A stretch of DNA of 64,000 nucleotides from Tetradesmus obliquus (Eukaryota > Chlorophyta > Chlorophyceae > Sphaeropleales > Scenedesmaceae), in contig CP126197.1 of NCBI GenBank assembly GCA_030272155.1, positions 1,178,001-1,242,000 on the forward strand, read 5' to 3'. The notes below the pieces were generated by a model. It was not told where the DNA came from and made no database searches. It was given only the letters and a program-made list of their open reading frames with translations. The position numbers and the translations under genes were made by a program. Shown here piece after piece: positions 1-64,000 of this stretch. The first letter of the stretch is position 1, and every line of letters starts with the position of its first letter.

Positions 1-84
1 GGGGTTTGTTGTAGACGTGCCTACGCTACGCAATTCAAGTGCTGATGCGTGCGCCGGCTGTGCCCTGTGCTGTGTTGTCTGCAG

Positions 85-633
85 AGGATCACCCGGCAGC
101 AGGCAGCAGCAGAGCAAGGCGGCGCCACGCCAGCAGAACCTTCACGTGCTGATAGCGAGTTGCGGCAGCAGCGTGCGGCAGCTGCAGCAGCGGCTGTGGC
201 GGCAGCAGTGGCGGCGGCTGTAGCAGCGCTTGGCCACCATATGGGCGGTATCAAGAGACCGGCAGCAGGCACATGTGAAGACGCTGAACAGCAGCTGGCA
301 GCCTCTGCTGATGTTGATGCCAGCACCGGTGCTGCTGCGGCGAACTGCGATGAGCCTGCTGCTGCTGCTGTTGCTGCTGCTGCCGGCCAGCCGGTGGCTG
401 CTAGCAGAGGCTGCAGCAAGACGCCTGGCAGCACGCCTGGCCTTGAGAGTGAAGGCATGCAGACAGACAGCGAGACGGAAGCTGAGCAAGATGCTGAAGC
501 AGAGGACCAGGCAGTTGAGGGTGCAGCAGCAGCAGCAGCAGGGGTGCTGAGGCGTGCAGGTGCTAGGGCTCAGGCGCGCAAGCGTGTGCGCACGGGCGCG
601 GCAGGCTTGCCTCAGCGTGCGCCGGCGTATTGA
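85..633 (+). CDS. Ala/Gln-rich hypothetical protein, last exon (5' part outside window)
   Basis: An open frame runs from a plausible 3' splice site (tgttgtctgcag, ending at 84) to a TGA at 631-633. The product is dominated by Ala runs, with acidic Glu/Asp patches (around 460-520) and a basic C-terminus containing ARAQARKRVRTG, which could be a nuclear localisation signal. I recognise no domain. CAG and GCA/GCG codons lie on the plus strand, as in the other plus-strand genes here, which supports coding on this strand. It may be the 3' end of another member of the array that follows, but I see no AP2-like module in it. The start is outside the window. Confidence 0.4.
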   Translation, partial: RITRQQAAAEQGGATPAEPSRADSELRQQRAAAAAAAVAAAVAAAVAALGHHMGGIKRPAAGTCEDAEQQLAASADVDASTGAAAANCDEPAAAAVAAAAGQPVAASRGCSKTPGSTPGLESEGMQTDSETEAEQDAEAEDQAVEGAAAAAAGVLRRAGARAQARKRVRTGAAGLPQRAPAY

Positions 634-1772
634 GGAGTTGTGTAAGCTAGTATGTCAGGCCTGGGTGGATATGGGCTTTGAGCATGCTAGCGCCTGACTG
701 TGCGGAGAACTTTCAGCAGCTTTCCAGGGCTGTTCTGCAAGCTGGTAGTGGGCCAAAGCCGGGCTTCTGGGCTAGTGCCTTTTTTTTGTTACCAGAGGGG
801 ACGAAATCCTACTGGCTAGTCACACGCAACAGTCAGGCGAACCTGGGGTTGGGTGTAGTCCTGAAGCGTAGTGAGCGTTGGTATGCACCCACTTGTCTTG
901 TAGTTGTCAAACATCGAGCACTGCGTGCTACTAGCACTAGTTAGTAACTGACTTTGTAGTGTCCGGTCAGGCCACAGTAATGGCTGTTGTTTGACACCAC
1001 AAACTTTTGCGCTTGCATCCAGTTGACAGTTCCAATGTTTATTCGGAGGCACACAGGCAGAGGCCTCAACATAAGCCAGCACACACGGTTGATTTCATCC
1101 GGCCTGGTTTTAAGAGAGATGTGTGAACTTGATTGCTAGGCATCGCCAGGCATGACGCTGACTGTGCAGAGTGTCAAGAGCATGGCCAAGGGGTTGTTGC
1201 CTCCCCTGAACCCCTGTCACATTCTTGGGGCAGAAGGGTAAATGATGGGTTTAAGGATAAAGAAGGCAGATATATTGCGTCACAGGGCTGCCTATATGCT
1301 AGCACCCACTAAACTTGCATGGCCTCAGGCCGGCAATGCCGGCGGGCCTGGAAGGAGCAGCATCAAGCTGCTGCGCACAGCCTTGCAGCTTATGTGTCAA
1401 GCCATCGTTGCAAAGAAATCCCACACTGAGATGCCACGTTTTTTGGGGGATGCGGGAATAGAATGTGCCAGGCAGGGCTCCAAGACTGGTAAGGGTTCTT
1501 GGTGTTGAGTGAACCATGCCATAGCGATTGGCTAACAGTCAAACGTAGCGATCTCAGCATCGAAAGGCGGTTGAAATAAGACAAGCTTGCATGTCAGTGG
1601 TCCGTGCTGTTGATGTCGCTTCCAACCTGTGCCTTCGCAGCTCAGGCTGTTCCCAAGTAGACCCATCTTTTTGTAAATCGACAGTTGCTCGCCTCGCCTG
1701 GCGGAAGAGGTTGCGTCCGGTCCGCAGCGCATTGCCAAGCACCTAGAACCAGCAAACCGTGGGAGGATACAG
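634..1772. other. intergenic and presumed 5' leader of array copy A
   Basis: No convincing gene. The region holds a fragment of the short dispersed repeat described at 4489 and 21383 (about 790-850, plus orientation). From about 1500 it holds the leader shared by array copies A, B and C, which ends in an AACCGTG-containing stretch just before a 5' splice site at 1773. Confidence 0.4.
790..850 (+). repeat. fragment of short dispersed repeat
   Basis: The stretch gttaccagaggggacgaaat and the following cctactggct match the reverse complement of the start of the 130-bp element at 21383-21512. Only this end is recognisable and no target-site duplication is visible. Confidence 0.45.
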
Positions 1773-1795
1773 GTGGGTGCTGCTACTGGCAGCTG

Positions 1796-1838
<43 letters not shown>

Positions 1839-1925
1839 GCTGCTGCTTGCCCACCACTTCTGACCCCCCTAATGATAGGTAATCATTGTTGTGGTGTGAC
1901 GTACTTGCACGTGGGTGGCTTGCAG

Positions 1926-4143
1926 GCTCCTAGCCTGGCACACAGAACAACAGTGCAGCAGCTGCTGCTGCAGAAGCAGCTGTGACAGCAGCAGTGGCAG
2001 CAGCCAGGACGACAGCTGTTGGGCGCAGCAACGTGATGCGGGCAGCATGCAGCCACTGGGGACCAGCAGAAGCAAGGACAGCCTCAGTAATCAGGCACGT
2101 GCTGCAGCAGACAGCACCAGCCAGGCGGGTGATGCGTCAACTGCAGCAGCTAAACGTGCAGTGAAGCGCACAGCAAAAGAAGCAATAGCAGCAGCAGCAG
2201 AGGTAGCAGTAGTTGTTGCGCCAGCAGAAGCTGCGCTGTTCAACGGACAGCAGCCGCCACCACGCGGCAGTTGGACAACCATGTCATATGGCAAGTGGTA
2301 TATGCAACTGCACGGCAGCATCGTGCAAGGCAAGCATTGTCAGCAGCGTGCACAGGATGGTGTGCAGGCTGCCTGTGCGGCTGATCTGGCACGCCTCGCC
2401 ATACTGGGCAGCAGTGCAGAGGCAGCAGCAGCGCTCAACTTTCCTGCAAGCATCTACACGCAGCAGCAGGTGGCAAACATGGCAGCGCTGTTGCAGCTGA
2501 AGCAACCTTTGTTACAATTAGCTGCATGCAATCAGGGCAGCAGCCGCAGCAGCAACAGCAGTGGCAGCAGCACAGTGCCCAGTGCGCTGCCTGCTGCTAA
2601 CCTGCTGAGGAGTGCAGATCGTGTGAAGCAGCAGAATAAGCTGCGAGCGCAAGCAGATGCAGCAGTGGAAGAGGCAGAAAAAGCAGTAGCAGCAACGGAG
2701 GCAGCAGCTCCGTTCAGCAGCAGTGTTGATGGGCCCTTGCGTGCCAAAAACGTGGACTTTGTACCTGGTCATGGCCATGGGCTGTATGTGATGGCGCTGC
2801 AAGGCGCAGGTCACAAAGCCCTCACCACTTTCAGAAATTTTTTATGTATTACAGCAGCCGCCTGCATGCTGTGTGTGCTGCTGACCTGGGGCAGCTGGCC
2901 CTGGGCCGCGCTTCCGTCAACCTGCCAGGTGACAGCTACACAGCGCAGCAGGTGGCAGCCATGCGGCAGCTGCTGCAGTTTGAGCGGCCGGAGTGGTTTT
3001 AGCCGGCAGCAGCAAGCAGCGGCAGATCCCGCAATGGCACGCCTCCAGAGACGGCTGTCTACCTGAGAGCAGTTGTGGCTGCAGCAAGGCATGCAGTGGC
3101 AGCAGCTGCTGCTGCTGCAGCTGAGGCACACCCAGAGCAAGCAGCTGCATACCGTGCAGCTCCTAAGCAGCAGCTGCAGCAACCTATCCTCTGCCGGCCC
3201 AACAAGTCCGGCTGGTCAATAGTGATTCGCGTGAAAGGTTTGCCTCAAATTGCGCGTTTATATATGACCTTTGCAGATGCTGCTGCTGCCGCTTGTGCTG
3301 CTGACCTCTCGCTTAGCCATGCGGGAAGAGCGCTCAGTGCGGCCGACGACGTTCAACCCCCCGCCAGAGATCTACAGCACGCAGCAGGTGGCAGCAGTAG
3401 GTGCGCTGATCGCTGCACGCTACCCCGGGGTGGCGCTGTCACCAGCTGGTAAGGCGGGAAGCGGCGGCAGTGACGGCAACAGCAGTGAAGCAGCCGCCAG
3501 CAGTGGCAGCAACAGCAGCAGCAGCAGCTGTGGTTCTGCAGGTGACAGCAACAGGGATGAGCAGCGGCAGCAGCAGCAGCGTCGGCGGCGGCGGCATGCA
3601 TACAGCAGCAGTGGCAGCTTTAGCAGCAGCGGATGTGGTTCTGAAGGGGACAATAGCAGGGACGAGGCGCAGCAGCAGCAGCAGCAGCCACCGCATTCAC
3701 ACGGCCAGGGAGTGGTGGCTGCGGCAGCGCTGCTGCTGCCCTCTGATCAGAGGGGTGCCGTGCAGCTGCGCTGTGAGCTGCAGCAGGTCGACACCACACC
3801 TTGGCCAGCAGCTACACCAGCAGCAGCAGCAGCAACAACGGCCGGGCCGACATCAGTGCGGCGGCTTGCACCACGGTCTCTGTGCAGCAGGAGTCCAGCA
3901 GGGATGCAGCGCCACAGGGGGCAGGGCTTGCAGGTTGCAGGGCAGCAGCAGCAGCAGCAGCTGGGGCTGCTGCCAAAGCAGAGTGCAGCAAGGCGGGCGG
4001 CAGCTGAGCGGGCGGCTTGCTGCAGGAGCAGCACCAGCACCAGCAGCAGCCGCAGCCGGGTGGGTGCTGTGAGGGCAGCAAGGTTGCCTACGGCACCAGC
4101 AGCAGCAGCAGGGGCAGGGCGTGTACGCTGGCATGCAGTGTAG
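1926..4143 (+). pseudogene. AP2/ERF-like multi-module protein, array copy A, disrupted
   Basis: The shared 5' intron (1773-1925, gtgggtg to tgcag) precedes the coding exon. Three modules resemble degenerate AP2/ERF domains, with GKWYMQ, an AACAADLARLA helix and LNFP, at about 2263-2500, 2725-2990 and 3184-3450. They are joined by Ala-rich coiled linkers and followed by a Ser/Gln tail. The frame is broken several times against copies B and C. It shifts near 2845 inside module 2. A TAG at about 2998-3000 replaces the Glu codon after Trp-Phe. Two bases are lost near 3305 in module 3. A further shift probably lies near 2000. AP2 proteins are DNA-binding transcription factors; this copy is probably dead, though parts could still be transcribed. 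Confidence 0.6.
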
Positions 4144-5184
4144 CATTGCGGCAGGCAACTGACATGACAGGCGGACATGGCAACCTTAGCAGGGGAAAGT
4201 AGAAAGCAGAAAGGAACACAATGCTCACTTGTGCATCTGTTACTGCTCTGGAGCGCAACCGTGTGAGCTTGACAGGGGCAATAGCATTCTTGCGCGACGT
4301 GTGGTGCGTCGTGTTCATCCGTGTCTGGCGCTGATGCAGCAGGTGCTGTGCTTCCTGTTAACAGCTGTCAACATGTTTGTGCTGCAGGGAGTTTGCAGAG
4401 TCCCTGTGCTTCCTGCAGCTGCTGGGCCTGGCAGCATGCTGATGTTTGCTTGCATGAAGCACTTGTGGCAGTTTGCAAGCTTGCACTGTATAGGGTGTTG
4501 TGACGTGTTCTGCTGGTGAGGCACTGCCTCCCGCTCCCGGCATTTGTGCTTGCCCAGTTGTGCTGTGGTAGCGAGCCAGTAGGATTTCGTCCCCCCTGGC
4601 AAGCCCCTTGCACTGCAGTGCTGGCACCAGTGCTGTGAGCACATCTGGCGACCAAGCATGCAGCAGCACAGGGCAGCAGTGTGGTGGTGTAGTCTGCCCT
4701 CCCTTGACACGTATTTCGGGGTGCATGTCATCTGGATGTTGACAATGGGACGTGGTTGAACGGGCTTGAAGTCGTGCCAGGAAGGGGCCTCATGTGGCAG
4801 GCCTCTTCACGCTAGTTCAGGCCATGTGAGTACTCTTAAATTGCGTCATGCTTGCAATGATTGACCTGCATGCACGTTGGGACCCTTAATGCTGGGCTGC
4901 TAGGCTGTCTGCCATTCAAAAGGCAAACAGCCGAACCCTAGTAACGTCAGCGTCATCAGGCCCACATGCTGAACTAGGACCATCGGTTACAGCAGATCAA
5001 GCTGTTGCTCTCGTTCTGATTTTCCACGAAAGTGAGTTCATCCGGCCACAGTCAAACTATCCGTCCTGGGTATGGGATGCTCAGCAACAACTTGCCGACA
5101 CACCCGTCGCACGGCCGCCAATCATTGCTAAAACAGTTGATATACAAGTAGTACATTCAGTGTATCAGGAAACCGTGGGCTGAA
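4144..5184. other. spacer between array copies A and B
   Basis: No gene is supported. About 4390-4440 matches the 3' flank of copy B (near 8850: cctgcagcagctgggcctgg versus cctgcagctgctgggcctgg here), so the spacer was duplicated with the genes. The stretch also contains a complete short element (4489-4607) and, toward 5185, the shared leader ending aaaccgtgggctgaa before the intron of copy B. Confidence 0.4.
4489..4607 (-). mobile_element. short SINE-like dispersed element with 8-bp flanking duplication
   Basis: This 119-bp stretch aligns with the element at 21383-21512: tatagggtgttgtgacgtg, gtgaggcactgcctcccgct, gagccagtaggatttcgtcc. It is flanked by ttgcactg at 4481-4488 and 4608-4615, which I read as a target-site duplication. 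It has no coding capacity. In the minus orientation it contains ggacgaaatcc, weakly like a tRNA B box; a tRNA ancestry is only a guess. Confidence 0.55.
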
Positions 5185-5346
5185 GTGAGTCCTGATGCTA
5201 GTGGGCGATCTAGGATTAGTCTGCTACTGCTGCTGCTACTGCAACTGCTACTGCTGCTAATGCCATTTCTGATGCTGCGCAGTATGACCTGCACCATCCC
5301 CAAACCAAGGTGCCGACATGATGTGTTGTTCTGTTGCTGTTTGCAG

Positions 5347-6570
5347 GCTGGTTTAGTTGCACCGCTGTCAGCCCCATGGCCGCACCCGGCACTGCAGCTG
5401 CTGCCAAAGCAGCGGTGTGGAGGCAGTGGCAGCAGCGAGGTTGACCAGTCCTACTGTTGTGCAGCAACTGGAAGATGGCAGCCTGAAACCACGAGGTACA
5501 TATCTGAACAAGAATGGCACCTGGGTTGCTCAGCAAGCTACTCCAGCTGGCAGAGTCAGAAAGAGTTTCAGTACCGCTGTTGAAGCAGCTTGCGCGGCTG
5601 ACCTCATCCGGCTCGCACTGCACACCGTTAACGTGAGCTCAGAGGAGCTGAACTTTCCGCCTGACATGTACCAGCAGCAGCAAGTAACAGCATGGGCAGA
5701 GCTGTTGCAGCAGGCGAAGCCCGGGGTGCATGTGGCAGCATGGAATGCATCAACAGCAGCACAGGTGGCAGCCAGGGCCGAGGCAGAAAGGGCTGCAGCC
5801 AGCGCTGCTGTGGAAGCAGCGGCAGCTGCTCGGTTGGCAGCACCCGCAGCAGCACAGCAGCTGGCGTCCGGGCACGCTAGGGCTTGGGTGTGTGTACCAC
5901 CAGCCCACCAGCAGTCTTGGCTCCTCGCAGTGCACGGTGGTGCACCAAAGCAAGGCGGTGTCCTGGAACTTCAGCAGCCGCCTTGATGCATGCTGCGCGG
6001 CTGACCTGGCGCGCCTTGCACTGTACGGCCCGTTAGCGAGCTACCTGAATCTTCCTGCAGCTACCTACACGCCGCAGCAGCTGGCAGCATGGCAGCAGCT
6101 GCTGCGGGTGTGGCGTGTCGGCGTGCCAGCGGGTGATGATCCAGCTGCAGCATCTGGGCATGCAGTAGAGCTTGCAGCAGACACAGCAGTAGCAGCAGCA
6201 GCAGACAAGGCAGTTGTGGCTGCGCCGGCAGAAGCTGCAATGTTCAGCGGGCAGCAGCGGCGACCACACGGCAGTTGAACGAGCAGGTCATCATCGGGCC
6301 GGTGGTGCATGCAAATGCCTCGCACATGGTGCACCATTGCTCAAGGCATGCGTCATGTGTATGTATATATGCAGACTGGCGTGCAGGCTGCCTGTGCGGC
6401 TGACCTGGCACGCCTCGCCATACTGGGCAGCAGTGCAGAGACAGCGGCAGAGCTTAACTTTTCTGCAAGCATCTACACGCCGCAGCAGGTTGCCGCCATG
6501 GCAGCGCTACTGCAGCTGAAGCGGCCTGAGCTGGCTCTGGCTGCATGCGACCAGGGCAGCAGCAGCCGTC

Positions 6571-6608
<38 letters not shown>

Positions 6609-7989
6609 GCCGGCAGCACAGGCTTAAGTGCAGCGCCTGCTGCTGAGTTGTTGAGGAGCGCAGAGCGCGAGGCGCAGCGGGCTGAGGTGCAAGCGACAGC
6701 AGACAAAGCAGTGGAAGAGGCAAAAGCGGCAGCTGCAGCAACCAAGGCAGCAGCACCGTTTAGCAGCGGTGATGGTTCTCCCTATGGCAGGAATGTGAGG
6801 TATGTACCTGATCGTGGGGTGTACACGATTGCAGTCCGTGAGACAAGTTATAGCGTCACCACCAGTTTCACAAAGCAGTATAGCAGCCGCCTGCATGCCG
6901 TGTGTGCTGCTGACCTGGCACAGCTGGCCCTGGGCCGTGCTACTGTCAACCTGCCAGGTGACACCTACACAGCACAGCAGGTGGCAGCCATGCGGCAGCT
7001 GCTGCAGTTTGAGCGGCCGGGGTGGTTTGAGCCGGCAGCAGCACGCAGCAGCATACCCCCAGTAGCAGCTGCCTGGCTGCAGGCTATTGAGGCTGCAGCA
7101 GTTGATGCGGCTACTGCAGCTGCAACTGCAGCAGCTAAGGCAGCACCAGCGCAAGCGGCTGCATATCGTGCAGATAGACAGCAGCAGCAGCAGCAGCAGC
7201 AGCAGTTTCCTATCAACTGCTGCCCTTTCGGGCCACGCAAGTCACGCTGGGCAATGTGCATTCGGGTCGAAGGTTTGAGGCAGAGGTTTCGAATGTCTTT
7301 TGACGATGCTGCTGCTGCCGCATGTGCTGCTGACCTGGCTCGCCTAGCCATGGAGGAAGGGCCTACGAGGCACTCAGTGAGGTTCAATTTCCCGCGGGAC
7401 ATCTACAGCACGCAGCAGGTGGCAGCAGTTGGTGCGCTGCTGGCTGCACGCCACCCTGAGGTGCAGCTGTCAGCAGCCGCATTGCCCGGCAGCAACAGCA
7501 GCAGCAGTGGCAGCAGCAGCAGTAATGGCAGCAGCAGTGACGGCAGCGGCAGCAGTGATGGCGGCAGCAGCAGTGATGGCGGCGGCAGCAGTTACAACGC
7601 CCTCAGCAGCAGCAGCAACAGCATCAGCAGCGGGCTCACTACTCATGCCAGTATGGGGCCTTACATCCCTGCAGGCAGCAGCCGAGCAGGTGCTCTGTAC
7701 AGAGGGCACAGCAGCAGGGCTGAAGTGCTGCAGCAGCAGCAGCAGCGTGCATGCAGCCAGGCAGATTTGGCTGCTGCTACGCTGCTGATGCCCTCAGATG
7801 CAGTGCAGCTGCGATGTGAGCTGCAGCAGGCCGCATTTGAATTCTGGTCAGCAGTAACGCCATCAGCAGCAGCACCGGCGGTGGCCACCCTCTCATCAGC
7901 CTGCCCGGGGCGGCAGCCAGCGTCACATGCACTGTGCAGCAGCCAAGCAGGGATGCAGCTGTGTGGTTGGCAGGGCCTACGTCTTGCAG

Positions 7990-8031
<42 letters not shown>

Positions 8032-8249
8032 CAGGGCCATCCCTACAGCCGAGGGCAGCTGATCGGGTAGCTCAACGGCTGGCTTGCTGCAGCAGCAGTA
8101 GCAGCAGCAGCAGCAGGTTATGCCGGGCAGTCGCAGAGGGTGCAGCAAGGTTGGCTGCGGCACCAGCAGCCAGGGCAGGGTGTGCTGCAGCTGCAGCATG
8201 CTGCCATGTGCTGCTGCACTGCCGGCATGCGGCTGACATGGCAGGCTGA
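5347..8249 (+). pseudogene. AP2/ERF-like multi-module protein, array copy B (five modules), disrupted
   Basis: A conserved 5' intron (5185-5346, gtgagtcctg to tttgcag) precedes the exon. CCATGG at about 5373 is a likely start. Five AP2-like modules lie at about 5488-5700, 5880-6110, 6260-6530, 6775-7025 and 7200-7470. Module 1 is the best (RGTYLNKNGTWVAQQ, then EAACAADLIRLAL and LNFP). Modules 3-5 correspond to modules 1-3 of copies A and C; modules 1-2 are unique to B. The longest intact stretch is 6309-8249. Lesions are a shift near 5410, a shift near 5960 within module 2, and an in-frame TGA at 6276-6278 where A and C have TGG in the GSW motif. The tail has long Ser and Gln runs, then GMQLCGWQGLRLAGQQQ and an Ala/Cys-rich end shared with C. 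Confidence 0.6.
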
Positions 8250-9693
8250 TGCTGTGAGCAGTAGAGAGCATGGCCTTGCAAGGCAGCAGCAGCTGTTGCT
8301 GCTAATAGTCTCTTTGCACATGTGCTGTATGTTTGTGACAACTGACCCTGGGTGACACAAGGTCAGGCATGCTGTCTAACAACGAATTATTCCACCCACC
8401 GAGTACTGAGGACCACGGTGGGTGCGTGACTGCGCATGTCAAGCGAAGCTGGGCCCGAAGACTTGCTGTGCACAAGTGAGTCAGAGTGCTGCAGTTTACG
8501 TTGCCCTGGTGATTGGGCCGTACCAGCTCATACTGTCTGAACACTATCCGCCAGGACATGCATGCAGTGCTGTGCCGGGTCCGACACAGTGCAGTGCTGT
8601 GCCGTGCTGTGCACTGCTGTGCCGTGAGTCACATGCATGTCTGAATCGTCTGTGGTGCATGCATGGTATGGAGCATGCTCTGCGCAATGTACAGCACACT
8701 GTTGCTCCAGTCCGGCATGTCTTGGTGCTGGAGCTCAGGCACGCAAGCAAGCGTGCTTGGCATGGATATGACAGCCGCAGGAGCGCTTGTCCCAGAATGT
8801 GGTGCGTGTCATGCAGCAATATCGGGCAATGGGGCAGCAGGCTGCACTTCCTGCAGCAGCTGGGCCTGGCAGCAAGCTGGCGTTCGACTGCACGTAGATC
8901 TTTCAGCAGTGTGCGGGCTTGTGCTGCAGTGCTGGCGGCAGTGCTGTGAGGGCCAGCGGCTGCAGCCATGCGGGCAGCGGCAAGCCACATGGTGGTCATT
9001 GCTACGGTGTACAACGGCTTGATCAGTAGTATGGTTGGTTGAGCAGGGCCGTGGTGCAGGCTGCCCTCTTGGCACATAGTTGTGGTTGATGATTACAAGG
9101 TGATGTAATGCAGTGCATTGCTTCGTTTCTGGCAGGAGCTTTGAGCACTTCTGAGGCCAAAACAGATGCAGCAAACCCACCTGCTCTTTCTGTTAGTGCC
9201 CGGGTCTGTGCTTGTTGGTGGTGCTGAGCGCTAGCCAGCGCTGGCTACAGCCAGCCTGGACCAAGTTGTGTTTCAAGACCAAGTGTCGCAATTTGTCGTT
9301 CTCGCCTGGTCCCTTTCAGTGGCTGGAGGTCCCAGGCTCATATAATTGCATTTAAGTGGTCAGATCTGTGTTACAAGCAAGTCCAAAAATCTGCTGGAAC
9401 CCCTACCAGGACTGACTGAACAATGCCATTGGCTGGCTGGCAGACAAACCTTAGTGTGAGAGGTACAGTCTTTCAACAGCCGAACTTGCTCCGGCATCGT
9501 CAGCAGTAAGCGCTGCCGGTGGCATTCTGGCCTTTTGTAAACGTTTCGTTCCGGTCCCAGTCAGTAGTCAGGTACTATCTCCCATCCTCGTGGGTGCGAG
9601 ATCTTGCTTGCCTGAGTACCGGGGAGCACACCCGAAGAAGAGTCGCACAGCTATTGAGAGCAACTGCTACACCAGAGAACCGTGAGGGTACAA
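8250..9693. other. spacer and leader between array copies B and C
   Basis: No gene is supported. The 3' flank of B (8340-8720) matches the 3' flank of C (12230-12480), including gccctggtgattgggccgta versus gctctggtgactgggccata. The last part is the shared leader, ending in gagaaccgtgagggtacaa immediately before the intron that starts at 9694. Confidence 0.4.
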
Positions 9694-9833
9694 GTGAGTG
9701 CTGATGCTGCTGGTGGTCTGCTGCTGCTGCTACTGCTGCAACTCGTAGTGCCAGAACCGCTTGTGCTGCCACTTCTTACCTCCGCCTCCACCTTTTGAAG
9801 GTGATGGTGTAGTGTCTTGTCGGTGATCTGCAG

Positions 9834-12107
9834 GATCGCTTGCTTTGCACCGCAGTTGGACCTGTCACCACACCCAGCACGGAAGCTGCTGCAGAAGCAG
9901 CACTGACAGCAGCAGCGGCAGCAACCAGAACGGACAGTTCTACTGGTGAGGAGCAACTTGATGCGAGCAGCATGAAACTGAAGGGGTCCAGCAGCAGCAA
10001 GAGCCGCTGCAATGCCCAGGCACATGCTGCAGTCAGCAGGCCCAAAATGGCTGCAGGTGATGGTCCAACATTTGCAGCGCCTGAGCATGCAGTAAAGCAT
10101 GCAGCAGATGCAGCAATAGCAGCGGCAGCAGAGGTGGCAGTTGTGGCTGCGCCAGCAGAAGCTGCGCTGTTTGACGGCCAGCAGCCGCCACCACGCGGCA
10201 GTTGGACGCGCAGGTCAGCATCAGGCAAGTGGCGCATGCAAGTGCCCCACAGCATTGAGCACGGACGGAGATACGCAAAACGAGTGCAGACTGGTGTGCA
10301 GGCTGCCTGTGCGGCTGACTTGGCACGGCTGGCCATACTGGGCAGCAGCACAGAGGTGGCAGCATTGCTCAACTTTCCCGCGAGAATCTACATGCAGCAG
10401 CAGGTGGCAGCCATGGCAGCGCTGCTGCAGCTGAAGCGCCCTGCGCTGAAACTGGCCGTAAGCAACCAAGGCGGCAGCAACAACAGCAGCAGCAGGAGCA
10501 GCAGCAGCAGCAGCAACAGCACAGTGTCCAGTGCGCTTGCTGCTGCTGTTTTGTCGAGGAGTGCAGTGCGTGTGAAGCAGCGGGCTGAGCTGCGAGCAGC
10601 AGTAGATGCAGCAGTCGAAGAGGCAGCAGCAGCTGTTGCAGCAACGGAGGCAGCAGCACACTTCAGCAGCATTGTGGATGGGCCACCTTATGGCAGTAAT
10701 GTAGTCTTTGTAGATGGATTGTATCGAATTCAGCTCCGCGGAACAGGTGACAAGTTCTTTGCAAGGAATTACAGCAGCCGCCTGCATGCTGCGTGTGCTG
10801 CTGACCTGGCACAGCTGGCCCTGGGCCGCGCTGCTGGCAACCTGCCAGCTGACAGCTACACACCGCAACAGGTGGCAGCCATGCGGCAGCTGCTGCAGTT
10901 TGAGCGGCCGGGATGGTTTGAGTGGGCAGCAGCTCGCAGTAGCACGCCCCCAGAGACAGACGCCTGGCTGCAGGCTGTTAGGGCTGCAGCTAGGCATGCA
11001 GTAGCAGCTGCAGTAGGTGCAGTAGCATTAGAGCAAGCAGCTGGGCCGCAGCAGCGGCAGCAGGGGCAGCAGCAACGGCCTGCGTACTGCGTGCGCCGCA
11101 AGGCAGGCTGGACAATGCGTGTAGGGCTTCCAGGATCGACAAAGGATTTTTGGATGTCCTTTGAGTCTATCACTGCCGCCGCCTGTGCTGCTGTCCTGGC
11201 TCGCTGAGCCATGCGTGATAGCAGGCACTCTCGGGCGTTCAATTTCCCGCGGCACATCTACAGCAGTCAGCAGGTGGCAGCGGTTGGGGCGCTGATTGTT
11301 GCACGCTTCCCTGAGGTGGCGCTGTCAGTAGCTGCAACGTCAGACAGCAGCAGCAGCAGCAGCAGCAGCAGCGATGGCGGCAGCAGCAGGGACGGCAACA
11401 GCAGTGACAGCAGCAGCAGCAGCAGGTGCAGCAGTAATGGCGGCAGCAGTGACAGCCACAGCAGTGGCAACGGCAGCAGTGATGGCAAGGTGATCACTGG
11501 CCGTGGTGGTGTTGCATCTCTCAGTGCTGCAGGCAGCAGCAGTGGAGCTGCTCCAGGAGGGCACAGCAGCTGGGCTGGGGTGCAGCAGCAGCAGCGGCAA
11601 CAGCTGCTGCCGTTTGGACGTGGCCAGGCAGTCGGGGCTGCGGCAGCGCTGCTGACCTCAGGTGCAGTGCAGCTGCATGGCGAGCTGCAGCAGCTTGACC
11701 GCAAGTCGTGGTCAGCAGTCACACCATCAGCGGCAGCAGCAGTAGCCCACTGCCGGGCAGCAGCAGTGGCAGCTGGCTTCTCATCAGGTAGGCAGCCAGC
11801 TCCACATATGCTGAGCAGCAGACCAGCAGGGATGCAGCTGTGTGGGTGGCAGGGCCTACGTCTTGCGGGGCAGCAGCAGCAGGCAGGGCAATCGCTGCAG
11901 CAGGGGGCAACTCAACGGCTGGCTATCTGCTGCAGCAGGAGCAGCAGCAGCAGCAGCAGCCGGGTGGGCTTTGTAAGGGCCGCAAGGCTGGCTGCAGCAC
12001 CAGCAGCCAGGGCAGGGTGTGCTGCAGCTGCAGCATGCTGCCATGCGCTGGTGCACTGCCAGCAGGCTGCTGACATGGCAGGCTGGTGGCGTGGTGGTGA
12101 GCAGTAG
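9834..12107 (+). pseudogene. AP2/ERF-like multi-module protein, array copy C, one internal stop
   Basis: The shared intron occupies 9694-9833 (gtgagtgctg to ctgcag). The exon is open in one frame for its whole length except for TGA at 11205-11207, inside module 3, where B has CTA and A has TTA; the same frame continues to 12107. Modules lie at about 10195-10440 (SGKWRMQ, AACAADLARLAILG, LNFP), 10675-10915 (GLYRIQLRGTG, AACAADLAQLALG, NLP) and 11085-11310 (AGWTMRVGL, FNFP). The first in-frame ATG is at 9972. The C-terminus repeats the GMQLCGWQGLRLAGQQQ motif of copy B. This is the least damaged copy: one substitution separates it from an intact frame, so it could be recently inactivated, read through, or encode a truncated factor. 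Confidence 0.6.
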
Positions 12108-13007
12108 AAAGGCTGGCCTTGCAAGGCAGCAGCAGCTGCTGCTGCTGCTGCTAGCACCACTTGCAGCGCTGGAAGTTTGACACACACATGTGCTGTATGA
12201 TATGACAACGTGCCCTGATGTGGCACAAGGCTAAGGTTGCTGCACAGGGATTGGGCACAGTGCTGCAGTGTGAGTTGCTCTGGTGACTGGGCCATACCAG
12301 CGCATACTGTTTGAAACACTATCCTCCAGTGCATGCATGCAGTCACTGTATGGTGTGGAGCATGCTAGCACGGTGCTACTCCAGCTGGTCACATGCTTGG
12401 TGTGGAGCATGCTCTGTGCACTTCACAGCACAACTGCTGCTGGAGCAGCAGCGTGCCAGGCACTTGTATGATGTTGGCATGTTTGCTGATTACAAAGATT
12501 TATTGATCTTTCTCAGATAAGTCGCAGCTGACTTGTGCATCATCGGCAGATTTGATGTTGGGCTGGTGTTCCAATGTTCAGGTTGTAGCAGTGCCTTATT
12601 CAGCACAGTGTGCACCACAGCGTTTATGTGCTCGCCTTACGAAGCTGTAACACGTTGCATTACCTATGCTTATGAAGCTGTCAAGGCGCCGCAGATGCTT
12701 CAAAGAGGGGGTGAACAGCACATGTGACCTACCCATCTCAAAGATAGGCCTGTGACATCCAAAACAACAGCTGTAGATGCTTACATCCATAATTTAGAGG
12801 TTAAATGCGTCTTTCATGCAACACATTCGTACTTCTTTTACTTGTTCAGTGTGCTGCACTCCGCACTCGACCAGCCCTTGCGCCCGCCTGAGCAGAAACC
12901 ACGTTCACTCTGCTGACTTGACGCGCGCAGCTACAGTCTTCAAATAAGTATAACTCGAAGCACAATAAGGAGCTGCAAACCGCTGCCCGCTGCTTCTGGC
13001 AGCGCGG

Positions 13008-13041
<34 letters not shown>

Positions 13042-13046
13042 CAGCC
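12108..13046. other. intergenic between array and Pol III subunit gene
   Basis: 12110-12480 is the duplicated 3' flank of copy C. The rest is less CAG-rich and presumably holds the promoter and 5' UTR of the downstream gene. A (CAG)n run at 13010-13041 sits just upstream of its ATG. No further gene is supported. Confidence 0.4.
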
Positions 13047-14302
13047 ATGATCACCTACTGTCCTACCTGCTCGAACATGCTTCTAGGTAGGTACTCTTTG
13101 GAAGCAGTACAGCCCTGCAAAGCATGTGTTGTAGGTTCTTGAAGCAGTTGCTAGTGAGCATTGTGGACTTCAGCTTGTCCTGCAAGCAGCATCAGGCAAG
13201 CAGGCTGCAGCTAAGCAAGCTGGACATGCTCACCTGTTGCTGCTGATGCTTCTGTGCCATGCAGTGGAGCTTAGTGACTTCACAAAGGAGCTGAGGTACT
13301 GCTGCCAGACCTGCCCATATGTATACAAGATAGACCGCAAGGTGTGTTGACAGCAGGCTGCAGGAGCAGCAGTGGCATGGCAGTGCTCTGGCAGTAGTAG
13401 CAGCAGCAACAGCACAGAGAGTAGCACAATGTAGCGCCACCTTACCGGCATCTTGCAGCTCGAGTCTGCATCTCAAGGGTGCTGGCATGGTCAGCTACTA
13501 CGTAGGTCTGCACTTACCAGCAACAGCCTGCTACTGCAGCAGGGGACTCTGTGCACAGCAAGCATCCCCACCATGCCCTTGGGCACACATGGCAATAACC
13601 ATCGCTCCACCTGGTGTCTCGTGTGGTTGATGTTGCTGCTGCTGTGCTTTCCGCTTTGCTGCTGCTGCCAGGTGTCCAAGCATGCCAAGCTAGCCAAGAA
13701 GCAGGTGGATGATGTGCTGGGAGGGGATGAGGCGTGGAAGAACGTGCAGAAGACAGAGGGTGAGCAGGAACAGCAGCAGCAGCAGCACCCGCAGCACCCG
13801 TAGCCTCAGCAGCAGCAGCAGCCTCAGCAGCAGCAGCAGCAGCCTCAGCAGCAGCAGCACCAGGAACTGGAGCAGAAGCAGACGATGGGAAGGACAGACT
13901 GTGGCTGTGGTTACAACGGCAGGCCAGCCCAAGAAGCAGTCTGGCATGCACTGTGCTGTCTTACAGTGCTTGCAGGAAAGCAGCTGGGCATGCACTGTCA
14001 GGCAATATGTCCCAGCATGGCGGATGGAGTCACTGCTGCGGCTGTAGCAGAACTATCCATGCATGCTTTGTGCTTCCTGCTTCTTCGATAACGCCGCACA
14101 TGCAACACAGCCTACACGCTTGACACTGCCTGCTGCCCGCTTCTGCTGTGTGGCCTGCTGTGTCATGTTTGCTGCAGTGAACTGCCCCTCCTGCTCCCAT
14201 GGCTACGCCTACTTTATGGAGGTGCAAACTCGCTCAGCAGACGAGCCAGCGACCATCTTCTACAAGTGCGTGGACTGTGGATACCGCTGGAAGGAGGGCT
14301 AG
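13047..14302 (+). CDS. RPC10: DNA-directed RNA polymerase III subunit RPC10 (C11-type)
   Basis: Exons 13047-13086, 13265-13341, 13672-13759 and 14178-14302 join in phase to 109 aa, against 108 aa for the human protein. The N-terminal zinc ribbon starts MITYCPTCSNMLL and continues with CCQTCPYVYKIDRK. The linker has VDDVLGGDEAWKNV. The C-terminal TFIIS-like ribbon has CPSCSHGYAYFMEV, QTRSADEPATIFYKC and CGYRWKEG. QTRSADEP carries the acidic Asp-Glu pair needed for RNA cleavage in this family. The subunit supports transcript cleavage, termination and reinitiation by Pol III in the nucleus. Introns are gtaggt, gtgtgt and gtgagc type. Intron 3 carries a long CAG-rich stretch (13769-13862). All key cysteines are present and it looks functional. 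Confidence 0.95.
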
Positions 14303-14440
14303 GCACTTTACTTGAACAAAGCAGGCTGCAGAGGCGTTTGTCATGGTTTCAGCTGCAGCAGGGCTCAGCAGGCAAGATGCTACATTGTTCTTGGAATGTG
14401 CTGACCGCAGCAGCTGCTGCCTCTGGAAGGAGGGCTAGGC
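14288..14440 (+). repeat. duplicated end of the RPC10 last exon
   Basis: The terminal coding stretch with the stop (tggaaggagggctaggca, from 14288) recurs at about 14424, and both are followed by acaaagcag. Spacing is about 136 bp. The second copy lies in the 3' UTR or spacer. Confidence 0.6.
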
Positions 14441-15655
14441 AGCCAACAAAGCAGTGCTGCTTGGCTTCTCGCTGCATGGCACAGCAGCGATTTAAGCTGT
14501 GGTTGCAGCTGGGCGAAGCAGGCCAGCCGGCAGCCATGTGTTGGTAGTTGTCAGCCGTGGCTGATCCCGCAGCGGCAGGCAGGCTTGCGGCCGTTTTGCA
14601 TGGGCAGTCGTCGCAACTGGTTGCAGCAGGGGCTTGGGAATCTGCCGATGTTGTGTGATGATGCTGTACAGCAGCAGCAGTACAGCACACATGTGTGCAA
14701 CTTGCCTGCAACTTGAAGGGCGGGCCCTGGCGCGCTGTGGCCATAATTGGAATGATGCCGGCTGGTTCCAGCGCCGCACGCCATCACAGCAGTCAAATGG
14801 CCTTATTGGTGATGGTGGGTTCACCTTATTGTCATACGGCAGCAGCGGCACTATCCCATGGAGCCAGAATGGTTTGGTGTGTTGTGTGCTGTTTCTTGCT
14901 ACTTGTGGGGCAGCAGGGTGCGGTTCAGCAGCGTTGCCTTCCCTAACAGCAGCGTGTTGCATCTCATTATGCTACAACTATGGCTTCACTTGCGCCTCTG
15001 CTCAGTATGCTTCATCTGGAGGTGTGCATGGCGCTTGCAAGCGTCACCTTTGTGATCAAGTGGCATGCATGCTCCATACTACCTGGCTATCACCTGCTTG
15101 GGGATCCGCTTAGGTTGCATTGATTGTGTTGTTTGATCTCTTGCCGGCTTGCAGTTCCAGCGATGTGTGCTGAGTTCCGCACAGCTTTGCTGATGACCAA
15201 GGCCAGGCACGCCCTGTCACCGCACAGTGACAATAGCTAAAGACCGGGACCCTTGCGCAGCCGATTGCGCTGTCAAGCAAATGGTTGGCTTGATGAGTTT
15301 CATGTGTTCAGCTTCAAACCGTCTAATATGGAAGCACATGTAAATGCCGTCTCCATCTTCAGCCACGGTTCATACTCGCCAGCACTCTGTAGTTGCCTCT
15401 GTGAAACAAACACCTCTGATGCTTAGTTTTTGGTTGAAGGATATAGCAAGGACGGATGCTGGGAGCCGTGCTGCCTAACTAAAAAGGCGCGGCAACGCAT
15501 CCTAATCTTACATCGGCCTTGCACTGAACAATACCTCGACTGAAAGGATAAAGTGTATGAGCTGGTTCTTTTGAAGTGCTCGGCAGCGGGTGTAGCGACT
15601 TTTGCCGCAAAGTACCAGTCAGCAGTCCCTGACAGCTGCTGGCAGGCAACACACA
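14303..15655. other. intergenic, possible unrecognised exon near 14.7-15.0 kb
   Basis: About 14730-14890 reads open on the plus strand with a non-repetitive composition (DAGWFQRRTPSQQ, LLSYGSSGTIPWSQN), faintly like a beta-prism lectin repeat. I could not join it to other exons in phase. The remainder up to 15655 is presumed promoter and 5' UTR of the GH16 gene; I see nothing definite in it. Confidence 0.2.
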
Positions 15656-18600
15656 ATGGCTCCTGGGCGGGAGCACTTGATGCTTCTGCTTTTGGCAGCC
15701 CTAACAACATGTGCTGCTGGACAAGCCCCGATAACACCGACGGGGGGCTACCTTGGCTGCTTCAACCTGTCGCAGCTGCAGGTCGACAGTGCAAAGGTAA
15801 GCACAGGTGCTGCACCATCAGGCTGCTGCATTTGATGTTCATCCACATCACAGCAGAGAAGACAGTTAGCAGCAGATGCTCAGGAACATGCTTAACTAGA
15901 ACACCCCTGCTGGCAATGTGGCCCCCAACCATCACGCATGAGCTGAGCATCACCGCCTGCTGCCTTGCCCGCTGCTGCCTCACGTGTCCTGCAACAGCAC
16001 GCCAAGTTCTCCAGCTCAACCATCAGCAAGTGCATGCCCTTCTGCAACAGCGAGCAGCACACCATGCATGTTGTCAGCCACGCGTTCGACTGCTGGTGCA
16101 TGACGCTCATCCCTGATGAGTCAGCAAGGCTGCCAGCCACTGCCTGCAGCAGCGGTGGCAATGGGGTGGCAGTGTTCTACCGCTTCAAGGGTGAGAAATC
16201 ATGACTCAACGATGCAGCGACAGCCTGTCTAAAGTGATTGGAGATGGCAGCAACTGTGCAGCAACGGCGCTGCCAGCAGCACGCATGCTACAGGCTGCTC
16301 ATTAATTGAGTGATAACTCACTGCGCGATGGTTTGTTTCTTTCAGCGGCAGTATCTGCGGCAGCGGTTGACGACCTGCAGCTTGCAGGAAAGCCATGCTT
16401 GCACAGCATGCAGCAGCAACCAGTTGCCAACTGCAGCATGCTTGCACAGCATGCAGCAGCAACAAGTTGCGGCAGCTCACACCCTCCCATGCATGACATG
16501 GACTGTTCAACGCCGGCCTGCGACTTGCGCTGCGCTGCAACCTCACTTCTGTTGCAGAAGCAAACAAGCAGATGTGCAGGCTGGCTCCTGTGGCCCTCAA
16601 GAAGGATAGCTTCGACATCCACTACAATGAGCACCATGCCAGCTTTGTTGATAATGACAGCGGCACACCAGAGATGATCCTTGAGCAGCAGGGGCCTGAC
16701 GGCATACGGCTGGCCACAAATGACGGCATGCACCTGTATGGGCAGTTCCAGGTCACCGCCAAGATTGCAGGAGCCTCTGGCGTTGTGACAGCGTTTTATG
16801 TGAGTGCGCCGCACCGCTGCATTGTTTGCTGCTTCTTGGTGAAATGGAACATGTGTTGTACAGCAGGCTGCAGGAATGCCTGAAAGTGACCTGCACGGGC
16901 TTGAAGATTTGAGCTGCATGCTTTTCCTGCAAGGCATTTGATCTGTCTGTTACCGTGTCCAATCAGAATAGGTTACTTACAGTAGGGCCTACGTAACATC
17001 TAACAGCCACACATTACTGTGTGTAAGGGGGTGACGGGGTGAAGGTATGCTGTAACCAAGGCTGTGTGCCAGAAGCTGCCTGGGCACCCAGGCCCAGCAG
17101 ATACCACGCATGCAGTGCAGCAGTGCTGCCACTGCAGCCGCACACATACCAACTGCCCCACCATACCTCACCAGACTAAGACACCACACCCAGCCTTGCC
17201 GCTGTTGCCAGAGGGAGGGAGGGAGGGCAAAACTACAAAAGCAGCACACGAACGATTGTGCTGCAATGAAAAGCAAGCAGTGTTTTATGAACTGCTGCGA
17301 CCTTACATACTCACACGACGCAACTAGGGTAACAATGACAATAACATGTGCACTACCACACAGATCCATCAGGATATGGTTGTGCCACATCCTACACAAT
17401 CACAATGCACGCCTAGGAGGCGCGAATCTGCACTTCTTGCATGACAGTGTGGTGACAGCAGCTGTGCAATGGCATGCAGTGCTGCTGTTACTGTTGCGCT
17501 GATACACTTCACAACCTGCCGGCTGCGCCTGCAGGTGCGCAGCACAGACACGTATACACTGGCCAACAAGGACTCGCCTTTCCACGAGATTGACATCGGT
17601 GAGACAGCAGCCGAATTGCAAATGCGCGCCAGTGTCTCCTTGTTGACGCGAGTCAGCACTGCTTCCTGCAGCAATGCTTGAGCAGGTGGTAGCTGCCTCA
17701 TCCAGTACCCTTTGCCACAAAGGTTTAATCGATTACTGGAGGACCGCCTTCCGCCCAGCCACCTCACATCGCCTACCTGTCTACCCAACTCCTGATCTGT
17801 GCTGTGTTGCGCTGTGGAACCCACTGCAGAGTTCTTGAACGGCAACCCCGCCCCCCAAAACAGCATCTGGCTCAATTCCTACAAGAACGGCATCTCTGGC
17901 GGCGAGACGCTGGTCAAACCTGCTGACTACCAAGCGCTGCTGGGGCTGGTGCCTGGCCAGACTGCAGAGAACACCTTCATCACGTATGGCTTCAACTGGC
18001 AGCCGGATTATGTGATGTGGTCGCTGAACGGCAAGGCGCTGCAGAAGCGGCTGTACGGACAGTGAGTGGCGGCATACGCTCTGTACATGCCAGAAGTTGC
18101 AGGTGCTTTTATGTTGGTTCTTTAGGTGGCAGGAGGTGTGCAGGGACAGAAGAGGCTGCATAAGCCGTGAACGCTCCTGTTGTGCTGCTATGATACTGCT
18201 TCAACGTGCTGCTGTTTCTGCAAACGATGCGATCTTGTGTCTGCCTGCTGCCGCGCCTTGCAGGAACATCACGTGGACTGAGATGGACGGCAGGTCGTAT
18301 TGGTGAGTGGCACTGCCGGCTGTGTCCTATTGGCAGCTGTCCTGCAGGCAGTCAATGAGGCAGAGATGTCATGATAACCGAAGTGGAAGTATCTGTATGG
18401 CTGTGAAGTCGAACCTTGCATGCACTGCGGCTGCTTGATTGGCAGTGGCTGCTCGGCAAGCGCTTGACGTCAACTGCTTCCCCCACTGCCACCCACTTTC
18501 CGTCGCAACTCCACTGTGTGTTGCCGCTGCCAGGCGCTCGTACCGCCCTCCCTCAGCTGCCAGCCACATCACCTTCAGCATGTGGAGCGATGGTGACCAG

Positions 18601-20807
18601 ACGCGTGCCTTTGGTGGCAAGCTTGACCTGTCAAAGTCGCCCTACCGCAGCCGCTTCACTGGCATGAAGCGCATCCTGTGTGATGAGCCGCTGCCGTCAG
18701 AACCTGCTGCAGCAGCTGCTGCGCTGGGCCCGGCCTGGCTGTTTGGCAGCAGCAGCAGCAGCAGCAGCAGCGGCGGCGGCAGCTCCAGCCCCAGCAGCAG
18801 CAGCAGCAGCAGCAGTGCGGTCAGGCTGCCAGAGGTGCTGGGAGCAGCAGGCAAGACCCTAACAACAGCTCAGGTGTCAGCGGCAGCAGCAGCAGCAGGT
18901 GCAGCAGACGTGTTATGTCTGGAGAAGTGGAAGGGGCAGGTCAGTGGGAGCTCCCTGGGCTTCTCCCGTGTAGCAGCATACCCCTGCAGTAGCTCCAGTA
19001 CTATCTGGGTGTTTGACCGGTCAACGGGCCTGCTGCGCGACAGCAGTACCCCTGGCAGCTGCCTATCACAGGTCGGGTACGATCCAGCAATTGCACCATG
19101 CAGCCATGCCGCAGCAGCAGCAACAGTGACAGAGGCAGCGGCAGCGGCCACCGCAGGGCAGGCGCCGCCCGAGCAACAGTGGCATTTGACAAGGGAAGGC
19201 AAGCTGCGGAGTGCCAGCGGGCTGTGTGTTGGCATGGGCGGCCTGCAAAGCAGGCCATATCTTACGAATGTGATGTGTGGCTCTAGCCAGGAGTTGGTGT
19301 GGAAGGCAGGAGGTGAGTCCCCTGGTGCACTGCTTGTGCATTGCTTGTGCACTGTTGTATATTACTAATGTGACGTGTGGCTCTAGCCAGGAGTTGGTGT
19401 GGAAGGCGGGAGGTGAGGCCCCTGGTGTATAGCTGCTACCCGCTCTACCTGCTGCGCTTGATGACACGCTACTGGTGTTTGCAGGCTGTGTACAGCTTGC
19501 GCAAGAGCAGTATAAGCGGTGCCTGTGTCGCATCACGCATGCACGTGTGCAGTGCAGAGAACAGGAGGATGTGCTGGCAGCTGCCTTTGCTTGCAGCTCA
19601 GCTGCTTACTGCAAGCAAGTGCTAGAGTGCTCACTGGCGTCTTCCCATGCTGTTTGCTGCCTGCAGAAGCCAATGTGCTGAGCTACCTGGCTACTGCCAA
19701 GCCTCTAGTAACCTCCGCACACGAGGCAACAGGCTTCTGCCTGCACCCCTCCAGCCGCGGCCCTTTGCTTGTCAAGCCATGCCTGCCGTCTGCTGCTGCC
19801 AACCCCAACTGGAAGTTTGACCCCAGCAGCAGCCAGATTCTGCTGAAAGGCAGCCGCAGCCCCACCCTGTGCCTCTCAGGCAGTGCAAGTGAGGAGGGAG
19901 TGGCAGTGGCAGTGGCAGTGGCAGCGTGTGCAGCTGGAGCCAAGGAGCAGCAGTGGCAGCTGAGTGCTGCGAGGCATCTGCGCAGTGCAGGAGGAGTGTG
20001 CTTGGGGCTGGGTGCGTCAGGGGAGGTGGCGGCAGTGGCATGTGGCAGTGCAACTGAGGCTGTCTGGTCCTTTGGAGGTAAGTGCGAGATGCGAGCGTCG
20101 GCAGACTGTGGCTAATTGCAAGGCAGCGGCAGTGCTGCGCGCGAGCTGAATGACAGCTGCATGTGCTTGGTGCATGCCTCACAATCCATGTGTTGAAAAA
20201 CGGAGGGCACGTGGTTGCATATACGCAGTCTAGCAATGCACTCGGCTGCATCCTTTTTGCTGTTTGTGGCCTCATACAGATGCATGGCTTATGCAAGTGC
20301 ACAAGCTCATTGTGTTGCTGCTCGCTCTGAATACATGCAGGCGACTCGCCTCTGCATTCACTCAACCCAGACAGGACCCTAACTCAAGCAAATGGCCAGC
20401 ACACCACACCACTGGCTGTCAGCCTCGACACGTCCCCTGCAGCTGTCTCTGCAGCACTGGCCCTCAAGCCTGCCAGCAGCAGCAGCAGCAGGAACGCCAT
20501 CAGCTGGACGTTCAACGAGACGTATGCCGGCTCCGGCGTCGGGCAGCTGGCCGCTGCTGCAACGCACGCAGCAGGAGGCCATGCCGGCATGTGCATGACG
20601 AGCCGCGATGACGTGCAGGCCGTGCAGCTGTCTCCCTGCCAGCGCAAGGGCCAGGCGCTGTTTAAGGCACAGCTGTGGATGTGGTTTGGCGGGCAGCTGA
20701 AGAACTCTGGTGACGGCAAGTGCCTGGCGCAGGGGCCTGGGGGCCAGCTGCGGCCGGTGTCGTGCCCGGCTGTGAAGGAGGCTGACAAGCTGCTGTGGGC
20801 TCTGTGA
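15656..20807 (+). CDS. secreted WSC - GH16 - ricin-B-like lectin protein
   Basis: Nine exons join in phase to about 855 aa: 15656-15796, 15998-16190, 16558-16799, 17535-17598, 17830-18061, 18264-18302, 18534-19312, 19667-20077 and 20341-20807. Residues 1-22 form a signal peptide (LMLLLLAALTTCAAG). A WSC domain follows at about 30-110 (GGYLGCF, CMPFCN, FDCWCM). The GH16 beta-jelly-roll covers about 112-350. Its catalytic HEIDIEF motif (E210, D212, E214) is split by intron 4. Downstream FNWQPDYVMWSLNG and MWSDGDQT are typical of the family. After a Ser-rich linker come ricin-B/CBM13-like segments with EQQWHL, NPNWKF and EQQWQL. GH16 enzymes hydrolyse or transglycosylate beta-glucans and related wall polymers; with two carbohydrate-binding modules, a cell-wall role is likely. 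The exact substrate cannot be told. Confidence 0.88.
19255..19430 (+). repeat. tandem copy of exon 7 end plus 5' splice site (GH16 gene)
   Basis: The last ~55 bases of exon 7, with the donor and first intron bases (ctctagccaggagttggtgt, ggaaggcaggaggtgag), recur 100 bp downstream (donors at 19313 and 19413). The second copy lies inside the intron and keeps a functional-looking GTGAG donor. Confidence 0.75.
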
Positions 20808-20917
20808 GTTGCGGCGGAATTGGTTGGCACTGATAGTTGCTTGGATATGGTCATGTTTTGCGTGTCTGCTGCCAAGCTGCTGTGAGAGAGGCTGACAAGC
20901 TGCTGTGGGCTCTGTGA
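20778..20917 (+). repeat. duplicated stop-codon end of the GH16 gene
   Basis: The terminal coding sequence ggctgacaagctgctgtggg followed by ctctgtga occurs at 20781-20807 and again at 20890-20917, about 110 bp apart. The second copy is in the 3' UTR. Confidence 0.7.
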
Positions 20918-21931
20918 TGTTTGGCGCAGGGGAGGGTGTTGATGATTGCTTGGCAGTGATCCTTGTTTCGGAAGTGCTGAACAGCAGCATACCTGGTGGT
21001 TTTGGGCCAGCCGCTACACAACAGCAAGATGTGCAAGTACATGTACAACCATGTACATGGTTGGATGATGTCTGTACATGCCCAGCGCTGAGAGGGCAGG
21101 TTGCTTTGTGAACAGCGTAGCACGGCTACGTCTCTTCCAGCAGAAAGGCTGTTGCTTGATCATGATATTGATCAGCATTCAGATGTGGTGTACATTGAAA
21201 TCTAGCATTGTATGTGGGGGGCAGATTGAACACAAAAAGAACTACGAGTAGAGCTCGTACGTTGATACACAGCCAGTTGCAGTGGCCATACAATGGCCCT
21301 TGCCTGAAGCTGAGGTCACCAATGGTTGCAGAGTTGAGACTCCCTAGTGCATTGCGCTGAAAGCTGCGCATTCAGTTGGCCACCTCCTGTATAGGGCGTT
21401 GTGGCGTGATGAGGCTGCTGGTGAGGCACTGCCTCTCGCTCCCGGCAATTGGGTTCGCTCAATTGTGCTGTGTGTGGCGAGCCAGTAGGATTTCGCCCCC
21501 CCTGGTAACAACAAAGCTGCGCATTCAGTTGGCCATGCCCTAACCAAGGTGCACTTGAAACTATCAATATTGTCCATTACAGTTGTGAACCCTGCACACG
21601 TGATCATATCCTGTACGAGAATATTCTCGTATTAATGCGTGTAAGATGTCTGCAAGACAGGTTCCTTTGCAACCAAGCAGCACTTCGGTAGATCACATAC
21701 GCAGCAACAAGGAACAGTGCTGTTATCTACCGACAATACAGGAACAAGACATCGGCTGTGTGATCACAGCACAGATCGGGTCAGGCTGACTGCTAACACG
21801 ATGGCAGTGTGATGATGCTGATTAGGAGCGTCATGATTAACACCACAGGAAGCCTCTACACAACAAACACGCAAGCTGCCACGTAAACCCTCAAACCAGC
21901 ACCCAAAGATGAGCTCAAGCAAAGCTCCAGC
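20808..21931. other. convergent intergenic region
   Basis: This lies between the ends of the plus-strand GH16 gene and the minus-strand giant gene. It contains the duplicated gene end noted above and a complete short dispersed element at 21383-21512. No gene is supported. Confidence 0.5.
21383..21512 (-). mobile_element. SINE-like 130-bp element with 23-bp target-site duplication
   Basis: A 23-bp direct repeat (core agctgcgcattcagttggcc) flanks this stretch at 21360-21382 and 21513-21535. The insert carries gtgaggcactgcctctcgct and gagccagtaggatttcgccc, also found at 4489-4607 and in part at 790-850. A long target-site duplication and no coding capacity fit non-autonomous target-primed retroposition. 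Orientation is assigned from the putative B-box-like ggcgaaatcc and is uncertain. Confidence 0.7.
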
Positions 21932-24900
21932 TCAGCTGCAGACTCGCTGAGCTGCTTGATGCTGCTTGAGCCACCCAGGCAGCTGCTGCTGCTGCTGCTG
22001 GCTGCTGCTGTCGGCACTGTGCCACAGACACAGCGCCTCCAGCAGCGCTGTTGCTGCTCCGCGCTCCCCCAGCAGCAGTGCCTCCTCATGCTGCTGCACC
22101 AGGGGCCTGCAGGCAGAGCGGCAAGCAGACACGGAGATAGCGCGTGAGCAGCTTGATGAGTTGGCAACAGCGGCAATCACAGTGTGCGGCCGCTATGTCT
22201 GCTACGTCAAAGGCGCGTGCATGCGCTGTGCAAGCACACCTGTGCCATTCACCATCAGCACTCACCCTAATGCTAGGCCAGGCAGGTGGCGCACTGCCTT
22301 CAACGCCGCATTCGCAGCCCGCGCAGTGCCAGTCAGCGGCTGCCATGTCAGCTAGCTACATCAAAGGCGCATGCATGCACTGTGCAATCATACCCTCAAC
22401 ATAATCAACATCAGCGCTCACTCTAATGCCGGGCCAGGCGGGTGTGGCACTGCTTCAAGCGCCAGTGCCACATTCGCTGCCCACGCAGTGGCGCTCAGCG
22501 GCCGCCATGTCTGCTAGCTACATTAAAGGCGCATGCATGCACTGTGCAATCATACCCTCAACATATTCTACATCAGCACTCACCCTAATGCCAGGCCAGG
22601 CAGGTGCCGCAAAGCTTGCAGCGCTAGTGCCACATTGGCACTCCCGTGCAACAGGTGTTGGCGCATGCAACCTTATCGACACTAAACAAAAAGATTTGAG
22701 CACTCACCCCAAAGCTAGCGCAGGCAGGTGCCGCACTGCCTCCAGCGCAAGTGCCACATTCGCTGCCCGCGCAGTGGCAGTAAGCGGCCGCTCAGTGACA
22801 CCAGCCACCGGCACAGCCGCCACTGCCGCTGCCACCTCACACAGCAGCACGCCAGATGCCAGGCTGGGCATGATGCTGGCAAAGCCTGCTGCCACGTCAG
22901 CGCGCGAGATCAGGTCCAGCGACTGCATCCAGCGCAGCAGCTGCTGCTCCAGGCTACGGCGCCATTGCAGATTGGCATGTTTGCGGGAGGCAGCATAGGC
23001 AAGCGCAGGCAGACAGCAAAACAGGGGCAAGGTAGCTGTGGGCAGGAGCATGTTGGCCAGCGCAGCAGCCTGTAAATGTATGCGTGCATATGTTAGGGCC
23101 AGCAGCAGAAAATGCAGTGGTGGGCCCCAGCTGGCGCAACTTCAAGCTGCCCTACTCGGCACAAGATCTGAACTGGTGAGTGCTGCAATGCGTGCTTATG
23201 CATGCATATGTCAGGTCCAGCAGCGGCAACAGCAGTGGTGGGCCCCAGCTGGCGCAGCTTCAAGCTGCCTTACTCAGCATGAGATTAGAGCAGGTGAGCG
23301 CTTCTAAGAAAATATATGCATGCATGTGTTAGGGCCAGCAGCAGCAATAGCAGTGGTGGGCCCCAGCTGGCGCAGGTTCAAGATGCCTTACACAGGACGT
23401 GCTTTGAGCTGGTGAGAGCTGCGCTGAATCTTGTGCTCGCCAGCAGCAGCAGCGGCGGCAGTGCTGAACCCAATGTACAGTTGAACACTTTGGCTTTGAC
23501 GATTCATGGCTTTCGATGCATGAAGCACATGTGACCAAGCTGGTGCCGTCGCCGCACATCAACCATCTTGGCCGCAACGTATGTCACCAACTGCATGGCT
23601 AAGACAGCAATAAGTGCAGCAGCAACCACACCATTTGAGGCTGTTGCGACAAGTTTCATGGGCCATACCCTGACACGGTTCAACTGCCCTGCTGTCACTG
23701 CAACAACTGAAATGTGCCACCGCAGCCTGGAGCAGCAGCATGCATGCAAATGCATCGCAGCACTCACCAGCTCAGGTCTCGTGCCGAGTAAGGCAGCTTG
23801 AAGCTGCGCCAGCTGGGGCCCACCAGGGGCCGCACAGTCAGCAGGCTGCTGCCACATCCAAAGCCTGCAAAGCCGGCACCCCCAGGCACTGCATCGCCTG
23901 CTGCTGCTGCCGCTGCTGCAGGAGCTGCTAGTGCTGGCAATGCTGCTGGACCTTTAGCATCCCGCTGCATGAGGCCAGCCTGCTGCTGCTTCAGACGCTG
24001 CTGTGGGTGCAGGCGGCGTGTAGCTACTGCAGGGCTGCTAGGTACTGGGCAGCGCTGCTGCAGCGCATACAGCAGGCCCCACATCGCCCCCGGCTCGCCT
24101 GCCAGTACTGCTTCCAGCAGCTGAAACAGTGCATGCTCCAGCACTGTGCCAGCTGGCAGCATGCTACAGCCCCAGCAGCAGCAGCAACAGCCGCCGCCCT
24201 GATCCTCACAGCAGCCGCTGGTTCCTGCTGCTGCTGCAGTGAAGCAGTCACAACAGACAGTAGTCAGCAGCTCTCCAGGGCCCATATTAGGGCTGCCAGG
24301 CCGCTGCTGCCGCCAGTCTGGCCAGCAGTCTGGCGAGCCTTGCTGCTGCTGCTGCAGCCGCCGCTGCCGCCGCGCACGAGGCGACGCACAAGAGTGCCTC
24401 GCAGCTGCAGCCGCTGCAGCAGCATCAATGATTGCTAGCGGCCCATTGCTGGTGTTCAGCTTGCTGACTGCTGCTGCGCTGCCCCAGTCAGGCAGCAGCG
24501 CAAGCTCCAGCTGGTCTCTGCTGGTGCTGTCTCTCAGCAGCAGCCTGCAGTTGCGGCTGGGGCTGCGGCATCTGCTGTGCTGCTGCTGCCTGCCCCTGCT
24601 CCTGCTTCTGCTCCTGCTGCCGCTCCTGCTTCGACTGCGGCTCCTGCTCCTGCCAGAAGGGCTGGCTGCATCTGCACGGGCCAAAGCTAGTGCCGCATGC
24701 CCCAACTGGTCTGGTGAGCTCGCCTGTAGCGCGTCTGCCCTGTCTGCCTCAGCAGCTGCTGCAGCCGCCGCTGCCGCAAACTCGCAGCCGACCATGCCTA
24801 GGTGTGCTGCGGCGTGCAGCAGGTTGTAGCGCGCAGTGGGGATGTCACGCACGGGCTGTGCTACAGCTGGCAGCGGGGTGCCAGTGAGTGCTGCTGCGAT

Positions 24901-26552
24901 GCCGCAGAGCAGCAGGCCGTTGCGGATGGGGTTGCTGAGCAGCGGGGCTGAGGCCTCGTGTGGAAGCAGGTCCAGCCGCAGCTGGCCCAGCCAAGCAGCA
25001 ACATCCTGCAGGCGAGAGGTGTAGTAGTAGCAGCAGCAGCAGCAGTAACAGCAGTAGCAGCAGCATCAGTCAGAAGCAATGTCAGGTGGTGCAGATATTC
25101 ACGTCTAGCATGCTCCGTCAAGCCGACGTGCACGCAATCTAACCCCTGTGCGGTTGCTGGTGCATCTCTTCGTAGAATTTGGCTGTGTCACTGGCTGCAG
25201 ATTTGTTGTTGCGATACACACATTGCCGAACGTATACAGCAAGGCGCTGGCTGGCCACTAGCTGCTGCACCAGGCGCCTCACCTGCTGCTGCCAGCCCCT
25301 GTCTCCAAAGCCAGCTGCAGCAGCACGCAGCGCTGCCACTGCCGCCACAGTACCAGCCGGCGTCCTGCCTGACTCGCCCCTCCTGCCAGCAGCAGCAGCA
25401 GCCGCTGTAACCGCACCTTGCTGCTGCTGCTTGAGCTGCTTGCTGCTGCCTTTTGGCCATCCTCTGCTGAGTGAGCTGGAGGCAGCAGCAGCTACGGCTG
25501 CTGCGGCACCAGCTGCTGCGCAGCCTGCCTCCTCATCTTCTATGCTGCAGATTCTTGGGCCACTCCTGCTGAGCCGCAGCCCTGCAACACCAGTCTGGCC
25601 AGCTGGTGCTGACAGATCAGCCGTACGCTGCTGCTGCTGGTGGTGTGCTGCATCTTGAGCTGCTGGGCTACTGCCGCTGCCTCGGTCCTCACGCGTCCTG
25701 CTCCTGCCCTGCCGCAGCGACAGCCCATGCGACCGACTCGCAGGGTTTACAGGTGGGGTTCTGCCTGACACTGCCGCACTGAACCCTGGAAGAGGAGATG
25801 TGTGAGCCTCCTCCGTATGCCGCTGGCTGGTACAGGCCTGCCTGCTGCTTGTTGCTGCACCTGCTGGTATAGCTGGGCTGGCAGATGGCACTGGGGCAGG
25901 CATGAGAGCATCTGGAGACAGATTTGACAGCTCTGGGGCCCATGAGACATGCGGCCCACTGGCTAAGCTGTCAGGACTCACAACGAGCTCATATCTGTGT
26001 GCAGCTGCTGCAGCATCCTCACCATGTGCTGCCGCTGCTGATACTCCAATAGCGGTGCTATTGCTGGGCTGAAGTTGGCTGTGGCTTTGGAGCTTTCCTG
26101 GTACTGCCGAAGGGCTGGCACTGCTGCGGCTGCTGCTGCCAGCAGCTGTTAGCAACGCAGGCTTAGCAATGCGCTTGCCTCCACCTTGCTGCTGCTGCAT
26201 GCGCTTGGCTGCTGCCTGCATCTCTGACGCTGCTGCTGCCTTCACCTTGTTGTACAGGTAGCCCTGGGGCCGGGGCCTGTCATAGATGGACAGCTGCTGC
26301 TGCTGCTGCTGCTGCTGTGGCTTGATCACAAGCGCTGCCTTTGGCCTCACAACAGCAGCAGCAGCAGAGCCAGCTGCCCTGGAGGCGGCTGCAGCAGGTG
26401 CTGCTGCTGCTGCTGCTGCTGTACAGTGCTGCTGCTTGTTTAGGGGCCTCAGAGCACCTGCTTGCAGCCCAGACGGCTGTTGCTGCTTGCGCTGCGGCTG
26501 CAACTGTGGAGAAGCAGCTAGCCGGACACCAGCAGACCCGGCAGCAGCACAA

Positions 26553-26584
<32 letters not shown>

Positions 26585-27388
26585 CTGTTTGCTAGGCACG
26601 GCACCTGGCTGCCGCTGCTGCTGCTTGATGCGCATGGCAGTTTCCAGGCCTGCTTTGATGCTGGGCCGCTCAGCAGCAGCTAGCTCAGAGACCTTGGCAA
26701 CAGCAGCTGCTGCTGCTCTGGCTGCTGCTGTCCTAGCTGCTGGCCGTGGCTCAGCACGCCCCTTACTGCTGCTGCCATTCTGCAGTGGAGCTGCTGCTGC
26801 TGCTGCTGCAGGCTGCACTTCAGGGCTTGCTCTGCTGGCTATGCTTCTGCTGCCAGTGCCACTTGCAAAGCTGTCTTCGGGTTCAAGCAGCACACCAGGA
26901 GCTTGAGGTGCTGGTATTGACCTTGCACGCGGCGCTGCTGCTGCTGCTGCTGGCAGCTGCTGCTGCTGCACCTGCGACTTCCAGCCTGGAGAGCCGGGCC
27001 GCACCAGCTGCTGCTGCTGCTGCTGCTGCTGCAAATCAGTCTGCAAGAGTCCAGCTGGCTGCTGCTCGAGCTGCTCCACCAAGGCCTGCAAGCTGATCAC
27101 GCTGTCCTGCTGCAGAGGATCTGCTGCTGCTGCTGCTGCTGCTGCTACTGCCTGTTGAGGTGGAGACCAGGACACCCTCTTCTTCAGCTGCTGCTGCTGC
27201 TGCTGCTGTTGGCTCAGCTGTGTCTGCTGCCGTTGCCGGCTCAGCTGCTGCCCAGATGCAGCAGCAATACCGACCGGCTTCCACTGCTGCCTGTTAGGTG
27301 CTGGTGCAATCCTGCTGGCAGCGATCCTCACTATCTCCCGCGCTGTTGCTGCTTCCGGCACCTCACCAGGGCTTGTCATGAACCCTCT

Positions 27389-27422
<34 letters not shown>

Positions 27423-30400
27423 CCTTCGTATTCTGCTGCTGCATCCGCCCTGGCCCGTGCTGCGTGCACTGATGCAGACAGTTTGGGGCTGCTGCATTGC
27501 GCCACAGCAAGTGATGTGACTGCTTCCAGTACAACTGCAGCCTCCTCATCCCTGGCGCCACCAAAAACTGCAGCAGCAGCATCAGCTGCAGCCAGCAGAG
27601 GCCTGATGCGCTGCTGCCACAGCAGTGAAGTGCCCAAGATGACGGAGCCATCTGGTCCCAGATCTGACTGAGGCTGCTGCTGCTGCTGCGGCGGCGTCGC
27701 CTGCTGCACGCCGTCGTCGTGTTGCTGCTGCCTGCCACCTTCCTGCTGCTGCTGCTGCTGCTGCCGATGGTTGTCAAGCAATAGTGGTGGGCTGTTCAGC
27801 ATGCTGCTTGGCGAGCCTTGGATCTGCTCAGCCTGCCCCTGTAGCTGGCCCTGCTGCTGCTGCTGGCCCTGCTGCTGCTGCTGCTGGAAGTGCTCCTGCT
27901 GCTGGTACTGCTGCTGCTGCTGCAGGTGCTGCTGCTGCAGCAGCGTGAGGCCAGCAGGGTGGTGCTGCTGTACATAGGCTTCACCATATGTGCTGCTATC
28001 TCCGGGGCTCCAAATCATGCCAGGCTGCGGCTGCTGCTGCTGCTGCTGCTGCTGCTGTGGCACCCAGCCCTGACGCAGCGGGCTCCACTGCTGCTGCTGC
28101 TGCTGCTGCTGCAGCACTGGGAGCTGCGCTCCTGCTGCTTGCTGCAGCTGAGGCTGCTGCACAGACTGCGCCTGCGTGCTGCCCATGCTGCTGTTGATTG
28201 CGCTGCGGCCGGTGCTGCTGACGTTCCTGCTATTGTGGGTGCTGGCTAAAGCCATAGGGGTTGTGCTGCCAACCCCTGAACCTGCTTCCCCTGCAGCTGC
28301 TGCTGCTGTTGCATGCCAGCGCACCCCAGCTGCTGCTGAGGCCCTAGCAGGCTGCTGCACTGCTGCTGCTGTGGTGTCGATACTGCTGCCGGGTCCTGCT
28401 GGGCTCAGAGATGCTCCGATAATGGTTGATACATCAGTTGCTGCAGGGTGGTGATGCCTGCCTGCTGTCCTTGCTGCTGCTGCTGCTGGCACACCTACTG
28501 CCGCCGGCACTGCTGCTGCAAATGCAATCCCCCTGCTCTGATCAGCGGCGGCTGTCAAGGCCGTCCCTCCAGCGTCAGCAACTGCAGCAGGTGCAACAGC
28601 TGCAGCAGTTGCCACGTCAGCTCCTGCTACTGATGGCACCGTGCTGCACACGCCTGCAGCCGCAGCAGCTGCAGCAGCAGCCGCCTCTGTATCAAACGAC
28701 TCCCCTGCAGGTGCCGGTGCTGCTGCCACGTCTGTTGACCCTGCTGTTGCTGCTGCTGAGTTGCTCGAAGCACCAGCTGCCAGTGCTGCTGCTGTAGGGT
28801 CGCCTGGCGACTCAGAACCCCACTCGCCTGCCGGCCCGATCTCAGCTGCTGCAGTTCCTGCTGCTGTTGCCGCTGAGCTGGCAGTAGCGGCACCACCGCT
28901 GCTGCTGCTGCTGCCAGTAGTGGTTGTGGTGGCTGGTGTGATTGTGGCACTCGTGCCTGGCGGAGCTACTGCATGCGCAGTCAGTGTGGTGTGCATTGCG
29001 CCTGCTGCTGAGGGTGCTGCTGCTGACAGCCCTCCACCAAACACCGGCATGCTGCCTTGTAGGCTTGCAGTGATCAGCGACACATTGCCTGCAGCGAGTG
29101 AGCCCTCAGTTTGCTGGGTGCCAGCACTGCAGTCTGCAGTGCCTACAGTACCTGCTGTTCCTGCTGCAGTGTCAGTAGACGGCCGGCTGCCTGTAATGCC
29201 AGCAGCAGCAGCGGCAGCAGCAGCAGCAGCAGCAGCAGCAGACCCCTCCTCAGGGATGCATGGTGACTCACTGCCCCAGTTTGCTGCTGCTGCAACAGCA
29301 GCTGAGGAGCCGGTGGTTACTGAGTATGTTGCTGCTGTGCCTCCGCTTGCGCTGTCAGCCCGGGTACCAGCTGCAGCTGTCTGGCCTTGTGCGAGGTTTG
29401 CTTCCTCTGCTGCTGCTGCTGCCGGTGCGGCGCCTGCTCCTGTAGTGCGCCTACTACTGCCGGGTGAGATGAGGCAGCCTTGGTCAGCACCACCTTCCAT
29501 GGCTGCTGCTGATGCTTGGGCAGGCGCTGAGAAGCATGAAGAGGCCACTGACCCCTGCTGCTGCTGCTGTTGCTGTGTTGCCCCTGCATGGAATGTCCTT
29601 TGACCAGCTGCCAAGGCTTGCAGGTACGGGCTCCTCCCTGCTGCTGCTGCTGCTGCTGCTGCTGGCGCCGCATATTCCCCGTCAAAGCCTGAGCAGCTGA
29701 ACTGCTCTGCCTCACTGAATCCAACAGAGGCAGCAGAATCTGGCACGCCAGCACCAGCATGCTGCACATGGCTTGCCTGAGTGCATAGGACGCTGCCGGT
29801 TGAGCTAGGGACATGGCCCGCACTGCCGCCACCTGCAGCAGCACCCTCCCCTACATACACAGAGCTGCACTTACTGCTGGCATCAAACATCAGCACGCCT
29901 GCAACTGCCACAGAGCACATGGAGCCGTCATCTGCAAACTGCTGCTGCTGCTGCCGTTGTCCTTGCTGGTTGTACGGCTGGCGGTACCGCTGCACTTGGC
30001 TGACTACCCCCGAGTCACCGCCAACAACACTTGGCCCTGCTGCAGATCCCACAGCTGCCTGCATACTAGTAGCTGCCGGCCCATATGACGGCGTGATATC
30101 TGCTGCCGCTGCTGCTGCTGCTGCTTCTGCTTCAGCTACTGCTGTAGATGAGGGCTCGGCTGAAGGCATGGCATAGACATGGCCGTAGTAGAAGTGCTCT
30201 GAGCCTGCAGTTACGCTGCCATGCACAACTTCATCGCTGCTGACATGCGACTGGCTAAAGGGCCCAGCAGCAGCAGCAGCTGCTGCTCCTGCCTCACCGA
30301 CAGCTCTGAGTTGTGCCTGGTTGCCTGCACCTGAGCTGCTGGCAGCAGCAACAGCAGCCTCATCTAAGACACTAAGTTGAGTGGCAGCAGCAGCAGCACG

Positions 30401-33400
30401 GCCAGGAGTTGATACGCCCCTGTTGCTGCGCCGCTCACGCAGCTGCTGCAGCAGCTGCTGCACCTTTGACTCCGGCAGACCCCCAACAGTCTTGATGCTG
30501 AGGGATTGCAGCATCGGTGACTTGGCTACCGCCTCTTCTAGCTGCTGCTGCTCAAGCTGCTGCTGCTGATGAAGCTGCTGTTCAAGCTGCTGCTGCTGGT
30601 CAAGCTGCTGCTGCTGCTGCTGCTGCTGCTCAAGCTGCTGCTGCTGTACCTGTTGCTGCTCATGCTGCTGCCACCCACGCTGCCGCTGCTGCTGGCCAAG
30701 CAGCTGTGGCTGCTCCAGCTCCCGCTGCTCATGCTGATGCCACTCAAGCTGCTGCTGTTGCCGCTCGAGCTGCTGTTGCTGCTCCTGCTGCCACTGCTCA
30801 TCTGATTGCGACAGCTGGTCACAGCTCTGCACGGGCTGCTGCTGTTGTGGCTGCTCCTGCTCGTGCTGCTGCTGTTGCTGCTGCAGCGGCGCTTGTGCCG
30901 GCTGTACTGGCTGAGGAGTCGGCTGCGAATCACCTACCGCTTGAGCCTGCAGCTGCTGCTGCTGCTGCGGATGTAGTACAGTTGTATCCTGTTGCCGGCT
31001 CTGCTGCTGCAGCAGCATCTGCTGCATCTGTTCCTGCTTCTGCAGCATCTGCTGCACCTGCTGCAGCAGCTGCTGCTGCGCGACCAGCTGGTCCTGCAGC
31101 GTTGTCTGCTGCTGCTGCAGCTGCACATGCTCTGCTGTCTCCGCCTTGCTTTCTTGCCATGCCAGCCGCTGGGCCTGATGCATCTGCTGCACCTGCTGCA
31201 GCTGCCACGCGAGGTCCTGCTGTCCCTTTTGACTTGCTGACTCAGCATGAGGCCCCAGCAGGGGTGCCAGGGCTGCCTCTGCTCTGAGAGCAATGAGCGG
31301 CTCCAGCTGCTGCTGCTGCTGTTGCATATCGGCTGTTGCAGATCCAAACAGCTTGCTAGCGCTGCTCTGCCCCAGCACCACACCTACTGTGTCTGCAAGT
31401 GACTTGGGTGATTTAGGTGGGCTTGCAGCGCCTTGATGTGTCGGTGGCAGGTGTGCTGTGATGGTCACAGTGACATCATCAGAGTTCAGCAGCTGCTGCT
31501 TCTGCAGCTGAGCCGCATCAAGCACTGGCTCTGCTGCTGCTGCTGCTGCTGACATCAGCATGGTGCCAGCTTCCTGCACTGTCCCAGCCTCAGTTGTTGA
31601 GCACCCTGCTGCTGGAGCAGCTGCGCTTGATGCAGCTTCGTTGGCCTCAACATGCGACGCGCTTGTTGCTGCTGCTGCTGCTTTCCATGCACTCCCAAGC
31701 GCCTGTGCAGCACTACTGCCTGCCTGGCTGCTGATGCTGCTGCCCTCAGCCTCACCCAGCCTACCCTCATGCTCCAAGATGGGGTGCAAAACAGGGCCAG
31801 CTGCTGCACTCCCAGCCTGCTGGCGACCAACATCGGACCCTGCTGCCGCATATGTGCTGCTGCTCTCTGCTACAATGCCAGCAAGCATAGCAGCGCTGTC
31901 TTGCCCAAGCACAGTGAGTGACGTGCTGGATTCGCCAAACAGTGCTTGCTGTAGTCGATCGTCAGACTGCTGCTGCTGCTGATAGGAGCGCTCAGGTGTG
32001 GCAGCCTGCTGCTGCTGCTGCTGATCTGCCGGGTCACTGTCCTCCGCCTCAAACCCAGCAGCGTGCTGCGGTGTGCTGCTCCCAACGCTGTTGCCTCTGC
32101 TGCTGTTGTTGCTGATGCTGCTCGGGCTGTCCCCCTGGTACTGCTCTTGCCCATGCTGCTGCTGGTAGTAAGCCGCTGCGGCTTCAGTGCTGCCACGCCC
32201 TTGGCTACTGCAGCTGCTGCTGCTGCCATCCCTGCCGCTGCAGCTGCTGCCGCCATCCCTTGCCATGCTCTCCTGTAGCAGCTGCCGCTGCACTGCCGAC
32301 TCCAAGTCCAAGTCACCATCTTCTGCTGCTGCTGCAGCTGCTGCATCAAGTTCAGCTCTGCTGTCTTGTTCTTCAGGCGGTAGCTGCAGCTGCTCAAACA
32401 GAGGGTCAGGCAGCCCTGCAGCATCTTCAGCAGAGCACTCAGCATATAGCGGGTTGCTCAGTATGCTGCTGCGGCCACTGGCACGAGGACCTGCAGCAGC
32501 AGCAGCAGCTGTGGGGCTGCGAGCTAGCTTGGCTGTTCTGCTAGACATGCCCTGCACCACAGGCGATGATGGGTAGCTGCCTGCTGCTGCTGCTGCTGTG
32601 GGTTTGGCTGGAGTAGAACCTAGCAGTGCTGTCTTTGAGCTGAATCCAGCAGCAGCAGCAGCAGCAGCAGCAGAGGTGTCTGCTGCTGCAGAGGTCCTCA
32701 GTGTGAGGCCGCGCCATGGTGATCCGCCTGCAACTGCCGCTGCTGCAGCAGCAGACGCTTGCTGTACTGCCTCCGCAGCAGCTGCTGCTGCACGGTCTGC
32801 TGCCTGTGCTGCTGCTGCTGCACCTGCTTCCCTGCTGTGCCGCTGCCACAGCTGCACAGCAGCAGCTGGCGCTGGTGATGCTGCCACACAGAAGTCAGTT
32901 GCTTCTGCTGCTTCAACGTACGACCTCTCTGATGTCACAGCAGATGCAGCTGTTGCACCGGCTGTTGAGGCTTCAGTAGCTACAGCAGCTGCACCTGCGG
33001 CTGAGCCTGCTGAAGGCATCACCAACGCCAGCTGCTGCGCACTAGGCTGCTGCTGCTGCTGTAGGAGCTCCTGCTGCTGTTCAAGTTGCTGGATCTCATG
33101 TGCTAGCTGTGCCTCCTCTTGCTCAAGCTGCCACAGGCGAGCATCATGGCTGCTGTTTAACTGCTGCATGTACGATTGCTGCTGCTGCTGCTGCTGCCGC
33201 GATTTGATACTGCCCAGGGAGTCCTGACTGCCAGATGCCACAGCAGCTGCTGTGGCAGCATCTGACTGCGCTGCTGCTGCCTCCGCATCTGCTGGCATCA
33301 TACCTGCAAAGCTTATGTCCCTGTCGCTGGTCCTCGCTGCTGCACTACCGCTTGCCAGACTGCTGGGGCTGGCAGCAGCCTGCATGCTGCTGCCAGCATC

Positions 33401-34122
33401 ACCAGCTGCTGCTGTTGATGCCACGCCAGCGTGGCTGCTGCCTGCAGCTGCAGCTGCTGTCGAGCCGCTGCTGTTGCTGCTGCTCACCAGTGCAGCCTGC
33501 TGCTGCTCCTGCGATCTCCTCAGCAGCATATCTGCCTCCTCTTCCTCCTCCTCCTCCTCATCAGCAGCAGCCGCGGCGGCTGCAGCAGCAGCTGCTGCTG
33601 CATCAGCGAGCTTAGATCCTGACAGCCTGCCCCACGCCCTGACAGCCTCAGGCTGCTGCTCCTCAAGCTCCAGCAGCAGCTGGCTCACATTTGTGCTCAC
33701 CAAGTTGCTGCCAGTGCTGCCGGTCCAGTTTGTTGTCAGCCAGCCCAGTGTGCTAGCATCTATCTGACTAGGCTCCCTGCTGACTGCCAGAGATGTGCTC
33801 ATCCTGAACAGCCTGGCAGCAGCAGCAGCAGCGGCAGAAGAGTTGCGTACTGACGCTGCTCGCGAGATGCTGCCGGTGCTTGCACGCACCGCTGCTGCCT
33901 CGCTGCTCATGCTCCGGCGGATGCCTGCAATGTTTACCCTGGCTGCTGCTGCTGCTGCTGCTGGTGGTGGAAGCGGCGGCAAGCCACCGGCGGCTGCTGG
34001 CTGTAGCTGCAGGCTAGCTAGTAGGTCCTTTGAGCCACGGCGCAGCAGGTCCCAGCTCTGCTCAAGGTTGAGTCCCATCAGCTCCAAGCTCTGCTGGTTG
34101 AGGTTTGCCAGGACAGCTGAAC

Positions 34123-34157
<35 letters not shown>

Positions 34158-34953
34158 TTTGCTCTGGCGGCTGCCTGCGTGAAGGCTGCTGGGGTGTTGG
34201 CAGGCAGGGGAGCTGGTGTGTTGGTGCCAGCGGCAGTGGCTGATGCAGCAGCTGCGGCCTTCTGGCCTGCTGGTGTGCACTGCTCATCCAGTAGTCGCTG
34301 CTGCAGCTGCTGTGATGTGTTGCGCTTTCCAGGCGGGCCACCAGGTGTGGCAGGCTCCTGCCCAGCAGCTACATGCTGCTGCTGTTGTGATGCGTGTAGC
34401 GTTTCGTTTTCTGCCTGCAGTGGCTGCTGCTGCTGCTGCTGCTGCTGCATGGCAAGTTGCTCCAGTTGCGCAACAACGCTATCGAGCATCTGGCGCTGCT
34501 GCTGCTGCTGCTGCTGCTCTTCGTCAGCACCATACTCCTGCTGCGCAGCTGCTGCTTCATGTGCCTCGTCTTCGTCCTCTTGCCCCTCTTCCTGCTGCTG
34601 CCCCTGCATGTGTGGCTGCTGCTGCCGGCTTTGCCTGCGCTCAGCATAGGCAGCCTCTTCCAACAGCACTGCACTATCCATGCTAAGCATTGAGCATGCT
34701 GCACTGCTAGGCCTGCGCCCCACACCACCTGCTGCAACCGCAGCAGCAGCTGTTTCTGCATCAAAGCCATGAGCAGCAAGCAGATCAGCGTCTGGCTGAA
34801 TCTCAGCTAGCGTGTGCAGCCAGTCGCCGAGCTTGCGGCTAGGCCGAGGCTGCTGCTGCTGCTGCTGCTGATGTTGCATGTATTGCTGTTGCTGCTGCTG
34901 CAGGGGTACAGACCCAAGCAGCTGCTGTGGCTGCTGCACTGCTGTCTGCATCC

Positions 34954-34985
<32 letters not shown>

Positions 34986-37900
34986 GGCAGCACTGGGAGC
35001 CACTGTTGCTGTGGCTGCTGTTGCTGCGGCCCGGGTAACCAGTGCTGCGGCTGCTGCTGCATAGGTGACAGTGGCGGAGGCTGCTGGAAGCCTCCCGGCA
35101 CACCTGGCGCCATTTGAGTGACGCTGCCACTGCTGCCAGCACCACGGCTGTTGCTGTGGCTGCTGACCTCATGGCTGCTGCTGCTGTAGTGCTGCTGGGT
35201 CTGCCCTGTGTTGCGGCTGTGAGAGGCTCCTGCAGAGTGCCCTGATGTAGCAGGTGCAGGAAAAGCTTGCTGCAGCATTGCCTGCTGCTGCTGCTGTTGC
35301 TGGTGGAGTTGGTAGGGAGGCACTGGCCAAGGTGCAGGTGCTCCAGCACTGCTGAGGCCAGCTGCAGCATATGCAGCACCCACATCGCCCTGCAGCATCA
35401 GCTGCTGCTGCTGCTGCTGCTGCTGCAGGCCTACCTCAGGATACAGCCATGCCCGAGCATGCTCAGGCAGTGCAGCAGCACCGCCAACGTACCCAGCGGA
35501 AGCTGCTGCTGCTGCTGCTGCTGCAGCAGCAGGCAGCCCCTTGTATGCAGGGCCCTGCACAGAGCCACCGCTGCTGCTGCTGCTCCCGCCATCATCTGAG
35601 CCATGATCTGACAGCCATTCTGACAGCACCTCACTGCAAGCAGCAGAGTCATGCAGCACAGGCTCTATCAGGCCTGCAAGGTCGTCCACCGCCTCCTGCT
35701 GTTGCTGCTGCCGCTGCTGCTGCTGCCGCCGCTGCTGCTGCTGCCAGCGCCGCTGCTGTGACGACCGCCGAGACGAGCGCTGCATTGAGTTGGGGTCAGA
35801 GGTCTGCTGCAGCTGCGGAGATAGGTGGCTAGCACCTTGCTGCTGCACTGCGAGTGGTAGCGAACCAGCCAAGACGTCAGCAGCAACAGGAGATGCCGTA
35901 GGTGATGCCATCTGCAGCTCTTGCGCTGTTGTCTGGGGCGCTGGCTGCTGCTGCTGCTGCTCTTGCTGGGGTGACAGGCGGCTAGGCATAGCTGCTGGCT
36001 GCGATGGCTGCAGGTTGCTGCTGCGCTGCAGGAACGACCGCTGCAGCACCGAGCTTCGCTGCAGCTCCTGCTGCTGCAGCTGCTGCAGCGGGTGCTGCAG
36101 CAGCGATGCAGTCAGCTGCCGCCGCTGCTGCTGTGGGGATGCCAGCAAGGAGCCAGCATATGAGGCAGACAGCTCGCTAGGTGAGAACAGCAGCGACTGC
36201 AGCTGGCGCCGCTGCCGCAGCAGCAGATCCTGCCGTGCCTTGTCATCTGGTGAGATGTCTGGGAGGTCAGGCGACTCCGCTGCTGCTGCTGCTGCCGGCG
36301 AAGGCCGTGCTGGCGTTGCTGCAGCCTCCCATGTGCTACTGGCTTGCTGCTCTAACACTTCCTCTACAGCATACCCTGCGGTTGCTGTTGGTGCTGCCGC
36401 TGCAGCCTGCGCTTCCCACGCCCCGCTGCGCTGCAACTGCTGCAGTTCCGTGGCATCAGCTGCTGCTGCAAGACGCTCCTCTAGCGCCATGCTCATGCCT
36501 GTGTTACTGCTGCTTTTCTTGTGGCTGCTGCTGCTGTCAGCACTACCGCTGCTGCTGACTGCGCTCCTACCACTCACGCCGCTGCTGCCTGCACCTTGCC
36601 TGTCAGTGCTCAGTACGGGTGCCTCATCCACCCTGGCCTGGGACTGCCAGGCAAAGGCATCAGCATCAGCATCAGCAGCAGCAGGGCTTGGGGAGCCCAG
36701 CTGATGTGGCGGCACAGGCCCTGCTGATGTGGGAGTGAGCAGCGGCTGCGCTGCATCCGGCCCTGCAGCATGCAGCCAGTCGGCCGGTGCAGCTGGTGCT
36801 GCGCCATGCGCGCTGCTGCTGAGGCTGCTGCTGCTGCCACGGCTGCGTACCTGGCGTGTGCCAGCCAGGTTGATGCTGTACGGAGGCTGCAGCTCAAAGG
36901 CTCCTGCGCTTTTGGCAGCAGTAGCAGGGCTGCTGTGCTTCGAGTGCGTAGCTTGAGCACGTGCTGAGGATGTCGCTGCTGCCCAGCCCTTGACAGACAT
37001 CTCCGCAATGCCACTGGCAGTGCCAGCACAGCTGCTGCCGTCATCACCGCCACTGCTGCGGAGCCCTGTCTGCTCCTGCTCTTGCGCCAGCATCTCTTCA
37101 TGGAGGTCTTGCTGGTTCTGCTGCTGCTGCTGCGGGTGTTGCTGCTGCTGGCTGACTGCAGGAGAGGCCTGCAAGGCGTTGTGAGCATCCCCTGCGGCAG
37201 CCAGTGATGCAGACTGTGGTGCTTTGCTAGCTGCTGCTGCACTGCCTTTCGCAGCAGGTCCCTTGGCTCGCTGCACCTGCTGCTGCCTGCCATCTGTTGA
37301 GAGCAGCAAAAGGGCGGCAGACAGGCGTGCTGTGTAAGAACACGCCAGTTCATGGCAGATGAGGGCTGCTGTTGATGCCACAATTCATGCACTTCATGCA
37401 ATGATTTGATGCAAAGTACCAGCCACATGCACACTTCAGCTGACTTACACTGCTATGTGCAGCGCTGCCCTGCTGTACCAGTACTTCAGCTTTCCTGCAG
37501 CCCCACCTGCAATTGCTTGCAGGAGCTCCTGCACTGGCTGCACCGCAGTCGCCTTCTCCAGCATCACATCAACTGCTGCCAGGAACAGTCCTCCAGGGTA
37601 GTCGTACCCGTAGCAGTCATGCAGCACATGCAGCACTGCCTCCACTCCCTGCAGGTCAGGCAGTGCAGGCGCGCCCGCAGGATGCACACACAAGCCAAAA
37701 GCAGTGCTGTTGTGGGCAGCTGACGCCGAATCAGATGCTGGTGGTGGCAAAATGATAAGCAAGCCTTTGATATCTGCTCGAGACAAGCCAAGCTTATGAT
37801 TGAGGTGCATAAGGCTGGGTTGTCGCCATTCGCAGCGTCTGTCACAGAGACCAAGAGAGTGTGTACGCCACTGTCGCTGACATGAAGAGCCACACACCTG

Positions 37901-37999
37901 GATGCCTGGCAAACCGATTTTGAAGAACTGTGGGTGGTCCTTGTGCTGCTGCTGCAGCACCTGCTGCCCCAACCTGCAGACAGCTGTTGCCTCAGACAT
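21932..37999 (-). CDS. giant low-complexity protein (~4,685 aa) with C-terminal calponin-homology-like segments
   Basis: Proposed exons on the minus strand: 37999-37898, 37792-37507, 37293-25283, 25005-23768, 22953-22708 and 22106-21932. All junctions keep phase. The third exon is 12,011 nt without a stop. The apparent stop at 25139 falls in an intron, because CAG|GTGAGG at 25283 joins in phase to 25005. N-terminus: a non-repetitive region (KDHPQFFKIGLPGIQ, HVLHDCYGYDYPGGLFLAAV). Middle: poly-Gln, poly-Ala and Ser-rich sequence with coiled-coil patches such as QLEQEEAQLAHEIQQLE. C-terminus: two CH-like segments (DVAAWLGQLRLDLL, NGLLLCGIAAALTG near 4134-4215; LRWMQSLDLI, SGVLLCEVAAAV near 4547-4628) separated by an RS-dipeptide stretch. 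A cytoskeletal or centrosomal scaffold is a guess. The CH assignment and the second exon's acceptor (AAG) are the weakest points. Confidence 0.65.
22259..22800 (-). repeat. four copies of exon end plus 5' splice site in the giant gene
   Basis: The real end of the fifth exon, with its donor (gtgagtgctc), covers about 22800-22701. Degenerate copies follow inside the intron, with donor-like sites at 22577-22583, 22415-22421 and 22259-22265 (spacing 124, 162 and 156 bp). They retain readable peptide such as ANVALALEAV in the 22.4-22.5 kb copy. Confidence 0.7.
23083..23415 (+). repeat. 118-bp tandem repeat, three copies, inverted to the neighbouring exon end
   Basis: Three units contain gtgggccccagctggcgca followed by a gtgag donor-like site at 23176, 23294 and 23412. 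The unit core is the reverse complement of the end of the giant gene's fourth exon and its donor (23830-23761). The array sits wholly inside the intron that this donor opens. Confidence 0.75.
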
Positions 38000-38589
38000 G
38001 TTCCCAGTGGCTGCTGCATCAACAACTCCTGCTGCTGTCTTGGCCGCGTTGTGCCACGGCAGCTGGTGCTCCGGTAAACATGAGTAACGAACGATCAACC
38101 AAAGAAACCAGCATTTGCGTAGTTCTTTGTACTTGAGATGCCTGTTTCTGTTGGGCCAACGTTGTTGACAATCCTCGAAGTCAGCTGCTTCTTGTCTGAT
38201 GTAGCACCCAATGAAATAACCCGTCCACCCTCAAGGTCATTAGCGGCACATGCCCGCCATCTGTACCAGCTGTAGTTACTGTTCAAACAACCGTTGTTCC
38301 CACACAAACCCTCGGCAAACTCTTGCGTGCCGTGACAGCTGCGTTGCTTACTAAAATGTTTGAACTTTCTTTGAAGTGCTTGTATGCAGTCGTTGCGATA
38401 CCTGTCCAGCTCCACGAAAGCAGCGGCAATCACCTGTACCTGTTTGGCTGACCGCTGCTTGGCTGATCTACCCGGACACTGACGCATATCACTCCGATTC
38501 AACTCTAAAGTTTCGGTAACTCCAGCTTCCTGCTTGCCGAGCTTTCACATCACAGCAATATCCCAGCACCAGCAGCAGTGAGAGCAAAC
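38000..38589. promoter_or_regulatory. bidirectional promoter region between giant gene and BAP31-like gene
   Basis: About 590 bp separate the two divergent start codons (37999 minus, 38590 plus). The composition is clearly less CAG/CTG-rich than the flanking exons. I see no certain TATA box or other motif. An open minus-strand frame at 38095-38502 is present but nothing supports it as a gene. Confidence 0.4.
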
Positions 38590-40520
38590 ATGGACCTGGC
38601 TGTGATCCTACCTCTTGCTGTGCTGATGCTGGGTCAGACCCTTCTGTCTCTACTACTACTGGCTCCTAAAGCAATCTCCAAACAAGTCGCAGCCCTGATG
38701 TCCCTTACGCGCAGCAGTACCACAGTGTCAACTGCCCTGTACACCATCGCTGCAGCAGTGGCAGCCATGACTGCATCTAGTGTGATTCAGCTGCTGGGCG
38801 TGAGTAAAACGTTGAAAGGCGCTCAGTTCGGTGACAGGTGAGCGCCTGTGCACATGCGGCAGGACAACAGCAGCAGTCAATGCACGCCGTGCCACACAGG
38901 CACAAGAAGCACAAGTGCTCGCAGCTGAGTGTGCACAGTGTGCCTACACGGCACAACTGCTGAGTACAGCAGCCATGCGTCTCCTGCGCTGCATCCTAGT
39001 TTATGTATCCGCCTGATTGCTGGCGTCTGCTGCTTCATTTCCCAGCAAGTAGCCAGCTGGCACACAGCAAGGTCAACCGGCATGCCATGCTCCCTCTTGT
39101 GGTCCTACCAGCAAATACTTGCAAGGACATGCTGGTGAGACACCACACGTCTAATACAGATGCCCTCACATCCTGCCATAACACTCGCGTTTTATCCTGT
39201 TGCTGCGCAGGGCCCTGGCACTGACAGTGGAGGAGCTGCGGGCGCTGCTGTCTGTGGTGCTGGGGGTGGCAAACCTGGCCCTGCTGTTCCTCAACAGGTG
39301 GGCCGCACGATGTGCCAGAGCGATTGTTTATGCACTTGTGCAAGCAGCTGGTGATGTTGCTGCTGTCTGTGGTGCTGGGGGTGGCCAACCTGGCCCTGCT
39401 GTTGCTCAACAGGTGGGCTGCACGATGTGCCACTGCGATGATCTATGCACTTGTGTCAGCAGCTGGTGATGTTGCTGCTGTCTGTGGTGCTGGGGGTGGC
39501 CAACCTGGCCCTGCTGTTCCTCAACAGGTGGGCTGCACGATGTGCCACTGCCAATATACATGCACTTGTACAAGCAACTGGTCATGTTTGCTTGTGTATG
39601 ACAACAGCAAATTGCAGGACGCAGAAAGCAGTGAATTGCAGTAGTAAATCAGTAGTTGTGCGAGCAGCAAGTACTGTTGACTTCACAACAGCAAACGGCA
39701 GATTGCTTGCTTGCAGGATTCTGGCAAGTAGTTGCATGGTATTGGCGTGCACCACACCGCTTGGCATGCCTGACTGCATGCTGCAGATGGGGTTCAAACC
39801 CGTGACCTGCTGAGTGCTCTGCTGGTGTCTGCTTTTTCTTGCTGCAGGGCGCTTGCATATGAGCAGCAGGCAGCGCAGAAGGCAGAGCTCAACCTGTCGG
39901 TGCTGCAGAAGCAGGTGCGAGGCAAAGGTTTAGGCCACTAGAAGCAGCAGCAGCACGGCACAGCAATGGCTCCCATCCCACCTCAGCATGCAGCAGCTGC
40001 ACTGAATCTAAGGGTTCGATGCTCAATGGAATGCTCACACATCTAGCATGCGTGTGTGTCACCTGGACGCACCCCATGTGTTAAGGCATCCTTGGCTACC
40101 TGGATATCCGAACATTGCCCTGGCTGACAAGCTACGTGTTGTTGCCCAACAATCCTTCTTGCTGTACAGGCCAAGGGCATGCAGTCGGAGTACTTGCGTG
40201 CCACCAGCAAGGACGACAGCAGCAGCGGCAGCCAGCGTGGCGACAAGTCAGAGGTCAGCAAGCTCATCAGTGACAAGGCACGGGTGCAGGAGGCGCTGGA
40301 GGCAGCACAGGTGAACAGCAATGTACTCAAACACGGAGGCCTGCAGTGTATGTTCAGCACCAGGCAGGACCAGGCGTCCCCGACGGCCTTGTTTGCAAAT
40401 GCAGCATGGTGGCGCTTGATGACGCGCTGTGTTACAAACGCTTTGGATGTCACTGTTGGTGGCACCCACATACTCAGGCTAGCACCGGGGATGTTGCAGC
40501 CCACCATCCAATGACACGTG

Positions 40521-40556
<36 letters not shown>

Positions 40557-41009
40557 GTGCAGGCTGAGGCAAAGTCCGCTGCGAGCAACGCTGCAGCACT
40601 AAAGGCACAGTCGCAGGTTAGTAGCCAGGCACAGCAGCAGCAGGTCAAGACACCAGTCACCATTCTCAGGTGTCACCAAACTCTCAGCGCAACGCGTGCA
40701 GCAGGTCAGAGATGCATGCAGGGCTCTGCGTAGCTTTTTGCTGGTGGGAGCTGTCGTTGTCGTGAAACGTTTGCCCCACCACCACATACCGCAGCGTGTC
40801 AAGCAAAGCATCACTTGCATTCAGCACTACACCACCGTCTGACGCAGTGCGGTGTACATGCATCGACGCACACTTCTGCCATCATTGCGCCTGCGCTGCA
40901 GGGGCTGGAGAGGGAGTACGACCGGCTGCTGGCAGAGAACGACAACTTGAAGCGGCGGCTGGCTCGCTTTGATGCTGGCTTCTCCGCAACAGACAAGAAG
41001 AGTGCCTGA
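38590..41009 (+). CDS. BAP29/BAP31-like endoplasmic reticulum membrane protein
   Basis: Six exons join in phase to 234 aa: 38590-38837, 39211-39297, 39848-39914, 40170-40310, 40563-40616 and 40902-41009. Three hydrophobic segments lie at about 3-24, 46-70 and 88-111 (LLSVVLGVANLALLFLN). A cytosolic coiled coil follows and ends with GLEREYDRLLAENDNLKRRL, which closely follows the BAP31 signature EYDRLLEE. The C-terminus DKKSA-stop is a KKXX dilysine ER-retrieval signal. BAP31 relatives act as ER cargo receptors and quality-control factors for membrane proteins. The length is normal for the family (about 220-245 aa). The ATG at 38590 opens directly into the first membrane segment. The 39298-39847 intron holds duplicated copies of exon 2's end. 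Confidence 0.85.
39246..39535 (+). repeat. 115-bp tandem repeat of exon 2 end plus 5' splice site, three copies
   Basis: The unit contains gtctgtggtgctgggggtgg, aacctggccctgctgttcct, then caacag|gtgggc. Donor sites fall at 39298, 39413 and 39528, an exact 115-bp period. The first copy is the real exon end; the other two lie inside the intron with splice site and exonic sequence nearly unchanged. Confidence 0.85.
40522..40562 (+). repeat. (CTG)n pyrimidine-type tract abutting a 3' splice site
   Basis: About ten CTG units run directly into tgtgcag, the acceptor of BAP31-like exon 5 at 40563. A similar arrangement occurs at 58217-58254 before a SET exon. Confidence 0.7.
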
Positions 41010-41470
41010 CTGCAGATTGTTCGGGGGCCCTGATCCCATCATGAGCGTAGCTGCCGGGCAGGATTGCGGTGAAGTGGTTTCGGGAGGTTTACCTTCACCT
41101 GAAGTAGGCGGATCGAGATGTGCGGAAGAGCGCACGCCGGAGCAGGCGTCTGGTGCGCTGGGGACGTATGTCCCTTGTCGGCTTGAGACTAAACAAGCCC
41201 CTGTACAATCCACCCTATCTTCATCTTCTTCCTGATCCCATCAGATCGCAGTGCTTGCTGTTGCTTGGCGGGGTTGTATAGTGAACGTACTGCATTGTGT
41301 TGCTGCATGAAAGCTCCAGCTGTGGGCGCACCCATTGGAGAGGCTGCCTCACTGGGCACGTTTGTAGTGCCAGCTAATGCCAGAACCACCTGCTGGCTGA
41401 GTGGTGCGGTTTATAGCCAGCCCTGCATGCATGTACATGCACTCCTGCAGCTAGATGCCACACTAGCTGC
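41010..41470. other. convergent intergenic region
   Basis: The 3' ends of the BAP31-like gene (plus) and cassette gene X1 (minus) face each other here. I see no gene, repeat or clear terminator signal. Confidence 0.4.
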
Positions 41471-42594
41471 TCACTCCTCACCCTCATCTACAGCCTGAAA
41501 CAGCAACTCGTCAACCTCAGCTGCTAGCTCCGGCCCAAGAGCAGTGAGCACATCGCCAGGCATCAGAGTGTGCACTACTCCCTGCAACCCCTCACGCTGC
41601 AGTGGCTGTGACTTCTTCTGAAACAGCAGCGGCGCATGCAGCGAGCGAGATGCGTTGTAGTAGAAGCGGGCCGACACCGTGCTGGCTGTGAAAGCCTCCA
41701 GCCTCCAAATCCAACACAGCGCTTCTGCAGCATTGCTGCTGCTGCTGCTGTCACCACCAGCGGTGCTCCCGCAACCGCTGCTGCTGCTGGTGTTGACAAT
41801 GAAACTGCAGCGGTCCTCCGCAGCTGCTGGACCAGACACTTGCATAAACACTGTATCACCAAGCTGCACATAGAAGTTACCTGGCAGCCACAGCCCAAGT
41901 CTGCTGTCGGCATCAGCTGGTGGTGGCCGCTCCTGCAACTTTGCCTTCTTGCTGCTGCTGCTAGCAGTGATGCTGGCATGCGCTGTGCGCTTGCTTCCAA
42001 CACCCTGCTGCTGCTGTTGCTCAGGTGCTACAGCTGCTGTACCTTCATGCATTGTAGCTGCGCACGGCCCAGCAACTGCAAGCAGGTCCATGCTGCCGCC
42101 CTTCTGCTCACTGTTGTTGCTGCAGCCAAGGCATGCTGCCACGGCTCTCAGGGATCTCAGCAGCTGCAGCACCAAATTGCCTGGTGGCTCACTGCCAGCA
42201 GCAACAGCCTGATGCAGCTCAACAAGTCCTGCCTTGATGACTGCGGCATGCTCTGCGCTGTCGCTGCTTTCAGTAACTGCTCGCAGCAGCAGCGCCTTGG
42301 CAGCATTGCACGCCCCAGCAAATGCTGTGTCTGCGTCTGTCCCTGGCATGCTCATTGCCAACAAATTCACAGCACTGATTGCTGGCCCTGGCAGCTGCGG
42401 CGGCGGCGGCGGCTCCACAGAAGAAGAGAGCACAGTTGCAGACCCTGCCGCTGCTTGTGACGGCTGCGCCGTGGCCTGCTGCTGCTGCTGTTGCTCTGTG
42501 CCGCCTTGCTCTAGCAGCACTGCTTTATTGGCTGCTGTTGTGCGCGCAGAACACTGCCTGACTGGGCGATGTGGCTCATCATAGTGAAGCCCGC
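41471..42594 (-). CDS. cassette gene X, copy 1 (NLS-like stretch plus BAH-like C-terminus)
   Basis: An open frame runs from a 3' splice site (ccctgtgcag ending at 42595) to a stop at 41471, about 374 aa. N-terminus: Gln/Ala/Pro-rich, then a helical region (MSMPGTDADTAFAGACNAA). A basic stretch SSSSKKAKLQERPPP matches NSKKQKVQKPPP in copy 2 and looks like a nuclear signal. The C-terminus (YVQLGDTVFMQV, CWIWRLEAF, ARFYYN) has the spacing of a BAH domain, a chromatin-binding fold; that is tentative. The first exon is not resolved, because only 76 bp separate this acceptor from the start of the divergent HJR gene. The same acceptor position and phase recur in copy 2, so the intron is ancestral. 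The function is unknown. Confidence 0.6.
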
Positions 42595-42669
42595 CTGCAC
42601 AGGGCAGACAGCGGCAGCAAGGCGCAACACACAGCACAATATCAGCATACAAGACCAAGAGAGGAGTTC

Positions 42670-43654
42670 ATGTTGCGCGCACGCCCCGAACCAGTGGAAC
42701 ATGCGTGCCTGAGTTTTGATGTGGGTAGCATCAACTGCGGTGTGTGTCTCTTTGATGGAAGACCCTCGGCGCAGCAGATTCTGTTCTGCACCAAGCGCCC
42801 CTTGCTTAATGAACACGCACACGTGGTGCATGATGTGACAGCTGTTAAGCAGGCTTTAGATGAGATTACACGCACTGTTACAACACTGCTGCAGGGACGG
42901 CCCTATTGGGTCCTTGTAGAAGAGGAGTTTGCCGTATTCGAGTCAGACAAAAACGCACGAAAGCACTGAGTGGTATTCAACTTGCAGCTGGAAAGTTGTA
43001 TACGCATGTACTTTGCCCAAAAGCAAATTGAGGTTCGCACTACTCACGCCACAGAGCGTTTTCCCTTTCTTGGGATCCATGGGTGGAGGCAGATGACAAG
43101 GTGGGACAGGAAGCAGCATGTCACAGCAGCTGTCAGCAAACTGCTTGACAAAGGCAATCCAGGCAACCGGTTTGCCCACAGGGAGCATGACTTGACTGGT
43201 TGGGAAGCGCAGCGGCCATCCCAGCGGCATGACACAGCGGATGCGATCTCGCAAGCTTTACTTTGGTACTACAGGAATGCACAGGATGTGCGTGAATGCC
43301 GCCCATCTCCATTGGCATCAGACAATGAGCAAGCAACATCATCGCAACAGCCCCCCCGCAACAACAGAGCACCATCTACCGCACCCCCAAGCGCCAGCAG
43401 ACGCGGCAAGCCAAGCAAAGCGGAGCTCCAGGAAAAGCTTGAGCAAACTCTTACACAGCTTGGAATTGATTATTATGATCCAGTGCGTGGAGAGAGGGAG
43501 CCAGCGGCCAAGCTCTATGAAAGTTCGGCGGCACAGCCCCAACAACCAGCACCTAGTGGAGTTTCTGCAGTTGTTAGATGCATACAACAGTCGAGGGTCC
43601 AACATAACAGATCAAGCATCGCTGGAGGCACGTGTGACCCCCCTGCTCACCTAG
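42670..43654 (+). pseudogene. RuvC-fold Holliday-junction-resolvase-like protein, cassette copy 1
   Basis: The ATG at 42670 opens a frame with the RuvC-type first strand CLSFDVGSINCGVCLFD (Asp17), then YWVLVEEEF (Glu84 region). After a TGA at 42967-42969, in the same frame, come LQLESCIRMYF, VRTTHATERFPFLG, a WDRKQHV helix and HDTADAISQAL, whose Asp residues complete the active-site pattern. This order of Asp, Glu and HDxADA fits the Pox_A22/Cce1 branch of resolvases, which cleave four-way junctions and are common in large DNA viruses. A one-base insertion near 43523 shifts the C-terminus; the other frame, ending 43654, matches copy 2. With two lesions it is probably inactive. X1 is divergent and Y1 overlaps its 3' end. 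Confidence 0.6.
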
Positions 43655-44277
43655 AGCTGCGTCAATGCTGGCCTTGGAGAGTCCAGGGTAAAGCGCTTCG
43701 TAGCCTGCAGCTGCGCTGCACTTGGCTGTGAAGTTCTTGCCCCAGGTGTGCTGAGCGCGCGCATGCAGCAGCAGGTTAGAGCCTGGCGTGATTGTGACGC
43801 TGCTTACTGTCCTGGACCACTGCCCTACCAGCTGCTTGTCTGTGGCTGCTGTCATGAAGTCAGCAGCCACGCGCACACGCACAGACTGCGCTGAGCCGTT
43901 GCGCAGCAGCAGGCCCTCGGGTGACATTAGTTGCATTATGCTGAAGTGGGTGAAGGACTGCCCAGCCACAGATGCCTTCCCGCCTGGTAGCAGCTGAGCC
44001 TTGCCTGACCAGCTGCTGCCTAGCAGCACCAGCAAGCCAGACCCGCGCGGTAGCAGCGCTGGTTGGGGTCCCTGCGCAAGGCATGTTGCAATGCCCGCAT
44101 GCGCCACTGCTGACTGATGTGCTGCTGCTGTTGCTGCTGCCAAGTCGTCTGGAGTTGAGGGGCATTGGGAGGGTGAAGTTGGAAGCAGTGATGCACTGGT
44201 CAGCACTGGCTGCGCACCAGTTGTGTCTGCAGGCGCTGTTGGCCAGGGTGGCGCCCGCCAGTTGCTACTGTAGGAGG

Positions 44278-44320
<43 letters not shown>

Positions 44321-46564
44321 AGCACAGGCTGTGCTGCCAGCACTGCTGAGTCTGGTTCACAACCAAATGCATCATCTACATCTGCACCCATATCAACTGC
44401 TGCTGGCTGCCTGCCAACATCGCTGGCTGCGGCTATGGGCTGCATCATACCGGAACCGCTGGCTGCTGCTGTGGGCTGCATCACACCAGAACCGCTGGCT
44501 GTTGCAGGCTGCACCATGCCGGAACCGCTGGCTGCCGCTGCTGCTGCTGCTGTTGCAACAGGGGTTGTGTCTGCGCCAAGGAACTGCTCAGCATAAACAG
44601 CCGCGGCTCGAGCAACAGCTGCTGACACAGCAGCAGCCTTGCTGGCAGCGGTGTCATTGCCATGTGCTGAGGCTGCAGCCACAGTCACCGTGCTCTGCAG
44701 TGTTGATATCACACTTGCCAATGCTGAGCCCATGCCAGCCTCTGCGCGTGCCTCTGGGTTGGCATGGGAAAGCTTGATGCAATCAACATCACAGCACAGC
44801 AGATCTACCTGCAGCACCAGCATGTTTCATCAGGTAACGCTTATGCATGTGCTGATGATGATTCTGCATTAACCACAGAGGTACAGTTTGACACATGGTG
44901 CAAGATGGTGCAGGTTTAGGGCTGTTGCCCGGCACTCATTCCCTGGCAATTTCAAGCTGCAAGAAGCCACTGTAACAACAGCTTGCAGGACTCTCACCGT
45001 GTTCTGCAGTAGCACATGCCTTGGTGGTGGGTTAGGCAGCTGCCCAAACAGAGCTGTGTTGGCTGCGTTGATGTCTTGCAGCAGCTGTGATCTGTGTGCC
45101 TGCGCCTCACTACGGCGCCATGCACAGCCAGGCAAGGTCTGGGCCGTGCTGGAATGCTGGCAGGGCGTAATGGTGCAGCAGCGGGCCAGTGACGCGGCGC
45201 AGCATGTGGGCCAGTGAACCCTCCTGGTGCCGGCAACAAAGAAGAAAAGTATGAGTGCATGAAGCTGGCATATATGGATGGCCCCAGCCCACAGAGTTCA
45301 ACACCATCTCCCTGCTCTGTACCGTAAACCTGGCATGGCCAAAAATGCTGATATGCTATTACTAGCATAGTTGCTCAGGGCCTGCAGCACCAACGAGGCA
45401 CCCGCACCTGCTGCACCAGGCCAATCAAGTGCTCCCATATTGCGGCTGTATTGCGGCTGTAGAAGGGTTGGCTGCATACTGCACCATCAATGCACCATCT
45501 TCATCACGGTACTGCATGCCATGCTTCATACTGATGGCCACACTTGAGCTCTCAGCTGTAAGACACAGCCGGCGCCCAATAAGCAATGCTACTCGGAACT
45601 CATGCACCAGCTGGAGCAGCAGCAGCAGCAGGAGGAGGGCAGCAGCAGCAGCAGCAACAACGCAGCACAGCAACCATCAGGCGTGAACCAAACACAAACT
45701 TTGTTATTCACGGTGAATGGCGCCCTTAACAGACACGCACTGCCTGCATGTATTCCACACCCTCAAAGCAGGCATCCCACCCCTTGAATTCACAGGGAGG
45801 AGCGACAGCATCCCCATGACTGATCCTGCTGCCATATCCACGCCCTGCCAAGCCCTACAACGGCTGCATTTGTATCAGACACCATGCATACTGCACAGCT
45901 AATACACACGCTGGACTGCTTGCTGTCCCTTTGAAGTCAAAGCACCGCACCTGCTGTTGCATGGTACTTTCTTCCAGCTCCAGGCTCATGCCAGCTGCAA
46001 ATGACTGAGTGATCATCTGCTCCCAGTTAGCTGTGTCTCCCAACCACAGCAGCTGCCACAGGTCCACGTCAGCCTTCGCAGCACGCTCTTGCAACCGCTT
46101 GAGGCCCTTGAGTGCGCCTTCATCCAGAATTGCTGGCTGAGTTGCTGACACTGCTGCACTTACTACCCCTTGTGTAGCTGGTGAAATGACAGCTGCAATG
46201 CACTTCCCAAGCAGTGACCCTATGGGCTGCAGTGCCAGAGCAACGCGCGATGCTGCTGCAGACACATCAAGGCGGCTAAGCGCGTCTGCTGTTAATCCTG
46301 ACCAAACTGCAGCATATGCAAGGAAGTGAAGAGGTGGCATCAGTACACAGGGTTGTCAGCCAGCTGTGGATACAAGCATGGGAGTGGTGTGCTGTGCTAT
46401 GTTGTTGTCTGATGTGATCCTGCCACGCTGCAGGCGCAGCTTGTCTTTCTACTGAAACATACAACGTCATAACACACTTCAGGCTATGCTCAACGCATCA
46501 CAGACACTGTGCCCTCACCCTGCACGCCTGGTAGTGTTGCTGCTTTACGCAGCAGTGCCGCCAT
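43574..46564 (-). pseudogene. cassette gene Y, copy 1, multi-exon, unknown function
   Basis: Proposed exons: 46564-46519 (starts MAALLRKAATLPGVQ), 46306-45951, 45610-45485, 45223 to about 45003 (donor at 44997) and 44808 onward to 43574. The first four junctions keep phase. The frame shifts by one near 45125 (after GPDLAWL, before RRSEAQAHRSQLL). It shifts again in the GCA-repeat region near 44270, where an unrecognised intron is also possible. The C-terminal part (QSVRVRVAADF, LVGQWSRTV, TPGSNLLLHARAQHTWG) is clearly paralogous to the minus-strand sequence at the right end of the window. The N-terminus could be a transit peptide. I recognise no domain. Its end overlaps the end of HJR1 by about 80 bp. 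Confidence 0.45.
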
Positions 46565-47780
46565 GTGCAAGCAGCAGCTAGGAACGCTGGCTGCGGCTGC
46601 ACGGCTGAGCAACGAGCTGAGATTTAGAGCTTGGTATATTTGCAGAGGAGTGCATCAGCCCAGCAGCTAGGCCTAATGTGAACTTGAGAGAGTACTGGCA
46701 ATGCTGGGTAGCAGTGATTGAAGGTCTGCTAAAAAGCTCTCAAGTGTATTCATTGCACATTCAGAACCTTGCTTGCACATCTGACTCGTTGGCAAACGTG
46801 ATCGAACAGAACACCAACAGTCTGCCGAGCCTGGGCTTCCTGCTGCTGCTGCCGGTCGATGTCAGTCGATCGATACTCCCATAACGTTAATGTAGCATCA
46901 AAACTGACATTGAACGCTATGATGTTACCAAGGGCCGCGTCACGTACCCTTGGAACGCATTGTACCCTCAAGCCCGAAGCATGTAAAGGCCATTACATGT
47001 GACAGGTCGCATGGCGGCACCAGGCGAGGCTCTTTCATTGATAACGTTATTGCTTCTGCTGACATTGCTGTGCCCTATGACATGCAGAAGCCTGGAGTCA
47101 CCAGCCCGCCCTGACCAGCTTGGCCAAGAAGCTGCACTTCACTGCTGTGAACCATGTTACACAAACATGGAAGCAAAGATCAGCAATAACCATAACGCCG
47201 AACAAATGTCAAAGGTCCAACTGTTTGAACTGGAGCAAAGCCAACGATACAGAGCAAAGAAAGAACCTGACCATAAGCATGGGCTGATATGCTCTCCCAC
47301 ATGGCCATAGGGCAATCGTGGGCAAGGTGGAATCCAGGCCTGTCACGGCAGACCTGGCTACACAAACTCCCTCCCTTAAATTACGCAGGTTACCTTGAGC
47401 ACCAGGAGCACTGCATAGTGCTACTGGTTTGGAATCCGCGTAGCCACACTCACTCAGCAGCCAGCACTGCATTCATGCAATGAGGAATGCACAGTAATAA
47501 CACGCAACCAAACCTATTGTTTAGATTTTTAATGCATCATGCGGCACAAAAAGTGATTGCCAGTGGCCACTTTGGGCACTAGCCCAGCGAGCTGACTCTA
47601 CCGCTCATGAGGGTACAAACAACACTTCTTGCTGATAAAATACCTTTACAAGGACCAGCTGCTATTATCCAGCTATCACATTGCTGTAGGTAAGGTAAAG
47701 ACCACTCTTAATATAACAATGAATTATCCTATGCATATCTATGTTCCCATCACACAGCTTACGCATGACAAACTACGACA
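46565..47780. other. intergenic, nothing firm
   Basis: A plus-strand open frame (about 47011-47310) starts with a hydrophobic, signal-peptide-like segment, but it has no family resemblance and no CAG bias. I do not call it a gene. The stretch 47500-47770 is the most AT-rich part of the window. Confidence 0.4.
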
Positions 47781-48931
47781 TCAAGAGTACATGCTGGCAG
47801 CAGCCACCTTGAACTCTGTCGTGCTGAACACTGGCAGCCTTGATACTTGCTGCAACAGTACACGGGCGTACACATCCTGCATCTCCTCTGCCGGCAGCAT
47901 GTCAGCCAGGTCCAGCAGGTCAGGGTTCACAGCAGCCCCTGCAGCAGCTTGCACACTGCGGGCCAAGTCAGGCACCTTGCGGTCTGCCAGCTCAACAGGC
48001 AGTGCGAGCTGGGGGGCTAGTTGCTGCTGCACTGGCAGCTCTTTGCCGGCTGCCGCAGTCGCAGCTTGGTCCACACAACCCTTAATGACCACCACTGCTG
48101 CAGCTCGGCTGGGACACCGCATGTGCTTCACAGTGGCACCATTCATCCAAAACAGCTGCCAATCCTCCATCAGGTCTGTGAGCACCACCACCGGCTTCCA
48201 CTGCGTGCTCAGAATGCTCGCCACCACTAGCTCACATACTGCCTGGTACACTGAGGCCTCGTTCACCACCTTCTTAAACTCAAACAGCACACAGAGCCCA
48301 CCACGCACAATGTGTGTCAGGTAATTGACCCGGGTGATAATTGCTGCATCTGTGTTGCCAGTGATGTTGCTGTAGTAAAGGAGGTCCTCATAGCCTGCGA
48401 GATCCAACAGGTGCTTGTCTCTGTCACCCGCCTGGTGCCACAGCAGCGGGTAGTCCGTCCGGCCAGGCAGCCTGATGAGCTGTTGTAGGTACGGGATGTA
48501 CCTGTGAAGCACACCAAAGCATATGGCAGCAACAGTGTGGCAGAACAACAATCCCACAATGCAACAACACTACTGCGGCTGTGCAATGATAACAAGATTA
48601 CCATTCATGCCATAGCATTATTGCCATTGCGCTGTGTGTCGAGCAATGCACCTGTGCTTATCAACACCCCATCTTATAGGTGTTGACCATACCTGTCGGC
48701 CTGGGCAGGCTCTTGTTGGTCTGGGTGCCAGTGGAAGCCGCCCAGCTTTGCTGCCGCTGTGTCATCCTCAACGTTCTCCAGCAGGCTGGGCAAGCACACC
48801 TCCATTTTCAGGCCAGATCGTGATGACATGTGGCCCCAAGCCCGTGCAGTAAAATTTGAGATTGACACCTTGTCACTCCTAGCCTTCTTCAATGCACGTA
48901 GCAGGGCTTCCTCCAGCCTGGCATCTGTCAT
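47781..48931 (-). CDS. PD-(D/E)XK-like nuclease-fold protein
   Basis: Exons 48931-48693 and 48501-47781 join in phase (GACAG|GTATGG to cttcacag|GTAC) to about 319 aa. The first exon starts MTDARLEEALLRALKKARSD. The second carries a restriction-endonuclease-like core: GNTDAAIITR (Asp131), then GGLCVLFEFKK with Glu154-x-Lys156, then a helix with Gln (YQAVCELVVASI) and VVVLTDLMEDWQLFW. Similar cores occur in Crinkler-type effector proteins and related eukaryotic nucleases; that link is from memory of the pattern only. It follows the Y gene on the same strand but is separated by 1.2 kb. It looks intact. An upstream exon is possible, since an acceptor-like ctggcag lies just before the ATG. Confidence 0.55.
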
Positions 48932-50304
48932 CTCGACTGCCAGGTGTGCAACAGGAAAAGGAGGGCAGAGGCCCGCATTAGGCATGGCAGAAAATCATCA
49001 GCAGGGTAGCAGTGAGGATCATAATGCACTTCAGATGGTGTGCTCAGATGGTGTGCTCAGACCAGGGTGAAGCTCTGCAGCTGCCTCCACCGCAAAGCAG
49101 TGCCACCGCTTCCTATGCCATGCGCTACAGCAGCTCTGGGCCAACCGCCTGGCTTCTGGAAACCGATGCATTGGGCGGACTCCTTTGCTGATGCTGATCA
49201 TTAGCATACATGATACTGGTAGCTAGCATGCTGCAGATGGGGGTGCAGGCGGTGCTGGTGACAATCAGGCATGCTACTGCGTGAGGTTTCACGGCTGCCT
49301 TACACGCCATATGACACTGCTCAAAAAGCATGCTGTAACTAACCCCTAGCAGAGCGCTGTTTGGTGGGCACGAGCAGCATGTAATCACCCAGCTTGCATA
49401 ATCAATGGATTCCTAGACTACTTCGTGTTGCTGTGGCATTTCATACTACAGCAACCCTTTCCATGAGACCAGCAAATAGTCTTGCAGAAGAGTTGGCAGC
49501 AACTGCTGGCAAGCATCACAGGCAGCCGCTGCATGCTGACATACCACCAATGCTCAACTCCAACGCTCACCTGGTGGTGTTGTGGTGAAGCAGGGGCCAC
49601 CAAGGAATGGCAGTTGATGGCGCATGCACAGGAGCAAGGCAGGCCAGAGCAGGGCAGCACAGGTCAACATCAGTGTTGCATGCAATGAGCATTATTGTAT
49701 GCACACAAAATTCAGGAGGAGCAGGATGGTGATGTGGCACTCTTGTGTTGTCTTTTGGCAGCGCAGAGTGCACACACATATCAGCCTGTGCGCTGTGTGT
49801 GTGGCACTCTTGCATGCAACAAGTGGAGTGCAGAGTGTTGCAGCAACTTGCTGCAACAAAGCTGGCTGCAGCAAAATCCTTCACATGGATCTGAACCTCA
49901 GATGCCTCGCTGATTCTAATCAGTTGCAAACAAGCATGATGGTGGCTACCATGCGCCAGGTGGTGCTGCATGCGGGACCCTTAATCAGCAGGACTGCTGG
50001 GGCATGGGTTTTAGCGGCTGCTCCACACACAGTGGCAGGCCATGCATGTATGGCCGCCTTGCAAGCACACGCATGACTAACCTGCTGCTGTTGTGGGGAC
50101 GAGAGAAGAAGGAGGGTGGGAGCCATGAAGAGTACATGCAAGAAGGACACACGGACAAGGCACTCAGCAAAAGGTCAAACAAAGAAGCTTGCAACATGAA
50201 AGCACAGTGGCATGTTGTGGGTGCATGCAGTAGCACTGCTGGTAGCTGGGAAATGCTGCTCTCCATGGTTGCAGCAAGCTTGCTTGAATAGCAGCTGATG
50301 TGGG
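48932..50304. other. intergenic, contains duplicated segment R1 copy 1
   Basis: No gene is supported. The segment from about 49343 is repeated at 55374 (separate entry). Confidence 0.4.
49343..50215 (+). repeat. duplicated non-coding segment R1, copy 1
   Basis: It aligns along its length with 55374-56248: gctgtggcatttcatactac, agtcttgcagaagagttggc, taccatgcgccaggtggtgc, caaacaaagaagcttgcagc/aacatg. Divergence is visible to the eye, so it is older than the SET duplication. I see no terminal repeats. Confidence 0.6.
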
Positions 50305-50541
50305 TTACCAGGAATGTTGCGACCCAGCCGCACCTGCCTGCTGCTGCTGCTGCTGCTGCTGCATGAGCAGCACCTTCTCCTGCCGCAGCGATGCCATCTC
50401 CTGCCGCAGCGATGCCAGCTCCTGCCGCAGCAGCAGCAACACCCGGTCTCCAGAAGCAGCCTGCAGCTGCTGCTTCACAAGCTCGACCTCGGTCTCCTTG
50501 GCGACAATCTTCAGCTCTACTGTCTCTGGTGTTGTAGACAT
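50305..50541 (-). CDS. small coiled-coil protein
   Basis: From ATG 50541 the 78-aa product starts MSTTPETVELKIVAKETEVE, continues with heptad-rich LRQELASLRQEMASLRQEK, and ends in poly-Gln and a short tail. It is divergent from the plus-strand reading frame at 51104. A similarly placed coiled-coil gene at 57085-57357 sits in the second copy of this block. Such coils often precede effector or nuclease domains in algae and oomycetes; here no second domain is visible, and a donor (GCAG|GTGCGG) near 50332 could lead to another exon. Confidence 0.4.
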   Translation of the reverse strand: MSTTPETVELKIVAKETEVELVKQQLQAASGDRVLLLLRQELASLRQEMASLRQEKVLLMQQQQQQQQAGAAGSQHSW

Positions 50542-50595
50542 GTTCTCCCTGCAGCATGTAGGGTGCATCTTGTTCAAAGCCAACAAGTGATTCAC

Positions 50596-51103
50596 GGCTC
50601 CTGCAATATGATAAGCTCAGCTTTCTCAGATGTAGTCAGACCTTGCGAGCGTCGCCTCGAAGGACAGTGCGCAGCTCTTCGGCCTCAATGCTTCTTCTTG
50701 GGCGCTTTCAACTATGCTTCCAAGCGCCTGCGAGCGTTTCGGACCGTTCCACGCAAGAATGCTCAATGTGCTTCTGTGCTGTGACAGTGCGTTTGCAGGT
50801 AGTGTCAATGTTTGTTTGTGTAATTGGTACAGACAGTGGCAAGAAAATGACAGGCTGTTAGCCGCTAGTGGATGGAGTTCGGGGTTTTTCGGACTCCAAG
50901 GCACTTGGCAAGAGTGTTTCACCTGCCTGCAGTCGAAAACAAAATTGATCTATGCCCTTGCACATTGTTCGAAGTAACGCTGTAAACATCATTGGTTGCT
51001 GATCTCGGCAAGTGCAGTGTCATATTCCAAGCAGTCGTGTTCTGCCCATTTACATGATATACAGCGTTAGATAAGCATCCAAGGACTTCAATCCATTCCT
51101 TCA
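50596..51103. other. short divergent intergenic region
   Basis: It separates the minus-strand coiled-coil gene from the plus-strand frame at 51104. No motif is recognised. Confidence 0.3.
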
Positions 51104-51550
51104 ATGGCGTTGAGCGCCCTCATTAGCCTTCAAGGCAAATTGAGAGCTGCCACAGCTGTGCAGCAGCGCTGCTTCAGCAGCATGTGCAGCAGCAGCATGG
51201 CGTTGCTCAAAAGCAGCAATCTACCTGGGCAGCAAGGTGCGCCTCGTTTTACATTTAGGTGCCACAGCACAATGCAGCCAGCAGCCAGCATGTTCCTGCC
51301 AATAGCAGCACGTCAGCGGCCTTCAACACTACTTTCAAATTTGCTGCTTCGTCCAACGCATTTGCCTCATTTGCTCCTGCCTGCAGTGTGGACAGCATAC
51401 ATAAGAGATGCAACAGACCGCCTCGACGTTTTTGTCTGCAGGCAAGGTCAGCACAACCTTCTTCGCTTTAGCACCCTTCTGCAGCAGGCAGGTGCAGCCT
51501 GTCACTGGCGCAGCAAACCACAGCAGCAAACCACAGCAGCAGCGCAGTGA
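51104..51550 (+). CDS. hypothetical protein with organelle-presequence-like N-terminus
   Basis: The frame starts MALSALISLQGKLRAATAVQ then QRCFSSM, with Arg/Ser/Ala and no acidic residues, like a mitochondrial or plastid presequence. It stays open for 148 aa. A donor-like AAG|GTGCGC at 51237 and acceptors at 51258, 51386 and 51440 suggest it may really be spliced. Its end runs into the truncated SET copy, so it may be the 5' part of a chimeric gene. I recognise no domain. Confidence 0.3.
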   Translation: MALSALISLQGKLRAATAVQQRCFSSMCSSSMALLKSSNLPGQQGAPRFTFRCHSTMQPAASMFLPIAARQRPSTLLSNLLLRPTHLPHLLLPAVWTAYIRDATDRLDVFVCRQGQHNLLRFSTLLQQAGAACHWRSKPQQQTTAAAQ

Positions 51551-52881
51551 ATGCAGCTGTGCAACTGCACCAGCAGCACTGCCCAGGCGCGGAGGAGGAG
51601 ATTGGTGCGGCCACAGACAAAGCCGCAGCAACATCTGGACTAGGAAGCAGTAAGAGCAGCAGCGGCAACAGCAGCTGCTTTCAGCTTGTTGCAGGTGGGT
51701 TGGCTCTTGACTGGCTGATGCACTGCAGCGGCCAGCTTAGAGTGAGCTGATATGATATATACAAGCATTGATGTCAGGGTACGGCTGCTGAAACAGAGTG
51801 CCTGGCATAGACATGGCTAACCACAGCAGCACTGCAGGCAACGCGGCCGTGTGGCTGCACCAGCAGAGCAAGGAGGCTAGCGCGGCGCTTGAGGTGGTAA
51901 GGGATGACGCAGCAGCAGCTGCAGGGCTAGGAGGCAGCAGCAGCAGCAGCAGCTGCTGCTTTCAGCTAGTTGCAGGTGGGTTTGCTGCCTAATGGTTGGA
52001 TTTGCCCAAAGCAGAGTTGCAAACTCACGTAAAGTATGATGCTGTACAAGTAAAGGCTACACACATCAGCCAACTTCAGGGCATGCAGCACCCACCTTTG
52101 TGCCCTGCGCTGTGCTGCTGTCCTTGCCTTATTGAACCTTGCAACACTCATCGCCGTTTCCGACGCTAGGGTTTTACTTGCCTGCTGCTTCTGCTGCTGC
52201 TGTTTAATGTGCTGCCTCAGGGCCTGAAGGAGTTTCTGCTGGGGAGCAGGTCTGCATCAGCTATGGCAGCTGGCCAGCAGAGCCCTTCCTGCTGCTGTGG
52301 GGTTTTACCCCTTCCCCAAACCCTGCTGATGCAGTGGTTGTCTTCAGCAGCTTGCAGGACATGGCGGCGTGTTACTTTGACTATTTCAAGCTGACAGCTG
52401 GGGGCAATGGGCAGCAGCTGCTGCAGTGCGAGCAGCTGGGTGAGGCAGTGCAGCAGCAGCTGATTGCAGCAGGTAGCAGTAGTAGTAGTAGCAATGGGTT
52501 TGCAAACATGTCCGTTGATGCTGCTGGTGTTGACGGGCGGCTGAAAGTGGCCCTGAATGTGCTGCATGACGCCGCTGCATCTGCAGCAGCAGGCATGCTG
52601 CAGCGGCAAGCCAACAACAACAGCAGCAGCAGCAGCACACAGCAGCCGCAAGCAGATGCAGTAGGCCAATCGCAGCATGCCTGTCTGGCATCATTGGTTC
52701 GACAGGTGCAGCAGTTGAGGCTTGGTGAGCTTCTGGTGTACAGGCTGGGTGAGCTGGCTGACAACCTACAGCAATCTGCCAATGCATGTGCAGCAACAAT
52801 AGAGCGTTCGCAGGCGCAGCAGCAGCAAGCCGGTGTCAGCAGCAGCAACGGCAAAAGCAGCAGCAGCAGCAGCAACACCAG

Positions 52882-52913
<32 letters not shown>

Positions 52914-53035
52914 GGTACCAGCCATCTGCAGAGCACCTGCAGCTCATCCAGGCCTACTGCGCCAGCAAAGCAGCGCTGGCGCGGCAGCTGGCTGCAGGGT
53001 ACCCGATCAGGATGTCTGGTGTGTTCTTGGTCTGA
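51528..53035 (+). pseudogene. SET-domain lysine methyltransferase, 5'-truncated copy 1
   Basis: Retained exons: about 51528-51694 (exon a, LHQQHCPGAEEEIGAAT to FQLVAG), 51797-51975 (exon b, VPGIDMANHSSTAGNAAV to FQLVAG) and 52221-53035. The last exon joins in phase to give FQLVAG-PEGVSAGEQVCISYG, then WPAEPFLLLWGF and NPADAVVVFSSLQD. This is the catalytic end of a SET domain of the Rubisco-LSMT/SETD6 type, followed by its helical substrate-binding region with Gln/Ser inserts. The iSET part and N-terminus present in copy 2 are missing; homology to copy 2 begins abruptly at about 51528. Exons a and b are tandem duplicates. Confidence 0.6.
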
Positions 53036-53203
53036 TGCAGGAGCGTGTGGTGCATCAGCATATGCCATTGCCATACAACTCACTGAGTGACTGACTCAGT
53101 CAGTGAGTTCTAAGGTCCAGGCCACACATCTGAGGGCACAAGCCAAGTGTCGCCGCGTTGTGCGTTTGGCAAATACCACGGCTAGGTCTTTACTGATAGC
53201 GTG
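51528..53203 (+). repeat. segmental duplication, copy 1 (SET 3' half)
   Basis: It is near identical to 59416-61104, with differences limited to single bases, Gln/Ser repeat lengths, a 6-base insertion near 60278 and an 8-base repeat near 61003. Homology stops at tactgatagcgtg in both copies. Confidence 0.85.
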
Positions 53204-55373
53204 CTTGCTGCCTGGAGGCTGGACCGGTTGGTAACCAAAGTCAGCAGTGTCAGCTGCTGCCTGTCGCACTTGGCGGCCAGAACTGCACTCATACAACTGC
53301 TGGGCAGTAGTTCAGCTGTGGAGGAGTACAGGGCTTCACTCAAGCGTCAATGAACGTTTTTAGGTACTATCTAACTTTTCCAATGGAGAATAGCAGTGTC
53401 AGGCCGATCTGCCTAGCACTCACAGGCAGATTTGGCACTGCTAGAGCAAGGTCTAGCCAAGTACTTCACATACCTGCCCCTGTCAGTCACCAAAACAGAC
53501 CAAGAGGTCAATCAAAAGGTTATCGATTGGTTAACCATCGGTATAATCCACTCACAAGTCTCTCAAATGCAAAACTTGACTGTGCCATCCAGGGCGGGAG
53601 CAGCTGCCAGCTGTCACATCCACTTTCAGTCCCTGCCATGCACAGCAGTGGCTGCACTATGCAAAATGTGACACTATCTGCACAATGCACTCAGATAGGG
53701 CCCATCCACAGGCTGTAGCAGAGGGTAAGGACTATCCAAAGGACTACTTGCCCAAAAGTGCCCAAAAGTATGCATGGGCATCTAGTAATACATGAATTTA
53801 TATGCAAAGTTGATCTGTACTGTTGATTGACTGGCAGTTGACAAAAGCACAGTGGCAAGCCCAAAAGTGCCCAAAAGTGTTGGGCAAGTGTCTTGCCGTT
53901 CAGGCATAATTGTACATAATAAATTTAGTCTTCTTGTAAGCCATACCTTATCGGCATCGGCAACCGCGCCCCGTAACGGAGCGGAAACTACGACTATTAT
54001 TGCCTCTCTATTGGTGAGGGGTAGACGCCGTTCAGGCATGAGCTAAGGCGCCGCTTTTGTACAACAGCAGCACAACCATGCCACCCACGAGGACAAATAT
54101 TATCATCACCATCACCTCAACTCCTCAGGCTTTTCTGTGCCCCAACTGAGAACTTGGGCCAGCAGCTGAACGAGCCACAACCAGGGCTTTCAGCTCCAGA
54201 GCTGTCACCGCAGCTCTCCAGGCAGCCCAAAACCCCAACCAGCCCCAAAAGGGGGTGGGTGTCAGAGCTGCCCAACCATGCTTCAGCACGGCAGTGATGA
54301 GCAGCACCAAGGTCACCAACACCACCAGCAAGGGTGGGACCCAGCGAAGTACAGGGAAGTCCCCTGCGCAACATGACAAACTGATTCTTCATAACTCACA
54401 TGGGCTCATGCAACTGGTCGTGTGCAAGATACTGAATAGCGGTGGCAGCAGTGGCAACTTTACGGCAACAACAACCACACCAAACAACCTGCTGGCTATG
54501 TTGTTACAAGCAACACCCACACCACAGCAACACACCACAGCAACACAGAATGCACGTGGGGCCTGCATGTAACGGTATGCCTAATGACTGGGCAGTGGGT
54601 GTGGCCTTAATGAGCCTTGACATGCTCATGGTCACTGCCAAGAGCTCCTTTGGTCAACACACGCACCTGCCGCACAGTACACGGCCATGATATCATCCAT
54701 GGCAGTGCGCATCTTAGGCCCACCTGCAGGCAAGGCAGCAGGGGCATGCGAGAACACAGACGATTGCGGGAACAGGGGTGCATGTTGCAGGCACAACTGC
54801 ATGACATGCAGGAGGGAGTCATGAAGGGTTCATGCACAGGGGCGGGAAACGCAGCACGAGGCACGCAGTGTGCTGAAGAGCTTCACACAGGAGCCGCCAC
54901 ACTGCAGCGGCGCAGCAAAAGCAAAGCACCGATGCAGAATGCACAGGGCATGCTGCATGCTGCCTATGTGGTACTCTTGCTACTGGAGCATGTTGTACAA
55001 TCGCTGCTCCACATGCAGTGGCTGCTCATGGCCGAAAGCCTTGCAAGAAGCACCATCGCAAGCACAGCCGCAACCCACCTGCTGCTGCTGCCGCTCCTGC
55101 TGCTGCGCCTATTTAGGCAAATTGTTGAAATGGCGGCCATACATGACAGCCATGCACCACCAAAGAAGAACAGCAGTCACAGCACCAGGTGGAGTGTCAG
55201 CAGATCAATGGTGATAAGTGTGTGGTTTGGGGCGGTAGTGCAGGGCTGCCAGGTACTTGGGCAGTGTTCAAGCATGCCTCGTGACACTGCTCCATGAGAG
55301 TGCTGTTATGAAGAATGTCCTGGCAAAGCACTGCTCACTCTAGACTGCGGAAAAATCATCGCTGAAGGAAATA
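53204..55373. other. region between the duplicated blocks
   Basis: No confident gene. A short motif gcccaaaagt recurs four times at 53750-53880. One minus-strand hydrophobic open frame is listed separately. The frame at about 54617-55297 on the plus strand has no recognisable features. Confidence 0.3.
54125..54379 (-). CDS. possible small membrane protein
   Basis: An 84-aa open frame carries two strongly hydrophobic stretches (WVPPLLVVLVTLVLLITAVL and WGWLGFWAAW) and a hydrophilic tail ending LGHRKA. It has no family resemblance and no splice evidence. It may be chance; it is reported because the hydrophobic pattern is unlike the antisense poly-Leu shadows of CAG repeats. Confidence 0.2.
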   Translation of the reverse strand: MSCCAGDFPVLRWVPPLLVVLVTLVLLITAVLKHGWAALTPTPFWGWLGFWAAWRAAVTALELKALVVARSAAGPSSQLGHRKA

Positions 55374-56248
55374 CGCCCTAGCAAAGCGCTGCTTGGTGGG
55401 CACGCGCAGTGTGATAACCCAGCTTGCATAATCAATAGGTTTATACTCCATGCTGCTGTGGCATTTCATACTACAGCAACCCTTCCCATGGGACCAGCAC
55501 ATAGTCTTGCAGAAGAGTTGGCAGCAACTGCTGGCATGCGCCACAGGCGGCCGCTGCATGCCAACATGCCACCAATGCATGCGACTCCAACGCTCACCTG
55601 GTGCTGTTGTGGTGAAGCAGGGCCGCCAAGGAATGGCAGTTGATGGCGCATGCACAGGAGCAAGGCAGGGCAGAGCAGGGCAGCACAGGTCAACATCAGT
55701 GGCGTATGCAATCAGCATTATGCATGCAGCATTCAGGAGTGCAGGATGGTAATGTGGCACTCTTGTGTTGTCTTTTGACAGCGCAGAGTGCACACAAAGA
55801 TTGACCTATGCAGAGTGTGTGTGGCACTGGTGCATGCTATGATTGGGAGTGCAGAGTGTTGTGGTTTTATGTTGCTGCAACATAGCTGGCTGCAGCAAAA
55901 GCCTTCACATGGATCTGAAATGCAGTTGCCTCGCTGATTCTAATCGGTTACAGACAGCATGAGGGTAGCTACCATGCGCCAGGTGGTGCTGCATGTAGTG
56001 CTCTTAATAAACAGGACTGCTGGGGCATGGGCTTTAGCAGCTGCTTTACAAGCAACTGCAAGCAACGCTGGTTTGGCAGCCTTGCAAGTACATGCATGAC
56101 TCACCTCCTCCTCCTCCTGCTGCTGCTGCTGCGGGACGAGAGAAGAAGCCAGGTGGTAGCCATGAACAGCACATGCAAGGACACGTGGGCAGGAGATCAG
56201 CAAATGGTCAAACAAAGAAGCTTGCAGCATGACAACACAGTGGCTAGC
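55374..56248 (+). repeat. duplicated non-coding segment R1, copy 2
   Basis: It matches 49343-50215 throughout, in the same orientation and in the same position relative to a minus-strand coiled-coil gene and a plus-strand SET gene downstream. Confidence 0.6.
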
Positions 56249-57084
56249 AGCGCACAGGAGCATGCAGGAGGGTGTTGCAGACGTGGACAACAACACAAGA
56301 TGTGCAATGTCGGTCAAGAAAGGGTGGGGTGGGAAAGCAAAGCGTGGAGGGGGCATACATTCCACACCGCAGCATGCATCATCAACATGGACACAAGCAG
56401 GCATCGTGTGCATTGAAGGGGTTGCATGCATGCAGCAAAGCACTTGCTACAGCACCATAGGAAAAACATAGCAACACCGGGTTGTCCACCAGGGGCCATG
56501 CAGGGTGCTGCTGCACACCCTTGAGTGAGCACCAAAGTTGAGCAACCGTGGCTGGCATGTTGCATGTGGTGATGCATGCAGCACTTGTCATGGCTAAGAC
56601 TGCTTCTGCTTGGTTTCACAGCTGCTTCAAATGCAGCAGCAATCCTCTTGCACTGGCAAGCATGCCTGTTGTGAGCAAGGTGTGAAACCCCAGGATTGCT
56701 TGCATCTCCAAGATCAAACCATCTGCTGAGCTGTTGCCAAATTCTATGGTTCTGGTGGCAAACAATAGACATTTCCACCCACGCTGCACGCAGCGCATAA
56801 TGACAGCCTGATGGACACCCTGATCGAGTCAGCGCATCTGCAGCTAGTTTCAGTGGCGCCTTTGAAGGCTTGTCATTCTAATGCTACAGCTTCCCAGTCA
56901 TCCGGCTGATTTTGAACAGTGGAAACGCCTTGTCGGTCAGTGTGCATTGGCTTCAAGAGCGCCCAGCATAATCAGCAAAGCTCCGTGTCACTGTGTACCG
57001 ACATGCAGAGCTGCCAGCAACAACACTGCCTGCACCAACCAAACTGGGGTTCCTGCTGCTGTACAGAGGGTCTCCCTGAGATTC
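56249..57084. other. intergenic, nothing firm
   Basis: No gene, RNA or repeat recognised. Composition is mixed and without long CAG runs. Confidence 0.3.
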
Positions 57085-57357
57085 TCATGACTCACCAGAC
57101 TGGCTGCTCAGCCTGTTCTCCTTGGCTTGCAACTCTCTGATGATCCCCAGCAACTCTAGCTCCAGCGCCTGCTGCTGCTGCCACTCCTCACGGTTGTTGG
57201 ACGCTTTCGCATCGTGAATGCCAGCTCTGACCTGCTCTAACCGAGCCTCATGGGGTTCCAGCTTAGCTTGAATGCTTTCCAGCTCCTGCTGCATGGCGGA
57301 CACCCCTGCCAACTCGGCTCCTGCTGTATGGCCGAAGCACGGCGTTTCAACATCCAT
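57085..57357 (-). CDS. small coiled-coil protein, block copy 2
   Basis: From ATG 57357 (MDVETPCFGHTAGAELAG) the 90-aa product becomes a strong heptad coil: MQQELESIQAKLEPHEARLE, then QQALELELLGIIRELQAKEN. The frame is open farther upstream to 57495. Position and composition match the gene at 50305-50541, but sequence similarity between the two is limited to the coil. The function is unknown; dimerisation is likely. Confidence 0.4.
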   Translation of the reverse strand: MDVETPCFGHTAGAELAGVSAMQQELESIQAKLEPHEARLEQVRAGIHDAKASNNREEWQQQQALELELLGIIRELQAKENRLSSQSGES

Positions 57358-57495
57358 GAATGGATGTTGGAACGTGTTAATGTGTTGATACTCCGTGGAA
57401 TCAAGGAGCAATGGTAGAAGCCTCGTCGCACCTCCTGAACTCCTTGGACTGAAGCTGCGGATGCGCAAGCACAGCACTGAGTGTCTCCCAATCAC

Positions 57496-58216
57496 TTTTT
57501 ATACAAGAACTTCGCGGAGGCGTGAATACATGCAATCTAATGATGGACTGCTGCTGTCGATATGTGCTAGCAACGAGGCAACGCTTGATGGATAGCTGCT
57601 GTCGATGTGCTAGCAACGAGGCGACGCTTAGCAGAGAGCGATTCAACCACGCAGTACACACCAGCTGCCAAGTCTGTTGTTCGGTGTCGTCATGCATTGT
57701 AACACTCGTAGGGTTCGGCTGCTGTTTCCTATTAGGCCCTTCCCTCAGCGTGTAGGTACAATGGTGCCGCCACTAGTGATTTTCCTGCCAAGCACAATAC
57801 AGGTGTGTGTCTTGGCTGTCCTGGCTGCCTGCACTATAGGAAGCCGTGGTCTGGGCACGATTGCTGCCCACAGCAGACTGCTGCACTTGCTAACGCTGCT
57901 GCTGCCGGTGCTTCTCAGTACATGACAGGCGCGTGTCACCTGCTCCAGCAGCCAGCAGGCGCGTGTGCTTGAGCATTTTTGTTGCTGCTTGTGCACAAAC
58001 GCCTGTTGCTTGAACTTGCATGCTAGACATACAGTGTGTTCTTATGCCAATTGCCGCCATTGGAAAAGGTGAATTTCACATTCAGCAGCACGATGATGAT
58101 CATTCACCAGCATGCCTATGCTCAGGTCGCGCATGCCATTGGCATAGCGATGTCTGCACGCTATGCAGTTGACCTGCTGCTGTGAGTGGCGCAGTGACAC
58201 GGCATATGTGCGGTGC

Positions 58217-58252
<36 letters not shown>

Positions 58253-58254
58253 AG
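57496..58254. other. upstream region of SET copy 2, exons not resolved
   Basis: The N-terminal SET exons should lie here or farther left, but I could not place them in phase. A (CTG)12 tract at 58217-58254 ends in the acceptor of the first exon I can support. A duplicated 25-30-bp stretch (tgctagcaacgaggc, near 57567 and 57610) is present. Confidence 0.3.
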
Positions 58255-60928
58255 GCAGTGCACAGGCTGCAGTCTTCCGTAGAGCTCTGCTTTGCTGAGC
58301 AGCAGCAGCAACTTGCAGCAATTGGGTGCAACTGGCAGGACTTCCTGTGGGCGGTGCAGGTGGGGCCTGGCACGGCTCAAAGCACCTCATGTTTGCGCGT
58401 ACATTGCATGCTTTTTTCAAAACCTGCGTGCTCAACCTCTGGTGATTGGCCCATATTAATGGTTGCAAGTGGGATTGTGGAATCTGCTGGAGAGGCCGGG
58501 CCGGGGCGGCAAGCACACTCGGATTCATGTGTGCTTGGCTGTGGGGTCTCTGTGTGGATGGGAAAAAACCCCAGAGCCGCTGACCTGCTGATGCATCAGC
58601 ATCAGCCATTATGACATTGTCTTTGCACTGGCTTCTTTGTGTCCCTTATGTAGGATACGGTGCGTATCCTGTTGCTGATCCAAACTGCCCATGGCTTTAT
58701 TGGCATGAATTGTGTGCTACTGCAGGTGCTGCACAGCAGGTGCACAAGTGTGTTCATCAATTCGTACTGGCCATGGCCACAATGGCTTGGCATTCGACAT
58801 CAATTCTTTTGCTTGCTGCTGCAGGTGCTGCACAGCAGGTGCTTCCTTGATGCTGCCTCATCAATACTGGCCATGGTTCCAATGGCTTGGCATCTGACTT
58901 TATCTCTGTGCTTGATGCTGCAGGTGCTGCACAGCCGGTGCTTGCTGGATGCTGCCTCAAGCTGCCGTGTGGCAGTGCGTAGACATGGCTTGCACTGGCT
59001 CGCCGGTGTCCCTTGTGTATGTGGTGCACATCCTGTTGCTGATCAGCACTGCCCATGGCCCCACACATTGCCTCATGCCGCATTGAGTGGTGTGCTGCTG
59101 CAGGTGCTGCACAGCAGGTGCACATGTGTTCATAATCATTACTGGCCATGGTTACATCAGCTTTGTGTTTGACTTCATCTCTGTGCTTGCTGCTGCAGGT
59201 GCTGCACAGCAGGTGCTTCCTGGATGCTTCCTCAGGCTGCCATGTGGCTTGCACTGGCTGGCTTCGATCCCTTGTGTAGTCGGTGCACATCCTGTTGCTG
59301 ACCAGCAATGTCCATGTGCATAATCTGTGTGCTGCCGCAGGTGCTGCACAGCAGGTGCTTCCTGGATGCTGCCTCAGGCTGCCATGTGGCAGTGCCTGGC
59401 ATAGACATGGCCAACCACAGCAGCAGCGCAGCGAATGCAGCTGTGCAACTGCACCAGCAGCACTGCCCAGGCGCGGAGGAAGAGATTGCTGCGGCCACAG
59501 ACAAAGCCGCAGCAACATCTGGACTAGGAAGCAGTAAGAGCAGCAGCGGCAACAGCAGCTGCTTTCAGCTTGTTGCAGGTGGGTTGGCTCTTGACTGGCT
59601 GATGCACTGCAGCGGCCAGCTTAGAGTGAGCTGATATGATATATACAAGCATTGATGTCAGGGTACGGCTGCTGAAACAGAGTGCCTGGCATAGACATGG
59701 CTAACCACAGCAGCACTGCAGGCAACGCGGCCGTGTGGCTGCACCAGCAGAGCAAGGAGGCTAGCGCGGCGCTTGAGGTTGTAAGGGATGACGCAGCAGC
59801 AGCTGCAGGGCTAGGAGGCAGCAGCAGCAGCAGCAGCAGCAGCAGCTGCTTTCAGCTAGTTGCAGGTGGGTTTGCTGCCTAATGGTTGGAGTTGCCCAAA
59901 GCAGAGTTGCAAACTTACGTAAAGTATGATGCTGTACAAGTAAAGGCTACACACATCAGCCAACTTCAGGGCATGCAGCACCCACCTTTGTGCCCTGCGC
60001 TGTGCTGCTGTCCTTGCCTTATTGAACCTTGCAACACTCATCGCCGTTTCCGACGCTAGGGTTTTACTTGCCTGCTGCTTCTGCTGCTGCTGTTTAATGT
60101 GCTGCCTCAGGGCCTGAAGGAGTTTCTGCTGGGGAGCAGGTCTGCATCAGCTATGGCAGCTGGCCAGCAGAGCCCTTCCTGCTGCTGTGGGGTTTTACCC
60201 CTTCCCCAAACCCTGCTGATGCAGTGGTTGTCTTCAGCAGCTTGCAGGACATGGCGGCGTGTTACTTTGACTATTTAAAAAGCAAGCTGACAGCTGGGGG
60301 CAATGGGCAGCAGCTGCTGCAGTGCGAGCAGCTGGGTGAGGCAGTGCAGCAGCAGCTGATTGCAGCAGGTAGCAGTAGTAGTAGTAGCAATGGGTTTGCA
60401 AACATGTCCGTTGATGCTGCTGGTGTTGATGGGCGGCTGAAAGTGGCCCTGAATGTGCTGCATGACGCTGCTGCACCTGCAGCAGCAGGCATGCTGCAGC
60501 GGCAAGCCAACAACAACAGCAGCAGCAGCAGCACACAGCAGCCGCAAGCAGATGCAGTAGGCCAATCGCAGCATGCCTGTCTGGCATCATTGGTTCGACA
60601 GGTGCAGCAGTTGAAGCTTGGTGAGCTTCTGGTGTACAGGCTGGGTGAGCTGGCTAACAACCTACAGCAATCTGCCTATGCATGTGCAGCAACAATAGAG
60701 CGTTCGCAGGCGCAGCAGCAGGAAGCCGGTGTCAGCAGCAGAAACGGCAACAGCAGCAGCAGCAGCAGCAGCAACACCAGCAGCAGCAGCAGCAGCAACA
60801 GCAGCAGGTACCAGCCATCTGCAGAGCACCTGCAGCTCATCCAGGCCTACTGCGCCAGCAAAGCAGCGCTGGCGCGGCAGCTGGCTGCAGGGTACCCGAT
60901 CAGGATGTCTGGTGTGTTCTTGGTCTGA
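58255..60928 (+). CDS. SET-domain lysine methyltransferase (Rubisco-LSMT/SETD6-like), 5' exons missing
   Basis: Exons: 58255-58359 (AVHRLQSSVELCFAEQ, NWQDFLWAVQ), 59341-59578 (VLHSRCFLDAASGCHV, VPGIDMANHSS, ending FQLVAG) and 60111-60928, with a tandem alternative exon b at 59681-59865. FLWAVQ followed by VLHSR, then the NHSS substrate/SAM-site motif and GEQVCISYG with the catalytic Tyr, give the order of an iSET-SET core. The last exon adds the helical substrate-binding domain, interrupted by Ser/Gln tracts. The family methylates lysines on Rubisco, ribosomal or nuclear proteins. Exons a and b both end in phase 1, so only one fits a single message. The 58360-59340 intron is swollen by copies of exon a's start. 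N-terminal exons upstream are not resolved. Confidence 0.7.
58725..59400 (+). repeat. six tandem copies of a 3' splice site plus exon start
   Basis: The unit ctgcag|gtgctgcacagcaggtgc, usually continuing ttcctggatgctgcctca, starts at 58725, 58825, 58924, 59104, 59199 and 59341. The last is the real exon. Copies are about 95-180 bp apart and keep the acceptor AG. Between them a second shared stretch (cacatcctgttgctgatcag) also repeats. Confidence 0.85.
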
Positions 60929-61104
60929 TGCAGGAGCGTGTGGTGCATCAGCATATGCCATTGCCATACAACTCACTGAGTGACTGACTCAGTCAGTGAG
61001 TCAGTGAGTTCTAAGGTCCAGGCCACACATCTGAGGGCACAAGCCAAGTGTCGCAGCGTTGTGCGTTTGGCAAATACCACGGCTAGGTCTTTACTGATAG
61101 CGTG
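59416..61104 (+). repeat. segmental duplication, copy 2 (SET 3' half)
   Basis: This is the partner of 51528-53203. Here the homologous sequence is continuous with upstream SET exons, so this copy is the likely parent. Confidence 0.85.
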
Positions 61105-61509
61105 GGGTAGGAGGAGCACGCACGTGAGCCGCTGAGACGCAGTTTAGTCTTTGCGGGATCATGTGAAGACGCCGTTTGAAAGGCGTTGCTTGATGTTGCT
61201 CTGTCCCAGGCCGGGCTGACTGGAAGGCAGCCACAGTAGCACGCAACAAGCACTGTTCTTATCAACTGTGCACTGCTGTCCGCTCTCAATCACAAGCCAA
61301 CAAAAGGCACTCAAAAAGGATGTGGCGTAGTGTTACAGTCACACAGGGCCTGCATTGAATGCCCCTAACTGGGTTGGGTGCTGCTGTGCCGCACAGCCAA
61401 GTACCCTCCAAAATGTCCTGCCACGGCTCACTGCACAGCCAGCTGCAGTGACAAGACACACATGCATAAAGCCCACACTCATCCCACACTACTGCTCAAC
61501 ACTCATGTC
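61105..61509. other. intergenic between SET copy 2 and cassette gene X2
   Basis: The convergent 3' ends of the SET gene (plus) and X2 (minus) lie here. No gene recognised. Confidence 0.4.
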
Positions 61510-62600
61510 TCAGCTAAGTCTCAGCTGCACTTCCTGCAGCCACTCCGCCTCCACTCTAGTCAGTGTCTCCAGCGCCTTACTGCTGCTAGTCTCAGAGGGC
61601 TGCAGAACATGCAGAATGCTGCTGATCTTGTCACTGCAGAGCTCCTGCAATTTGCGCTGCAACTGCAGGGGCTGGGCAAGGTCAAGCACAGCATTCTGGT
61701 AGAAACGGCCCTTGATGAAGTTGCCTTCAAAACGCTCCACGCGGAACAGCCAAATCAGGTGCGTGCTGCTGCTGCTGCTGCTGCTGCTGTGCTTGTTGCG
61801 GCGCTTGTTGCTGCTACTGCTCTTGTTGGTGTTGCGCTTGCAGCTGCTGCCAGCGGCACCACCTGCATCTTCAGCAGTAGCAGCAGCAGCTGCTGCTGCC
61901 ACCTTGAAGCTGGCTGGGTCGCGCATGAAGGTGTCTGCATCAACCTCCATGAACACGTGATCGCCCAGCTGCACCCAGCACGCATCATCCCCGGCCTCAT
62001 CCTCATCAAGCCACACGCCAGGCCGGCCATCAGATACTGCAGGAGGAGGCTTCTGCACCTTTTGCTTCTTGCTGTTGTCCGCCTCTGCTGCTGCTGCTGC
62101 TGCTGCCATGATGGCAGTGCAATGCTTGCGCTTCTTGCCTGTGCTGGTAGGTGCTGCTGCTGCTGCTGGTGCTGCTGTAGGGATGGCAGCAGTGGTGCCA
62201 CACGCTGGCACGGCAAGCCCTCTGAGGCTGCCTGTGATTGCCTGCAGGACAGCCTCAGGCACTGAAGCACCCTCGCGCACTGCTGCGTACAACTGCTTCA
62301 GCCCGTGCTTAATGGCTGCTGCCACAGCTGGGTCTGCTGCAACCCTCAGCAAAGGCACCACGGCAGCTACTGCAGCAGCATGCGCAGCATCTGCCTCGCT
62401 GCTCAAAGCCATTGAGAGGTCTGACACTGAGTCCAGGGCTGCAGTCATGCTGATGGGGGGCTGTGCTGTCCTTGCTGCCTCTAGCAGCACTGGCGCTGGC
62501 GCTGCTGGCTGCTGCGGCTGCTGCACTGCAGTGATTGCTGCTGCAGCTGTGTTTGCGGCAGCACGCTGCTGCGGCCTCGCGCCATCCAGCTGCAGGGCGC
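61510..62600 (-). CDS. cassette gene X, copy 2
   Basis: The exon runs from an acceptor (attgcctgcag ending at 62601) to the stop at 61510, about 363 aa. It parallels copy 1 throughout: an Ala/Gln-rich start, MTAALDSVSDLSMALSSEAD, VLQAITGSLRGLAV (VLQLLRSLRAVA in copy 1), basic GKKRKHC and NSKKQKVQKPPP, then BAH-like CWVQLGDHVFMEVDAD, LIWLFRVERFEG and KGRFYQN. Ser/Asn/Lys inserts separate the two halves of the BAH-like part. It is open without lesions, like copy 1, while the adjoining resolvase copies are broken. Overall identity to X1 is low, so the cassette duplication is old, or one copy arrived separately. A chromatin or DNA-associated role is inferred only from the nuclear signal and fold guess. 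Confidence 0.6.
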
Positions 62601-62709
62601 CTGCAGGCAATGCAAAGGTGCAGGTGCCAGAAGAGGCATTATTGATATCGGCTTCACACAACATACACACACATGCTACGCAGCAGCCCCAAACCTCCTG
62701 GGAAGTATT

Positions 62710-63741
62710 GCCTAAGCAAGACCCGGGGACCCAGAATGCAGGCGTGTGCGCCTTTGACAGCACATCGCAAACCATTGTCTACTGGAATTGACACAAACTG
62801 CTGGACGTGCACGAGCAGGTAATGCGCAGCACAGATCAGGTGAAGCTCTATCTGGACACAATCACAGACAACGTAGAGGCAGCACTGAAATGCAATGACT
62901 ACTGGATCCTGGTTGAAGAGCAGCCCTGGGACACTGACGCCAAGAAGGGCATTGTTTCAATCTCCAGTTGCAGCAGGCAATAGTGACGTACTTTTTATGC
63001 AGAGGCAAGACTGTTCGGGTGTTGAATGCCAGCGAGCGTTACAAGTTCCTGGGAATCCCAAATTGGCAGCAGATGACCCGATTCTTCCGCAAAGTGAGCA
63101 CAGCAAATGCTGTGCGACAGCTGCTGGAGCCAAGAGAAGACAATGCCTTTGCAGCGCGCAAACATGATGTAAGGGTATGGCAGGCAGCGCGAGAGTCCCA
63201 GCATGACATGGCCGATGCCCTGGGGCAGGTGCTCTGCTACTTCTACAGGAACAGAGATGCAGTAACGGATGGCAGGGTGGTAGAAGCAGAGCTTACCAAC
63301 AGGCTGCTGGTGGCCCCTGAGCAGCAATTCGCAACCAGCAGTGCACAGCAACAACAGCAGCAGCAGCCTAGCCTGAGATATGACCGCAGCAGCAGCGGTA
63401 GCGGCGGCACAGGGCCTTCGTCTACTTCCCAGAAGAAGGCAAAGCATGACAGCGCAGCCTGGCACATCCAAGCCAAGGCACTGCTGCAGAAGACACACAC
63501 GCAGCTGCAGGCAGAACACTCAGAGCTGTTGCCACGCGCGCAAGGCTCAGCGCAGCAGCAGCAGAGCAGCAACGCACAGAAGCTGTATAAAGTGTATCAG
63601 ACCCACAGAAACAGCAGAACCCTGCACAAGTTCTTGAAATATCTCAGGGACTACAATCAGAAAAGAACCAATCTGTGCAACTTAGCCAACGACAATGCCA
63701 GGCTGTCTCACCTATTGCAGCCGCCACGCGCTCCTCTGTGA
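62710..63741 (+). pseudogene. RuvC-fold Holliday-junction-resolvase-like protein, cassette copy 2
   Basis: The frame begins around KQDPGTQNAGVCAFDS, with the RuvC-type DPGxxNxG strand, but no ATG was found close upstream. A TGA at 62789-62791 interrupts it after IVYWN. The same frame resumes with HKLLDVHEQV and YWILVEEQPW (Glu). One base is missing near 62952 before the helix FNLQLQQAIVTYF. Then come VLNASERYKFLGIPNW, RKVSTANAVRQLL and the C-terminal HDMADALGQVLCYFYRN. The tail (FLKYLRDYNQKRTNL) matches the out-of-frame tail of copy 1. Both copies therefore descend from one intact gene and decayed independently. The 3' end overlaps gene Y2, as in copy 1. Confidence 0.55.
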
Positions 63742-64000
63742 AGGTGCTGTACAGAGCAGGGTAGGCATAGCTGGCAGCATCGCCCCAAAACTTGGCCCCC
63801 AGCTTGTGGCTAGGCTGCTGCCAAAGCAGCAGTGTCTCGCCAGGCCAGACATACACATCGCACGACTGCTTGGCCCAGTTGCCGCTCAGCGGCCTGCCGC
63901 CAGCAACAAACTCAGCAGCCACGCGCACTTGCACGCGCTGCTGCTGCCCAACTTGCATGTGCAGCCCTTCCTTGGTCATCAGCTGAGCAACAGTGTAGCG
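63644..64000 (-). CDS. cassette gene Y, copy 2, C-terminal part (runs off window)
   Basis: The minus-strand frame enters at 64000 (YTVAQLMTKEGLHMQV) and stops at 63644. It is paralogous to the end of Y1: RVQVRVAAEFVAGG versus RVRVAADFMTAA, LSGNWAKQSCDVYVWPGE versus LVGQWSRTVSSVTITPGS, HKLGAKFWGDAASY versus HTWGKNFTAKCSA. It overlaps the end of HJR2 by about 97 bp. No domain recognised; the short beta-strand-like pattern suggests a compact C-terminal module. Confidence 0.5.
   Translation of the reverse strand, partial: RYTVAQLMTKEGLHMQVGQQQRVQVRVAAEFVAGGRPLSGNWAKQSCDVYVWPGETLLLWQQPSHKLGAKFWGDAASYAYPALYSTFTEERVAAAIGETAWHCRWLSCTDWFFSDCSP

Follow-up and report, generated by a model that had tools for sequence, protein, structure and literature searches.

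Many introns of Tetradesmus obliquus carry near-exact spare copies of the neighbouring exon end

Exon-end arrays in the window

The window is a 64,000-nucleotide stretch of the Tetradesmus obliquus genome (contig CP126197.1, positions 1,178,001 to 1,242,000). An initial annotation of this DNA described short tandem copies at exon boundaries and stop codons of several genes, and all six of the arrays that it placed there were found. In the BAP31-like gene, the working exon 2 (39211 to 39297, forward strand, as given by the gene-finder model and the reading frame) is followed by a donor GT at 39298. Repeat detection delimits three 115-bp units (39244 to 39588, forward strand), each made of a 54-nt exon end and 61 nt of intron, with spare donors at GT 39413 and 39528. 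For a 701-base query across this array, the sole match in the genome is its own locus. The BAP31 and SET labels used in the annotation are poorly borne out by Pfam, which gave one match, scoring under the cut-off, for the former and none for the SET-like protein.

The GH16 gene has copies at two of its exon ends. An exon end with its donor is present twice, 100 bp apart (19258 to 19434, forward strand; GT at 19313 and 19413), the copies being 93% alike over 70 nt. In addition, the last 39 coding nucleotides, through the stop codon, are copied 110 bp downstream (20769 to 20926, forward strand; 39 nt at 20769 and 20879, stops at 20805-20807 and 20915-20917), and the likeness runs exactly to the TGA. 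Such stop-codon copies, alike up to the stop and no further, are seen both here and in the C4 block at 18925/19050. The duplicated stop-codon end reported for the RPC10-like gene is also present (14287 to 14441, forward strand) but short, a mere 19-nt copy 136 bp downstream (14287/14423); it is 1 of just 3 places outside the listed arrays, among 54,420 18-mers tested, that recur at such a distance.

On the reverse strand, the giant gene contains the expected four copies of an exon end (22180 to 22791) with a donor-like GTGAG at 22707, 22583, 22421, and 22265, extended to GTGAGT or GTGAGC in all four. The predicted exon overlaps the copy at 22699-22791, although its modelled donor lies near 22736 instead of at the GTGAGT of 22707. 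Nearby, three 118-bp units (23074 to 23422, forward strand) contain an inverted stretch that recurs on the minus strand at 23738-23825; these are the only inverted exon-end copy in the 344-kb sample described below.

The SET-like region has six acceptor copies, with exon starts at 58726, 58825, 58924, 59104, 59199, and 59341. Repeat comparison places five of them, as spare acceptors with exon starts, in an intron part (58623 to 59340, forward strand), and the working exon, with the open frame VLHSRCFLDAASGCHVAVPGIDMANHS, begins at the last (59341 to 59578, forward strand). Further on, a 290-bp tandem duplication includes exon part and donor (59391 to 59876, forward strand; 59391-59589 and 59681-59876 are 75% alike). 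The 3' part of the gene also exists as a 97.4% partial copy at 51526 to 53203 (forward strand), which includes the 290-bp duplication, at 51526-51986.

When the tract shared by the SET-like copies (the core) was searched against the genome, nine places matched, and all seven that were examined are copies of this same region. Across these seven of at least nine loci, the number of cores is 6, 6, 6, 4, 3, 2, and 2, with clean length differences between cores of 142 bp (in L031 and L032) and 275 bp (in L034). L031 and L032 lack 142 bp that are present in the other five, and in them a spare acceptor and its core run into the exon; L032 has the spare's residue at the fused exon (DASS for DAAS). This one spare-to-exon fusion is carried by two SET-like gene copies, possibly non-functional. 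L030 to L032 match the window only from about the fourth core onward, so the step from six cores to three is not a clean contraction. These three loci also seem to be out of frame further on, and the spare-to-exon exchange may therefore sit in non-functional copies.

Outside the window, arrays occur in a ClpP-like gene (C1:1018400-1022600) and a RAD54-like gene (C4:1530500-1533500). The young array at ClpP-like exon 3 has five copies of a 118-bp unit, 98% alike. This exon 3 and copies 4 to 6 of the RAD54-like array share one layout: a series of core-plus-intron-part units, then a final core whose intron part is unlike the rest, as expected from unequal exchange between cores. Genome searches with the cores of either gene matched their own arrays only. 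Each core of the RAD54-like spares, about 60 nt long, begins at or close to an AG and is followed by GTGAG, and in the ClpP-like gene the spares farther from the exon contain stop codons. For two genes, a protein assembled from a single copy of each exon end gave a gap-free alignment to a solved structure (7eko_L, 213 aa; 1z3i_X, 150 aa), so no extra intron is needed there.

Excess of copies at exon ends

The counts that follow, including the rate comparison, come from a 344-kb sample of the T. obliquus genome (104.66 Mb, 17 contigs), with gene models from an HMM that was built for this analysis and trained on that very sample. This gene finder called some of the spares exons. The 86 groups of copies were reduced to 70 by dropping near-duplicates and groups whose working end was not called an exon. 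In 54 of the 70, the working exon reaches at least 20 nt past the copied part (53 splice sites and one stop codon), so that most copies are exon ends only. The 16 groups in which the exon extends less than 20 nt past the copy were removed along with the stop-codon group, which left 53; in these, two junctions were moved by hand by 4 nt onto a GTGAG site. This set and the codon-position counts retain groups 65, 66, and 67, of which group 65 probably represents genuine exon repeats, and the other two, with spares at 909 and 468 nt, probably represent repeated protein domains. The geometry set comprises 24 donor and 17 acceptor groups with the nearest spare at most 160 nt away.

Similar copies were found downstream of 54 of 285 donor ends and upstream of 51 of 292 acceptor ends, compared with 3/119 exon middles, 145/2452 intron segments, and 36/1872 intergenic segments; the reversed query gave 0/285 matches at donor ends. 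The annotation's suggestion that such duplications straddle exon ends in gene after gene is upheld, and the enrichment at junctions whose absence it named as a refutation is present on 344 kb. Exon-end duplications are real, exceed chance, and extend beyond the 64-kb window. We compared segment rates and did not take mere overlap with predicted exons (seen for 64 of the 79 arrays, in one case by a single base) as proof, since random 120-bp units often reach a junction where introns are about 300 bp. Copies on the wrong side, upstream of 30/285 donor ends and downstream of 23/292 acceptor ends, arise in part because the gene finder labelled spares as exons. Part of the excess is expected for three reasons: duplications within exons get removed, 120-bp units often touch a junction in introns of about 300 bp, and exon parts remain detectable for longer.

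In many introns, the neighbouring exon end and its splice site recur, nearly unchanged, one to five more times. Copies go with longer introns, as had been proposed: the median length is 563 nt with spares (n=37) and 309 nt without (n=221).

Geometry of the units and the edge of similarity

A typical copied piece takes in the splice site and about 50 nt of the exon, and neighbouring copies lie about 120 bp apart (124.5, sd 14.9, in 48 donor pairs; 123.6, sd 17.1, in 30 acceptor pairs). Orientation is almost always direct and head-to-tail, with inverted copies in 1 of 577. Contrary to the view that the units are anchored exactly on the junction, the junction sits within the unit, 28 to 93 nt from the exon-side breakpoint in the 41 measured groups; what stops at the junction is the surviving similarity. 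The exon part is shorter than a uniform placement would give (KS p=1.6e-5 for donors, 7.9e-5 for acceptors). We did not take this as a sign of a junction-seeking mechanism, as branch-point needs, exon length, and detectability shorten it too.

The exon part is about 90% alike between copies, and the likeness falls away steeply within some 10 nt of the junction. With a query clear of the junction, identity on the donor side is 0.81-0.93 in the queried exon stretch, 0.65 at +4 to +7, 0.50 at +8 to +11, and 0.33-0.42 beyond, where unrelated junctions give 0.19-0.24. On the acceptor side, it is 0.80-0.92 in the queried stretch, 0.69 at -4 to -1, and 0.38-0.54 farther upstream. A junction-inclusive query could by itself create such an edge; the drop persists in these values, from a set that holds more misplaced junctions. 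Splice sites are mostly kept, as the annotation had it. In the curated set, whose query included 6 intron nucleotides, the splice dinucleotides are retained at 0.95 (+1) and 1.00 (+2) for donors and at 0.86 (A) and 0.97 (G) for acceptors. In the junction-free set, where junctions are partly misplaced, the figures are lower: 58/65 donor spares have GT or GC (53/65 have GT), and 36/56 acceptor spares have AG.

Origin and upkeep of the spare ends

The exon parts remain alike while the intron parts do not, and spare number varies among near-identical gene copies; neither point was part of the initial annotation. We think that tandem duplication across exon ends, followed by exchange between spare and working ends, is the probable explanation. 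A local tandem duplication of about 100-150 bp would straddle an exon end (a donor, an acceptor, or a stop codon) and would be tolerated, since splicing at the first donor or last acceptor, or termination at the first stop, still yields the normal product, the surplus copies turning into intron or 3' UTR. Working and spare ends would go on recombining within the shared exon part, by slippage, unequal exchange, or conversion. Such exchange would gain or lose copies, might bring the sequence of a spare, along with its splice site, into the exon, and would hold the exon part and splice signal alike as the intron parts drift beyond recognition. The third-position excess in cores, given below, and the copies that are alike just as far as a stop codon, which splicing does not account for, also speak for this reading.

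Templated insertion might instead paste a short exon end, splice site included, on its own into the adjacent intron, the intron parts never having been homologous. Cores stop at or near the splice signal, and in half of the adjacent pairs intron-part homology is no longer found (p>=0.05 in 35/78), as this would predict. It is nevertheless unlikely: young arrays such as those of the BAP31-like gene and ClpP-like exon 3 hold the whole unit, and intron-part similarity is significant at p<0.05 in 43/78 pairs; of the 78, 20 have z>8 and a further 18 have z 3-8. Homologous intron parts in so many pairs point to a tandem origin. Moreover, where the intron parts of a pair are half-decayed, the cores are 0.90 alike, compared with about 0.78 predicted by neutral ageing.

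Tandem duplications might also be purely neutral, occurring at any place, persisting wherever splicing conceals them, and then decaying, so that exon ends would look special only through the selected copy. The geometry favours units that reach a junction, decay looks even and neutral in some arrays (groups 0, 12, 44, 45, and 58), and exon-versus-spare differences by codon position (80:72:177) put positions 1 and 2 at slightly less than half of position 3, near the value for a free spare. We simulated neutral decay twice, with random sequence, uniform ages, and three indel ratios. The simulations gave an identity of 0.60-0.68 at +12 to +15, compared with 0.40 observed, and they almost never produced a core at least 0.93 alike beside an intron part with z<=3 (0/573, 0/452, and 1/342), a state observed for 17 of the 39 well-kept cores. 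Purely neutral decay is accordingly an improbable account.

No more probable is that the spares are used, with selection maintaining them as alternative or mutually exclusive exon ends. Codon-position differences are 43:37:121 for the nearest spare (p=7e-5 against 46% third) and 44:52:85 among spares (p=1.4e-4 against one third), so that the third-position share in cores is above the free-spare expectation, a moderate excess. The changed codons of the nearest spares include no stop, splice dinucleotides are mostly intact in the curated set, and the RAD54-like cores are flanked by AG and GTGAG. However, the one-copy proteins of two genes leave no room for a spare; use would require a second splice site at the core's inner edge, which by eye (uncounted) is absent in several arrays; and adjacent spacing is a multiple of three in just 17/78 pairs (p=0.03 for avoidance, marginal). 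Copies of stop-codon ends lie beyond what splicing explains. Protein-level selection alone is also insufficient, given that the third positions of cores have diverged by a mere 0.2 or so per site, yet intron parts are often unalignable; on the same grounds we rejected the idea that selection on spares acts alone.

Exchange between spare and working ends may well be what keeps cores alike across arrays, and selection may reach the spares because they can be swapped into the exon. It is conceivable, if rather doubtful, that intronic exon-end copies are under purifying selection without being expressed, frequent contraction exposing each spare as the next working end. That new introns are forming, as the annotation proposed, by tandem duplication of AG|GT segments is very improbable: some acceptor cores do start with CAG|GT, a proto-splice site (SET-like, ClpP-like exon 4, RAD54-like), but the units contain both exon and intron sequence and cross an existing junction, so the intron predates the duplication, the copies lie within it, and the two checked genes need no new one.

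Relation to known systems and implications

Minisatellites are long-unit local direct copies whose number is altered by unequal exchange and gene conversion. The arrays resemble them in their head-to-tail copies and in a copy number that differs between near-identical SET-like loci, but here the shared tract is an exon end, and contraction alters the splice site and exon end that are used. Introners and introner-like elements, single sequence families found at many loci, have caused large-scale intron change in algae and fungi. A large-scale change in intron content is common to both; here, however, each array copies its own exon, as the self-matching RAD54-like and ClpP-like cores indicate, and the seven SET-like matches examined are copies of one region, not a family at many loci.

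Intron gain by tandem duplication, as outlined in a review (PMC3443670) and in studies of the potato RdRp gene (PMC4974935) and Drosophila (PMC2891723), likewise involves a short local duplication in a gene that multiplies splice sites, and in potato the duplicated piece spans an intron-exon boundary. The segments described here also carry splice-site sequence in tandem; however, in those accounts a new intron appears, whereas here an existing junction is spanned and a pre-existing intron grows. Arrays of up to six copies also occur at numerous exon ends within a single genome, and only their exon parts keep their likeness. Rogers and Bendich (2025, PMC11782384) describe direct repeats of 4-30 bp (mean 11.4) at or near both intron borders; the copies described here are likewise direct repeats at intron-exon borders, but they are about 50 nt long and repeat one end within the adjacent intron. 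Judged from the listings alone, a literature search returned nothing on exon-end copies inside green-alga introns, and the word intron is absent from the main text of two Scenedesmaceae/Sphaeropleales genome papers.

Because the spares are near-exact in many introns and have been swapped into the exon in two gene copies, the introns of T. obliquus are an unstable store of exon ends. Table 1 of PMC5966456 gives a mean intron length of 462 nt for this alga, 230-302 nt for three other Sphaeropleales, and 270 nt for Chlamydomonas, and exon-end arrays are one possible source of these long introns. Spare ends may be mistaken for exons by gene finders in general, as they were by the HMM used here. 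Intron growth and splice-site movement are usually inferred from rare single events. Here, a single genome holds many arrays of differing age, and its near-identical gene copies have unequal numbers of spares, which makes it possible to measure how often duplication, exchange, and splice-site replacement take place. If the spares are indeed under selection, the intron would serve as a pool of splice sites and coding ends that recombines and is kept by selection, and the exon ends of T. obliquus would evolve by swapping, genome-wide.

Exon-End Copies in the Window and in the Genome Sample

The initial annotation had described tandem copies at the exon-intron junctions of several genes. Every one of these arrays is present in the window (G000:C7:1178001-1242000), and the observation extends far beyond it, as seen in a 344-kb sample (the window and seven 40-kb blocks, seven contigs) of the 104.66-Mb genome, which comprises 17 contigs. 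Gene models in this sample were predicted using a gene-finding hidden Markov model (HMM) trained on the same 344 kb, which it divided into 15% exon, 51% intron, and 34% neither. The sample contains 79 arrays of local direct repeats (at least 40 nt, 35 to 700 bp apart), and many of these turned out to be exon ends copied, splice site included, into the adjoining intron, approximately 120 bp away. Such a near-copy is referred to here as a spare, its exon part as the core, and the exon end taken as part of the gene product as the working copy. The ClpP-like gene (C1 block, 18400-22600) has spares at 7 of 8 exon ends, counted from the exon-2 donor through the last acceptor of the predicted model, with a maximum of four each, and the RAD54-like gene in the C4 block has five at one donor end. 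Two adjoining arrays with a 144-bp unit (G000:C8:2029466-2031189; C8 block 29466-31189) lie outside predicted genes.

Among the window arrays, the RPC10-like one is just 19 nt long. Pfam searches produced matches for the GH16 gene and for a TFIIS-type zinc ribbon in the RPC10-like gene, as well as for CLP_protease, SNF2/Helicase_C, and COX15. BAP31 scored under the Pfam cutoff, and the SET-like protein had no Pfam match; the labels BAP31-like and SET-like come from the initial annotation and known motifs and are presumptive.

With a 51-nt query and a search range of 1 kb, downstream copies were found for 54 of 285 donor ends and upstream copies for 51 of 292 acceptor ends, compared with 3/119 exon middles, 145/2,452 intron segments, and 36/1,872 intergenic segments; the reversed query gave no matches (0/285). 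The enrichment of repeats at junctions that the initial annotation proposed to look for is seen in the 344-kb sample as an excess at exon ends. Copies on the opposite side were found for 30/285 donor and 23/292 acceptor ends, partly because the HMM took some spares for exons, and these enter the exon counts. With spares no longer counted as exons, at least one spare was present in 37 of 258 introns, and these introns were longer (median of 563 versus 309; P = 2.5e-6). Inverted copies were found in a single case (1/577), in the window: the stretch 23738-23825, at a predicted exon end of a minus-strand gene, is matched by three 118-bp units at 23074-23422, some 320 to 750 bp away.

Anatomy of the Units

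The anatomy is based on 93 spares in 30 donor and 23 acceptor groups (53 in total), including groups 65, 66, and 67, which may not be exon-end spares. For groups whose nearest spare falls within 160 nt, the distance to it is 98 to 151 nt at donors (24 groups) and 80 to 145 nt at acceptors (17 groups). Units include 28 to 80 nt of exon (mean, 49) at donors and 28 to 93 nt (mean, 47) at acceptors. The junction is thus internal to the unit, and the copies are not, as had been claimed, anchored exactly on it. With junction-free queries (65 exon ends, 121 spares), donor-side similarity is 0.81 to 0.93 over the queried exon stretch, 0.65 at +4 to +7, 0.50 at +8 to +11, and 0.33 to 0.42 deeper in the intron, where unrelated junctions show 0.19 to 0.24. 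The same step is seen on the acceptor side (0.80 to 0.92 over the queried stretch and 0.38 to 0.54 upstream of -4). The spacing of adjacent copies is a multiple of three in only 17 of 78 pairs (P = 0.03), a shortfall that comes mostly from the donor side (8/48).

Probable Exchange between Copies

Intron parts of adjacent copies show strong homology in 20 of 78 pairs and intermediate homology in 18 more, which argues for an origin as whole-unit tandem copies. Among the 39 pairs with cores at least 93% alike, the intron part is unalignable in 17 (9 of 24 for pairs that include a working copy). Neutral aging, simulated under a like detection rule with three indel ratios, produced 0/573, 0/452, and 1/342 such pairs; therefore, as the intron part aged, its exon counterpart was either preserved or renewed. 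Protein-level selection alone is insufficient, as third positions in the cores differ by only about 0.2 per site next to intron parts that often cannot be aligned. Exchange between copies fits the persistent likeness of the cores. Unequal exchange between cores is also expected to yield arrays in which a repeated (core + intron part) unit ends in a core that has another intron part, as found at ClpP-like exon 3 and in RAD54-like copies 4 to 6.

The most direct sign of exchange comes from the SET-like acceptor region, found in nine places in the genome, including the window. These are the window (58623-61104) and, among others, G000:C3:7392663, 7416885, 7441104, 7465018, and 7491592; the spacing of the five C3 copies, 24 to 27 kb, is suggestive of tandem repetition of a unit of about 24 kb. 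In the seven places compared (the window and six others), aligned stretches are 97.5 to 100% alike (91 to 96% for the copy L034), and the core counts are 6, 6, 6, 4, 3, 2, and 2. L034 has two cores (275 bp) fewer than the window, and the copies L030 to L032 share sequence with the window just from approximately the fourth core onward. In the other five copies, 142 bp separate the last spare from the working exon; this stretch is missing from L031 and L032. The acceptor and upstream intron of these two correspond to the spare's, with the transition to the exon falling inside the common core, and the L032 exon carries the variant residue of the spare. These arrangements fit exchange between spare and working ends. 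L030 to L032 are apparently out of frame further on and so may be nonfunctional, including the copies that show the exchange.

Possible Selection on Spares and Predicted Products

If spares can turn into working ends, harmful changes in them would be exposed to selection. Differences between the exon and its nearest spare are distributed over codon positions as 43:37:121, i.e., 60% at third positions versus about 46% predicted for free spares, or, roughly estimated, as much as 51% once GC-rich third positions are taken into account. Among spares, the distribution is 44:52:85. The changed codons in nearest spares include 100 synonymous ones, 72 nonsynonymous ones, and no stops; more distant spares in the ClpP-like gene do hold stops. 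The third-position signal of selection, with groups 65, 66, and 67 included, is moderate and uneven. In two copies of stop-codon ends (GH16 and C4 block 18925/19050), similarity extends through the stop codon and ends there, which rules out splicing as the cause of their likeness and points in the same direction, to selection through exchange.

With one copy per exon end, the ClpP-like protein aligns without gaps to chain 7eko_L over 213 residues, and a RAD54-like stretch with three exon joints aligns without gaps to 1z3i_X over 150 residues. In both genes, therefore, the family calls for a one-copy product; spares may be used in some transcripts.

Other Features of the Window

Three big tandem blocks, 70 to 73% alike, occupy 1964-12146 (about 1964-4172, 6129-8303, and 9885-12146) and contain Gln/Ser-rich frames with a recurring motif like QQVAAMAALLQLKRP. 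An open frame of 4,081 residues with abundant Gln, Ala, and Ser runs is found on the minus strand at 25139-37384. A 900-bp segment is duplicated 6 kb apart with 83% identity (49316-50211 and 55344-56244), and three perfect 13-bp tandem repeats, differing in sequence, are located at 49031-49061, 51510-51541, and 54518-54547 (2.3 to 2.5 copies each).

Relation to Intron Gain

Tandem duplication is an established source of introns, and the known cases include one duplication that crosses an intron-exon boundary (PMC3443670, PMC4974935, PMC2891723); short direct repeats close to splice sites have also been described (PMC11782384). In the part of the literature searched, we found no account of recurrent exon-end copies in algal introns. 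The intron gain proposed in the initial annotation does not follow from these data. On the predicted gene models, the phenomenon is best read as tandem duplication across exon ends combined with exchange between spare and working ends.
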